From positions 20,447,564-20,511,563 of the forward strand of contig CAIIXF020000007.1 of the NCBI GenBank assembly GCA_903813345.2: DNA of 64,000 bases, read 5' to 3'. The position numbers and the translations under genes were made by a program. This document shows positions 1 to 64,000 of this stretch, in pieces. The notes below the pieces were generated by a model. The model was not told the DNA's origin. It made no database searches and saw only the letters and a program-made list of their open reading frames with translations. This stretch comes from Owenia fusiformis (lineage: Eukaryota > Annelida > Polychaeta > Sabellida > Oweniidae). The stretch's first letter is position 1; each line of letters begins with the position of its first letter.

Positions 1-1569
1 CAAAATAATATAAACAATCACTGATTGAAGTAAATATTCCCCAGCCTGTTGGTAGCGACAACTGCATTTTCTTACCCTGCGTGCGATACCTGAATACGAA
101 TACGCCTAAATTCATTAATTCTTCGGAGGGTCTTTGAATGCATATCTAGTTCTATACTTTCCTCCAAAAGTTTGACAATAATGACTCAACGAGGTAATCT
201 GAATTTAAATAGGATTTAACACGATGGCCAATTTTGGAGTTGCCTTGGTGTTATTAAACTTTTACAAGGAATGTAGATACACGCACGACATTCCCTTTTT
301 ACATTTCTGCTCATACTCTGCTACCATAATGTAAAATGTTTGTATATAACATTGTAGGATTCAAACCCGATGATTCATATACTGATATTGACCAAAATGG
401 CCTGACTGCGACTGTTGCGTTTATTAAATTGCACATGTGCTTTAATACCTTTATTTTTGCTGTAATTTTGTTTTTTAATTCAAAGGAATTTAATCTAATT
501 CCATTTTATTGCAATAAGTCCGATTCATGATGCATCTTACATGATGATGATAAAAGCGCTTATTGTAACGAAATGGTTTCTTATTCCTAAGATAATTCTG
601 GCCATGAAAGGGTTTATCAAACTTTAGGCATTTTGATTCGTTTAAGGTGAAATGTATAACTATGTAGCTTTGATGTTGCATCACAATTCCTTAGCAATCC
701 CTGAAATGCTGGAAGCATTGAACAATGAATGTTACAGCCCTTCCCCTAAAACGGCTGAGTTTGCTAGAGTAGTTAATACGGCCATCTTGGAACTTTAAAT
801 TCAATATGGCAGCCCCTAGTAGTTTCTTGATGGACGGATCATCAATACGTCTTGTTGCTATAATAAGGTAATTGGCCTTTTCACTGCACATATGTTTTGT
901 AATTACCAAATGAAAATAAGCGTAAAAGCTCATTCAGCTGGCAATCTGGTATAAATTCATTAAAGTCTGTTTGTAAATTGTCGTGTTAGTAGATTTTGTA
1001 TGTTATCTAGTTAGATAATTCTACAGGGCGACCCTAGATGTTCAATGAAATGTATAGCTATGGTCGATGGTTCTCCTATACAAATCCCAACATAAGCAAA
1101 ACCCATACTTTCAATCTTCAGATATAATTAACTAATAGAATGGGAAAATATTTTTGTACATATCACGAAACGTTTGGATAATTGGATAATTACATCTTGT
1201 TATTCTTAATTAATTACAACATTATGAGCTTTGCTGCTTTTGCGCTAAGCCGCCATCTTAGAAAGCGTATTTTATGCAGTTGAGCACAAGGAAGATCATT
1301 TCTAATTAATGGTAATCGTTTGGCCTTCAGAATCCGATAATAAAGCCTTCATAATTTACACCCAACTCAGACAAGTCTCTAATCATAAAACAATATTGTT
1401 TACAACTAATAGCTTGAAAAGACCTTCTGATAGTTATCACATTGTCTGTTTCACTCGTAACCTTCTCTGATATCCTGATGCTGTTACTTTGATCTCATTT
1501 TATCAGATTGGGGAGTTTCAATCGTCAGAAAGGTTGATGGTTATCATGTATACGTTACATAATAGTCGA
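1..1569. other. AT-rich stretch without recognised gene
   Basis: I see no convincing coding frame, RNA gene or repeat with a second copy in this window. Short open frames around 336-933 have no protein-like composition and overlap on both strands. This could be intron or intergenic DNA. Confidence 0.4.
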
Positions 1570-1880
1570 TATTATAGTTTATTTTATCACTGTCATATTC
1601 CTCACTTTCTGATTGGTTCATGTCCTACACGTGACTAAAATATAACAGGAAATATTCAACGGAAGTTACGTGACTTTCGTTGAATATCAGTCACGACTTA
1701 GTCCATTGTAATTTCAAGAAATGATAAAACAAATATTCAATTCTATTTTCGGTGAATACCTGTGACACTTTTTCAAGATGATATTCCACTAGCCAGTAAG
1801 ACTTCATGGAATATCACTTTGAAAGATGCACAGGTATACACCTCAATATAATTAAATATATTTACACTGTCACTGTCATG
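1570..1880 (+). repeat. R8 dispersed repeat, copy A, with central palindrome
   Basis: This segment reads in parallel with 34009-34400. Shared blocks include the start TATCACTGTCATATT, the phrase CACGACTTAGTCCA, then AATAAAACAAATATT or its variant, GGTGAATACCT and GAAAGATGCACAGGT, all in the same order. Near 1651-1688 there is a palindrome around ACGTGACTTTCGTTGAATAT in which both arms read roughly ATTCAACGGAAGT. Copy B keeps only part of the palindrome and carries extra sequence in the middle. No coding capacity is seen. It is probably a non-autonomous mobile element, but I could not define its ends or a target duplication. Confidence 0.7.
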
Positions 1881-3394
1881 TGAGATATCGACAAAGGAAC
1901 ATGTTACGTAATTTCCCATATTTTATAACCCCACTTGAAATAAGGGCTGGGACGAAAGATCTCAAAATGTTCAGAATCGAATCTTGGTTCTTGAAACCTA
2001 ACACAAAATAGCATGCATTCTCACGACAGAGAGGAATTGATATGATGTGATTTGCCATGATATAATAAGCATATCTTTATTTATTGTAGAGGATATAGGG
2101 GTTTCACACACTGGGGTTGTAAACGATATCTGAAATAGTTTCTAATCTTTACACAGAGACAGAGTTCCTCGTTGGCTTAGTAAATTCCATAAGCAGAGAA
2201 ATAAGACAAGAATTTCCCATTATCTTTCATCATCATAAATCTTGAAATGACGTGTTGAGGAAGCTCCAAATCATAATTCATCATAAAGACTTTACAAACT
2301 GATTGGGGAACACCAATTCACAAGTGATCAAAGGAGCTGAAATAAATCCACAAATTATGTAAATATCCAAGGATATTAAGGACATTAATTAATTAAGCAC
2401 TGGACTCAGTGCGTTGTTTGACAGATTGGCAAACATGAACTTATGAAATTGATAAGGGTTATCAGTTTCACTCAGTCTAATCATAAATAACCTTTCAAGT
2501 TGAAGAATATAGAATGATCATTGTATCTTAATGACTTGAATGTAATATATAATGCCGAGCTATGTGTGAATCACAATTCATTTTTATGTCTTTATATTAA
2601 TTGCTATCGTCAACTATACGTCATTATTGACAATTTACACTTACCTGGACTAATACTCAACAGTTCAATAATTCTCAGTAATTTTACATACTTATCTTGC
2701 TCAATTCTACTTAATATCGCCATTAAACATTATTTGTTCTGAACAACTACGAGATGGCAATTATAGCATCATCAACAGAAGTGATATTCATATCAGGTTC
2801 TCTCAACCCTGACTGCCATGTCGCCTTAACCAGATTCTTAGAACCCCAGATTTGATTCAGATTAAGGTTTATTTAAAGGTGGTATTAGATCCAGCGAGCA
2901 ACCTCAGCAAGAATGTTATCAAATACTAGTATTGAATAGTTTTGGGCTCATATCATTTCTTGTCATGTTTATTTCTCTATACAAACCTCCAACAGTGGCC
3001 AAACTGCCCTATCCGCTGGATAGAAAAAAGTAGTTTTAAAAAATGAATGTAGTCCCAACACAATTGTGATCATGACGAGTCAGTAAGCTAGTATGTAGGT
3101 ACAATTGTCATCTTTTTGCAATGATAACATGCCATTTCTTCTGAAAATGCGTTTATTTTGGTTATATGAAGGAAAATTTCAAGTAGCGTATTAATTTTGG
3201 CTTCATTTTTGTGAATTTCAATTTCTGTCGGCAGAGAGAGTGGGTAGTGTCATAATTGACCAATTATTTACGTGAATCGGGGATGTTTTGCCAGTACAAA
3301 CCTTATTTGCGGATATGATTCATACAATAATGTGTTCATTCTCTTTAAATCTGGATACTACATTTATTATGTGGGAGAATTTACACATTTTTGG
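1881..3394. other. Stretch without recognised feature
   Basis: No protein-like frame and no repeat copy found. The 73-codon frame at 2521-2742 begins with a non-ATG codon and has the hydrophobic, asparagine-rich composition expected of translated AT-rich noncoding DNA. Confidence 0.35.
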
Positions 3395-3770
3395 CAAATA
3401 ACTCAGAAGCGAGTAGGTAGTTACCAGTTTCACCACCAGGTGGCTCGTTCGGGTCAGATAGCATGGCGGGTATAGTAGATAGTTCCACAAACTTGAATAT
3501 TCAACTGTTTAATGGCTCAATTTTCATATCATCCTTATGTTAGTTATGCAAATTAGATATGTCCATTAAAAGAAAATGTTATCTGTCCAATTCAAGAAAA
3601 GATATTTCCCTTTTTGTGATTTTATAACATGGGGTCTATGGGGAATTTTTCAAAGTTGAAAAACAATTGTTTTAGATGTACTTTTACATGTTGATTTCAA
3701 AAATGACATAACTTTGACTGAATTTTATGACTTAAAATCAAGATTATTTCTACTCACATCTAGTCTATTG
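3395..3770 (-). mobile_element. R1 miniature inverted-repeat element, copy A
   Basis: This is a reverse-strand copy of R1. Its genomic left end reads CAAATAACTCAGAAGCGAGTA and its right end TACTCACATCTAGTCTATTG, so both ends resemble CAATAACCCAGATGCGAGTA, a terminal inverted repeat of about 20 bp. Internally it shares long blocks with copies at 14257, 32904 and 47034, including the phrase CACCAGGTGGCTCGTTCGGG and the stretch that reads CCATAGACCCCATGTTA on the R1 forward strand. It has no coding capacity. I could not recognise a clean target duplication, so the superfamily is open. The copy is about 60 bp shorter than the one at 14257. Confidence 0.85.
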
Positions 3771-4910
3771 TGCACTTTGAATCTTCACCATATGGTAACA
3801 AACAAGATAAAATCTCAAATATATATATACATTTTAAGAGATTTTTAATTTGAGATGATGAAGAATACTTCGGTTTGTTTTTGTACATCTTGTTTGAACC
3901 TTTTCACGTTTAAGCTCTGATTATGCCTTTAAATTACATTTCCTTAAGATAGTTATTCAAATTGGAAGGTGAAAATAAGCTTGACTTTGCAGGCCATTGT
4001 AACCTCGAACTAGATCAAATATATTATTGATGGTTGATCTATTCTTCATGAAATGCTATAAATCTCTCGATTAGGCCAAGATTATGCTATCAATCCTAGA
4101 ATGAAGATCACATAATTGCAGCGATCAGACATTACATTATACATTTCATAAACTGTGTAATAAAAGTGCTAAATACTGGTATGCTGCAGCATTTTCCAGG
4201 CCTAGTGTCTGCTTTCATTACAAGCATTTTAAAAAAGCATTTTTCAGAGGGACTTTTCTTTCTTGCTGGAACTCGTTGAGTAACTCATAATTTTGTTGAG
4301 TTTGCCAAAATGCTAATATCATTTTCAAAATGCCAATTTTGACTTATGCCTATCAATCACCAAAATTCTCAAAAAGATTAGTATTCAAAAGAGGGCTAAA
4401 GATGTTGGTCAACCCCCAAAGTGGCCTCCTGACTACGTGTATACCCCATTGTTGTTGCTTTTGTTATGCTGGACTAATGATCATGAAAAAGTATCTAATT
4501 AGCTGGAGCTCTGATTAAAGTCACTGAATCTTATCATTCTCCATTAAAGGTTTTGTCTCCATCCCTATTGACAGATGAATTGGATTTTCGAATGTTCGCA
4601 CTTACTAATTCCAGAACTTGATAGTGTAAAGTCAAGATCTCTCCCATTTGTTACATGTTAGCTTGGGATTTGTGCTCAAGATCACGGACAGGATTGAAGA
4701 CTGGAGGTGAAAAACACTCCAATCAGACAATTTATTTTGCTAAATTAGAGAGCGCAAGAGGCAACACAGGGTCCAAACATTTTATTTTATCTCGTATCGT
4801 CATCTCCAATATAATCCATCATCGCCCGATCGGTCTTCACTGCGACGGGAGCCGAGTAAACGAATATGAATATCCTCAGAGCCACTGCCATGGTTCATAG
4901 ACACAAATTA
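3771..4910. other. Stretch without recognised feature
   Basis: Nothing beyond short chance open frames (4330-4518 and 4655-4900). The latter region is somewhat richer in GC near 4820-4860 (CGCCCGATCGGTCTTC), but I see no start context or splice signals that would support an exon. Confidence 0.35.
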
Positions 4911-5049
4911 CAGGATGAGCCAGGATGTTACTGATTTTAAAATATAACAACTCGTTCATTATTGGCATGATTGGTCTCAAACTTTTTGAGGCGTACATAA
5001 AAAACACTAATATGGAATAAAATCAGTAACATTTTTTTAGCCCACCCTG
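4911..5049. mobile_element. 139-bp TA-flanked miniature inverted-repeat element
   Basis: The left end reads TA then CAGGATGAGCCAGGATGTTA. The right end, reverse-complemented, reads CAGGGTGGGCTAAAAAAATG and then GTTACTGATTTTATTCC, which matches the left-hand GTTACTGATTTTA. The element is bounded by TA on both sides, the target duplication typical of Tc1/mariner superfamily elements. The CAGGGTG start is common among such miniature elements. There is no coding capacity. The element at 29873 has similar CAGGGTGG ends but a different interior. Confidence 0.75.
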
Positions 5050-5595
5050 TATAATTTCCAGTATGACCTCGAAAGTGTAAAACTTTAATTGGACGACACT
5101 TGACCTTCTCTTACTTAAATATTACTAGTATGTCTTTATTTAAAGTATTTTGAACGATGTGATAAACAGAACCATAGACAGAATTCCAAAGGATTCGCTC
5201 CTCATCAAATTCGGAAAACGTATATGAATGGTAGCATCAAGGTTAATGATGATGCACTGACCTTCTTATTTTACGCAAGGCAGTGAATGAATGCCTTCAT
5301 GATAATTCTACCTCCATATGAAAGTCTTACATGATTAGTTTATTACCTTACAAAACACCTGTCTTTGTGTTATATATAGGCTCTTTGGTCTTTGGTATGT
5401 TCCCTTTGACTTGAATATTTGTGTTTTTCATCTGTTTTCAAAAATGAGTCAATACTACGAGCAATATAACAGATAAATACCTAAGCGCGCACAAGTGCTA
5501 AAATGTAATGCAATTGTAAGTATTAAAAAACAGTGAGAAAAAGAATTATAAAAGAGCTCTATAGCCCATACTCTAATTTGGTGACCAAAGCAACA
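5050..5595. other. Stretch without recognised feature
   Basis: No protein-like frame or repeat copy seen. It may be upstream intron or flank of the candidate exon or pseudogene at 5596-5830. Confidence 0.3.
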
Positions 5596-5830
5596 ATGTT
5601 TAATCCTCTCCGATCTGTTACTCATTGGCTTGGTGGAAAAGACAAACCCGAGTCTCATGGAACGGCAGCTCCATCTACAAATGCTACAGTCAGCGTTCAT
5701 GAGACACAATGGTTATCAAAAAGAAGCTATGGCTGATTTCGATCCGTTTTCCCAAATCACTTATGACAGCCGGGATTTTCTTGAACGTTTGAGCCAAATG
5801 AAAGTCAGTTCAAAACAATTATTCTCATAG
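5596..5830 (+). pseudogene. Possible terminal exon or frameshifted gene remnant
   Basis: Two overlapping frames together look more protein-like than their surroundings. Frame A starts at an ATG (5596) and reads MFNPLRSVTHWLGGKDKPES and onward to a stop at 5736. Frame B, open from about 5585 to 5830, has a convincing C-terminal half (residues such as NGYQKEAMADFDPFSQITYD) and ends at 5830. A shift from A to B around 5680-5700 would give one continuous protein of about 78 residues. A canonical AATAAA lies at 5956-5961, about 125 bases after the stop, as expected for a 3' end. I do not recognise the protein. It could instead be a terminal exon read only in frame B, a processed pseudogene, or chance. 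Confidence 0.25.
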
Positions 5831-6284
5831 CTCCGACATATTTGAGCATGTCAAGTGGTTGAACTTCAGAACTTATGATTAGATTTTTCACTAGAGCCTG
5901 AAAGTGTGTCAGTTTAGTGTTTTTGTTTAGATAACATTGACCTTAACATTTTCGCAATAAAAATATAATATAATATTATCTTACTTTTGAAGTTTTAATA
6001 TTTTGAGTATTCCCTCCCTGCATATTGTATGCAATAACCTGATTTACAGAGACTGTGACTCCAGATGCAGAGTGTAGAAAGAAAAACATTAAAATTCAAA
6101 ATATCAAAATTTATGTCATCTTGTTTTCCATACAATTTGCTATGAATAGTACGTCTTGTTCAGTTTAATTAATCAAAATGTCAATGACATAAAAAGGTCC
6201 GCTCGTATAAGATTCATTAGTTAGTTTTTCAGTTTTAATTGGAGCTACCGAAGCCTTGCGAAGCATGGGATGATGTGCGACGTT
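5831..6284. other. AT-rich flank, possible 3' UTR then nothing recognised
   Basis: The first 130 bases could be a 3' untranslated region of the candidate at 5596-5830, ending near the AATAAA at 5956. The rest has no recognised content. Confidence 0.25.
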
Positions 6285-6285
6285 C

Positions 6286-6319
6286 CTCTCTCTCTCTCGA
6301 TCTCTCTCTCTCTCTCTCT
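6286..6319. repeat. (CT)n microsatellite
   Basis: Two pure CT tracts of about 13 and 19 bases are separated by a single GA interruption (CTCTCTCGATCTCTC). It is a simple sequence repeat with no wider context. Confidence 0.95.
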
Positions 6320-7118
6320 AATATATGTTATCTCTTATAAATGCTATAAAATATGAAATATATGAAAAGTTTTGGAATTTACAGTATACAGAATTTTATG
6401 TTCCATTCACAATAAATATTTGTAGACGTACAGCTAGTATATTTAATCATCCCATAAAACCATATTTGGAACTACCATGTCATTGTAAAATTGTATTCTG
6501 TTGGGCAGACGGAAATGGTCGTAAAAACTTCACAATGTGATGATGTTTGAAATAAAACAATTATAGCAATCACATAAAACAAGCATCGGATACATATCCG
6601 GTAATTCAATAAATTATCTCCTGGATTAAACCTCCAGCTTAATAGATGCCTTTCCAACTAATGGTTGTCAGTTTGGATGTCAGTACGCCTACCATTGTAA
6701 TAGAGATAGAGAAAACCAATGACATTGTTTACGAATATCTCTAGACTCGGTGAAATTAATTACTTCGAAAACTGAATGAGATGAAACCCTTGGGTATTGT
6801 CATAGGTAATTCAATTTGAAATCTGAGTTGCTCATATTGTTTATATATAATCATATTGTAGGTATACCTTGTATATTGTAAACTCAGAAACAAGGGAATG
6901 GAATCTAAAGAAACTCCGTGTTAGCAAATACCGATAGTAGGGAGGTCAAGCTGCGCGTGTTAAGAGCACTTATGCACAAACGTGTTGAATTATTGTACTA
7001 TATGGATAAGTTCTCCTCTTCGTTGTATTTAATTGCACGATTGCGAATAAAGGTGTGAAAATAGTTGGAATCATCGTCACTGGCAAAAAATAATTTTGAG
7101 AGTAGGAGTAGGAGTAAA
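6320..7118. other. Stretch without recognised feature
   Basis: No coding, RNA or repeat feature identified. The frames at 6325-6540 and 6472-6657 overlap on opposite strands and have no family resemblance. Confidence 0.3.
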
Positions 7119-7190
7119 CCATGGGACGATCACGAGCCATGAGACGTTTACGAACCATTAGACGTTCACAAACCATTAGACTTTTATGAA
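7119..7190. repeat. 18-bp minisatellite, four units
   Basis: Four consecutive 18-base units each begin CCAT: CCATGGGACGATCACGAG, CCATGAGACGTTTACGAA, CCATTAGACGTTCACAAA and CCATTAGACTTTTATGAA. Neighbouring units differ at 4-6 positions. Because 18 is a multiple of three, the reverse strand stays open through the array and produces a repetitive 87-codon frame (6970-7233). I attribute that frame to the repeat and not to a gene. The tract is preceded by a short GAGTAG-type repeat. Confidence 0.85.
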
Positions 7191-8319
7191 CACTTAAAAA
7201 GTGTAGCTTCAACTCCCTGTTACAGTATATCACCGAACGTCTAGATTTTTCTCATATTTGCCTTTACATATAAAGAGAGGTCCCTCTGAAATATTCCGTC
7301 TTCGTAATCAGCCCTCAATTTGCATCAGTAGCAGAATATTTCCAGAACATATTAAGGCTCGAAAAGGACTGCTAATCCAGTGAACGACAGAAAAGAAAAT
7401 TTGTTACAAAATCTAATGATGGAACGATATTACATTACAGGTTGTTCTGATTTTCTGTTTTGGTTTACTTAGGATCTGAGAAATAGGCACTGAGTCCCAT
7501 TTACAGCCTATTACTTTCTCACCATGTCCGAATCGGTAAATGGATATTATATTTTTGATTAAAATTCTTCAGAACATTATCACTCTCTGTAAAAATGCAG
7601 TATTTTACCTCAAATCACAAAGTACTCGGGGTCTAGCCGGATGCAAAGGGTCACTTGGATGTGATAACACGAAGTAATGAATTATTTGATATGAAGTTAT
7701 ATTTCTCACATTAAACAAATGAAGTTTGATACTTTTAATAAATTGTACAATATTTTACATACCCCGTTTGAACATTTAGAATAAAAATACTCAATAATTG
7801 ATTTTATCATTTGGCCTCGTCTTCTAGTTCATGGACAAATTATCACGAGATATTGAACATAAAAGGGATATTGGAGACCACATTAAGCCTCGGGAAAACA
7901 TTGGTGTCAAGTTTTACTTGTATATGTCATTAACGATCTTCCTGTAACAGACTGAACTATTCTATTAATCAGTCAAATGCCTTTAATTGAAGAAATATAC
8001 GCACGTACACTCTCATATAAATTGTTAGGAGCAACTTATGATGAAATAGGAAATAATTGGAAGCTTTAAAGTGTAACTATGACATAGAAATATTTACGAA
8101 CAAATCTAGAAACTGTATGACAACAGGGAAAAATATGTGAAATTTCTAATAAGGGCAAAGTTATTCAAGTTTTTGCCTTTCAGCCTTCCATTCCGTCGGG
8201 TCATAGTTTGGGATATTGGAGTTTTGGTGTACTTTTTGATATTTCGTTTTTTGGATTTATTCTTACATGATCATGTTCATTTTGACTTATGAAGACTTGC
8301 CAAAATCACACTCGACTTC
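7191..8319. other. Stretch without recognised feature
   Basis: No supported gene or repeat. The composition is AT-rich throughout. Confidence 0.3.
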
Positions 8320-8522
8320 GAAAGAGAGTAGTAGACCAGAAGAAGTGAGTAGCTCCCATAAGTCTTTGGTATTGCTTGCTATCAGGGGATTCCCTTTAGT
8401 TTTCACTAAACGGTCCTACAAGCCTTATATGTATCTATCACATGACATTCAAAATGGCAGACTACAGTAAGTTGCAAACCCACATGGTCCTATAAGCCTT
8501 ATAATGGATCTATCACATAGAT
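8320..8522. repeat. Dispersed repeat fragment plus short tandem duplication
   Basis: The phrase GTGAGTAGCTCCCA, followed about 40 bases later by GGGGATTCCC, recurs at 55823-55880, showing a shared dispersed element of about 75 bp. Immediately after it, a block reading GGTCCTACAAGCCTTATATG then ATCTATCACAT (8412 onward) recurs as GGTCCTATAAGCCTTATAAT then ATCTATCACAT (8485 onward), giving a diverged direct duplication with a 73-base period. Confidence 0.6.
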
Positions 8523-8989
8523 ATCACTTGACCAAATACCAATACTGAACTTTTGGAGATCCCCCCCCCTGGTAGTAGACGTAGGACATTCAGTGAGTCT
8601 CAATGAGCGACATCTTGATTCACAAGGTTTGGTAGGTAGGCCTACAACAACCTATTTTATTAGATCCAGTGGAAAGCGACGATGAAAGCGATGTATTTCT
8701 AAAAGTATAAACTGATGATTAGCGTCTCTCGGCCTGGACAGATTTTTGTCACTTACATTTCCCATAACCTTGAAATTATGTTTTTTTAGTCAGGTCATGG
8801 GATTTGAATTGGAATATAAATTGAGGGTCAACATAGATATGAATTACCGTAGCATACGTCATTCATCAACATGTTTTATGTCAACTCGTTGCTTTACCCA
8901 TAAATTCATGAACTCATCACATACAGGTTTTGGACATATTTAACCTACTATAAGGAATACAGTATTGAATAAACTTCATTATCCCACTG
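8523..8989. other. Stretch without recognised feature
   Basis: A run of nine C bases lies near 8562-8571. There is otherwise no recognised content. Confidence 0.3.
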
Positions 8990-9745
8990 AACAAAGTCCA
9001 GGAGGGATATAGAGAAGCCATCGTTCGTTCATTCGTCTGTTCGAGTGATAACTCAAATACCATGTGTGAGTTTAGGTCAGATGTTATATGCATTTTGATA
9101 CAAGACTGTTTTCAAGAAGGAAATTCCAATACGACGATCCGCCAATTAACCTGAAAATGATCGCCATTTTTCGTAAATAGTGATTGAAAGATATAATTTA
9201 ACTTTTATATGCTAAACACTTAGAGACAAAGTACTCTGAACTACGAAGGAAGTCTAATGGCTGCGAACCGGGTACAAATATTATAGACCTTTGTGTTACA
9301 GGTATAGGACTCTGTTCAAATTAGGAAATTTCAAAATGGCTGCCATGTTTAAAAGATATAACTTAATTGCTACATTGTGAATTGAAGCCTTGGAGACATA
9401 GTACTCTGAACCTACCTGAATGGAATTTTTAAGATGGCTGCTGATTTCAAAATGGTCGCCTTATTTCATAAAAAAGTGGACTTTGCTCAACAAGGAAATT
9501 CCTAGATGGTTGCTGAATTCAAAATGACACGAATTATATTTATTTGATAACCCTAATACCGTTATCGAAATTGGTGAAATCCTATAGGCTGGTTATGAAA
9601 CCTTTTCATTTATACGTATGGCGTAACGTCACACATCATGGGTGCTATTTTGGCCACGTTTGTATTTCTGCCTCGTTATGCTATCATGTTATTTGATAAA
9701 ATATGTTTTGTTTGGTGGGATTTCTGCTCCGTGGAGTTGCTATTT
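8990..9745 (+). repeat. R2 dispersed repeat, copy A (AAAATGGCCGCC-type units)
   Basis: This copy begins with GGGATATAGAGAAGCCATCG followed by a pyrimidine- and CG-rich TCGTTCGTTCATTCGTCTG. It then contains several degenerate units of roughly 150 bp built on phrases such as GATAACTCAAATACCA, TATGCTAA, GAGACAAAGTACTCTG, AAGATGGCTGC and AAAATGGTCGCC. It ends near TTTTGTTTGGTGGGATTTCT. The same start, units and end are found at 38200-39357. The repeated AAAATGGCNGCC phrase resembles start codons in good context but the frames do not continue. It is a mobile or satellite-derived element of unknown class. Confidence 0.75.
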
Positions 9746-10110
9746 TCTAGTTCCATCAGTGTCACTTTTCATCACATATCAGGACGAGACACAAATTAGA
9801 AAATGAGGGGTTTTCTAGACTGGTTAATTATATGATGTTTTATGTCCTATAATAGTCTTGCTTCAGCTCTATCAAATCTAAATAGATTAATTTCACACTT
9901 TGACATTTGCCATTTTTCCTCATAAGCCAATCATATCAGTGTAACGTTTCAGTAATCTTTCATATCGCATTTATTTCAATCTCAATTATATCTGTGCCAG
10001 GTTTATTTGAAGATGGCCGTTTTCAGTCGTACGGAATTATTTGCATCGCTTTTTAATCAGATGACTCAATGTGGGATTGCACCAGTTAAGTGTTGATCCA
10101 TCTATTTTGG
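9746..10110. other. Stretch without recognised feature
   Basis: No supported gene or repeat between the R2 copy and the first R3 element. Confidence 0.3.
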
Positions 10111-10183
10111 TACCCTTTGCATTCGTTTGACTTCACTTCTTAAAAGAGAGCTTCGTCTTCAACTAGACTCTGCACGCAGGGTA
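10111..10183 (-). mobile_element. R3 ultra-short inverted-ended element, copy 1, with 9-bp target duplication
   Basis: This is a 73-bp unit starting TACCCTTTGCATTCG and ending CTGCACGCAGGGTA. Both flanks carry the identical 9-mer CTATTTTGG directly abutting the element, a perfect target-site duplication. The interior CTTCTTAAAAGAGAGCTTCG is shared by all copies in the window. It cannot encode anything. A 9-bp duplication is what Mutator-type transposition gives (8-11 bp); that class assignment is inference. The orientation is arbitrary; I take the GCGCGCAGAGTCTAG end as 5'. Confidence 0.9.
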
Positions 10184-11533
10184 CTATTTTGGCAAATATA
10201 ATGGATACCACCCCAATCCACGCACTGTCATATGCTCAGTGTACTGTTTTTGCATATGAAATAATTTGGTGATTACAGATGTATTAGCTGATTAGTCAAG
10301 TATATACTGTCAAACCAATATACTGCTTCTTCGTATAAAATACTTTAGTGGATAATATTACATATACAATTTGTCTTTATGATTTGCCTCACATATTTCC
10401 AAGATAAAGGCTACACGAAGCTATTGCACAATGTATGAGAAACCATGGCCTTCAATCTATTAGCTTCTTTCTAGTTGAAGCCAGAAATAAGTGATGAGTA
10501 TCAGAATGGTGTAAGCCTACCTCATCCAAGATTTAAGCTACCCAAGTTTTCGAACATGATTTTAATCTGGGATATTGACGCACTTGCTTGAGGCGATTTT
10601 TATTTCTTGTTAATAGGGAATCAAAATCCAGATGACAAATGACAAATTGATATCCAAGTGTTCAATATCTTTGACAAATGGTCCCTATTATATTCTCTAT
10701 ATTGGGTCTTAGGGAATGACTAATGAGAGGTGAGAGTAATTGAAAATAGAGCCTTCCCTCAGAGATACTCCAATAAAACCACTATGAAACAAGGATTTTC
10801 ATTAACTTCAAATAGTAGGATTTTGAAAGGGATTATCCACTGAATTAACCCGATAATCCAATTGATTCAGAATAAGCGTATCAATTATCGATGGCTTCCT
10901 ATTTTCTACTTAGCAGAATTGCTTAAGTTGCGCTTAATGTAGTTTTGAAATGTTAGCACTTGGTTCTCTCATGGTAAAGATAACACAATGTATAACATGG
11001 GCGAGAATGCATCTTCAAATTGCTTCATCTAGTGTAATATTTTTGCCCCAAAAAAACGTTTTTCATACTTTATCTCCATGATGTCCACTCTTTTCAGTGT
11101 TTTGGTTTGAGTGAGTGAGTATACGTCTCTTCTGATCTGTACTTCAAGACAATGTTGCCTCTATATACAACATCAGAATGCAACGCGTGTTTTGTTTGAT
11201 CCTATTTAACTCACCCATCTTCGTAATTTTAAAAAACCGACCATCTTACCACTTTCCCATGCTCGTAGAACTACGATATTAACTGTTTGTACGATAAAGT
11301 AAATTCTGCATTTTGTTTGTCGAAAAGAACTTCATTACACTAATATAATAAACTTGCTGCTCTTTCTTCAAACAATTAGGGAATTCTTATACATCATCTG
11401 GGATAATGGCTATAAATCACGATGATATGTAAATGACAGAATTTATGAATGATCAAATCGTGATAAGGGACTGCTTATTGTACACTGCTGCATCTTTAGA
11501 CTTGCTGAAAAAGTATGATACCACCCAAATCAC
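10184..11533. other. Stretch without recognised feature
   Basis: No supported gene or repeat copy recognised. Confidence 0.3.
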
Positions 11534-11609
11534 TACCCTTTGCATTCGTTTGACTTCACTTCTCTAAAGAGAGCTTCGTCGTTTATGACTAGACTCCGCA
11601 CGCAGGGTA
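11534..11609 (-). mobile_element. R3 element, copy 2, with 9-bp target duplication
   Basis: This 76-bp copy has the same orientation and ends as copy 1. The flanking 9-mers are CCAAATCAC on the left and CCGAATCAC on the right, one mismatch in nine. It carries a slightly different interior (TCTCTAAAGAGAGCTTCGTC) and a short insertion before GACTAGACTC. Confidence 0.88.
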
Positions 11610-12018
11610 CCGAATCACTTATAAACAGTTTGCTGGAGCCTCGCAGGATGGTTAGTACTACTATGGTTTAAAGGTTCCAGAAATGGAGCTGTACAATGGC
11701 AACATTATTTATTACGCTTGATATAAATTAAATAATTCATATCTTTAAAACTTAAAAATCTATATCTAGTAGGTGAGTATTTAAATAAAAGCATTTTGGC
11801 AAACTCTGTCCAAAAATTGAACACTATGGTCTCATGAATTTACGGCAGTCAGCATGTATTTATCTTATCTCCTCATATATATGGAAATCATACATCGGTA
11901 TACATACAACCAGAACAATGTATTCTATACAGTTTGCCTTCACCAATTTTTGATCAAATAATGGATTGATTTGATTTTGATTCCTGAAAGTAAAAAATAT
12001 TAGTGAACGTTTAAAAAT
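11610..12018. other. Stretch without recognised feature
   Basis: AT-rich and possibly upstream of the candidate coding exon at 12019. No promoter motif is recognised. Confidence 0.3.
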
Positions 12019-12285
12019 ATGGCGTCCAGTGATAAAACCTTTCATGCATGTCATCTCGATCGATCCGATCATCCGACCATCGCGCGGGCCAAAGAAAGGC
12101 CTGTCGTCGTCGACAGTCAGAATGATTCCTTTTCACAGATAACCATAGTTACTATAGGTTGTTCTGCCTCTGGACACTGGCCTGTCATTGAAAGCTATCC
12201 CGATTTCAGGCGTCCAAGTTTATTTGAAGAATACATGAGGATTATCACGTCGATGTGGAGTTTTGGTCTATACCTGGAATTCTAG
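12019..12285 (+). CDS. Candidate coding exon or small protein (88 residues), unknown function
   Basis: An ATG at 12019 lies in good animal context (A at -3, G at +4) and opens an 88-codon frame starting MASSDKTFHACHLDRSDHPT. The first half is far richer in GC and CpG (TCGATCGATCCGATC, CATCGCGCGGGCC) than its surroundings, as a selected exon or CpG-rich promoter segment would be. Composition is ordinary soluble protein: no signal peptide, no membrane segment, no motif I recognise. It may be a first exon spliced within the frame (a weak donor, ATAG then GTTGTT, lies near 12158), or a short intronless gene. I cannot name a family, and a chance CpG-rich frame remains possible. Confidence 0.35.
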   Translation: MASSDKTFHACHLDRSDHPTIARAKERPVVVDSQNDSFSQITIVTIGCSASGHWPVIESYPDFRRPSLFEEYMRIITSMWSFGLYLEF

Positions 12286-13310
12286 AAAACCCAGGAAACC
12301 AATAGCTTATGGTTAATTGGAGATATATCGATGACTAAGTCGTAACGTTTCGTCGTAAATAAACTTATACGGCTTAATACAGGTCATTTACTAGATAAAC
12401 CAATATCACGTTGACATTATTTACGACGTAATCATCAATCTAAAGTCTTGCTTTGACCTATCTTGCATCTAGCAATGCATACTTGAAACGATGATCTATT
12501 GGTTGCATCTCAGATTATACAAAATAAGAATATAAACGCAAATGCAAATACACATGATACTATGCACTTTGTTTAAGGTCAACAGTTATTGTTCCTACTA
12601 CAATACAATCCAGACGGTGTTTGCAAAAAGTGGATGTGGCTATCATGCGCGCGGGGCGGAGTTTACGGACATTTTTTAATTTGATCAATGCGGGAGATTT
12701 TAACTAACAGCCGTGTTAGGTTCATTTACATTCACATAGTGTGGATGTTACGTCCAATAATGAAAATGAAATTGTTTAACTATTTAATTGCTTCCTTCTA
12801 TTGCTACGTAAAATATAACTCATATTCTTAATGATGAGCTAAGTAGGTAATAATACATGTTTAGTAATTATTATTATTATAATATTTTATTCGTCTCTAT
12901 ATTTTACAAACATTATATTAATACAATTTGACGAAATGGATTGGACAAGAGGCTTTCGCCTATTCTAAGTCCTCTCCTTTGGTTGTCCTAGAAAATTATT
13001 ACAGTTTTATTTGTTTGTACAGGACGAGAGGCTTGAGAGGAAATGAGAGATAGAGTGAAAGGAGGAAACTACTTGTTTGAGAATCTTTTTGTAACTCTTA
13101 TGTAATTGTGAACAGCAGTGAATGTGGCTTTGTTTTCTTCATCTCTCTTACTTGCATTTCCATGGATGAGTTCTGTTAATGTTTAGTAATTAGAGATTTA
13201 GAGATTATAAAACATTTTTTCTGTGTGTGACTCACAGTATATGATAATGTCATGCGACCCAATGGATCATGTTCATGATTTGATGTACTATAGATAAATA
13301 TAGATATAAT
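12286..13310. other. Flank with a small CpG-rich spot and an ATT-rich tract
   Basis: A short CpG-rich patch (ATGCGCGCGGGGCGGAG) lies near 12645-12662. Near 12868-12884 is a TTATTATTATTAT tract. Read from the other strand, an AATAAA followed by an ATA-type tail there could be the 3' end of a retroposon, but I found no second copy to confirm it. Nothing else was recognised. Confidence 0.25.
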
Positions 13311-13858
13311 TAGGTAGCGATCTGAGGCACTTCGATCAGGGTGTTGTCGGGACAATTTCTCTTGTGACTTAGGTTATGTATTTAGGTCTATCTCAACAGA
13401 TTTTACTGGTCTTATGCGCCGCAAATGGTGCGAAAGATGTTAAAATTGCATTTTCGACCCTAAAATTCAGATTTCTTGGGGGTACATTATTATTTAGCTA
13501 TAAAACAAAAACTAAACAACCAATGCTTCTTTCTTTTGGTGTTTCTGTTAAGAGTAATCATACTTGAAATGCATATGTAAAAAAATTGAAGAATTTTAAC
13601 TTTATTTAAAAACAGCAACATTTTTTCACCCTAAAATCATAGAATTTAGGGGGGTTGAGAGACATTGATTGGAACTGATTTTTTAATTTCTCAATCAATC
13701 TCAGTTTAATATTAATGGAACTTTCCTAAAAGTAGCACCAACATGTCCCCAACACATTACCATAAAGAAAAAACTCAAACTCTAACATGTTTTTTGCCTA
13801 TATGGGTCAATTTACCTCTCCCCTCTTTCCCTTTTTAGAAGGGCGTGGCCATATTGGC
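13311..13858 (+). repeat. Left long terminal inverted repeat of the 5-kb element
   Basis: This pairs with 17790-18330 over its whole length, with only scattered differences. A 63-codon open frame (13376-13567) reappears identically on the opposite strand in the right repeat (18074-18265), with a single synonymous change seen, TGC against TGT. I regard that frame as a by-product of the repeat. Other visible differences are CCCTAAAATCAT against CCCTTGAATCAT, and the TTTTTAGAAGGGCG region near the inner boundary. Confidence 0.93.
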
Positions 13859-14256
13859 ATGTTCATCTTAAAATAAATACTTCATGTTCATATCCATCCT
13901 CCGATCACAGGGCTTCAACATCCAGAACATATTCTTTCTTTTTACCCCCAGCAATAAGCAGTTACCATTTCCCCGATTAAGAACTCGCAATCTGATTGGC
14001 TGTCGCAACACTGCGACAGAAATCATGTATACGTCATTGTGCATAATTAGATCACATGATTCAGTTAAATCAGGCGCGTCCAAATTGGTTATCGCAGGGG
14101 GAAGAAGGAGGTACGGATTCTGGACACCTGCTTAGGAGGATGGTTCATATCATGTTATCATTTTTATGTCACCAACAAAAAGTGGTGACATATTGTTATG
14201 GTCTCTGTTCTTTTTTGACAGTGGTCAGTGGTCGGCGGTTTGTGGTTGGAGCTTGG
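13859..14256. promoter_or_regulatory. Possible promoter segment of the 5-kb element
   Basis: This is the unique segment just inside the left repeat. It contains an inverted CCAAT-like GATTGGCTG near 13992, a CRE-like TACGTCAT near 14030 and a moderately CpG-rich patch (GGCGCGTCC). These are suggestive of a promoter driving the downstream gene, but no transcription start can be placed. A ATGTCACCAACAAAAAGTGG block near 14167 has a loose counterpart GGTGGTGACATTTTGTCATG near 15060, which may bracket another, older insertion. Confidence 0.3.
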
Positions 14257-14693
14257 CAATAGACTAGATGCGAGTAAAAATAATCTTGATTTACGTCATT
14301 AAATATTCAAAATTCAAAGTGATGTCATATTTGAAATCTACATGTAAAAGTACATCTAGAAATATGGTTTCGAAAATTGTTTATCAACTTTGAAAATTTA
14401 ATTTTTTTGAAAGTGTGACTTCTAGTTCGGGTTGATTCCCCATAGACCCCATGTTACAAAATCACAAAAAGTGAAATATCTTTTCTTGTATTGGACAGAA
14501 AACATTTTCTTTTACTGGACATATTTTAATTTACATAACAGTTAGATACATAAGGGTTATATGAAAATTGAACCACTAAAACAGATGTAATTTAAGTTTG
14601 AGGGAACATTCTACTATACCCGCCATGCTATCTGACCCGAACGAGCCACCTGGTGGTGAAACTGGTAACTACTTACTCGCATCTGCGTTATTG
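14257..14693 (+). mobile_element. R1 miniature element, copy B, nested in the 5-kb element
   Basis: This is a complete 437-bp copy. It starts CAATAGACTAGATGCGAGTA and ends TACTCGCATCTGCGTTATTG, which are about 20-bp terminal inverted repeats. The interior matches the copies at 3395, 32904 and 47034, including the GGTGGTGAAACTGGTAACTA block near the right end. It lies between the left terminal repeat and the decayed gene, so it inserted after the host element was in place. No target duplication is obvious. Confidence 0.88.
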
Positions 14694-14754
14694 GTGTCTG
14701 TAACAAATTCATACAATTTCAAATAATTAACAAATACTGTATAGACTGACTTCA

Positions 14755-15062
14755 CTTGTTTTCAAAATCATCTACGTGTTTTCAGATGTTCAAATCTGAC
14801 TTTATATTTAAGATTTGACCTTCAATGACCTTTTCAAGGTCAGAAAAAGTCTTTTTTCAACTTGCTTCAAATTAACCATTTTTTCAAAATCATCTATAAG
14901 TTATCAGAAGTTCAAATCTGACTTAATGTTTGAGATTTGACATTCGATGACCTTCTTAAGATTTAAGAATATAGATTTGATAATTCTAAAGGTCAAAATA
15001 GATTTGACCTTTAGTGACCTCCTCAAGGTCAAAAAGGTATTTTTTATCTTGTTTCAACTAGG
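14755..15062. repeat. Degenerate tandem block, unit about 120 bp
   Basis: A unit beginning TTTTCAAAATCATCTA and containing GTTCAAATCTGACTT, AGATTTGAC and AATGACCTTTTCAAGGTCA occurs at about 14757 and again at about 14880. Further partial copies of the AGATTTGACCTTTAGTGACC phrase follow near 15000. The AAGGTCA half-sites resemble nuclear-receptor binding half-sites, but this may be coincidental in a repeat. The block is noncoding. Confidence 0.65.
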
Positions 15063-15138
15063 TGGTGACATTTTGTCATGTTAATGCCTTGTTTTACTTG
15101 TAGCTAGTGAATGTCTTTGAAATGACATAAGCCTAATA

Positions 15139-15297
15139 CAGCGGGACCTGGGTTAGTGAACACCTTTCTCTAGTGAACACCTGTGTAAAATGAACACCCT
15201 ATTTTCAGCACATACCTTGATTCCAATACAAATTGTCTTTCTGTATTGAAATCTTTTTTGTGGCTCTATAGATGTTCACTGTACACAGGTTTTACTT
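15139..15297. mobile_element. Small TA-flanked element of pogo/Tigger-like type
   Basis: The left end reads TA then CAGCGGGACCTGGGTTAGTG followed by AACACC. The right end, reverse-complemented, reads TAAAGTAAAACCTGTGTACA then GTGAACATC. The shared GACCT...AGTGAACANC layout resembles the termini of pogo-like miniature elements, which insert at TA. It is about 159 bp and has no coding content. It is another insertion into the 5-kb element. Confidence 0.55.
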
Positions 15298-15460
15298 TAT
15301 ACAAAACACCTTTATATTTAACTTTAATTAATAAAGTGATTATCTAATTGCAATTATAAATTGCTATCTATTATTTGCAGGGAACATGTAGCAAAACAAT
15401 AAGGGAGAATAGTAAGCTATTTAAGGCTTATTACTGTCTGATGTTCTATTATTAACTAAT

Positions 15461-17510
15461 TTGATTGATTCAATTGATGGCTTTCTCAATCCATTCCAAA
15501 TTGAGGACAATGATCATTTATACTGCATATCATCTGGAATGCCAACACCCTCTAATTTAGCAGATGATCTCTTAAATGCAGCATCCAAAGGCACACAAGC
15601 CTTTAAGCAATTTATTCAAGACCAATTTGTGCAGAAGGGAAAAAGTTTTCATAACCCCATAAAAGAATGAAACTGAAAACATCTGAATTCAATGCTGGAA
15701 TCAAAAAGGTGAAAAGCTCTGGAAACAAACTGATTGAGATTAGAGCTGAGCGCAATACATTTGGCCAGTTAGTCATGTTATCAGAGCAGCATAGTATCAG
15801 TCTAAAGCGAATATTAGAATATCCCCTGAGTCCAATACCCTTGGCTCTTGGAACACCTGATGGGCTCTTGGTTAAAACAGAAAAGTCAAAATTATTACAT
15901 GAGCTGGAAACATATGATATTACATGGACCCAAACCAGAAAAAAACAATTATAGTCTATGATGGCAATGCATTGTTCCATATACTTCCTGAGCGACCCAA
16001 AACATTTGGATTATTGGCAGAGAGGATCCTTCAGATGCTTCCTATAAGAAAGATTCAATTAAAGAACCAGAAAGAATAAGCAGGCGTGTCTCCAAAAAGC
16101 TAATAATAAAAGGACCTAATACCAGAATTCCTAACAATTGGAATGAATTCCTTTTAAATGATGAGAATGAAATGCAGCTGAGTCAGTTGATCCTTGAAGA
16201 ATGGAAAAAGATAAAAATGCTCCTAAACTCAAAGAAAGACAGATTCATGTGAGATCTGTACAGTGGTAACCAGTGATAGAACTACTGCTACACATACAGT
16301 TGAATCAAGCCTGAAATCTTCCCACAAAGAGGCAGATACAAAAATTATACTCCATGCAATTAACATGAAATGAACCTGAAAATACAGAAAAAACTATAGT
16401 TGTGAGATCCCCAGATAGCGATGTTTCTGTACTTCTTGCACACTTTCCAATCTTATTCAAACTCCATTAATTTTTGACACTGGTAGTGCAGACCACATAT
16501 GACTTATTAAAGGTGCAACAATTAGTGCAGGGGGGTAATTCAACGATCATCGACCAGTGTCAAAATATATTTAAGTTTGGATATTTCATCAAGAGTAACA
16601 TATATTTTTATTATCTACAAAGAAACTCCCTTGATGAACATTATTTCAGCTGATATTCCCCTTGAAACGTGGTGAATCTTAAAAATCTTAAAAAGTGGGA
16701 CTCCCTTTATAGAAGCTTTGAACTGAATTTACACTTCTAAATTGAGAGTTTATCCATACATTTTAAGAAAATAGATATGTCAAAGAAGATGTTAAGCCAA
16801 ATATTGACCGGATAGCTCAGAAAAAAGAAAAAAAATTGAATTTTCTCTCTACAGTCCCTTGTCGCCCCTTTAATGTAAAGGAAGTAGGAAATGCGCTCAG
16901 TTCAGACATTTGTAAATTTGTAATGCTTTACCAGCCTTCCATTCATTCACTGGATGTAATTCCTTCAGTGCCTTTGTGAGAAGGGAGAAAGTGTCCCCCC
17001 CCCTAAAATTACTTATGAGAATTTCAAAAAGGTTTCGGCACCATTGGAGGGGTCATTAGTGATCAAACTGCTAAATGTGCTGAGAAGTTTACTTGCCAGA
17101 TGTATGGAAACAAAAAGTGTTCAAATATAAATGAGCTGAGATATACCTTATTCAAGAACAAATTTCAACCAAAATCTGCTCCAAGTGTGATAACAAGCTA
17201 TGAAGGCACTAACAATAAGCCTCCTACCCCCATGTAAAGATTCATTACAGCAGCATCTGGCAAGGGCCAGTTATCAAGCACACATATGGAAACTTGCCAA
17301 CATCCCCTCCCCATCAATTCCCTCCCCTGTGTCACATGGATGGAGGATGAAAGATGGCCATTTGGATTTCAATGGGTGTCAAATCCAGATAAAATTCTAC
17401 CCCAGGACCTGGTAGATGTAATCGTATTAGATGATACTTTAGAAGATCAAAATGAAGAGGAAGTTTATGAAATACAAAGCTTTATGGATCAAATATATTC
17501 TGGTGAATAA
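15461..17510 (+). pseudogene. Decayed transposon-borne protein with nuclease-like acidic motifs
   Basis: Fragments of one protein appear in order, broken by stops and frameshifts. They are a segment at 15461-15667 (NPFQIEDNDHLYCISS, then DPIKK-like NPIKE); 15667-15954 (FGQLVMLSEQ); about 15944-16080 in another frame (VYDGNALFHILPERPKTFG); 16049-16252 (KDSIKEPERISRR, then NNWNEFLLND); 16251-16371 (TVVTSDRTTA, SHKEADTKIILHA); about 16396-16450 (VVRSPDSDVSVLLAH); and, after a noncoding gap, about 17085-17510 (GNKKCSNINELRYTLF, LPPCKDSLQQHLARASYQAH, IWK, then an acidic C-terminus). I recognise this order as a large metazoan family common in cnidarians, molluscs and fish and usually called uncharacterised. 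The D, EAD and D-S-D motifs recall PIN/FEN-type nucleases (inference). The N-terminus and the usual cysteine-rich tail are missing. Roughly 16540-16850 does not read as protein and may be an insertion. Confidence 0.75.
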
Positions 17511-17789
17511 AATCTACATTTGTGATGACAGAAATTCATACAATGAGTAAAATTAATATTATGACTGACTCGTGAACTGTGTATTAGATAATATTCAACT
17601 TCAGATTTTCAATATTCTTATATCTCGAGCCTACATAGAAAAAATATTGTATTATAAATAATTCACAGGTGTTATATGTATACACATAAGTGAAAATATT
17701 CTATGGTAATATATTTGATAAAAAACATGATATGTACATGTATTCATTTAATGTGCCATCATGCTACTGTTTAAATCCACATGTATTAA

Positions 17790-18330
17790 TGGCCACACCC
17801 CTTTTATAAGGGAAAGAGGGGAGAGGTAAATTGACCCATATAGGCAAAAAACATGTTAGAGTTTGAGTTTTTTCTTTATGGTAATGTGTTGGGGACATGT
17901 TGGTGCTACTTTTAGGAAAGTTCCATTAATATTAAACTGAGATTGATTGAGAAATTAAAAAATCAATTCCAATCAATGTCTCTCAACCCCCCTAAATTCT
18001 ATGATTCAAGGGTGAAAAAATGTTGCTGTTTTTAAATAAAGTTAAAATTCTTCAATTTTTTTACATATGCATTTCAAGTATGATTACTCTTAACAGAAAC
18101 ACCAAAAGAAAGAAGCATTGGTTGTTTAGTTTTTGTTTTATAGCTAAATAATAATGTACCCCCAAGAAATCTGAATTTTAGGGTCGAAAATGCAATTTTA
18201 ACATCTTTCGCACCATTTGCGGCACATAAGACCAGTAAAATCTGTTGAGATAGACCTAAATACATAACCTAAGTCACAAGAGAAATTGTCCCGACAACAC
18301 CCTGATCGAAGTGCCTCAGATCGCTACCTA
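17790..18330 (-). repeat. Right long terminal inverted repeat of the 5-kb element
   Basis: This is the inverted partner of 13311-13858. It begins near ATTAATGGCCACACCCCTTT at the inner side and ends GCCTCAGATCGCTACCTA, followed by the flanking AAT. Confidence 0.93.
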
Positions 18331-18962
18331 AATAGGGCTTCTGGTCTTGCTTTAAACGACAGTATTTTCTAAAGATCAGAAACAAAAAAGTATTTTTATT
18401 GGCTTAAATAATAAAAGCTTGAGATGCTTCACATTGTACTGATAAAACCGAGTAAATTGAATCATATGTGTTGTGATTAATTCTTTCCGCACATTACAAA
18501 CGATATTTCAAACTACACATAATTTCTGGTTACATTTTAGAATGACCCCTGGTCATGATAGAGTTATATCGCGACCTTTCTGGAAGAACAGAACCATGAA
18601 GATAGAAACACCAAAATGAAAAACTATAATATCATAGGCACGGCATCATTATATGGTTGCAATCTGATTACAAATAGGCTTTTATTTTATAAAGCCGAGT
18701 GTTAAACACCGTATCTCACTTTATAAAGACATACAGACTTATCTCGCTCTCCCCTTTTCATCCAGTAAAGCACAGCATTTATCTTCAGAATCTCTACATA
18801 GATACCAATGAAGGTTTTTTCCCGTGGTGTTGTTTGTGCTTTAATGGTACGGAATGATAAATATAATTGCCATCTGTCTGTCTCTCACCCCGTATTTATC
18901 ACAAAGATTATTGTAGCTAGACATGACTTACGTATTACAGTACAGAAGCACATACATGTATT
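18331..18962. other. Stretch without recognised feature
   Basis: No gene, RNA or repeat copy recognised. Confidence 0.3.
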
Positions 18963-19155
18963 TAGTGGAAATACCAAGAAAAAAACATGATTTATTGATT
19001 ACCTATGGAGCAACCTAAGAATGATGTTATTTGTTAATGTACAGGGTGTGCCACAAAATTTAGAGGAAATAACAATAAGAAACATGATTTATTGATAACC
19101 TAACATAAGAATAATGTTATTTGTTAATGTACAGGGTGCGCCACAAAATTCATTT
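18963..19155. repeat. 97-bp direct duplication containing a transposon-end motif
   Basis: Two adjacent units start AGTGGAAATACCAAGAA and AGAGGAAATAACAATAAG. Each contains AAACATGATTTATTGAT and TTATTTGTTAATGTACAGGG, then TGYGCCACAAAATT. The TACAGGGTGTGCCACAAAAT portion looks like one terminus of a TA-inserting miniature element, but I see no matching inverted terminus. The duplication may therefore have captured a solitary transposon end. Confidence 0.75.
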
Positions 19156-20610
19156 TTAGATGATGTATTACTTTCAAGGTTTTAGGAATGCGAAGAACAA
19201 TCGAATGTTAACAATTTTCATTTTAAGTTATTCAATCATAGAACATTTCCTTAATTCCAAGACCCATCCACATGGATACAGTGTTCAATACAATGAAGGC
19301 AAGTCCAAGTTATCAATTAGTACGTTTAAGTTTAGGCAAGATTTTTGGGTTTTCACATCAGACTAGTCCCTCTGCTATGAAAAAGCTTAAATGGGGTTAA
19401 TTATGGATTATTAGATCTAATGAGATGAGCTGTAGTCAGGTCAATATTGGAAATATTATGTTTGGTGCTACAGAAGACGAAGAAGATGATGATCTGGGCA
19501 AGAATATAATTGGAAGAACTCTTAAACATTTTGGGACACCATGTTTGATACATAAAACCATAAATATGGAACCCACAGATGCTGCACTTGAAATGATGAA
19601 TCCCCACCTGCTAGCTACGTATAAACGTACTTATTTATGATCATGGCAATGCCCTCTATTTTCATTAATCTTTGCATTTTGCATACGTCTTAAATAGCAC
19701 TAGCTTCTTCAGTGATGTATCTAGGTATTTCATACAAAATATATACATGATATATGAGGAACACAACAACACTGAACACGGAAAAACAATGACAATTTAG
19801 TAAAACAAGAACTTCAAACCGGAATAAAGATATACCCAGATCAGGAATGGAATATCCTCGACCATTTACCTTTCACGTTTCAAGTGGGTCAGATCTTAAA
19901 TGTTCAGACACAGTTGTCCTGCATGTTACTGTTTTCAGAGGGCTTCCACTTACAAGTTTCATTATGTGCATAGTTGATTTATTTTTCCAAAAAGTAAAAT
20001 GCAATTGTGAGTAGCCACAAAGTATAGATCATGAGAAGCCAAGGCATTACGAATTAAGTTAACCAAACATCAAAAAGATGGCAGCTAACTTCAAAGGTGT
20101 ACCCTTTGTAAAGTGTTTACTTCTTGACTCTAATAAGGAGCTTCAGAGGATGTAGATTATGTGATTATAGATTTCAGTTGTATATTACGATGCAGGGTAT
20201 CAACGATTTTTTGCACAAATTTCAAAGATGCATGTCTTTCTAGTTTTACACATCAGAACCTTTCTCTATAAGTGAACTCCGTGGGGGATAATAGGTATCC
20301 ACTTAAATGTTGATACTGTTCTTATTGAAGATAATGGCTTGATTTGACGAAATTATATTGTGAGGGACAGTCTCTCTATTCAAAGGGATGGCAGAGACGG
20401 CGGATGGCTCGTTCAAGCTCGTATATGTTTGAGATTTAAAGATGTTGATTTAAGAGCAAAAAAGGCTCCAAAACTTAATGAAATATGTAGTTTGGATGTT
20501 CATTTATGTCTGTGGATTATATTTTATACCACAAACACTTTATAAATACCTGAAATTTGCAATAAAAGTGCCCAAAAATTGTTGTTTCGAAATTCCCCAT
20601 TTTTCCTGTA
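19156..20610. other. Stretch without recognised feature
   Basis: Frames at 19160-19366 and 19425-19640 are partly protein-like. The second contains a GATEDEEDDDLGKN acidic run, but it begins without an ATG and overlaps a frame on the other strand. I cannot support a gene. Confidence 0.25.
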
Positions 20611-21664
20611 TCGCGCTAGTCACGTGACCATTACGCGTAGCAGTCAATGTACAGATATTACAGTACATATAATATGTTCAATATGGCAAACATCAGCGAT
20701 TCTGATTCCCGGGTTCTGGGAAATGACTATATAAATCGGCGAGAGGGTGTAATTTGAATGAAGACAATTTAAGGAGGGGAAATGTGTGCAAGTATGGCAG
20801 TAAGAGAGCAGATATGGGGACTTTAAACAAGAACTATGACGGAGAATCAACTAAAAATGTGAGTTCTGGAATGAAGACCCGTTGCCATTGACTGAAGATT
20901 CCAGCGATCCTATTATCATACTCAGTTTGAATCTAGACGCGGAAAACAGATTATGAAAACAGGTTTTCTGCAAAGTTATCAAATTTAGAAGATATGGATC
21001 TTGTTTTGAGTGGCTTAACAAGCATTTAGATACCAGACTTGGCGCTATCTCTTGTCAAATACATGCACTGGACTTGCAGTAAATTGGCCATTGCAAATTG
21101 CAAAATCAGATCGTCAAATTAATCGCTTCGTTTTTAAACCTACGCTTCATATCTTCTTCCAAAACTTTAGGATTCGATAGAGATAAGTTATAACTTGTAC
21201 AGGAAAAAATGGCAGATCCTACCTTAATTTAGAATCGCTGATTTCTCTGGACAAATTCCGAGAAGAAATTGTTCAACATCGCGATCACCCCAGACAACAT
21301 GTCGCGTGCGTGTCACTCTGAACTCACGTGATAAAATACGGCATCTTGATTGGTTATTACTCGTGTTGTCATGACGTGAAAAGCAGTAGTAAACACTGAA
21401 TATGTTAATGAACTGCCATATATGGAACAATTGTCTTTCTGATTGGTTAACTTTACACGCCTCCTAAATGAATATAGTAGTCGTAGTAAATGATTCATTG
21501 ATAACTCTGAAAGTGGGCGTGACCAGCTTCATTTTGACACCAAATTCAAGATGTTTCAAATCAAAATGGCCTCGCAAGACGAGGTTGAAATATCAGTAAT
21601 TTGATACTGATATGGTCTACGATAGATCAAAATTGACTGCCCCGCGTCACATGTCACGTGAGCC
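20611..21664. mobile_element. Possible inverted-ended element or CpG-containing promoter block
   Basis: The left segment TCGCGCTAGTCACGTGACC followed by ATTACGCGTAGCAGTCAA is mirrored on the right by TTGACTGCCCCGCGTCACAT then GTCACGTGAGCC, giving imperfect inverted ends of about 35 bp. Inside are several CpG-rich spots, ATTGGTTA boxes (21349 and 21443), CACGTGA (21324) and two short ATG frames in good context (20684, ANISDSDSRVLGNDY; 21566, ASQDEVEIS), each ending within 25 codons. It could be a miniature or decayed transposon, or two divergent promoters with first exons. I cannot decide between them. Confidence 0.4.
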
Positions 21665-21853
21665 TATATTTGTTGAAAAATGAAAGAGATAGTGACACTT
21701 TTTAATCTTAAGTTTATACCAATATTACAAACACATATCTATTTTTTTCATTATATATTTATTTCTTCATAATACATACATTTGTTTTATACTACATTGA
21801 TTTATTTTTGCAAAACCTTTGCTATTAGATCTTTAATTATAATATATTTTTCC

Positions 21854-22331
21854 AGAATTCACTGGTGATCCGCTCGATTACGCTGGTTACGATTCGTTTC
21901 GGTAACAAAATGTCGGAACGTCAAAGGTACGCTTTTTCTCTTCTCCTTATTTCGTGCGTTGTAGGCAAAATCCCCAATACATTTTTGTCACAAACGTATA
22001 TGAGTACCAAATGTTTTAGAAAATGTACATGTTTGCGAAGAAGACAACAGAATCGTCGATTTAATACATCACTTAAGTTACATAAACGGAATAGGTTAAA
22101 AGTGCAGATCTTAACTGTTTTTCGAAATTCCATTTATGTAACTTAAGCGAGGAATTAAATGGACGATTATGTCTTCTGAACTATTTGTTCGCAAAAATGT
22201 ACATTTTCTTTAATCTTTAACATATGATACTGATACACGTTTGTGATAAAAATGTTGTTGGAATTCTGCCTACAACTCGTGAAATGAGGAAAAAGAAAAA
22301 AGTACCTTCGACGTTTCACCAGTGAGAATTA
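21854..22331. repeat. Large fold-back (imperfect palindrome), arms over 200 bp
   Basis: The left arm contains AACGTCAAAGGTACGCTTTT, GTTGTAGGCAAAATCC and TTTTTGTCACAAACGTATAT, then GAAAATGTACATGTTTGCGA, AACAGAATCGTC and ACTTAAGTTACATAAACGGA. The reverse complement of the right arm gives the same blocks in the same order: AACGTCGAAGGTAC, GTTGTAGGCAGAATTCC, TTTATCACAAACGTGTAT, GAAAATGTACATTTTTGCGA, GCTTAAGTTACATAAATGGA. The loop is about 30 bp near 22100-22125. The left arm carries about 45 extra bases near 21868-21912. RNA from either strand would form a long, slightly imperfect hairpin. The 93-codon frame across the left arm (21865-22146) is a consequence of this repeat. Confidence 0.9.
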
Positions 22332-23216
22332 CATTAGGTCAATGCAATTTTAGAATCGCCAAACAGACTTTAACACGTGGTACAATAGGGAATACGGTGT
22401 TGCCAAAACCTTGTGAGGGGAGTGTGCTATAGTGTCGTCATACAACAAATACTCAAAAATATTCCCAACATGGCCTCCCTGGACCTACCATTATTATGTC
22501 ATTATAGTTAGTTATTGATGTCATATGATATGGATATTATTACTTGAATTGTAGTAACTACAAGAACACACTATTCTCGAGACATCGTGATTTCAAAATT
22601 CAAAATTAAACATTCGCCATTTTTCAATTCAGAATTTCAATCGCGAGTTTGCATTTCCATGCAAAAATTCAAAACACAGGAGGTGGTCAAGAAATTAGCT
22701 CATTTTTGGATCGCTGTTTAGTCACTTATATATGATACAAGTATATATGATATTTTCGCCTCATCCAGTAGGATCAATCTCACTGTGTTGTCGACTTGTC
22801 TTATCTTTAAGCAAGTACATATCATGTAAACTGTAACATCTCCTTCTCGACAGCTCAATTAATTTGATTGACATGCAGCCCAAGGTTATGATTAATTCTA
22901 CTTTCTATATTCAGAAACTACATTTAATTGAGTACTTCATCTGGAAGCGAACTTCACCTGGAAATGCTTGCAGATTATTTTTGTAATTTGTTTGTGCATT
23001 CCCCTTCATAAGTTTTGTAAACCTATTAAGACTGTTCTAAATGATATGATTATTTTGCTCAATGTTATCATGAGCTTATGAAAGGTAAATTCCCATCCAT
23101 TTCTCCATGGTTATTGCGCATGTGTCTCGCGATCTGATTAATCCATTCGCGAAAATACTGGCGTAGTTTGATGGGAACTCTGTTTTGCGAAATTTATGGA
23201 GGGTAGTGTAGTTAAA
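22332..23216. other. Stretch without recognised feature
   Basis: No supported gene. Short AT-rich inverted phrases around 22590-22680 (ATTTCAAAATTCAAAATT and similar) are low complexity. Confidence 0.3.
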
Positions 23217-23289
23217 TACCCTTTGCATTCGTTCGACTTCACTTCTTAAAAGAGAGCTCCGTCTTCAACTAGACTCTGCACGCAGGGTA
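23217..23289 (-). mobile_element. R3 element, copy 3, with 9-bp target duplication
   Basis: This 73-bp copy has TACCCTTTGCATTCG and GCACGCAGGGTA ends. The flanking 9-mers are GTAGTTAAA on the left and GTAGATAAA on the right, 8 of 9 identical. The sequence is nearly the same as copy 1. Confidence 0.88.
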
Positions 23290-23484
23290 GTAGATAAACT
23301 GTTGGATTACCTTGATGATTTCATTCATAATTACGATAGAAAATCGAACATCGAGGGATGAGTATCTACCTGAGACTTATGTGCCGGGCTGTACTCAAAA
23401 CTAAAAGAGAAAACCTATCTGAACATATTGCTATTTTTTCATTAAATCACGTACTGTAAGCCATTATTAGAGAGGTTAAGCTAC

Positions 23485-23730
23485 ACGTATTTAACAAAAC
23501 TTGAACGTGAACTTCAATGCGCGCGCAGATAAATGACGTCAGATTTGTTTATTTCCTGTGGGCCAGCGTGAAGTTTACAAGTCTTTACATGAGATTATCA
23601 TATTCGTGCAATTTACAGACGCGTATTCAACAAAGCATGAACGTGTACTTCTATGCGCGCGCAGGAAAATGACGTCAGATTAGTCTACTTTCTACAGGTA
23701 AGCGTGAAAGTTACAGGTTTTTACGTTTAG
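23485..23730. repeat. Direct duplication with CRE-like TGACGTCA motifs
   Basis: Two units of about 135 bp each read ACGTATTTAACAAAACTTGA or ACGCGTATTCAACAAAGCAT, then GCGCGCGCAG, then AAATGACGTCAGATT, then AGCGTGAA, GTTTACA or GTTACAG and TTTTTACG or TTTACAT. The perfect TGACGTCA palindrome in each is the consensus CREB/ATF site. Whether the element uses it as a promoter is inference. Confidence 0.75.
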
Positions 23731-24039
23731 ATAAGTGATTACACGTCGCTCATTACGTGATTGATTTTAGCTATGTTCTAGGATGGCCCGGGAGCCAATA
23801 TTTGATACAAACAATCTTACTTGTTATAAGTGTAAGCCCCAATAATTAATTGGAAATAAGAATACATTTTAATGAGAAAATGACAACTTCAAGTGTAATC
23901 GTTTGTTCATTCCGTACAATATAAATAAGCAGTGCCAATTTGATACCCTGGGCTTGGTACAATATGGCTACTAAACGAAATGAAATGACTACCAGGGCCT
24001 ACGATTGCCTTATCACTACATTTGATTTGCCTGAATCTG

Positions 24040-24563
24040 AATGACTGAATGACCTGAATTGATTGCAAATTGAACAATTTCACAATTAATATGACACAAA
24101 TGGTATATCACATCAGATGAGCAAATATAAAGTTTGCAATCGATTCAGGTCATACTTCAAATTAAAAGATTATACATTTTTTCATCATTTTTTCCTACAA
24201 AATGGCTATAGAAAAATGCTTCAAAAGCAACTTTTACACTTATGAAATACCATACAACTTTGTAAATCCAAAGATTATACTGTTATGTTTCATTAATTAA
24301 TAACATATTTGGATAAGATGTAGGGATGTGTACGATGCAAATGGATTTTGACGGTCACACAAAGACTTCCTGGTTTGGCATCTCTACCCCTGTACACTTT
24401 ATGATTGAATATTTGCCCCAATAAGTGGCCCATTCATCAATACAGTGCTGAATATAGGTCAACAAGATACTAGTGTATATATAAGTGTAATGATAAAAGC
24501 AGTATATTTATTTTGAAAAATCAGATGAATTTATTTTGTTCATGGGGAGATCATAATGGAGGG
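24040..24563 (-). repeat. R5 dispersed repeat, copy A (reverse, 3' half absent)
   Basis: On the reverse strand this copy shares long blocks with 36828-37436 and 50262-51052: GATCTCCCCATG, TTCATCTGA, ACCAGGAAGT, TCAAAATCCATTTGCATC, CATCCCTACATCTTATCCAA and GCCATTTTGTAGGAAAAAAT. It then runs through a pair of inverted phrases around ACCTGAATCGATTGCAAACT. The distal part present in the other copies (after about 37190) is missing here. It retains a roughly 130-bp block shared with copy C but absent from copy B. Confidence 0.85.
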
Positions 24564-24630
24564 CGCACTAAATCATTTAATTGTGGTTGAATATGAAATA
24601 AAGCAAAAATAAAAAACACAATGTTTTTAA

Positions 24631-24698
24631 GCGACCAGATTCGAACCCAGGTCTAATGGACACGAGTCCGAAGTGCTATCCATTACCCAGAGACATGA
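24631..24698 (-). pseudogene. tRNA-derived sequence (degraded tRNA or SINE fragment)
   Basis: Read on the reverse strand this gives GGGTAATGGATAGCACTTCG, then GACTCGTGTCCATTAGACC, then TGGGTTCGAATCTGGTCGC. The GGTTCGAAT matches the internal B-box or T-loop of tRNA genes, and TAATGGATAGC fits a D-arm/A-box. The T-stem does not pair properly (CTGGG against CTGGT), so it is not a functional tRNA as it stands. Followed by an A/T-rich tail, it may be the head of a SINE or a tRNA pseudogene carried inside the R6 element. Confidence 0.5.
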
Positions 24699-24962
24699 CT
24701 TTTAAATACGCTCACCACATAAATATAGCACCACGTCCACTGACATGGTTTCAGACGTGTAGCTTAACAGAACATTTTCTTAAACGTGTACTTGAGCGTG
24801 GACTTACGCGTTCAGGTTCACGGTTTGCATTTATACGTGTAGCTTAACCTCTCTAGTATCTCCCAGAAACTCACCAGATGACCCCGTTTAACTTTTGAAA
24901 AGTAAATATTACTCTGGGGGAGCATGCGAAATACGCTCAGAGTCGCCTCTATGGACCTAGTC

Positions 24963-25023
24963 TACCCTTTCCAGAAATTAAATTAAAAACTTTAAAAAGA
25001 GCTTCGTTTTAAGGTTCAGGGTA
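24963..25023 (-). mobile_element. Probable degraded R3 copy
   Basis: It starts TACCCTTTCC and ends TTCAGGGTA with the shared internal phrase AAAAAGAGCTTCGTTTT. It is about 12 bp shorter than intact copies, and no target duplication is recognisable, as expected of an old insertion. Confidence 0.5.
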
Positions 25024-25315
25024 TGTCGCCCTGTTGTTGTAAATGTGTATGTACAAGTACCTAAAATGGTACTCGTCCAAGTACCTGAGCATAATTCCAA
25101 CATTTCATTGCCAAATATCCAAAAATGTAAAATGTGTAAAAGGTCATGTAAAATCATGTGTACATATGGCCATGCTTTGGAGTTTGGTCTAGGGTTTCGG
25201 ATTCTGTATATAAAACACATATTGCATTGCAACTATTCAAGCTGATATTTGAATTATTTGTTTCAATATCTCGATATCAAGGCCACAATATGAGATGCTT
25301 GTGATCATGTATAGT

Positions 25316-25642
25316 CTTGCTTTGAAACAATGCATCAAAGCATGCTGAATTATGACTTTTATATCATTTACATAACTTGCTTTGAAACAATGCGTCAAAG
25401 CATGCTGAATTATGACTTTTATATAATTCACATGTCTTGCCTTGGAACAATGCATCAAAGCATGCTAAATTATGACTTTATATCATTTACATGTCTTGCC
25501 TTGAAACAATGCATCAAAGCATGCTGAATTATGACTTTTATATCATATACATGTCTTGCCTTAAAACAATGCATCAAAGCATGCTGAATTATGACTTTAA
25601 TATAATTTAATTACATGTCTTGCTTTGAAACAATGCATCAAT
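25316..25642 (+). repeat. 60-bp minisatellite, about 5.5 units
   Basis: The unit reads TCTTGCTTTGAAACAATGCA, then TCAAAGCATGCTGAATTATG, then ACTTTTATATCATTTACATG. Unit starts fall at about 25316, 25376, 25436, 25495, 25555 and 25618, with only a few substitutions per unit. The last unit is truncated. Forward and reverse 65-73 codon frames across it are repeat artefacts. Confidence 0.95.
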
Positions 25643-25649
25643 GACGTCG

Positions 25650-26754
25650 ACCTTTCCAGCTCGTAAACATTGAAAACCGTGTTTCCTTTTACATTGGCTT
25701 TTAAGCAACTAAACGGTTATAACACTGATTGGAAGGAAATGATTCAAACATATAGTGAGGCAGTCGTGTTACTTACTATTTTCCTACACCATCTAACTTG
25801 GATCCCGGGCGTTTTAAACGAATAGTCCTTTTTCCAGATTTATTTTAAAACTGACGCAGACTTCTATAAAAGTGTTATATAAATCAGAGAAAGTGGACAT
25901 AAAATCATTTATAGAATCATAAACATGCAAAGACTATTAAGTTACATCACTGTATAATCTAATAATATTAATGGATCGGACTGACAAAAGGTCGTTTAAT
26001 ATTTCCGATGATTTTCTCTACTAGTGTGGTATGATATATCTAAAAAATCTTGCGCTTTGTGTACCGAACGGTTTGGCTTTGTCAGTTATCTGTGATTGCT
26101 TGGTGGGATATCAATCAACTTCAACAGGTTAAAGGGAACATTTATAAACTTCTCATACAACTCTGAGGCAGTATCTCAATGTGTATACTATCTGGGGAAA
26201 TTCCGACTCTGAGGAAAACCTACAAGGTACGGGGAAGCATCGAGTTAAAAGCGTTTCAAGAAACAATATAAATATTCTGTAAACAGTTCAGTTCAATTAA
26301 ACTTTGATGTTTAATGTTACTCATCTGTATACATGGATATTTGGCTTACATGACGACGGAACAAATGTTTCTTACCTACGTAAGAGTTGATTGACGGCAA
26401 TCTATATGAAACTATTAATGCTAACTGCTATATAAGATAGTGTGATAGACCTCCTTGGATATGCTCTCTTGAAGTCATTACAACTTAAAGTCAATCAAGG
26501 CCCGAATACCAACAGTACAACATTTCAAAGGCAAGTCTATTGTCAATCTCGATCGGTTGCTTTGCGCTAATGAACAGATTGTTTGGAAGGCTTTTTACAA
26601 CAGAATAGCATCCCAGAAAAACATTCGGAATGAACTTTTAATAGTCCATGCACTGATTACAAAAATCGGTTGGAACATGACACGTGAATTAAAGTAAGTG
26701 AGCTTCTACAGAGAAATAAACGAAAAAGATCTGTATTCAACAAGCAAAAACAAA
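25650..26754. other. Stretch without recognised feature; possible upstream region of a first exon
   Basis: No repeat copy or coding frame recognised. If 26755-26824 is a first coding exon, the last 100-200 bases could be its 5' untranslated region. Confidence 0.25.
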
Positions 26755-26824
26755 ATGGGCAAATTAAACAGAAAAATGTGCATAGAGATCCATGGAGAAT
26801 CGTTTGAGAAGCCTCTGGAAAAAG
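26755..26824 (+). CDS. Candidate first coding exon with splice donor
   Basis: An ATG in favourable context (A at -3, G at +4) opens the peptide MGKLNRKMCIEIHGESFEKP followed by LEK. It runs into AAAG then GTAGGT, a good animal splice donor starting at 26825, after 70 coding bases (phase 1). The peptide is basic then mixed, with no signal peptide or known motif. I cannot identify the family, and the next exon was not found in the downstream sequence. The support is only start context plus donor, so chance is a real alternative. Confidence 0.25.
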
Positions 26825-28746
26825 GTAGGTTTAGTAATTGCTTAACAGAAATACCATTTATAAAATAATAGTTATCGATTTCATAAACAACTTAACCACT
26901 TGATGTAAACTAAAATGTTGCTGACTTGAGTTGAAATTCCATAGCCAATGTTTTTTTAAATACCTTATTTTCAATGAATGAATACATTTAAAAATATCTG
27001 ATTCGCGAAATACATGATCACAATGGCTATTGTTTCCCGCATTTAAAACATCTACGACGAAGTTTCCGAGTCTCTCTTTATCTATAAGAAGGTGTGCATC
27101 CCTCTTTATCCAATGGTTATGGGGAATATAAACTCCAACATATACTACAGCCTGTCATGAATCACACAATTGGGTTCCAATTCCAGGATGACTGAATTAC
27201 CACATGATGTAAAAATTAGAGCGAACGGGTTTGGAATGTGTTTGACATCATAAAGGTTCAGGAGAATTGAATTAATCATGAATAATGTTCGCATTAAGTA
27301 GATATCGCATAAAAAACATAAATAAGCAGATTGTGTTGTTTATTTCCTGGCTGATTGAAAAATAAGAAAAGTTATCATCAAAAATGGAAACAATGAATTG
27401 ATCTATTTAACCACCGTATTTTTAAGATTGTAATTTGAGGGAAGGTCGACAACGCTCTGAGTCAAGAAAAATCTCTATTTAGCTGGTGGGAAATTGAAGA
27501 GAAAAAGTGGACGTTAATAACCATAATAGTTTGAATCAAGTTGGTAGATTGTTTAGAAGTTTTGAAAATGATTGAATTTATAGCGGATAGAAATGACATT
27601 TATGTATCAAGATGAACATAATTATGCCATATTCTACTTTCAAGGTGTTTATAACACAAAGGAGTTAGAGCAACTGAACCTTGTGAATCAAGCTAAAGTG
27701 ATGTCTCGGGAAACTGTACTATTACAGCCTTGAATTAATGAGATGTAGAATAAGCTCAGTTCGGATTAAAACATTATTATTTATTGTTCATTTGTCACTC
27801 GTAAGGCATCGTGGCCTTTACCTCGTTCCGGTTAAGATACACTTGGTTTAGATGCACAATGTAAACTCTAACTAGAGATAAGTAATGCTAATAAGAACAT
27901 CTTTTTGTCTAGTACTAACTATTGCGTTCACGAGTGTTTCAATATAGTCATAGAAAACTCTCTGAACATCCATTTTAAGAAGATACCGTTTCGTTTTCCT
28001 TTCGTGTATAATTCTGTGAATTGTTCTTACTAGTTCATGTACTTATCTTGCAATTAATTTAAATCTTGTTTTCGTTGCTATTCTTCTTACTTAGTGATGG
28101 ATCTCCATAGATAATAAGTACAACAATTGATTTACAGCCTAATGGATACCTTCATTACATTAATTGTGCTCTTATTGCTAGGATAAGACCACTTTAGACT
28201 TTGTGTTGGTAAAGGAAAAGTGAATACCTCAAATGTTATAAAATGTATTCGAAGAGACCCTTTTGGAAGTGGCTTGAAAAACTAACATATCTTAATCGCT
28301 CTCAAACCAGACTGCATCATATCCGTTTTCAAAATGGGTAGTATCAATGGGTTTTACATTTATCAACCTTACATTAACAACATGAGTGTAATATTCTTTT
28401 AGGGAACATACATTCATATTCAAGGAAGGAGTTAGAAGATAGTTCAAACGGATGTTTTGCCATACAGTTTAATAGAAAATGTCAGATATGGCGAGGAATG
28501 GATCGTCAGTAATGTGTCAGAATATTAAAAAAGCTACCTTGAGGTCACACCCAGTATGTAAGCCTGTCTATCAACACAGCTGTCTACGAGAATGCTACTT
28601 ACATAGCCAAGCGATTAAAAATATATCCCAGACCAAACAAACAATCTACTACAACAACACTGAGTAAACCGTACCCATTTCAGTTCAGAATATAATATCA
28701 GTTCCCTACTATATGCTATGCACGGGCACATCAAACCTTGGCGCAG
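26825..28746. other. Stretch without recognised feature
   Basis: About 1.9 kb with no repeat copy, RNA gene or coding frame that I can support. It would be intron if the exon at 26755 is real. Confidence 0.3.
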
Positions 28747-29278
28747 GGTATATAGAGATTATCCTATCCTGAGCCCCTGTAGCAAATATATTAAATTGGC
28801 CTCGGGATAATCCCAATATCCTGAACCGACTATAGGATAATATGTTTATCCCATACCAATCTTGGTCTTCTGGTTCACATTGTTCAATCGTGGAAATATT
28901 TTAGAATATTCATGTCCAGTTTTGTTTTCTTGGCCGTGTGCGGATTTTCCTGTTCTCTCAAATATTCCCACTTTTATTTTCTCGAATGTTTGATTGATTA
29001 AGTGGAAGCTCCTTCCCTTTTTTAAACCATCAAACAGATCCCGATTGTCTGTGTTTTCTCCATTGTCGTTTACAGTCATTACGCGAACATTACAACTTAT
29101 GAACAAATATGCTAATTAAACAGATCATCCCATAGTCGGTTTAGGATATTGGGATTATCCCTTGGCCAATATAATATATCTACCCTCGGGACATACGGCC
29201 CTCGGGCAGATATATTATATTGGCTTCGGGATGATCCCAATATCCTGAATTTCATATAGGATAATCCCTATATATTAC
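28747..29278. mobile_element. Multi-layered palindromic element (CTCGGGATAATCCC family)
   Basis: The outer ends are inverted (GGGTATATAGAGATTATCCT at left, complement AGGATAATCCCTATATATTA at right). Inside, 28785-28842 is mirrored by 29127-29184 around phrases CTCGGGATAATCCCAATATC and GATATTGGGATTATCCC. A third arm at 29205-29260 repeats ATATATTATATTGGCTTCGG then GATGATCCCAATATC. There are therefore at least three related arms in alternating orientation. An 86-codon reverse frame (28846-29106) sits between the inner arms. Its composition is protein-like, but no family is recognised. Confidence 0.8.
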
Positions 29279-29331
29279 CAAAGACGAAGCTCTCTTTTAA
29301 GAAGCTAAGTCGAACGAATGCAAAGGGCGGG
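29279..29331 (+). mobile_element. R3 element, 5'-truncated copy 4
   Basis: It contains AAGACGAAGCTCTCTTTTAA, then GAAGCTAAGTCGAACGAATG and CAAAGGG, the 3' two-thirds of R3. The TACCCTGCGCGCAG end is missing where it abuts the palindromic element, so either a deletion or an insertion junction removed it. Confidence 0.75.
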
Positions 29332-29872
29332 CTACGTTTTGTATCCTTCTCACTATTGATGAATATCGAGCGTGTAATGTACGTTACCCTGATAAGTACA
29401 CTCCCCTCCATAAGTTTGGCAACCTTTTTCCCCCATTGAACTACGTGTTAAAGCCTCTTTACGTTTGAATTTTTATTTACTTAACCGGCGATGAAATAAC
29501 TTATAATATTGATGGAAACGTAACTTGACTTTATTTCCAATACTTCCAAATTTTCTCAATTTTTTTCCTCAATTACAATAGGTCGAAAATTGATGATGAA
29601 TTTGAGGAACTTTTTAAAATCGACATTCCCATGTTAACCAATATTTGCATACGTACATTCCGATTAAGGTAGGCCAGATGTACAAATAATTTGAACTGTT
29701 TATCTGACTTGTCACATGTCCTAATGTCATTTTACCTTCTTTTCGTTCATTCCAGAATTTGTTGAATCAAATACCATGCCGGGCATGACTAACAAACACA
29801 TTTTTGTTTGAAGAGAGGCGTGAATATATGTCAAACTCAATGCTGCCCTGAGCGCTAAGAGCGTAGTAATTA
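29332..29872. other. Stretch without recognised feature
   Basis: No gene or repeat copy identified. Confidence 0.3.
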
Positions 29873-30479
29873 CAGGGTGGCCCAAAAACAAGACCCAAGT
29901 TTAAGGATGAATGTCATACGATATAACGTTAAACCACACCATGTATTGTATAATGTTAGAGATAAAGCATTTCCTAACAATATGACACCGTTTAATTGAA
30001 AAACCGTTATTTTCTTGTTGAGTGAGAAGCTGAAATTGACACCCAAGAATTATTCACTGCGGATTTCCAAATTGTTGAAAATGGAGGGAAATTTGAACTT
30101 TGGCCCCTTCAAGAGAGGTACATTTATAACAACAATAATACTTTTTAATAATATTTTTAATTAATTATCAATTGTGTTCTTAAATAAATTTATCATGATT
30201 CAGTCAGTCAAGCATATTGAGTGTAGCTGTGACTGCAATATGAAGGGAACTTTGGGAATTTTCAAATTTTGATTTTTGGTCACTCACTGCACCCCTCACT
30301 GCACCCCTGGTTTAGTCTCTAACCCTACACGAAAACAAAGGTTTTTCAATTGGATGGTGTCATTTTGTTAGGAAATGATTTATCTTTTAAATGATATATA
30401 ATACATGGCATGGTTTAACATATATCATATGAATCATTCATCTTTAAACTTGGGTATTGGTCTTTTTGGCCCACCCCTG
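29873..30479. mobile_element. 607-bp TA-flanked element with about 150-bp terminal inverted repeats
   Basis: The left end reads TA then CAGGGTGGCCCAAAAACAAG, followed by CCCAAGTTTAAGGATGAATG. The complement of the right end reads CAGGGGTGGGCCAAAAAGAC, then CCAAGTTTAAAGATGAATG. The two ends continue in step (GTTAAACCACACCATGTATT against GTTAAACCATGCCATGTATT; TTTCCTAACAATATGACACC against TTTCCTAACAAAATGACACC). TA flanks both sides, so a Tc1/mariner-type origin is likely. The centre has no coding content, and a duplicated CTGCACCCCTCACTGCACCC sits near the right arm. Confidence 0.88.
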
Positions 30480-30526
30480 TAGAATATCAAGCTCTTTTAA
30501 AGTGGCAAAATCAGACTACTCGTATT

Positions 30527-30613
30527 TACTCCGCGCGCAAAGTCTAGTTATAAAACTACGAAGACGAAGCTAGCTCTTTTATAAGAGGCGAAGTCGAACG
30601 AATGCAAAGGGTA
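30527..30613 (+). mobile_element. R3 element, copy 5 (87 bp)
   Basis: It starts TACTCCGCGCGCAAAGTCTA and ends GTCGAACGAATGCAAAGGGTA (21-base end shared with the other copies from TCGAACG onward). It is longer than other copies through a partial duplication around AAGCTAGCTC. No clear 9-bp target duplication remains. Confidence 0.82.
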
Positions 30614-32903
30614 TAAACTATTCGAACTAATCGTATTTTACGTTTGTTCGCGCAGTCTCACTAAATTATTTAAATTTAACTTGTCTTTACAATTTAATTT
30701 CTTGGCATCCTGTATTAATAAGTTTCTTTAAATATTTCAGAGAACACAATACCAATGATACATGTAAGTCAAATATTTGTAATATTAAAACATTTAGTAA
30801 TTACACGGCTTTTAGGCATCACTACTGAAGATCCCCTGTGACAACTAAAAACTTTTTATAGGATGATTGTAGTGTCATAAAACAGTAAATTGAATACAAG
30901 TGACATGTATATTAATTGAAAAAAGCTGTCCCTTGTGACTAATTCCGATTCGGTTTATTTGATGTATTAAATACATAAATTCGTTGAAATAGAGTAGCAA
31001 TCAAGATGGCATTTACGTATCGATTCAACATTTGAAATATGCATTACATCAAATCTAAAAAATGTATTCTTTTTATTGGTAAGTCGAATTGAATATGTTC
31101 TCATTTTCTTCCCTCACATCAAATATCAGAACTTCAACTTCTGGTTCATAATTTCTTTGAGTCGTTTAAGCAAAACCATTTTTTTAATTGGAACTTAATT
31201 AAATTTCCAGAATTGAACTACTATATTAAGAGAACGGGTTTGCGCTTCTGTATTTCTGCTAGCTCTATGATCCAAATCAAGAATGGTCTAATCACCTATA
31301 TCTATCAAAACAAACCATTTATTGATTTAATAATTAAGTAAAATTGCATTCTACATAAATGTGTATTAGCTATCTATCACTCTGATTGAATTAATCAATA
31401 AGGCCTCCAAAAGGTAATGTCTGTTTGGTGTTAGTCTTTTGAAAAAAGAAGCAAGCTTTGTATTGTCTTTTACGATGAAATGCCAACAAAAGGAAAGAAA
31501 AATCTGTGAATCATACAAACTTATACAACAACATCTTTGTCCAGGGAGGTTTTGTATATCCGTGCATCCGTCGTTAAACAAACATTCAGCTTGTACGGCC
31601 TAAAAAGAATAGCCGGATTGAAAACTTATATAGACAAGTCATTTATAATAGATACGTTTGTGTTATTGGAATCAGGGAATGTCGATACAAGATTGTAAAC
31701 ACTGTCGTGATACTTCTTTGTTAACTGAACTGCATATGAACGTATTGTAACCGTCTCTCTAAAGGAGTAGTCGAGCCTGTGGACCCCGCAATGATTGTAA
31801 TCCTATGTAACTATGTAACTGATTATGAGTATGTCATTTGATGATATCTGATCATTGATTGTGTTATTTTGTGTCCAGTTCTATTCTTTATTTCTGCTGT
31901 CTAATTCCTGTTATATCCTCATATATAATATCCTTATAAGTTCTTTCATGCCATGATAATGAGCACTACATGAATTACAGAACAAAAATGCCTCCAAATT
32001 CAACGCGTGAGGTATCGAAAATATGCGAAATTTTCAGCTCAAGATTCTGCACCTGCAAGCAGATCGTAATTGGTGGGACACTATGTTAAATCCAAAACTG
32101 GGCCAAGGGTCGAAATCTAGGTTGATATCTGCATTTTTACTATTTGGGCCACTGGAGCCTCCTTAAGACGTCAAAGTCGAAAACAAATTCACTGGTCTGG
32201 GAAACTTTGTTTCGAGCATTTCAGAACTAAATCAAATCGAAACTGACTCATTAGTTAATTGTTTGCACTCTCACATTATCCGTCAATTCTTTTATAATTA
32301 CATAAATTAAAAATAGCAAGGGTTTCAAATGGACCCCTGGGGCACACTGGAATTCATGCAGCTGCTGGTAGACTTTTAACAATAATAACTCTTACTTATT
32401 GAATTATAAGGTAGGATTTGATAAGTAAAACTATATTGGCATCCATATTGACATGCATGTAGCTTCTTATTAAGTAACAACTTGTGAGCTAATGCTTCAA
32501 AAGCGGTGGATATATCCAAAAGAATAGCACGAATAGCTCAACTATTGTTCATGTTAGTTATAACTTTTGTAAGAAATTCAAGTATGCTTAAATTTTGGTG
32601 CTTGAAGTTCTGACCAGGAAGAAATCCACTTTGAAAATGATGTAGTTAGTTGTCTGGTAAAGTACATATTAATTAATTAATCTGAGTAAACGGCGATCTC
32701 ATTGAAAACAAATTATTGAAAAAATTTGGAAACAATTTTAAAACTGATGAAGCTGTTAACGTTAAATAAACCAATTTTACTTTGATACGTGTTTCCATCC
32801 GGCGGTGATTCGTTTGAAGAGTATTATAAGTGGTTGGTTGATATGTGCGACAAGCATCGCAGAATTAGCTTATTTTGTTAAACGAGTGAAATTGATCAAA
32901 TAT
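30614..32903. other. Stretch without recognised feature
   Basis: About 2.3 kb with no second copy elsewhere in the window, no RNA gene and no supported coding frame. Confidence 0.3.
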
Positions 32904-33965
32904 CAATATCCTAGATGCGAGTAGAAATAATCTTGATTTACGTCATTAAAAATTCAAAATTAAGTCAAACTGATGTCATATTTGGAATCTACATGTAAAA
33001 TTACGTCTAGAAATATGGTTTTGAAAAGAGTTTATCAACTTTAAAAATTTACTTCTAGGTCGGGGAGATTCCCCATAGCCCCCATGTTGGAAAATCACAA
33101 AAATAGAAATATCTTTTCTTGTGTTGGGCAGATAATATTAAACAAATACTGATTGATCATCCAGTATTTGTTTTATTATACACCTCCCAATCAAAGTTAA
33201 GAGGAGTACTTACTGGAGTACAGGCTTGCCTTAAACTGTCGTTTAGTTGACATTATTTTGACATTTATTTATTTTTTCTTTCAAAACTCAGACGACTTCC
33301 GGCCAGTTTATTCGCTACACTGGACGAAAATATTTGCCTCGGGAATTTAATTTCTATTTATTCGAGACGTTCTTGCAGAATTATATGTAATTTTTGAATG
33401 ATAAGGGTAATTGTGATTGATTAAGTGCATTTTTTCTTCTATTTTCCGCCAGTTTCAGATGTAAGCTTTAAGTAGTACTCCAGTTATTAAGAAATAAAAC
33501 TCTGAAGTGGGAATGTTGCAAAAACATTGAAAAAAATATCCGACCCTTTTTCTCGAAAGGGTCAGATATTAAAAAAATATCCGGCAGTTTTCAGAAAAGA
33601 GCAGAGTATTGCCAAATTACAAGCAACTAAGAACCAATCAGATTTGAGTATTTTAATGAGGTGCATAATAATTTCTTTTATTATCCTCGAAAAAATATTG
33701 GGCTCGGCTGCCGCCTCGCCCAATATTTTTTCTCGAATAGGTATTCTGCCATATCCAGCTCCTGATCATCCAGTATTTGTTTATTACTGGACATATTTTA
33801 ATTTGTATAACTACCACATACATAAGGGTAATTTGAAAAGTGAACCACTAAAACTGATAAATATTCAAGTTTAAGGGAATTTTGTAATACCCTGCCATGT
33901 TATTCCCCCGAATCAGCCACCTGGTGGCGAAACTGGTAACTACCTACTCGCATCTGAGTAATTCG
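32904..33965 (+). mobile_element. R1 element, copy C, interrupted by a 643-bp insertion
   Basis: The left end is CAATATCCTAGATGCGAGTA and the right end CTACTCGCATCTGAGTAATT. The body matches the copies at 14257 and 47034, except that it is interrupted between GATAATATT (33131-33139) and ATTACTGGACATATTTTAAT (33783 onward). In the uninterrupted copies these sequences are joined as a short T-rich stretch leading to TACTGGACATATTTTAAT. Confidence 0.88.
33140..33782. mobile_element. 643-bp inverted-ended element inserted into R1
   Basis: The ends are AAACAAATACTG and CAGTATTTGTTT, perfect 12-bp inverted repeats that continue imperfectly to GATCA. ATT flanks both sides, consistent with a 3-bp target duplication as in PIF/Harbinger-type elements (class is inference). 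The first 34 bases form a palindrome on their own. An internal hairpin at 33686-33736 pairs ATATTGGGCTCGGC with GCCTCGCCCAATAT. The 115-codon frame at 33527-33874 crosses the right boundary into R1 and so is not a genuine gene. Confidence 0.82.
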
Positions 33966-34008
33966 TCATGTATCACGTGTTTCCTGGTCGTTATAATTAC
34001 GAATAAAG

Positions 34009-34400
34009 ATATTATTATATCACTGTCATATTGCTCACTCTCTGGTGCGTCCATGTCCTACCAGTGACTAATAAATAACAAGCAAAGTCACGTGACTTCC
34101 GTTGAATATCAAATGATATTCGACAATCACGACTTAGTCCAGTGTAATTTTGATTTCATATATCCCCGGGAGTACATTGTTATGATTGATGAGGCATCTA
34201 TTGTTTCTTATTCCATAATGTGAGTGAGGAATATAATAGTGAATAATAAAACAAATATTTAATTCTATTTTTGGTGAATACCTATGACACTATGACGAGA
34301 TGATATTTCACTAGCCCTTCTGGCTTCGTGGAATATCACTTGTGAAAGATGCACAGGTGTTCACCTTATTAGAATTAAATATTTATATAATATCTGTGTG
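34009..34400 (+). repeat. R8 dispersed repeat, copy B
   Basis: Parallel to 1570-1880, with about 80 extra bases in the middle (TATATCCCCGGGAGTACATT and following). Near 34085-34130 it carries CACGTGACTTCCGTTGAATA and a short inverted ATATCAAATGATAT. It begins about 45 bases after the right end of R1 copy C. Confidence 0.7.
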
Positions 34401-36827
34401 GTATACAATAAAAATGTTTATGTTTGTGGAAATAGTGTTCGAAGACGCTCCCATTTATTTGCTGACAAGCAATAGTTATGAGGAATTAATATTCAAGTAA
34501 TGGTGATAGGGTCCAACCGACGACACAAGAATGTAGACAAATGAGACGATATGCAAAAATGCTTCTTATTTTTCTAAGGTAAATAACAAAATAGCGAGGA
34601 AAATAAATACAACAAAAACGTACTCAGGACATAATGCTATGATAAAAGGAAGAAACCAAGACGTATGATGTACTGTATAACATGTATAAAAATCTCTTAA
34701 CTTGAAATTGATACCCTCACAAGTAAGTGATAAAAGAGATCAAGATTTCGCTTTTTAAAATAGATTTTATACGTCAGAAACAAATTACGATTTGGTTGCA
34801 ATTGATCCTTTTCGATGAAAACAATTAACGTTGACGTAAACGTTGGCTACGTGTACCTACCTACGTGTACTGACGCAAACGCTGAGTCAAATACTTGCTC
34901 TATACGTTCTTACAACAATTATAGATCAATAATAAAATACAATTTCTAGCTTGACTATATTTCCCCTTTGTATTGTCAAGTTAATTATCTCTCTATTATC
35001 ACTATCAACTTAGCGTGTAATTTGTTTGTACAGATTTGTCTTGAGCAGTATATTAACTGCTAAACCAACACTTTCATCCCGTTCTTAGCTTTAAACCAAT
35101 TTGGCATATATATCCTAGAAGCAATGTAGTCAAATACCCGACAATGCATCAGCAACTGTAATAGTAATACTGTATAGCCTATCATTCACTCAAATGGCAA
35201 TAAAAATATAAACAACAACGATTAAGATTTTATTAATAGATATAGGATCACTTTAATATAATAGAGGGTGTGTTTGTGTGTATTTGTGATGATATCTGGG
35301 TCTTTTAGACTGTTGTTTCTTTCTGTTGTAGCTGAACTACATCACTGTAGAATGGAAGTCCCATTGGGAAGGTGACGTTGGCTAATCAAGGGGTCCCATA
35401 ACCTTATTTATTATTTGGCTCCACGAAAGAATATACAAGTGTTTTGAGTATACTGTGTTGATAATTGTAGAAGTGCAGAGTCAAGGATGTGTGCCTCGTA
35501 AATACTCAATGAACACTCACTCAAGATGTATGTTGGCTTCAGACTTTTTAGTGTGAACTCTACCACTTTAATGAATAATGTTTTTTTAATTCCAAAGGAT
35601 AGCGTGTACTGATTATCATTCCTCCGAGGTGTTGTTTCAAACTTTACACGAGAATCCCAAAACCGAGGTCTAAGTTGAGGAAACAATGCCTGAGTGGAAT
35701 TAATCAGCCACGATGCATTGAGTCTTGGGCTTTAATTATTTTCACGCATTGCAAAATGTTTTCTACGAAATCACCTAAAAGATACCAAATCACTAAAAGA
35801 ACATATTCTCAATGGAACTCTTTGCAGGGTCAAGTATCAATTTCAATCTGTACAGTCAAGTTGTCAACCATTCAACAAATGGCCTTGGGTGGTTTGTTGG
35901 TTAAATAATGCACTGCAGTTATATGAAATACTGTGTTAATTTGGGGTACGTGAATTGGTATTCTTCTAGTATCATAAGGTTACATTTAGAGTTTGCATGA
36001 ACCACTTATTTTCAGGACACTAGTATATTTAACAGTTTTTCCAATGTGATAGTAGTCAGTTGGTACAAAAATAATGTTGATGAGGAACCGTAAACAATAT
36101 GGTACGAGAAAAACACGAATGTCAAATGTGTTGGGAATTTGTCGAAAGTGATGACATATTTTGGAAATTGCTTGTCCTTGAAGTCCTTTAAATTGCAAAG
36201 TAACTAACTTTATAGTAGTTCTTTAATCAAGCTCGTGTCTGATTATGACAACGTCAGCCGGATGATTCAAAGGTTACTCGAGGTTTACTTAACAAGGGTT
36301 TTAATAACGAGCATCTCAAAGTCTTAACCAACACTGAGTCTGGTTCAACAAGTGTATTTATCGATTTTGGTAAAGCATATGCTGAATTGTTGTAATGGTC
36401 CTATCAATCACCTACCCATCGGTAGCAAATCCGAAATGATGCAACTAATCTATGTGTTTTTATTTAAGACTTTGTTTTTGTTTTCTTTAAACAAAACAAT
36501 GAATATATCAGACTAATCGAACAATGTACATATGTTTTCACTAAGTGTAAGCCATTGACATAACTATAAAACACAGATTTTATGGTTCAACGACTGTGTC
36601 TTTCTAAACGCTACTTTATTTCATTATTACAATCCTTTTGAATTAAAAGCTCATTAAGGAATAAGAAAATAATCGAAAGAAATGGCAAATTATCAAACGA
36701 AGTTTGTTTAAATTTAAGTGTCTTCCTTGTACATCACAAACATGTACTCTTTGCCAATTTCGTTGGTCTTTTAGTCCTTTGTGACTTGCTGAAATACCAA
36801 AGTATAGTACTATTAAAGGAAGTAATG
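34401..36827. other. Stretch without recognised feature
   Basis: About 2.4 kb. The 91-codon reverse frame at 35411-35686 starts without an ATG and has no recognisable motif. A small direct repeat (CTACGTGTACCTAC / CTACGTGTACTGAC) sits near 34848-34876. Nothing else was recognised. Confidence 0.3.
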
Positions 36828-37436
36828 TGCTTGCCATTGTGATCTCCCCATGAAAAATTAATTCATCTGATTTGATTCCAAACCAGGAAGTATTTCTGTG
36901 TCTATCAAAATCCATTTGCATCCTACGCATCCCTACATCTTATCCAAGTATGATACTAAATAATGAAATATAATATTATAATCTTTGGTTTTGCAAAGTT
37001 TTATGATATTTGATAAGTGTAAAATATGTTTTTGGAGCATTTTTCTGTAGCCATTTTGTAGGGAAAAAATGATGAAAAAATGTACAATCTTTTAATTTAA
37101 ATTATGACCCGAATCGATTGCAAACTTCGATTGCACATTTGATGAGATGAACCATTTGAACCATCGATTCAGATCATAGTGTATTTTTGATAGTTCTGTG
37201 ATAATCAATGGAAACCTATTGGGATCTCCTATATCCTCATGTTAAGTCAATCATGCACAGCCACATGTAAGGCAATACAACCTTACTGAACGAAATGATC
37301 CCTATCTCAGCTTATGTGTGCCCGAGCACTTTAATATTTTCCAAAGTATTATATGGCATTCTATCCTTCATGTTACACCTAAGAATGATTCATTTTGACC
37401 ATAGGGATATTTGCCAATAATCGCACCTCTTCCTTT
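36828..37436 (+). repeat. R5 dispersed repeat, copy B
   Basis: It matches 50262-51052 over its whole length: GATCTCCCCATG, CATCCTACGCATCCCT, TTTTTGGAGCATTTTTCT, the ATCGATTGCAAACTT region, GAACGAAATGATCCCTATCT and CATTTTGACCATAGGGATAT. It lacks the roughly 130-bp block that copies A and C share after TTCATCTGATTT, and one arm of the central inverted phrase is reduced. Confidence 0.88.
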
Positions 37437-38199
37437 ACTCGTTTTAAGAGTAATACTAAGCTATGGGAGTAAAAGAATTAGTAAACATTTTACCATGGTA
37501 GCTTTTAAGCGAAACTTTATGAACCTCTTGGCAACGAAGCAGCAACTATTTATCGTAATAGTAGCAGTGACCCTGAAATAACAAACCGTCATAAACTACT
37601 GCCCCTTGGGGAATATATAGATTTCTTGTAAATCGTTCGTTTGAAAGTATTACTTATTGATAGGTTCGTCTACGTAGAGCCTGTTCTGTTTAGGTCCACG
37701 TGCATGATTTCCAATTAAGAACTTGTGTAATACAGCTGTATGAATAATGCAGTTCTAAGGGTCCTTTGGGGAAGTCAGTTTTATAATACCTGGACGTTCA
37801 TTAATTAAGTTAATCATTGAATCGAACACTCACATAACCATCTGTGAGAAGCTAATTTATTATCAAGACGTTCCTAAATTGTAGAAATTCCCTCGACTTG
37901 GGGAATATAATTCATTTAATGCATTTTCATTCAACATATGTCATTTCTACAACTGGATATATGCCATTAATCTATAGCACATATGCTGCAGCTAGCATCA
38001 CACTGACCAACAAGTGTTTTCCTTCAGTCAAATGACATACATTTTTAATGAATCGAGATGAACTCACCCGAAGGTTAATGTGCACGGTCGTTACGTTAAC
38101 ATAAATATATAGGTCAAATTAAATCACTAATTATGAATGATGATATTAATTATATATGAGCCTTTCGACCAATGCTAATTATCTCATCGAACGAACATA
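37437..38199. other. Stretch without recognised feature
   Basis: No gene or repeat copy identified. Confidence 0.3.
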
Positions 38200-39357
38200 G
38201 GGGGGATACAGAGAAGCCGTCCGTCCGTTCGATCGTCCGTTCGTGTCTCCGGGCGATATCTCAAATGAGTAGGACATCTGCAAGAGAAGGAATTTTCAAT
38301 ATGGCTTCTCAATCAAAAATGGCCGCCATTTCTTAAAAATGTAATCTTTGATAACTCAAATACTAGTAGACGGATTTGTTTCAAATCTTATATGCTAATA
38401 CCTCGGAACAAAGGGAACTAAAGAGCTTTGTTCAAGAAGAGATTTCTAAGATGGCCACTAATTTTAAAAATGGCCACCATTTTTCGTGAAAAACGTAATC
38501 TTTGGTAGCCTAAATACCAGAAATCAGATTCGGTTCAACTTTTATGTGGTGATGCCCAGGGACACAATTGCTCTGTTTGAGAAAGAATTGCAAGGTGGCG
38601 GTTGGATTTCAAAATGGCCGTCATTTTTCGTAAAGCCCATAATCTTTGATAACTCAAATACTAGTAGACGGATTTGTTTCAAATCTTATATGCTAATACC
38701 TCGGAACAAAGGGAACTAAAGAGCTTTGTTCAAGAAGAGATTTCTAAGATGGCCACTAATTTTAAAAATGGCCACCATTTTTCGTGAAAAACGTAATCTT
38801 TGGTAGCCTAAATACCAGAAAACAGATTCGGTTCAAATTTTATGTGGTGATGCCCAGGGACACAATTGCTCTGTTTGAGAAAGAATTGCAAGGTGGTGGT
38901 TGGATTTCAAAATGGCCGTCATTTTTCGTAAAGCCCATAATCTTTGATAACTCAAATACCAGTTAACGAATATGCTTCAATTCTATATGCTGAAGCCTAG
39001 ACAAGACAACACAGAAAGAATTTTTAAGATAGCGGCTGAATTTAAAAATGGCAGCCATTTTTTGGCAAAGAATGCATTCTTTGATAATTTATCAAATGCC
39101 AGTAGTAGATTTTGTGCTTATGTTTAGAGATAAAGTAGGTCTGCTGAAGAATATGTTTTCAAGATGGCCACTATTAATCAAAATGGCCGCCATTTGTCGT
39201 TAAAATGTTATCTTTGATAACTCAAATACCAGTTGACGTATTTGGTTCAAATTTTATATGCTGCTACCTCGAGACAGAAGAGCTCTGTTCAAGAGGAAAT
39301 TTTCCAGATGGCCACTAATTATCAAAATATGTTTTGTTCGGTGGGATTTGCTACTCC
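38200..39357 (+). repeat. R2 dispersed repeat, copy B, with recent 298-bp internal duplication
   Basis: It starts GGGGGATACAGAGAAGCCGT followed by a CGTCCGTTCGATCGTCCG-rich tract and ends near TTTTGTTCGGTGGGATTTGC, like copy A at 8990. The body is a series of about 150-bp units (AATCTTTGATAACTCAAATA, AAGATGGCCACTAATTTT, AAAAATGGCCACCATTTTTC). Units 38343-38640 and 38641-38938 are nearly identical over 298 bp, each made of two sub-units, which indicates recent unequal exchange. The 77- and 60-codon frames reported there are repeat artefacts. Confidence 0.88.
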
Positions 39358-41976
39358 AGTTATAAAATAAATGTTCTGCTTGCATGATAATAACAGAAAG
39401 AAGTAAACATCACGTGCAATTTAATATTTTAAAAAGTAGTACATGTACCTTCCAACCTTGCAACTTTGAAATCGTTGTTGAGGTATTAATAAAAATTCCG
39501 AAAACGTTCAATATTGTATTAAACATCTTTGTTCCCATTTGTAATTGTGAATTTAGCTGTTTTGCTTGCTCGACTTCAATTTGAATTACAATACTGAAAT
39601 GAAAACAACGATTTTGGGTCTTAAATTAACATCGTAATATTAACATGTTGATTAGTTAATTTGCTGTTATGTAAAATTACGTAAACGAGTTTAATGCTGT
39701 GTCATGTCATGGGTTGTGCCAATATAATATAATGAATACAAATATATTAGTTCAGAACACAAGTATTAAGTACAAACACATTACAAAACAATGGCTCGGT
39801 TGCATTGCCCCACTCTGTGATTATTTCCTTTCCCGTTGCATTGATTAAAATGGACGATCATTTGTTATTATCATTTACCGTGTTTACAGTGTAATATTAA
39901 ACTATAAATATGTTCTTTTTCTCAGAAAAAATTGGTTCATTGGTTTCTACTTCACATGATAAACGTTCTACTTATGTCAGAAAATCTGTTTCTGATGGAC
40001 GAGTAGCGTATTATAGTATCAACTGGTCAATAACCAATATTCATGTCAGTCAAACTAAAATGAACATGCAGAAAGTATAATATTAAAAATACGATAACGA
40101 ATCAATGGAGATATATTTTATGTTCCCGATAGTGATTCGCTACGCTCGCAGTCATTGTGAACAACAATTCAATAACACTTCATTTTCATTTATGCAATAG
40201 TAAATATTCTTACATTTTGTTAAATGATCGCGTCGTGAGCACACTTTAGCATTACCAAGACTCGTTAATAATACCATGTTGTTGGTACTTCTAAGCTAAT
40301 TAAGGTTATCCACGAAACCTTGGACGTTCATCATTTTCACAACACTGGGGTTGTGTCTCGTAGATCACGAATCCTGAAATTCAAACTGTCTTTAACAATA
40401 AAAGACGATTGCAGTTCACGAATCGTGACTCGATTTATTTTCGAGAACTTTGTTGTCTTGTACAAATACATGTTTATCATCATGGTTTGATGTCACGTCC
40501 TGACTGTTTGATGTCACGTCCTGACATCAGTCACTTGCCAAAAGATATGATTATCTTGAGATTTATAGGACTTTTATTTATTGAGCCAATAATAAACTGA
40601 AGATCAAATGAAGAATTTCTCGTTTGGAAGCTCACTTTTATTGGAAAATCTCTTGTTATATTGTATGTTGAATACTCCAATTTCGACTGTTATGTCTCTT
40701 TATCATCTGGAATACAAGGGTAATGGAGGTCGCAAAAGATTTCCATACTTGCGAATCGTGTTTCACCTTCTTCCCTAATAGCAATGGCAATCATTTATCT
40801 CCTGTCATAATTCAATAATACAATTATCTGATTCTTCAACTGTAAATGTTTCTCATCAAGGATTACATTATCTGGAATTACAAGCTCTGGATATCTTAGC
40901 GCTATCTAATTAGACTCCGACCCAGTCAAAGAAACACAATTTTGTGATGTGATAATAACTTTGTTACTCAACTTTAAAGATTGAGGAATTCGTGCATAGG
41001 AGACTGCAACTTACGCAATTGATCCATACCTACTGTAAGTAGGCAGCCAATATAATATTGTTAAATGCTTGTGCAGAGAGTTTGTTTCAACTGAAATTAA
41101 TAATGATAAAACTATAGCTCTTCATGTTGATTTTGACTAATGCAAAGTAGTTGGAATCCCCTTTAAATCACTTATAGTGGTACTTGAGGAAAGGAGTGCT
41201 TGTACGATAAGGCTGTCGACTTGAACAACAAGGGTTCATGTATCGAACCAGGACATATGCAATTACGTCTTCATTTAATTAGTCATGACGCTGTTACCTA
41301 AATAAGAAGGAATACTTTCTACTGGCCATTTTATCTTGTAATTCATTATAAGACGATCTGATGTCTGTGGATTAAGGTAAATTGCCGTGTTCGCTGAATA
41401 TCCTACTGCAATAATTATAGTAGAATCTCTTGGAAGAATACCGCCGAGTTTCATGTCCGGCGTTGATTACTGACTGGCGAAGAAGGTTGTATTTTTGTAC
41501 ACAACAATGTAAATACAATTATTTGTCTAGAAGGAATCGGATAAATAGAGATTACAATGAACAGTGATTTATTGTAGGCTAATGCTTTGTATACTGCGAT
41601 CCTGACAATTCGAACTGCTGATTGGCAATTTTTATGTGAAAGTGCACGCTCTGCTATATTTTATATTGGGTCGTTTCCAACAGTTTGATCAAATATACGC
41701 TTGGGGCTTCTAGTGGTCTCTGCTCATTGCTAACCAGGTGCCGTCGTTATTAACCAGTCACAAGAACACGATTCTTGTTCATCTTCAATGATCACCCATG
41801 TAGATCATTGTATTCAGGATATTTGGCTGCGGAATAATTATATGATTTATTGATGGAATGCCGCAATATATCCCTGTTCCTTAAGCTCCAGAACCTCATC
41901 AATTCGACCAGGAAATGTGCATTGAACTGAATTCTACAGGTAGACAAGGATAAACTGAAGTTTGATTTACGCAGAA
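39358..41976. other. Mostly featureless stretch; possible upstream region of a first exon
   Basis: About 2.6 kb with no repeat copy elsewhere in the window. A short direct repeat of TTTGATGTCACGTCCTGAC lies at 40487-40505 and 40507-40525. The last few hundred bases may be promoter and 5' untranslated region for the candidate exon at 41977. Confidence 0.3.
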
Positions 41977-42076
41977 ATGGCGTCGAAAAAGTCCAGTGTA
42001 AAACTTGGGCATACGTTTGAAGAATGTACACGGATATTTCAAGGAACGTTTTATGCGGAGGATAATGGACAGGAAG
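41977..42076 (+). CDS. Candidate first coding exon with splice donor, unknown protein
   Basis: An ATG in strong context (A at -3, G at +4: GAAATGG) opens 100 coding bases beginning MASKKSSVKLGHTFEECTRI, continuing through FQGTFYAEDNGQE. It ends at GGAAG followed by GTTAGT (donor from 42077), phase 1. Composition is soluble and balanced and unlike translated AT-rich DNA, and GC rises locally (GGCGTCG, GCGGAGG). After the donor the sequence turns AT-rich as introns here do. I do not recognise the family and no second exon was found. This is the best-supported host exon in the window but still rests on start context, composition and one splice site. Confidence 0.4.
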
Positions 42077-42660
42077 GTTAGTATAATTCTATATAATTTC
42101 AATCTAATCATTCACCGAGGTTCATCACTGATATACATAAAAACCTATGTCAGTTGAATTTATGTCGGAAAAATAGAAAAACATGCAAGTATTCACGTAT
42201 TTTAATCTAATGTATGTGTGTATTTTGCAAATGTTGTTATTAATATAAGTTCAATTAAGTTACGATTAATGTCAGATTGAACAAAAAACTTAAATGCCAA
42301 TTCCCTTTGATATTGTTTTTTATATGAAGAAGTCGGCTTTTTCTAGTATGTATTTATCATAACAATAAACATCATATTCAAAGTTAATATAGCGACATTA
42401 ATGGCTGGCTAAGATTTATGTATTTCTTCTGGATAACTGGAACAATAACAGCTTACATCTGAATATAAAATGTTCCAATCTTATCATCGAGTCAATTACT
42501 TTACTGAGATATTAGATTTGGCGAAAGCATTACCCAACTCGTTACATTTTTATAGATAGTTAAGCCACCTGGCATAGAATTAAACAAAAATATGAGAGCA
42601 TGTAAATTATTAAATTACGCATTTAAAATACGCTATGTGGTACCATCGTACGGTTCAGAC
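42077..42660. other. AT-rich stretch, intron if the 41977 exon is real
   Basis: No repeat copy or coding frame recognised. Confidence 0.3.
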
Positions 42661-42742
42661 TACCCTGCGCGCAGAGTCTAGTTAAAAACTACCTCAAGCT
42701 CTCTTTTAAGAAGCGAAGTACGTAGAACGAATGCAAAGGGTA
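42661..42742 (+). mobile_element. R3 element, copy 6 (82 bp)
   Basis: It starts TACCCTGCGCGCAGAGTCTA and ends ATGCAAAGGGTA. The flanks GGTTCAGAC and GGTTAAACG are similar but not identical, possibly a diverged target duplication with a 1-base loss. Four extra bases lie within GAAGTACGTAGAACG compared with GAAGTCGAACG. Confidence 0.85.
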
Positions 42743-43208
42743 GGTTAAACGATATCCCCCAGAGATTTTTATTTTCTTTATGCCATTCACTGGCTACCTT
42801 GGTTGAGTACAAATTAATGTTTTAGATAAACTAAACGGAGAGAAGACCATAATTTGCAATGTCCACATTGGTTTTCACACCACAATGAGGTAAGGAGTGA
42901 AGCTATATAGACCTCAACAAAACTAATCAAATAACAAACGACTCTAAAAAAGTTTTGTTTGTCGCAAACACCTCCTGGAGTGTTTAAACGATACTCTAAA
43001 GTCCCTGGCATGTTATACGATACTTATAGAACTGATACAATTTATTTATTTTTATTTTTTATGTTTAACCCTTTCAAGTATTGAGGAGTCAAAATGAGAA
43101 ATCGAGTTGAGAGTCAAAATAACAGTCTGCTTTTACTGTTGACAGTGAATGATGCGCGTGGAAAATTATTTCACCGTTTTCAGGTTTATGTTAAGAACAC
43201 GAGCAATT
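42743..43208. other. Stretch without recognised feature
   Basis: No gene or repeat copy identified. Confidence 0.3.
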
Positions 43209-43715
43209 GAGAGGTTAAGCTTTGCATATATAATCGAAACTGAACCTGTACGTATCACTCGACCATATACAAATTCATGTAGCCTTCTCATATAAATAGC
43301 CGTTCAAATCCAGTGTTTGTTTAGACTACACCATAGCGTGTAATGATTCTATAGTATGTCATTGATGCGGTTTTATAGCTGGTTTTCTAATACATATTTT
43401 AAACGAGCTCGTTTCGTAAGATTTTTGGCGCTAAATCATGCATGACATACATCATCGTGTTCAGAAAGAATTCAACTGTGCATCGAAATCAAAATTGACA
43501 GCATAGTGTTCAATAGACACGAGTAAAATGGTTCCCGTTGACCCAACGTCAAATTTCAAAATCTCCCGTTCTAAACCCGAAACTCTGAAGCTGAAAGAGT
43601 ATCTGAAGTAGACTAAGCGCGCATAAAACTATGAGCGCTCGATACATTCCTTTGTTAATTTTTGTACTTTGCGTTCACGGTTACGTTGTGAAAAACATCG
43701 TTAGCTTAACCTCTC
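43209..43715. mobile_element. R6 inverted-ended element, copy B (507 bp)
   Basis: It starts GAGAGGTTAAGCTTTGCATA and ends AACATCGTTAGCTTAACCTCTC (final GCTTAACCTCTC), the same 12-bp terminal inverted repeat as at 23470-24853. The interior differs apart from CpG-rich spots such as TAAGCGCGCATAAA. The target duplication is not clear here. The 63-codon frame at 43631-43822 crosses the right terminus and is not a gene. Confidence 0.7.
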
Positions 43716-44210
43716 CAATAAGTCCAGTAAGGACCGAAACCCAAAGTGGACCAAAGCTACAGTTTCTAAATATGATATCATATATTTCAGTTGAACACAT
43801 CTATTTACAAGTCATGATTTAAAAATTCATGTACTCCAAATTGATCCAGGTACTCCAACGATCAGGGTGAACAAAGATCAGGGAGATCCAAAGATCCAGA
43901 GTGATCAAAAGTGAACCATATGATGTAAACAGGTTGCCTCATTTTTCAAATATTACTCTTTGATCATCATGGATTCTCATTTAAATATATTTCATTCCTA
44001 AAATGCCAAGATGGAATGTTCCTATATTCCTTTAAGATCAATACTATAATATCCGTCTTCAATTATTTATGATTGCCCATTGATTATGTCTAATTTGGAA
44101 ATGTATAAGTCAAGAATCAGAGTTAAGTATCTTGGATTAAATTATTGAAGTCAAGAATCAGAGTTAAGTAGCTTGGATAAAACCATTGCGTCATTTGAAC
44201 ACGCTTCCTA
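43716..44210. other. Stretch with short local duplications
   Basis: AAGTCAAGAATCAGAGTTAA occurs twice (about 44108 and 44149, spacing about 41), and GATCCA/GATCAGGG phrases recur at 43840-43905. There is no coding or RNA feature. Confidence 0.45.
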
Positions 44211-44290
44211 TACCCTGCGCGCAGTCTAGTTATAAACGAAGACGTGGAAGCTCTCTTTTAAGAAGCGATGTCGAACGAATGCAAAGGGTA
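44211..44290 (+). mobile_element. R3 element, copy 7, with 9-bp target duplication
   Basis: This 80-bp copy starts TACCCTGCGCGCAGTCTAGT and ends GAATGCAAAGGGTA. The flanking 9-mers are CGCTTCCTA on the left and CGCTTCTTA on the right, 8 of 9 identical. Confidence 0.88.
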
Positions 44291-44420
44291 CGCTTCTTAT
44301 ATTATGTAATTGACTAGTGTTTCTTTATCACGAATCGTCCGTTTGGATGTTTGTTAGTTTATTTATATTCAGTCAATGCTCATAAAGTGGTTGCGGTATT
44401 GCCGTAAGATTAGTAAGATA

Positions 44421-44885
44421 CTGTAGATTTGGTTAATTTGGTGCCCGCTTTAATTTGGCGAATTTGGCGACATTGTAAAATTCGCCAATATAAATCTTCG
44501 CCAAAATTTAGAATGAATCCCCGGGAATTATCTAGGGTATTTTGTCCAGTGTATTTAGGTCACTTCCAGTTAAGTTTTTTCCAAAAATATGAAAAAAAGT
44601 CTCATAAATTGGCTCAGAACTGGTCAGTCACCCATTAATACTCAGGGAAAAACTAGAAAGGAAAAGCGCGGTATAGTAGCAACATCGATCGAAGTGCAAA
44701 ATGTAAAGGTTGATCTCACAAAAATGTACAAACATGGTGAATATCGCCAGTGGTCCTCAAAAGAAAAAATGAACATAGCCAAACATGCCCAATTTTTTGC
44801 ATATCCGCCAAATTAAATAGCCGCCAATATGCCAAAAATGGCAAAATCGTCAAATTAAGAAGCGCCTAATTAACCCAATCTACAG
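44421..44885. mobile_element. 465-bp TA-flanked inverted-ended element (CTGTAGATTTGG type)
   Basis: The left end is TA then CTGTAGATTTGGTTAATTTG. The complement of the right end is CTGTAGATTGGGTTAATTAG, with TA following. Both ends run on into GGCG and then AATTTGGCGA-like sequence, so the terminal repeat is at least 25 bp with related subterminal CGCCAAATT motifs inside. TA on each side points to a mariner-type mechanism. Frames of 69-75 codons within it have no recognised family. Confidence 0.82.
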
Positions 44886-44898
44886 TAACAGAAATTCT

Positions 44899-45089
44899 GT
44901 TTTGACCTCCAGTCAGTTTGACTAGTTCAACATATCATTTACATGACCAGGATCACAATGTACATTGTACATGGTCAGAGGGCTGAAAAAATTATTTCAT
45001 CATGTTTAGGGTCATTCTGACCATGTACATTGTGATCCTGGTCATGTAAATGATATTTGGCACTAGTCAAACTGACTGGAGGTCAGAAC
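44899..45089. repeat. Near-perfect 191-bp fold-back
   Basis: The left arm reads GACCTCCAGTCAGTTTGACT, then AGT, then ATATCATTTACATGACCAGG and ATCACAATGTACAT. The complement of the right arm is the same string with only about five altered bases (TCAAC against GCCAA in the middle) and continues through CATGGTCAGA. The arms are about 80 bp and the loop about 25. A transcript would form a long, nearly perfect duplex. The arms are more alike than in any other palindrome here, implying a young insertion or continuing homogenisation. It sits 13 bp after the element at 44421-44885. Confidence 0.93.
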
Positions 45090-45384
45090 TTTGTTATCCA
45101 CAGGAAGATTAGGACTTGAGACATACGAGGGCTCTGCCTGATCTTCCATACAAACCCCTGTGCTGTTATCTTGGTTCAAAAAATCTTCAAAATTCAGTAT
45201 GGTTTTGTCACTTCCTGTTTTGGCATTTCCTGTCAGGACCATGGCACCTCAAGATCATGCCTGTTGGAGATTTCAATTTATTTTTAAAAAAATTCAAAAA
45301 ACAAACATGGCGACTTCGTGAATCGAAAATAAGCCAATGTCGAAATAACCCCATGGTCGAAATAGCCCCATGACCATAGATCTC
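45090..45384. other. Spacer with CCCATGGTCGA direct repeats
   Basis: CCCCATGGTCGA near 45348 recurs as CCCATGGTCGA near 45492, and CCCATGAC occurs on both sides of the hairpin at 45385. The 85-codon frame at 45116-45373 has ordinary composition but no recognised motif. Confidence 0.4.
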
Positions 45385-45466
45385 GGCCAGATTCTTTTGT
45401 AGTAGGATCAGTAGCTCAATAATTATTCTTTGAGACTATGAGATCCGACTACAAAACGATCTGGCC
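45385..45466. ncRNA. 82-nt hairpin of precursor-microRNA size
   Basis: The left arm reads GGCCAGATTCTTTTGTAGTA then GGATCAGTAGCTCAA. The complement of the right arm reads GGCCAGATCGTTTTGTAGTC then GGATCTCATAGTCTCAA. Pairing runs over about 35 positions with a few mismatches and a short 2-nt bulge, closed by a loop of about 8-10 bases in AATTATTC. Length, small loop and imperfect stem are like a microRNA precursor, but a small fold-back element looks the same from sequence alone. I label it ncRNA only as a hypothesis. Confidence 0.3.
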
Positions 45467-47033
45467 AATATCTGTGCCCATGACGAAGTAAACCCATGGT
45501 CGAGGTTCGACGGATCTCCCCTTTACTATGATTTTTTCGGTTAACATGCCCCAATACGAAATCTTTATTGAAATGGTACAATTGAAGGCTACCCACACTG
45601 TCCTCCTAAAGAGAAAGGTGCAATTCCTCTCAGAGAATATTGCATCTCCAGGGAGGGTCTAGGAACACACGAGGTCATTGTTCGATACCCCATTCAAGCC
45701 CCTGTATTATTATTAAATACTCCCATATCTTATGTTTTGGGAATGGCTGGAATGGAAAATAATTCGAAAAATAATTTCTACTTCTTACCTGGAACGACTT
45801 TTCGGCATTTTTGTAGACTAGATAGATTGTTGTTGCTATGCTATGTTTGAACGTGGAACTAATGATCTCTCCTTTACAAGATAGAATGCAGCAAGGTTTC
45901 CCAATGATATAATATTTAGCCATTTATTCAAGAAATCATTCCTCTTGAAAACGCGTGCAGCGCGCCATTTTTAAAGAATACGGAGTGAATACGATACGCA
46001 AGCATTATTATCTAAAAGTCTATCATATAACTCCAATCTGTGGTGATTCGTCATACTATTCTATTTAAATTAATAGTGAACCCAAAATATAATTTTTAAA
46101 TACTCAAATTTAATAAATAATATTAGCACTGAATTTGACATTAATATTGCGGCATGAGCGCAACTGCTACGGTTGCGGGAATACCGCAATGGTATTAGGA
46201 GTATTGACTGTTATATTATATTGGTGTCGTAGAAGTCTTAAACAGCATTTTATGATTGATCTAGATGACTACAAATCTTTCACCACTGGGATCACCTTGA
46301 ATGAAAAGTAGTAGAAAGTATGTGAGCAACGGAATGCAACTTATGGAATAAAATATGAAAGAGTCTAATGCTTAAATATGAAATGATAGATGATGCGATG
46401 CATGATTGACGGACTGACTTTCTGCAAAGAGTGTTACTAATAACTAAACAAGATCTGTCAAAATGGTCAATGGTCAATTGGATTGCGGTTCAATACACTT
46501 CTTCCTTCGAATGGGATCATTCTGCCGATATCCCAAAAGGCATGGGAAATAAGGCTAGTGTAAATCAATTTTTTACAATAAATGTTTTGCATCCCAAACA
46601 AATAATCAATCAAATATTCCCATGTTAGTTGACCATTCAAAGCAAAAATGTAACCTCGATTACAATACATCAATGTTAAAGTTTGAGACATTAGAGCAAA
46701 TATTCCCTGTGGTATCATGTTCACCAAATAATAAAGATCCTCAAAAGTCATACTTGCTAGCTACAGCTTAAATGGGATATTTTACAGAATTAAAAAAGTG
46801 TATTACTTATACGCATACTATGTAATGATCGCTGACGTGTTAACTATAATTATTAAGTGTTTCAATAATTATTTCATCAGGCTGCAACTTTTATCTGAGG
46901 ATTGGTATCTCCGTACACTTTTCCACATAGTGATCAGTAGAATTAAAGAACAAAAATTATGAAACAACTATTGAAAGTCCTCCTTTAGGTCTGTCCCCAG
47001 TATTCCTTTTTCTAGCGACTTATATTGTTTTTA
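45467..47033. other. Stretch with one short cruciform, otherwise unrecognised
   Basis: A compact two-level inverted repeat lies at 46146-46190: ATTGCGG pairs with CCGCAAT, and inside it GCGCAAC pairs with GTTGCGG. The 94-codon reverse frame at 46467-46751 begins with a true ATG, but I see no family, splice or composition support. Confidence 0.4.
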
Positions 47034-47379
47034 TAGAAATGTGGTTTTAGAAAGTTTTTATCAACTTTGAAACTTTAATTTTCTTTGAATATGTGACTTC
47101 TAGGTAGGGCAGATTGCCCATAGACCCCGTGATATAAAATCACAAAAAGTGAAATATCTTTTTTTCTTATGCATTGAACAGATAATAATATTTTCTTTTA
47201 CTGGATATATTTTAATTTAAATAACTATCAGATACATAAGCGTAATATGAAAATTGAATTAATGATTAAAACCGATGAACACTTTTAAGGAAAATTTCTA
47301 ATATCCTGCCATGTTATCTTCCCCGAATTAGTCACCTGATGGTGAAACTGGTAACTACCTACTCGCATCTGGGTTATTG
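47034..47379 (+). mobile_element. R1 element, copy D, 5'-truncated
   Basis: It contains the R1 blocks from TAGAAATGTGGTTTTAGAAA through GCCCATAGACCCCGTG to GGTGAAACTGGTAACTACCT and the right terminus ACTCGCATCTGGGTTATTG. The left terminus with AGATGCGAGTA is absent. It shows an uninterrupted sequence at the site where copy C carries an insertion. Confidence 0.88.
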
Positions 47380-48734
47380 CAACATTGAAATATTGACCTT
47401 GTCCGTTCAAATTATACGAAGGTTGCTGTTGATAAGTGTCATAAAATGAGGTGAGGTGATTCATTAGTACCCTGTTAATGTGTTGTCCATCTAATTTGTT
47501 AATATGTTTGTGTGGCGGTCATCAATGTCAGACAAATTAGGACTTCTCCAGTACATCCTTATATCAGGTGAAAACCCACGCCAGTAATGAATTGATTGAA
47601 CAAGGGATTAAAAGCGGGGGATGATTGAGAAATACAATGGCCTTAAGGCTTTTAGAAGAATGTTATGATACTCTCAATGTACCTTCTGAAATAGGATTGA
47701 CCTGAATGGGGATGTACCAAAGGGCTTTAAACAAATGCTTAACCATCCTACGAATGAAGAGCTTCAGTTATCACCCGCCATGTTCTCTTGTCCTTCCTTC
47801 TTCAACACAATAGTTTGAAATAATTGAAATTTCGTTGTCCAGTACTACAAAAATGAATATACCGTTTGAAAGTTCTGACTTCCCTAAAAAGAAAAGAAAT
47901 ATATTTCATTTTGATTGCAACAGGGGGGTTTGCCTCCCAAATGGGGTTAGACAAGGTATCTTTCTAAAAGCAATTTCTATATGTATTTTGTTTACTTTTT
48001 ACCAATTAGTAATTCCATTTTATGTATGATATCATATAAATTGATTTTGATAAAAATTAGATACTTTTGATAAATAAGAGAAGATAGAATTTGGAAAGTG
48101 TTTAAAAGATGGTCCCCACAGGATGTTTGCAATGGTAAAAAATCTGTATGGCGCAATGTTTTGGTGTCACTACATTTTAAGAAATGAAAAATACTGTCTC
48201 ATGAAAAAGGGTAATGCGACATGTATAAAAGGTACTGGGTGATAAAAGTCCGTTATAGTGTAGAGCATATAGTAGGAACACTATATGCAGTTGTTGGTCT
48301 TTGTGGCAGACTTTGAACTTTGGGAAAATCTCCTCCTCTGTTGATGATGGGATAAACACCCTTTGTGTAATGGTTAGATCCCGAGCGACTCTTATCATCA
48401 TACTTGAAGAATAACCAGTGAATTCAACTACATTGTTGCTATGGCTATATCATCCCAAATGTTGTCATCTGTGTTGTAAAGGCCTAGCATATTTGTATAC
48501 CCCACTTGTGGTTAGATCGAAGTAAAATAGAATATTTGTTCTCTCTTTACCATTTCGAACCATAGGAAAACATGAATGTCTTGTACAGTAGTATACGACT
48601 CATTGGTCATCGAACTAGTGTCTAGAAGATGAAGAAAATAATCACAAATTATAAAGCAAATACATTCTGATGTCATTCCATGTATATTGTCTCCTTGGCA
48701 ATGTCATTAGTTGGTAATTGAGAAACACTCAGAT
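47380..48734. other. Stretch without recognised feature
   Basis: No gene or repeat copy identified. Frames at 47835-48029 and 48177-48401 lack support. Confidence 0.3.
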
Positions 48735-49201
48735 TATGACGCCCAGAATGGCATGTTCTAATCAGTGGACTGGCCCCAAGAAAAGATGGACTGGACTCTG
48801 GGCCATCTTTTAGACATTGCTTCACAAAATTGCTAAAAAGTGGACTTAACCCTCTATACTCCATTATGGGCCACACTTTAGGTTTTCTGTAAGTATTTTG
48901 ACTAAAAGATGGCCCCAAGCAATACATATCTAAAATTGAATTTAACTTATCAATATCATTATCCTAGCAAATGAAGTTCGATAGGGATGTCACGAAGCCC
49001 TCCATTTGTCAAGTCCTTTTCCCAAGCACAATAAAAAATATGTGGATTTTTAAATATATTCCTTTCAAATTAAAAAGATGGAATTTAGAAGGGTCGAGCA
49101 CAGACACACATAACATGAGTAGCGGGATGAGTAGACGGTGTTTTTCAAAAATATAGCTTTGTTACATGCAAGAGGAAGGCATTTTAATGTAGATTGGAGA
49201 G

Positions 49202-49475
49202 CAGGGGCGTAGTCAGCTTTCAGTCAGGGTGGTACGATCGCCAAATTTTTGGGTTTCAGTCAAGTGGGTGGCATAATCGTGGCATAAGCAAGGCAAAACA
49301 AAAAAATAAGATCTGTTTTGGAATTTACAAAAATTGATGCAACTTTGCTCAAAATTGACCTAGAATTAAATAAGCTAAAAAAGCATTTTAAAGCTCCTTT
49401 CTTCCACTATCTAATGGTTCTATTTTTATTGGTTATGGAGGGGATGCGACCCATCACACCCCCCTCTGGCTATGG
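49202..49475. mobile_element. Possible hAT-type miniature element (CAGGGGCGTAG end)
   Basis: It starts CAGGGGCGTAGTCAGCTTTC and ends ATCACACCCCCCTCTGGCTA followed by TGG. CAGGGGCGTAGCCAG with a CTGGCTACGCCCCTG partner is a common hAT-element terminus. Here the left is well preserved and the right has lost its last bases. It is about 274 bp and noncoding. The TSD is not determinable. Confidence 0.5.
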
Positions 49476-50261
49476 AGAGATTGTGTTACCCGTAAGCAAT
49501 TCACTCACAAGGAATGGAATATTGTTTCATATAATATATTTGTTCTCTCATTAATATGCTACTGATCTCCAGATGGCAGGTATTTAAATTAATCCAGTTG
49601 TTTCTTCCATTCTAACTTATAACAAGAACACAAACGTGTACAATATGTCCATACCGATGGGTGGTCCTAGAGTTTTTATCCCCAATGCCCAACTTTTTAA
49701 TCAGTTGAAAATACAAGATTTTAGGTAAAAAAATCAAAATGGCAACATCAGCCAGAATGCCCCAAAACTAATCAGCTTGAGATTTTCATACAAAGAATCA
49801 CATCTGAAAAGTTGAATTCGATCTTTCAAATGGTTCATCTGTAAACGTGTAGATAAGTCTTTGCACACAAGATTCAGGATGGAAGATCCAAAATGATCGC
49901 CTTATCATTTACCCAGAATGCTTAAAATCATCCCTGAAAATTTTAAAGTAGACATGGCAGATTGATATTAAGTTAAAGTTCAGCATGTATCCATGTTTCA
50001 GTGTGATAATTTGGATCACTAGTCGAATTATGAAGCAAACAAGTGAATGTCTATGATCCCTGTATGTTCATGTGTAACTCAGTAATACTATGTATGCCAG
50101 ATAATCCATTTGAGCATCGCTATATCAAAAAAAACTTCATTAAATCCAGCAGCAGAAAAGACATGCTAACTACTGAACTATATTCATCATGTCCATGTAC
50201 CCATTGTGTGAATTCAATATCAAGTGTGGTCATTTCCATAAAGATTATGAAGCATGTAAAG

Positions 50262-51052
50262 GACCTTATACACCCTCCATTGGGATCTCCCCATGGGAAA
50301 AAAATAATTCATCTGATTTTTCAAAATGAGTATTCTGCTTCAATTATTACATTTATATGCACACTAGTATCTTGTTGACCTATATTCAGCACTGTATTGA
50401 TGTATAGGCCACTTATTAGGGTCATAATTCAATCATGAAGTGTAGAGGCATAGATTCCAAACCAGGAAGTATTTTTGTGTCTGTCAAAATCCATTTACAT
50501 CCTACGCATCCCTGCATCTTATCCAAATATGTTACTACATAATGAAATATAATAGTATAATATTTGGTTTTACAAACTTGTATGATATTTGATAAGTGTA
50601 AAAGTTGTTTTTGGAGCATTTTTCTATAGCCATTTTGTAGGGAAAAAAATGATGAAAAATTGAGCAATCTTTTAAATTTAAGTATGACCTGAATCGATTG
50701 CAAACTTCATATTTGCACATTTGATGAGATAAACCATTTGTGTTGTATTGTGAAATTATTAAGTTTGCAATCGATTCAGGTCATAGTGTATTTTTGGTAT
50801 TTCTGTGATAATCAATGGAAACCAATGGCCCCTATTGGGATCTGCTGATATCCTCATGTTAAGTCAATGGTGCACAGCCCCATGAAAGTCAATACAACCT
50901 TACTGAACGAAATGATCCCTATCTCAGCTTATGTGTGTCCGAGCACTTTAATATTTTCCAAAGTATTATATGACATTTTATTCTTCATGTTACAACTACG
51001 AATGATTCATTTTGACCATAGGGATATTTGCCAATAATTGCACCTTGTCCTT
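50262..51052 (+). repeat. R5 dispersed repeat, copy C (longest)
   Basis: It contains every block seen in copies A and B plus the 130-bp segment missing in B (TTGACCTATATTCAGCACTG and neighbours). The centre has a striking inverted pair: TATGACCTGAATCGATTGCA then AACTT near 50683, and AAGTTTGCAATCGATTCAGG then TCATA near 50761, arms of about 24 bp and a loop of about 55 bp. It ends near CATAGGGATATTTGCCAATA. The 111-codon frame at 50043-50378 runs across its left boundary and is not supported as a gene. Confidence 0.88.
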
Positions 51053-52700
51053 TGAGATTTTAGAGATAAAGTATGTAAAGGTATTATCACCACATGCAAT
51101 TCAACACTTATGGATTTTCATTTATGTGCGGAAACTGACTTTTTTCAATACGTGATAATATATAATTTTATTGTTACCAGCCAGCCCAAAAAAATATATA
51201 ATAAATTAAAGTGATTTTTTAATAAAAGTTAAATTACCCAAATTAGCAGTGATTTGATAATTATCAATTGTTTTTATAAATTATCAGATAATGCTAATTT
51301 CACACGGGCCCTTTTCTATGAAACATTTGCTAGAAATAGTTATCAATAAAAGTGATAGTTTTGATGTAACTAAAATTATAACTGTTAGCAATAGTTTTGA
51401 TAATTATCAATATTATCTGATATTATCAGATGAACATTTGTCCTAACTTTCTTGATTTAGTGAAAATATGATGATTAGCGAGAGTTTTGATAATTATAAT
51501 TATCTTTATTATCTATTTTAACTTAGGCAACATTTGCCCAAGACCACAAAAAATGTTAGTGATAAAAAAGTGCTGGAGGAATTATTGCCATTAACGATAA
51601 TACTCAAATCACACGGGCTTTAGCATGTTCAAGGAAAACAGATTTTTCAGATTTAGTATTTATAGGATTAAGCGAAACTTGTGGCAATTTTTGATAAAAG
51701 CTACCATTCAAGTGACATGGGGCTGGAAAAATTAGCAAATAAAAGTGACTTTCCACACATACCTCCATATTTCCCTGCCATTAAGAGACAACCGTTTTAA
51801 TGGAATGATAAATAATTCTGATATAGTTACAAAACAAAAAAATGAATGGTTTTATATTGGTCATTTTACAAAAATATAATTCAACACTACGCCATACGTT
51901 TTTTTCATTTTCATAAAATATATACTGAAGGATTTAAACTACTGACTGCAAACTTCTATGATATTTTCAGTAAGGGAACATTTGATATCAATTGGAATTC
52001 ACATCTGTCCTTACAAATTGATAGTTGTGGAAAAAAAGGTAAGTAAATTTAATCAATTGTTTTACCATTTTACCCCCCCCCCTCTCCAAATTAAATTGAG
52101 TTAAGGTGTTGGTTGTCCAGCCCCGGGGTTCAACATTATAACATGAGGAGCTTCACTTTTCAAAATATACAGTCAACATTTGTAAGGGAAACAACAAAGA
52201 TATTTAGGTGGCGTGCAGATGAGTGTCAGGTAGATTGTCAGCTAGATTGTCCCCATTGAAAAGAATGTGAAGGATAATTTAAGTTTGACAAATTATGCAA
52301 ATATTATACAAGTGTGGTCATACTAAAATTATAAAGCATGTCAATTTTAGATTTTAGAGATAAAGTATGAGAGCCTTGTAATTCAGCTCTTCCAGATTTA
52401 TTCTGCCTTAAACTTACAATGGAATGCTATTGATTCTGATATATTTACAAAAAATGATGTAACTTTATAATTTTCATCAACAATAGAATTCAACTATATC
52501 TAGTTCTTTTATTTTTTGCAAATCACAGCTTAAAACTAATGATTGCAAACTCCTCCGACATAATCATTTAATAGGGAAAATTCTATATCAATTGGGATAC
52601 ACATATACCCTTACCAACTGCAAGTTGTGGAAAAGTTTGTAATTAATTTTTTAGCATTGTTTACCCCCACCTCTCAACATTAAGCTGTCTCGAGGCTATT
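51053..52700. repeat. Diverged direct duplication (units near 51055-52110 and 52345-52690)
   Basis: The phrase GATTTTAGAGATAAAGTATG begins both units. Later pairs are AATGGAATGATAAATAATTC against AATGGAATGCTATTGATTCT; GATATAGTTACAAAA against GATATATTTACAAAA; TGATATCAATTGGAATTCAC against CTATATCAATTGGGATACAC; and TAGTTGTGGAAAA against AAGTTGTGGAAAA, ending in CCCCC-rich CTCTCCAA or CTCTCAAC. The first unit has an additional 650-bp segment of GATAATTATCAA palindromes and two CACACGGGCY motifs (51301 and 51610). A 66-codon frame ending at a GTAAGT (51846-52046) is not conserved in the second unit. Confidence 0.65.
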
Positions 52701-53105
52701 TTTGGGTCATGTAAAGTTATGAAATCAGAGCTTCATTGTTTGTGATAATTGTTACTTTGACAAAATTATATACAATTTTAAAGGGATACTAAGATACAAT
52801 AGTTGATGGTGTCAGGTACAGATTGTATCACTTGACAAGGTTTTATGATTCTATTAGGCATGCATCTTGGGTGGGTTGGATCACTCAGTACCATCCTTTT
52901 ACTTAACCCTTTATACTCCAGTTTGAAGCCACTTTTTAGTCATTCTTCTATGAAAATACCTAAACAGTGGCCTTTGTATCAGTCCACCTTTTAGTCATTT
53001 TAACCACACAATGACTAAACAATGGATAAGGCCACAAAGTCCACTAAATTGGAGCCAGTACACCTTTTAGAACATGCCGCCCAGAATGGGATGTTACTGG
53101 CTGTG

Positions 53106-54539
53106 TCGATTCATAAGAACCACGACTAAGTTAGATCAGAGATTGGACAAAGCAGGTCATTTATGTCGACATTCTCTTCTCCCGAGATGGTAACAGATGC
53201 CTTTATTTATCACGATGAGGCAAATGACCAAGATGTATGTTTGAGGTATGTTATTCTACCACTCACAATATATAGAGGTGGTCATTGATTAGTTGTACAT
53301 GCTGACATGCAGATTTATGAAAATGAACGGAAACAGCAAGTGCTAATTTAATCCAATCCTTGCAGGCTAGTCCACTGGGATGTGAAACTGAATTGCATCA
53401 TATCATCTTTGGTGTTTTGCATTTACACTTGCTTCCAGTTATATGAGTTTCCATATTAATTAATAGTGTCATTTGTATCATTTTCTATGCAATCACGAAG
53501 TTTTTTGCCTTATTCTGAATTGCTTTCTGCTTGATGAGAACAGTTTGTTACTAATTTTAAAAGCCACGTCACATCAAGCAGCTCGTCTTCTTTGATCACG
53601 TCACAGCCAGGAGGCCGGGTGAGGGTTTTGCCTCTTGCTTGACTCGCGTCGAATATTTCATCATTAAATTTCGTACTCGTCATCAGATATTCTAAGCGAA
53701 AACCATGGGGAATAAATATGAATCTAAATGATTGATCTGAGAAACAAAGATCAAACAGGTTACCACATCTGATAAAACTTTATTAGTTTTGATTTCATGA
53801 ATTTATCAATTTCACTTTGATCTATCAATCAACATGGTATGATGGGAAGTGGTACCAATATTAGGCGATGGATCGCTTTCTCCTTTTTGTCTGACATAAC
53901 TTATTAACTCCTTGTGATAGAAAAGTCTTGATGGATGGCTGTTTAGAGGCAAACATTGTTAACAAACAAGATTTAGGATTTCAGTTTAGTGAGATTTATC
54001 AGCCGACTAAATTCTGTCTTTGTATACGTAAGAGATACAGTAGGTTAATGCTGAAAGGTTTATTTTTCCTGTTTTTCTCCTTTTTGATATCACCTAGCCC
54101 TTGAGATGTAAAACTCGTAACAAGAGCAAATGTAAAATGTCCGCATGTTTATTTGAACTATAAATAGAAATGATCATACATTCCAGTCAGCATCTGTTGG
54201 CTCCCTAATAGATCAATGTTATAATTGCAATTTCCAGATGAGGTGTCTTTGGCTAACCCGGAATTCAATCTCACGTATCGTCGGCTACACACGCGTGGGA
54301 TAGTCCTACTTTTTACTTCTGAAGAAAAATCGCTTTCCTCTGGACAGTTACAAATGAAGTATGACGAATGATCACAAATTCCAATATATAAATGTCTGCG
54401 ACCATTCTGAAAATAGCTATTTCAAGTTTATGCCCTTGGCCTGATCACTTGAAAAAATAGAGTGAAATATTGTTCACCTGATTTGGGGACAAATTAGGCT
54501 ACCAAAGATATCAACGTGGAATTGGTTCATTAACATATA
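53106..54539. other. Stretch without recognised feature
   Basis: No gene or repeat copy found. A CACGTCACATCAAGC / GATCACGTCACAGCC pair near 53565-53605 is a short direct repeat only. Confidence 0.3.
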
Positions 54540-55475
54540 CAGGGCGTTCATAAAGTTCTTGCAAAAGTCCTCTACAATTTTTGCATCTCAGTCAATCTGG
54601 CTGAAATTTTCTTTTGGCAGATGACCATTTACATTACACCAATGGCGCCTAAACAAGTGCTCATGTGGTAGATGACAATCTTAATTACACAAAATATGCC
54701 CAGTCAGCATTCTTTTGGCAGATGAACATTTACATCACACCAATGGCGCCTAAACAAGTGCTCATTTGATAGATGACAATCTTAATCGCACAAATTATGC
54801 CTAATCAGCATTCTTTTGGCATATGACCATTTACATCACACCAATGGCGCATAAACAAGTGCTCTTTTGGTAGATGACAATCTTAATCACACGAATTATG
54901 CCTAATCAGCATTCCTTTGGCAGATGACCATTTACATCTCACCAATGGCGCCTAAACAAGTGCTCATTTGGTAGATGACAATCTTAATCACACAAATTAT
55001 GCCCAATCAGCATTCATTTGGCAGATGACCATTCACATCACACCAATAACGCATAAACAAGTGCTCATTTGGTAGATGACAATCTTAATCACACATATTA
55101 TGCCCAATCAGCATTCCTTTGGCAGATGACCATTTACATCACACCAATGGCGCATAAACAAGTGCTCATTTGGTAGATGACAATCTTAATCACACAAATT
55201 ATGCCCAATCAGCATTCATTTGGCAGATGACCATTCACATCACACCAATGAAATTTGATAATGGAAACCGAAATAACTTTATTCTATTGGATTTTCCTCA
55301 ATTTCTAAATAAATCATATTTCTCAGAATAGTGTTTACACTTCAACACATTTCCTATATTCAGATAGGTTGTTTTAAGTGGTTTTATGACCTGATATATT
55401 TGTTTTATTGCATTTGCGCCACCTAAATCATAGACCTTCTGACTTGCTAACAGTCCAAGCATTAAGAACACCCTG
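54540..55475. mobile_element. Transposon-like unit carrying a satellite array
   Basis: The left boundary reads TA then CAGGGCGTTCATAAAGTTCT. The complement of the right boundary reads CAGGGTGTTCTTAATG. The matching CAGGGYGTTCWTAA ends in inverted orientation bracket a minisatellite (54613-55250) and about 220 bases of unique sequence. TA is adjacent on the left, while the right has TTA. The class is presumably a TA-inserting miniature element, with tandem repeats expanded inside it. Confidence 0.55.
54613..55250 (+). repeat. 101-bp higher-order minisatellite, about 6.4 units
   Basis: Each unit has two related halves of about 50 bp. The first is TTTGGCAGATGACCATTTAC, ATCACACCAATGGCGCCTAA, ACAAGTGCTCA. 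The second is TTTGGTAGATGACAATCTTA, ATCACACAAATTATGCCCAA, TCAGCATTC. The shared frame TTTGGYAGATGACNATYTWA then ATCACACMAA shows that the unit is a dimer. Units start near 54613, 54713, 54815, 54915, 55017, 55118 and 55218 and differ from each other by a few percent. Confidence 0.95.
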
Positions 55476-55814
55476 TTAAGAAGATAAAAGGTCAACAGGC
55501 TCTTAGATAAAGTCATAATACACCGAAATAGACAAGTGTTATTTAGTTTAAATGATGAATTGGTCCATCGACCTAATCGGAATAGATATTACATAGATGA
55601 TAAATCATTTAATAAATTGGATTAAGCGAAGATGGGCACTGCAACCACGTAGCTGTATCTCTTGTACCCTAACCTCAGAAGAAGTCACTACAATGTAGCA
55701 GCTCCTATTAGGAGATACCATTGTTTGTCGCTGATTATAATTCATGAGCAATATTTATTTCAGTCGATACGCCATCCAATCAATTTGTAGGATATGATGA
55801 CGTAAACACTTGAA
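55476..55814. other. Stretch without recognised feature
   Basis: A short inverted pair GTAGCAGCTCCTATTAGGAG and neighbours near 55695-55720 (CTCCTATTAGGAG) is the only structure seen. Confidence 0.3.
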
Positions 55815-55895
55815 ACATTTGTTTGTAGTGAGTAGCTCCCACAACTCTTTCATATTCTATCGTATTCGGGGATTCCCCATCATATAATGTCCAAT
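55815..55895. repeat. Dispersed repeat fragment shared with 8335-8400
   Basis: GTGAGTAGCTCCCACAACTC followed by TTCATATTCTAT and GGGGATTCCCC parallels GTGAGTAGCTCCCATAAGTC, TTGGTATTGCT and GGGGATTCCC at 8346 onward. It is flanked on both sides by related CCAATCAAATTG phrases (about 55775 and 55890), so the repeat may extend to 55910. Confidence 0.6.
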
Positions 55896-55950
55896 CAAAT
55901 TGCAGGATGTGATCACGTGAACAATCATGAGCACACAGGCCATCTCAGTA

Positions 55951-56190
55951 CCGCGCATGCGCAAAGTAAAATTTGAAATCGTAGAAATGGCGTTAACATC
56001 AGTTCAACATCATCATTTCAAAACTACTATTCGAAAGGTCATCTTTGGGAACCCCCCCCCCCTTGACTTGTTCGGTAAGAGCCGCGCATGCGCCAAGCAA
56101 AATTTGAAATATTGCAAATGGCAGTTATCTCTCTTTATTTCAGTTTAACATCATTGATTCTAAACTATGTCCCTCACTAATTTACATGGT
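55951..56190 (+). promoter_or_regulatory. 131-bp duplication with two NRF1-type GCGCATGCGC sites
   Basis: CCGCGCATGCGCAAAGTAAA then ATTTGAAAT (55951) recurs as CCGCGCATGCGCCAAGCAAA then ATTTGAAAT (56082), followed in both by AAATGGC and TTCAACATCAT or TTTAACATCAT. GCGCATGCGC (55953-55962 and 56084-56093) is the palindromic binding consensus of NRF1, usually found at animal housekeeping promoters. There is no clear transcript start, and it could equally be a repeat element that happens to carry the motif. Confidence 0.45.
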
Positions 56191-57596
56191 AACCCTCTCA
56201 GTTCAGTTACGCCATCCAAACGTAAATATGTACTAGAAAACAAAAACAGCGACCATTCAAAAATCTCATTTCAAGTCCCGACTCCGAATCTCTCCTCGCT
56301 AGCTCATTATAACATTTTTCAGATCCCACAAGTGTGAAAGATGAAAACAATTTTTTTTAAATCTGTATAGTATATTGAATTTGAATAGTAAAGATGTTTA
56401 TGATGGCTTTTTACCATTCAAGCGAGAACATACTTTTTCAAGTCATTCTTGAAATGTTTGCCACCTGGCCTCCTAATGGTAAGTAAACACAGAATAATTT
56501 ATATTCAAGTGGTCGGGTTAAAGTAATTGCTGCACAGTAAGACAGTATGTGTTTTCAAAGCTTTTGTGAACTCAGTCCTATCTATGAATATTTCAAGGCC
56601 GCATTTAAGATACTCGATATAACACTGTAGGTCGAGAAAACCATACATGATAGATAACGAAGTCTAATGTCGATGGGACAAAGACTAGATAATAGCAACA
56701 CCAAGGCGTAGCTAATCTCATCGAACAGCTATGGTTGTCATTCTTGAAAATGGTAGCACATTAGCCAAATTGTCACTAGACCACGCTTAACCATCGACAC
56801 GTTGTCGTATATTGATAATTTGAGCAAAAACTGTGATGTAAATTTTAAAAGATTTATCTGAGGAATATGATGAAGTATTTCATGTTTTATTTCTTGTGTA
56901 TGCTCTTGACAAGACTTTTAACTTTCTAATTACGTCAACAGATTCTCGAGTTTTTTTTATTCCACACACATTATTGACCGATTGGAAAATGTTGGTTATT
57001 TTCATTAATCATTTTCCCCCTAGAGTCTTAGAGTGTCGATTATTTTTATAAGAATATGCTTCTATAAACTAGACAATTAAGACGGATAAAGATTTAATAT
57101 ATTCACGTTTTGGCTATAATTAAAAAATCAGAATTGTACGTTGTAAAATATAATGAAATATTTGTTTTATTATATCATTGCTAGACATTCTCTATGATCA
57201 CTTTGCATTTCAAAGAAATATAAAATATTTGTTTTAACCCGTGAACATTTATTTTAATTCATAAACCCATCAGTTAACATAATTAGGCACACGTATCATT
57301 GGAAAGTACACTTTTCCGGATGGGCAATACGCCGGGTAATACGTCTTTTATAATCCCATAATTGAGGGAGCTGTGAAATACGCTATGGTATTTTTCCATG
57401 TATCACATGGTACTGAATCAGCCAATCAAATCACAAGCTTTCTAGCAATGACATAATAATTCATCATATTCCTCAATCCTCAGATAATTCTTTTGAAATC
57501 TACATCACAGTTTTTGCTTCAAATCGTTATTAATATATGACAACGTTCATCTAAAGTCTACATAGTTGTACCTAAAATACTACGTAAGATTGACAC
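56191..57596. other. Stretch without recognised feature
   Basis: No supported gene or repeat copy. The poly-C run before it (56051-56062) is simple sequence. Confidence 0.3.
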
Positions 57597-57790
57597 TAAA
57601 ATAGCGGCCATTTTGAAACTGGTGGCCATTTTGATAATCGGCTTTCGAGAAGAACTTGTACTCGCATGGGGCACATGCGCATGCATATAAACGATATTGG
57701 GCAAACGGTGAGCTATTGCCCGGACAGACGTACGGACGGACGGACGTACAGAGAAGAGTGGTTCTCCATGTCCATTCGTTCGATGGGTAA
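57597..57790. repeat. R2-like fragment with CGGACGGACGGACG tract
   Basis: Read in reverse this has a CCGTCCGTCCGTACGTCTG-type tract next to AAAATGGCCACC and AAAATGGCCGCT, the same ingredients as the R2 start and units at 8990 and 38200. The inside (CATGCGCATGTGCCCCATGC) is different. It may be a distant R2 relative in reverse orientation. Reverse frames of 72-94 codons here follow the repeat. Confidence 0.4.
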
Positions 57791-60119
57791 CTTTCCATCC
57801 GTCAATCCTAAAATCTGTAACCAATGACAAATGACAATGCAATAATTCGCAGGTCTCGTCTTATTTGCCCAGTCAGTGTCCAGATAAAAGATGCATTTTG
57901 CTTATTTACTAAATCTACTTTTAAATATCATCGAACATTTCCTCTTATTACAGACTCTTGTACCAGCCGGGAATGGTATGTAACACTTATTTCTATTTCG
58001 CAATGTGCTATCGAGTTCTAAATTAACTCATCAATGCTACAGCAGTATTATAAATTCATCAAATTCATCTGAAGAAATGTAATGTAAATGAATTCTCTTC
58101 ATCAAGGCGGCCAATTTATCAATTGACAGAAAGTAGCAAGGTTTGTGTTAATAAGTAAATTTGTTCTGTGGAAGATCACAAATCAAAGTTACATTTATAG
58201 TGATTCAATATTAGCTTAACAAACACAATGACAATGCCATTGATTCTTTGTATATTTGAATTGATGCGTGGTGTAACTCAAAGCAGCAGCGTTCTGTCTT
58301 ATCTCTTGGATGAAGAGCACGTAGGTGTCAGTTGAGGTGGTCCAAAAAGGTGATGAGCAAAAATATTTCCTATTATTTCCTAATATTTCCTTCAAACGTA
58401 TGGTGGCAAATAAAATTTTGTAAAGTTTATGTATTGTTTTTTTCCTTTCATCTCCCAAACGGTTTGTGAAAATGGTTGAGTAGGCTCACTCATATTTTCC
58501 TTATATTTTCCCCAGTTGATTGTAAGAATTCCAGTGCCAATGGGGGACACACAAGTGTTACGTTTTCCATCATTGGCCATCTGAGTCTGGGATGGGATGT
58601 CGTATCAATTTACGATAGATGACCGAAGAAAAATAAAACCATCTTGTTCCAACTATCTTATCACAAATCTTCAGTAGTATTCGTTAGGTGTACATTAATC
58701 CGTTAAAGTGCATGCCTAAGACATGTACAGCATTAATCTCCATTTTCCCAATGTCTTGGTGTTTAAATCGTTCAATATCACTGTCAAAACTATGTGATTA
58801 ATATAAAAATGATAGAATGAAACTATTTTAGAAAAGCAATGCTAAATCACTTTCCTCTCGGTGATATCGAACAAAAGCTGTAATATCAGAAATGAAAACA
58901 AGAATAATGATTCCATACCCAGACAACACCTACCAAGATATCAATCATTGCAGTTAAGGCTCAAGAGAGAAAACCCTAACTAGTCACTTCATAATACACC
59001 CGAGTTGCAATTATTCAAACATGCAATTCTAGTTTTTTTTATGAATAATGGTATGAATCGTATGATATCTGACAGTGTAGACTTGTATAGATTTTGTATA
59101 TGATATTGCACTCACTGTACTACCAGGCAGTAGTGTTAATATTGTGATACGCCTTGTCTGATTCTGCAAGACCTGCTTTTGTAACTTCAAACAAAGTTGT
59201 AAACATTGGGTTTCATCGGTATAATTTGGATTTTATTGCACTTCATCATGCTTTGGAGCTATCCTCGAACGTAGACCATAGTGATTGGGCGTGGGAACTG
59301 ACTATGTATCATTTGCATTGATCTCATTCTGCTTTATAAAAGCGGTTTTATTTATTAAACTTACCTTCGCCTTTACGGTGTATTTATTTTCATTTTTTCA
59401 AATGCCAATCGCAATGACATACTTAACATTATATAACAAGTATTGGATAAAATACGAAACTTTTATCTGAAAATGTCATATTTGCTTTTGATAATTAATT
59501 GCATAGATTGGATTTATGGGCGTAAAGAACAAAAAATCTGCACAGAGGTTAACTAATGGCATGAATGAATAAAGCCACTTTCACTCCCACGGCGAGGTGT
59601 TGATTGGGATATCAATGCAATGGTACACCCAACGTTATTGAATGAAAGATAGAAATTATCCTCAACAAAGATGTGCTTCTGCGTTGTTTATCTGTTAATC
59701 AATTGTGTTCTGCACTTCATGCAATACAATGAAAAATGTTGAACAATTTAGTCTTATTTTCTGCACGTTTGGTTTGGTGCATAACGCTTCATATATTTAG
59801 GTTTCAAAATTACTCTGATTATCTAGTCCTGATTCAAGAACCTGTGGAGGGGGTTCAGGGTCTTGAAGAGGGGATCAGGGTTTTTGACACTTAATGATAG
59901 CCCTTCAAAACAAAACCTGAACAATATATAATCTACTATTTGAAATAGCGCATAAAATGTATGTTGCTGCGTATGTGTGTGTATGTACACATATTAAGAT
60001 GATGGTAGTGATAAGGGTAATTTAAAATTGATGTGTGCCCTTGGGACCCCTCAGTTTTTATTTTGTGAGTCCTTTGGTCAAAATATGGGACATCTCCATT
60101 GTAGAAAAATAAGATTTGC
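57791..60119. other. Stretch without recognised feature
   Basis: No coding, RNA or repeat feature supported over about 2.3 kb. TATTTCCTATTATTTCC-type phrases recur near 58365-58390 as low complexity. Confidence 0.3.
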
Positions 60120-61026
60120 AAACACAAGCCAATATACCAGAATCAAACAATCTAGCTTGAACCATTCGTTGGCCAATATATCAGAATCACCTCAAACAAT
60201 ACTAGCTTGCACCATTCGCTTACACAGGCCAATAAACCAGAATCACCTCAAGCAATACTAGCTTGCACCATTCGCTTACACAGGCCAATATACCAGAATC
60301 ACCTCAAACAATACTAGCTTGCACCATTCGCTTACACAGGCCAATAAACCAGAATCACCTCAAGCAATACTAGCTTGCATCATTCGCTTACACAGGCCAA
60401 TATACCAGAATCATCTCAAGCAATACTAGCTTGCACCATTCGCTTACACAGGCCAATATACCAGAATCACTACAAACAATACTAGCTTGCACCATTCGCT
60501 TACACAGGCCAATAAACCAGAATCACCTCAAACAATACTAGCTTGTACCATTCGCTTACACGGGCCAATATACCAGAATCACATCAAACAATACTAGCTT
60601 GTACCATTCATTTACACAGGCCAGTATACCAGAATTACCACAAACAATACTAGCTTGCACCATTCGCTTACACAGGCCAATAAACCAGAATCACCTCAAG
60701 CAATACCAGCTTGTACCATTCGCTTACACAGGCCAATAAACCAGAATCACCTCAAACAATACTAGCTTGCAATTGCACCATTCGCTTACACAGGCCAATA
60801 AACCAGAATCACCTCAAGCAATACTAGCTTGCACCATTCGCTTACACAGGCCAATATACCAGAATCACCCCAAGAAATACTAGCTTGCAATTGCACCATT
60901 CGCTTACACAGGCCAATAAACCAGAATCACCTCAAGCAATACTAGCTTGCAATTGCACCATTCGCTTACACAGGCCAATAAACCAGAATCACCTCAAGCA
61001 ATACTAGCTTGTACCATTCGTTTACG
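60120..61026 (+). repeat. 57-bp minisatellite, about 15-16 units
   Basis: The unit is ACACAGGCCAATAAACCAGA, ATCACCTCAAGCAATACTAG, CTTGCACCATTCGCTT. Three kinds of unit variation are visible: ATAAACC against ATATACC, CTCAAG against CTCAAA, and an inserted AATTGC giving GCAATTGCACC (near 60770, 60888 and 60950). The first and last units are diverged, as is usual at array edges. No terminal inverted repeats are seen around it. The array is not CRISPR, as there are no unique spacers. Confidence 0.96.
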
Positions 61027-61393
61027 CCTTCAATATCTACGTCATTAAAAATGTATGGATTTAGGAAGGCCATAAAATATGCAAATTAAATCTGGAGTAA
61101 ACAAAAGACCAACGATTTTTATAGCACGCTGCAAGTATCTCTCCGAGAAATAAAACTTACTTCTAAGTACATAAGACAGCCGTAAAAAGAGTTAAGCAAA
61201 GAGAATTAGCTATCATGTTCAGATAAATGCATCTGACAATATGTTAGAAATATCTTTGTTCTTCAAGCTGTCTTTTTATAAGTTATTACCGTCTGTATCT
61301 CAGTTGTTAATCTTGAATGATAACAGTTATGAAATCTACCTGCGGCTGTCACTTCCAATGCGTTCATGAAATCTATTGGGAATAGCTAGACAA
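61027..61393. other. Stretch without recognised feature
   Basis: No supported feature. Confidence 0.3.
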
Positions 61394-61567
61394 ATGGAGC
61401 CTACCTATGTTATTCAAGAAATGCGTAGATATAGTCGTTCTTTTCTCGTATGGTCATCAAGTGGATGGAAGTTGTTGGGACTTTCTAGTCAACGAAAGAT
61501 CAATACAACGGATGAGCCGGATTATACCATTGGGCGTTTTATCGAAAGACGCATAATTTCCCCTCGG
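61394..61567 (+). CDS. Weak candidate exon, unknown protein
   Basis: From an ATG at 61394 the frame reads MEPTYVIQEMRRYSRSFLVW and continues for 58 residues to a TAA. The last codons read CCTCG then GTAAAA, so a splice donor could also end the exon at 61567. Composition is balanced (charged, few Asn/Ile/Lys runs) and GC is higher than its flanks. There is no recognised motif, and the start context is mediocre (C at -3). It could be chance. Confidence 0.18.
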
Positions 61568-62719
61568 TAAAACGTCCATCGGTTTAAATTGCGGATCTCA
61601 ACCTTCCTTACTCCGTACTCATCTAGCATTCTTGTCCTTGTGTATGTCCTTATGGCGCCACAAGGGGTTCCGTTTTTCCTTCAGAGAATCATGTCGTGTG
61701 AAAAACCACCAGCTTCGACCACCTGCATCGAGTGCCCCAAAGAACAATGAGAGTCTGTAAGCAATGTTATTAAGTAAACATACGAAATAACAATACCTTT
61801 CATTATTGCTCATCGAAATATGATATAGATTGTCAGACATATTAATTTTGGATCTTATGATTTATGGCCTTGTCTAAGATGACTTAGTGTATTATTGATA
61901 CTGCTTAGATATATAGATAGCGCCTTAGAGAGGCACAACTAAGATATCTGCAGATATTTAAAGGTGCAATGTCTGATAAAAGCACAATCCCCTGATGTTT
62001 TGGCTCTAAAAGATGTTTAAGAAGTTGGTCTATCAACTTACAAACTTTGAAGCTTCGACTATTTCATTACGCGATCAATTTGATGATCGTTCAGAGATAT
62101 TACTTTTCTACGGGCTTATACTTAGGTATGTTAGATAGTGTGTGAACAATCATAATGGGACATCACTGATTGTCTGAGGGAGAAACCGAGGCGACATTCA
62201 CCTTTAAGAATAAAACTCTTTGACTCTAACTTGATTTGGAAATAGAATACTTAAGGTAACTATGGATTGATGTAAGGTCACTCAGATTTTTACGTTCAGT
62301 TAATGCTGACATCATATTTGATTATATACTCCCCGTTTTTACGCTCTGTAGTTGTCAACGTTGTCAATTAGAATCTCTGTGACTAAGGCTGTCCATCTTG
62401 AACGTTATTCCTCATCTAATTAGGGGATGTTCGTGACTGTATTGCCCCGAGACGTAATGATATGCTTTGTTGATAGCAGAAATCTACAGGTTGACATTTA
62501 TTGCTCGACTTAACTTTTCAGTTTTCTTTCTTAGGGCTCTATACACGTTACATATACTTGACATACTTGACTACTTGTGTAGACCAGGTTATATCATCAC
62601 TGATTATAAGGTTGAAATTATATCCTGTGTCTAGAATAGGTTTAAATTGCTCGCTTATAACACTCACTAATAAGCCTACATGTATGTCACGTTTGTGAAA
62701 AGACTGCAATAGACTTTTT

Positions 62720-63046
62720 CTAATTTGAGTACCATATGTGACCACTAGATGGCAGTAGTTCTCTATCTGAATCGAATGGCATAGATGACAAAAAGTCAGA
62801 CTTAAAAAGTCGATGAACTCTACTTTTATTTTGCAAATCTCGAAACATCAGATCTGAATCACATTTTAATCTGATGAAAGGAATCTCCAAAAGGGTATCT
62901 TTAAAATTATTTTCCTGATTCTGAATTTGTTGGTGATTTGACGCAGTTTTTTGGAGGCCTGACTGATCTTGCTCGACGATGTGTTGTACCGAACTTTCTA
63001 GCAACACACATGATACAGACGCAGAGCTAGAGAATCTTGGAAACAA
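62720..63046 (-). CDS. Candidate 3' coding exon on the reverse strand, unknown protein
   Basis: The reverse frame runs about 118 codons from an upstream stop near 63076 to a stop at 62720. It has no good ATG at its start, so it would be an internal or terminal exon. The sequence looks protein-like: a polar, glutamine-rich stretch (NHQQIQNQENNFKDTLLEIP), then a charged segment (DLQNKSRVHRLFKSDFLSSM) and an SSGHIWYSN C-terminus. I do not recognise the family, and no splice acceptor is convincing. It may be a gene fragment or pseudogene. Confidence 0.25.
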   Translation of the reverse strand: MFPRFSSSASVSCVLLESSVQHIVEQDQSGLQKTASNHQQIQNQENNFKDTLLEIPFIRLKCDSDLMFRDLQNKSRVHRLFKSDFLSSMPFDSDRELLPSSGHIWYSN

Positions 63047-63931
63047 AACGATTCTACATTTTCTTACAAGTTACACCGTACAAACTTAGTGTAGATTATA
63101 GTACGTCATCGAAATATGCGTCTTCACGTATTTGAAAGGTTAACATACTTTTTCTGTGTCGATGACCAGCTAGTAAACATGGCAATCCTGGCAATGGCCT
63201 TGTTTATATGTATCATTTTCTTGTCCAGATACGATAATCTGATTAGATATTAGCGGTTCTACGTAAAAGACTTAACACTGGTGTAGCATAGTGCATCTGA
63301 GGTGATGGACGCATATCTTTTGGTATGATGATTGAAAAAAGATATCCGATTGGGATGTAAACGTGGTGATTGTGCTGTCATTGAGTTGTTTTTCATAAGC
63401 TCTCTTCAATTTCCCGTTGTTGGAGTCATACATGCCATTGCCAACACATTTTGCTGGTTTCTGTTAAACCAGTGTATTCCTTTAGCCATGTGGAATATGA
63501 AATACCTTGGTAGATCAAGATGGCGTTGAAGTCCCTATATAAAGTTTGAACCACTTTAGCTTATATTGTAGTCTTAGCCAATGTTATTAAAGTGTGATAT
63601 GTGAAACTTTTTTTTGAATTTCAAAAAGTGGTTTTTGAAGGACTTTTTGTTCGAAAAATTGTAAAATTCAAAAATAACTTTTAGAGGTTATATGTATCTT
63701 TTAATAAGTATTATCTTTTAATTCATACCAATGCATAATATCCATCGTCACATGTTTTTTGCTGAAAAAATTTAGAAAATCGGTTCATAAATAAGAGAGA
63801 AATTAACTCATCAATGCACGAAAATGGTTCAGAGAAAAATGCATTTCATTTAAGTAAACTAATAATGGTACAATAATATCTAAAGCATAATATATCCTTT
63901 CTTTTATGGTTTATTTTTTAAGTTTAGCATA
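63047..63931. other. Stretch without recognised gene; low-complexity A/T near 63600
   Basis: A 65-codon frame at 63332-63529 contains a hydrophobic segment (FPVVGVIHAIANTFCWFLL) but starts at TTG and has no other support. The region 63606-63690 repeats GAATTTCAAAAAGTGGTTTT-like phrases of low complexity. Confidence 0.25.
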
Positions 63932-64000
63932 CGAGGGGTGATCAATAAGTAATGGACGCTTTTTTACACAGATGCTTTTTATAGACCAATCCCTTCGATT
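63932..64000 (+). mobile_element. Mariner-like element terminus, cut by the window end
   Basis: After TA the sequence reads CGAGGGGTGATCAATAAGTA then ATGGACGC. A CGAGGGGTGNTCAATAAGT start with a TA target is characteristic of terminal inverted repeats of a group of mariner-like elements, as I recall. Only 69 bases are visible, so completeness cannot be judged. Confidence 0.45.

Follow-up and report, generated by a model that had tools for sequence, protein, structure and literature searches.

Very short dispersed repeats flanked by 9-bp duplications: a probable family of non-autonomous DNA transposons in the annelid Owenia fusiformis

The stretch of the Owenia fusiformis genome analysed here (64,000 nucleotides, contig CAIIXF020000007.1; hereafter, the window) contains several dispersed copies of a short, non-coding unit with defined ends, TACCCTGCGYGC...GCAAAGGGTA, one of the features by which MITEs are recognized, as established with nhmmer and BLAST (Table 1). 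A search of the window with nhmmer, with the filters turned off, yielded 12 matches, seven of which were significant (E-values from 4.7e-24 to 3.5e-14) and corresponded to six complete copies of 73-87 bp and one truncated copy, all belonging to a single family. These E-values do not constitute independent evidence because the profile was built from the same seven sequences that it matched; the same copies were also recovered in a model-free manner, by a repeat finder and BLAST. The copy coordinates given in the first-pass annotation proved correct to within a few bases. Allowing up to three mismatches, the sequence TACCCTGCGCGCAG was found 14 times in the window compared to 0.56 occurrences expected; six of the matches lie at the 5' termini of complete copies, four are second matches within those copies, and the remaining four are located at positions 73, 9261, 12641 and 28737.

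Table 1. Copies and probable relatives of the repeat family in the window
Element	Coordinates	Strand	Flanking 9-mers and other features
Complete copy, 73 bp	10111..10183	-	9-mers at 10102-10110 and 10184-10192, CTATTTTGG/CTATTTTGG, 9/9
Complete copy, 76 bp	11534..11609	-	CCAAATCAC/CCGAATCAC, 8/9
Probable divergent relative, 100 bp	20100..20199	-	TACCCT...AGGGTA ends; GAGCTTC core at offset 38; TCAAAGGTG/TCAACGATT, 6/9
Complete copy, 73 bp	23217..23289	-	GTAGTTAAA/GTAGATAAA, 8/9
Probable divergent relative, 61 bp	24963..25023	-	core GAGCTTC at offset 36; no recognizable target duplication (1/9)
Truncated copy	29276..29327	+	5' part short by about 20 nt; 3' end GGGCG, not GGGTA
Complete copy, 87 bp	30527..30613	+	abutting 9-mers 4/9; 8/9 match ACTCGTATT/AATCGTATT 15 nt past the right-hand terminus
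Complete copy, 82 bp	42661..42742	+	GGTTCAGAC/GGTTAAACG, 5/9, decayed or absent
Complete copy, 80 bp	44211..44290	+	CGCTTCCTA/CGCTTCTTA, 8/9

Judging by sequence, two additional elements, at 24963 and at 20100-20199, are probably divergent kin of this family because they have the ends and the core motif in common, with the core at a similar offset. At 24963, TACCCT and AGGGTA are spaced 61 bp apart and enclose the GAGCTTC core; in 200 simulated sequences, such terminal pairs occurred at a frequency of 0.09 per 64 kb (at most 2), and none contained the core. The former element was reported by nhmmer with an E-value of 1.4, below significance, the latter was not matched at an E-value of 10, and neither showed a BLAST match to the other copies at an E-value of 0.01. 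Thus, the structure of the element at 24963, that is, its ends and core, supports its initial description as a degraded copy, whereas the profile score and the BLAST comparison do not. Rather than the plain eight copies originally counted, the family comprises six complete, one truncated and two probable divergent copies, the last being the element at 24963 and the previously unlisted one at 20100-20199. The segment at 28672-28750 (TACCC...GGGTA, 79 bp) was rejected as an extra copy: it lacks the core, its flanking 9-mers match at 3/9 positions, and 1.38 five-base pairs of this kind are expected by chance.

The strict terminal symmetry of the family is limited to 6 bp, with all six terminal bases paired in five of the six complete copies and four of the six in the copy at 30527; beyond these, one or two more inverted matches are found in ten positions. 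The AGCTC core lies 41-43 nt from the 3' terminus in seven of the eight elements measured and 46 nt in the remaining one; the remainder of the unit is variable, and total lengths range from 61 to 100 bp. The complete copies have a GC content of 0.44-0.47, compared to 0.33-0.41 in their flanks; by contrast, the two divergent elements are more AT-rich than their surroundings (0.34 and 0.30 versus 0.37 and 0.42). A hairpin or foldback structure was ruled out for the six complete copies, which, when folded as DNA, perform no better than shuffled sequences (z from -0.02 to 0.53).

Abutting 9-mers with zero or one mismatch flank four of the six complete copies, and the four duplications quoted in the first-pass annotation are exact as given, at 9/9, 8/9, 8/9 and 8/9. 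The probability of such a match arising by chance is 5.06e-4 per copy and approximately 1e-12 for four of six copies; the window contains 581 TACCC/GGGTA pairs, and a duplication of this kind is seen at these four sites alone. At the same four sites, 8-mers differ at 4-6 positions and 10-mers at 6-9 positions, so the length of the duplication is 9 bp. Thus, the recognizable duplications are of constant length, as in MITEs, being exactly 9 bp in all four cases with no 8-bp ones mixed in (n=4). The two other complete copies, at 42661 and 30527, have abutting 9-mers matching at 5/9 and 4/9 positions, respectively, and a displaced match as good as the one to the right of the copy at 30527 is found within 30 nt of 2.9% of random sites. 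The copies at 10111 and 23217 differ at only 2 of 73 sites and yet reside in different targets with different duplications. Comparison of the 400-bp flanks of the nine places revealed no paralogue spanning an insertion point, with the right end of the element at 20100 taken as 20195 instead of the true end, 20199, an offset of 4 bases that also affects one further sub-result for this element.

Could these copies be fragments of a larger repeat, such as a satellite, a SINE or the ends of long elements, with the matching 9-mers arising by chance? The truncated copy adjoins, at its left edge, a different foldback element (28749-29274), and lone end-like sequences are present at 73-84 and 7641-7652, as such an origin might predict. 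However, pairwise BLAST comparisons of the complete copies show the homology ending at the TACCC...GGGTA termini, with an overrun of at most three bases, and the 9-bp duplications, for which chance is a poor explanation, directly adjoin these termini; furthermore, the window contains no tRNA genes (ARAGORN, bacterial code), so a tRNA-derived SINE gains no support, and Rfam yielded no matches at the gathering threshold. The larger-repeat reading is thus already contradicted within the window and is hardly credible, and the original claim of a discrete mobilized unit stands.

The discrete unit with exact ends, the 9-bp duplications that flank four of the six complete copies and the differing targets of near-identical copies are direct observations, and it is very likely that the copies represent an extremely short, non-autonomous, MITE-like DNA transposon mobilized with a 9-bp stagger. 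Under this scenario, a transposase whose gene lies at another genomic locus would act in trans, binding both ends and cutting at TACCC/GGGTA, with the element presumably moving by a cut-and-paste route; insertion at staggered cuts 9 bp apart, followed by gap repair, would generate the 9-bp duplication. The nearly constant segment of 41-46 nt between the core and the 3' end might serve as an extended binding arm, whereas the middle and the 5' part appear to be tolerant of length change. The absence of an abutting duplication in two of the six complete copies counts against this interpretation, as does the fact that the complete copies are GC-rich and fold like shuffled sequences, in contrast to the AT-richness and stable secondary structure that are usual, albeit non-defining, traits of MITEs (PMC2997013).

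The mobilizing enzyme is somewhat more probably Mutator-like (MULE) than not, this being the best fit to a 9-bp duplication among the superfamilies compared, on the strength of duplication length. Target duplications of MULEs are given as 8-11 bp, with 9 bp listed for many groups, and their inverted repeats as 14-500 bp, with several groups described as having none (PMC6446971). The 9-bp duplications fall within this range, whereas the 6-bp symmetry (4/6 in the copy at 30527) is far below the extended terminal inverted repeats that MULEs typically carry, although non-TIR MULEs lack them. The first-pass annotation had attributed the family to a 9-bp-duplicating enzyme, as in the Mutator superfamily; the unit and its duplications hold up, whereas the Mutator identity is not backed by a MULE domain in the open reading frames (ORFs) scanned. 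In particular, Pfam searches detected no MULE or otherwise convincing transposase domain in 117 of the 184 ORFs of at least 58 aa in the window; 12 families were reported at E-values up to 0.05, in one ORF each, the best being a weak match to Transpos_assoc, 'Transposase-associated domain' (PF13963, E-value 0.0066). Two ORFs searched in the same manner produced a single match, with an E-value of 0.39. The lack of a MULE domain among these ORFs and the short symmetry, which is unlike that of most MULEs, would also suit an element of the same type mobilized by a different transposase, for instance a relative of Merlin, P or hAT, or a superfamily not yet described whose stagger is strictly 9 bp. 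The hAT and P superfamilies produce target duplications of 8 bp. The duplications observed here are exactly 9 bp in four of four cases, which argues against these candidates and likewise against Merlin, for which 8 bp is given (PMC10045372); a non-MULE enzyme appears rather unlikely.

The window yielded no longer element in which the family ends are accompanied by a 9-bp duplication. The segment 73-7652 (7.58 kb) carries TACCCTGCGTGC and ATGCAAAGGGTC at its two ends, correctly ordered and oriented, and, conceivably, could be a degraded long, once autonomous relative: its 5' end matches the family at 12/12 bases (GCGTGC form) and its 3' end at 11/12 (13/16). However, its flanking 9-mers, GCATTTTCT and ACTTGGATG, agree at 2/9 positions; among the matches listed, the 5' end is unmatched at 16 or 20 bases and the 3' end at 20; and no transposase domain was detected by Pfam in 67 of the 71 ORFs of at least 40 aa within positions 1-8000 (six families at E-values up to 0.1, one ORF each, the best being Antifungal_pept, E-value 0.0021). 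Such an origin of this segment is accordingly highly improbable.

A de novo scan for terminal inverted repeats with duplications produced four candidates at 9 bp, compared to 2, 2, 4, 1, 1 and 0 at 6, 7, 8, 10, 11 and 12 bp, and thus no excess at 9 bp; these counts are not strictly comparable across lengths because no mismatches were allowed below 8 bp and one was allowed from 8 bp up, and the scan is blind to the 61-100 bp family because it demanded 10/12 terminal matches. Neither the right end of the family nor both ends together were matched in the viral-contig and genome-contig collections, and the left end was not matched in the viral-contig collection. A 17-base right-end pattern hit four viral contigs, three of which were reported with the family profile at its last 17-18 positions only (E-values 0.03-0.05), with the fourth unreported; with sequence inspected in short stretches of L001 and L002, all four were taken as chance matches. 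One copy with its flanks had no match in a phage collection, and the literal end sequences had none in the papers searched. No convincing related locus beyond the window emerged from the collections searched.

The size of these elements had been described as close to the lower limit for a mobilized unit; the paper listings searched gave no such limit. A tentative and rather doubtful proposal is that the family exemplifies a minimal asymmetric unit, in which a 9-bp-duplicating transposase would need no more than a constant arm of roughly 42 nt at one side and, at the other, as few as some 20 nt. Were this the case, and we put it forward with equal reserve, elements of 61-100 bp with 6-bp symmetry could form a successful family that the usual length and inverted-repeat filters miss. 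If equally small genome-wide, the family would provide a natural lower bound on the end requirements of a cut-and-paste transposase; the general picture of the DNA transposon mechanism remains unchanged.

Among known systems, MULEs and their non-autonomous derivatives, such as those of Muta1 in Aedes aegypti, resemble this family in their 9-bp target duplications and, as regards the derivatives, in being non-coding, with conserved ends and variable middles, although Muta1 duplicates 8 or 9 bp as opposed to 9 bp only here (n=4; PMC5225508). The existence of MULE groups without terminal inverted repeats (PMC6446971) is a further likeness to a family of such short symmetry. Unlike MULEs, this family comes with no transposase found, a strict symmetry of 6 bp and a length of 61-100 bp. 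The 17 silkworm MITE families of 210-567 bp (PMC2997013) are similarly short, non-coding and multicopy, with inverted terminal bases and target duplications; by comparison, the present elements are much shorter, form no stable hairpin and, in the complete copies, are GC-richer than their flanks. Moreover, they lie under the 100-bp length floor and the 8-bp terminal-symmetry floor of the MUST settings given there, so that repeat searches with either floor would miss such a family if it is equally small genome-wide. Unusual chiefly in its tiny size and lopsided ends, it is apparently a new, small family within a familiar type of genomic parasite.

Profile search of the window significantly matched six complete copies of the element (73-87 bp) and one truncated copy (table), the profile having been built from the same seven sequences that it then recovers. 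The complete copies are 79-97% identical in pairwise comparisons that ignore gaps, and BLAST matches between them, with 400-bp flanks included on each side, stop at the element ends or overrun them by at most three bases. In the window, these copies thus form a discrete unit rather than parts of a longer homologous repeat, the alternative raised in the first-pass annotation. The sequence seen as the family occupies nine places and ~0.7 kb of the 64 kb. Near the 5' end, three complete copies (10111, 11534 and 23217) have GCGTGC in common and the remaining three have GCGCGC; the first three also agree in having AAGTGAA in their 3' part. From these sequence variants, we infer that the family probably derives from at least two source sequences. 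Two of 73 aligned sites distinguish the copy at 10111 from that at 23217, yet the two lie in different targets.

The four 9-bp target duplications originally proposed, at 10111, 11534, 23217 and 44211, are well supported. At these copies, abutting 8-mers contain 4-6 mismatches and 10-mers contain 6-9, so the duplication length is 9. Random 9-mers from the window, 80 bp apart, differ by at most one mismatch with a frequency of 5.06e-4 (1,000,000 draws), which puts the chance of at least four such copies among six at about 1e-12; of the window's 581 TACCC/GGGTA pairs, these four alone have qualifying 9-mers. The copy at 30527 has an 8/9 match 15 nt past its right end, which is only suggestive of a target duplication because 2.9% of random sites show such a match within 30 nt.

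Family members and other repeats in the window (complete copies by start)
Feature	Position	Strand	Details
Complete copy	10111	-	abutting 9-mers 9/9
Complete copy	11534	-	abutting 9-mers 8/9
Complete copy	23217	-	abutting 9-mers 8/9
Complete copy	30527	+	abutting 9-mers 4/9
Complete copy	42661	+	abutting 9-mers 5/9
Complete copy	44211	+	abutting 9-mers 8/9
Truncated copy	29276-29327	+	
Divergent element	24963-25023	-	61 bp
Divergent element	20100-20199	-	100 bp
Foldback element	28749-29274		TATATAGRGATTATCC-type ends; 19-nt arms, 95% complementary; internal inverted repeats; directly adjoins truncated copy
Inverted repeat	13307-13871 / 17770-18334		565-nt arms, 97% complementary, 3.9 kb between
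Similar stretches	23185-23214 / 29393-29422		30 bp, 87% similar (BLAST), ACTCCCCTCCATAAGTTTGGC type
Tandem array	38342-38991		298-bp unit, 2.2 copies
Tandem array	54609-55250		101-bp unit, 6.4 copies
Tandem array	60171-61025		56-bp unit, 14.9 copies

Two divergent elements are probably old family members, judging from their ends and core. For TACCCT followed by AGGGTA at a distance of 40-130 bp, 200 first-order simulations, performed after both elements had been noticed, gave an expectation of 0.09 pairs per 64 kb and a maximum of 2; the window has such pairs in five complete copies, the sixth (30527) having a mutated 5' end, and in both divergent elements. Their GAGCTTC lies at offsets 36 (24963) and 38 (20100), compared with 37 in the two minus-strand complete copies where this motif survives, and is absent from every simulated pair. 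Of the two, only 24963 had been listed previously, as a degraded copy; its ends and core support this, but it falls below significance in the profile search (E 1.4), and neither element has a BLAST match to the other copies at E 0.01.

The distance between the AGCTC core and the 3' end is 42 nt in five complete copies, 46 nt in 42661 owing to a 4-nt insertion, and 43 and 41 nt in the divergent elements; the remainder varies in length, so that whole elements span 61 to 100 bp. Mean pairwise difference is 4.6% in the last 19 nt versus 10.6% in the first 12 nt, mostly due to 30527. CGAA occurs 2-5 times per complete copy, whereas the background predicts 0.20 per 76 bp, and, judging from the alignment, a variable number of CGAAGA-like units partly underlies the length differences. 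The copies show no CpG depletion (observed/expected 1.34 versus 0.71 in the background). Complete copies are richer in GC than their flanks, whereas the divergent elements are not. Single-stranded folds of the copies are no better than those of shuffles.

The window itself has 33-37% GC (4-kb steps), abundant tandem and dispersed repeats, and no stop-to-stop frame longer than 132 aa (not counting frames cut by the window's edges), and is probably repeat-rich eukaryotic DNA. The long inverted repeat is possibly a transposon or a recent duplication, and the paired 30-bp stretches resemble the terminus of another transposon, perhaps Tc1-like.

Published descriptions give duplications of 8-11 bp, 9 bp in many groups, and terminal inverted repeats (TIRs) from none to 640 bp for Mutator-like elements (MULEs; PMC6446971), and 8 bp for Merlin (PMC10045372), so a 9-bp duplication would suit MULEs better. 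To this extent the data fit the Mutator-type enzyme first suggested, but a scan of 117 of 184 frames in the window and 67 of 71 in 1-8000 detected no MULE domain, and the window contains no longer element with the family ends and a 9-bp duplication. Strict end symmetry is 6 bp, the next ten positions adding one or two matches, and such brevity counts against MULE membership. In the only long candidate seen, 73-7652, the 5' family end (73-84, 12/12) and the 3' end (7641-7652, 11/12) lie 7.6 kb apart in matching orientation, but a target duplication is lacking (flanking 9-mers 2/9) and there is no recognizable gene. Taken together, these observations lead us to call the family MITE-like (short non-autonomous DNA transposons) with a MULE-type duplication, and not a MULE.

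The unit, its ends and its duplications are seen directly. Most probably, a transposase supplied in trans recognizes both dissimilar ends and moves the unit by cut-and-paste, with a stagger of 9 bp at insertion; the 42-nt arm presumably has a role in this, and the identity of the enzyme is likewise presumptive.

The literal family ends do not occur in the literature text searched, and no convincing related locus was found in viral, prokaryotic and phage sequence collections, a result that is unsurprising for a eukaryotic repeat and carries little information; repeat databases such as Repbase or Dfam may already list the family. The silkworm MITEs described in PMC2997013 are 210-567 bp long, in contrast to 61-100 bp in Owenia, and the search setting given there (100-600 bp, TIR of 8-50 bp) would miss elements of this kind. 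The nearest parallel found is in Aedes aegypti, whose 14 MULE families make duplications of 8-9 bp and, with one exception, have non-autonomous derivatives that resemble them at the ends but are heterogeneous in the middle (PMC5225508).
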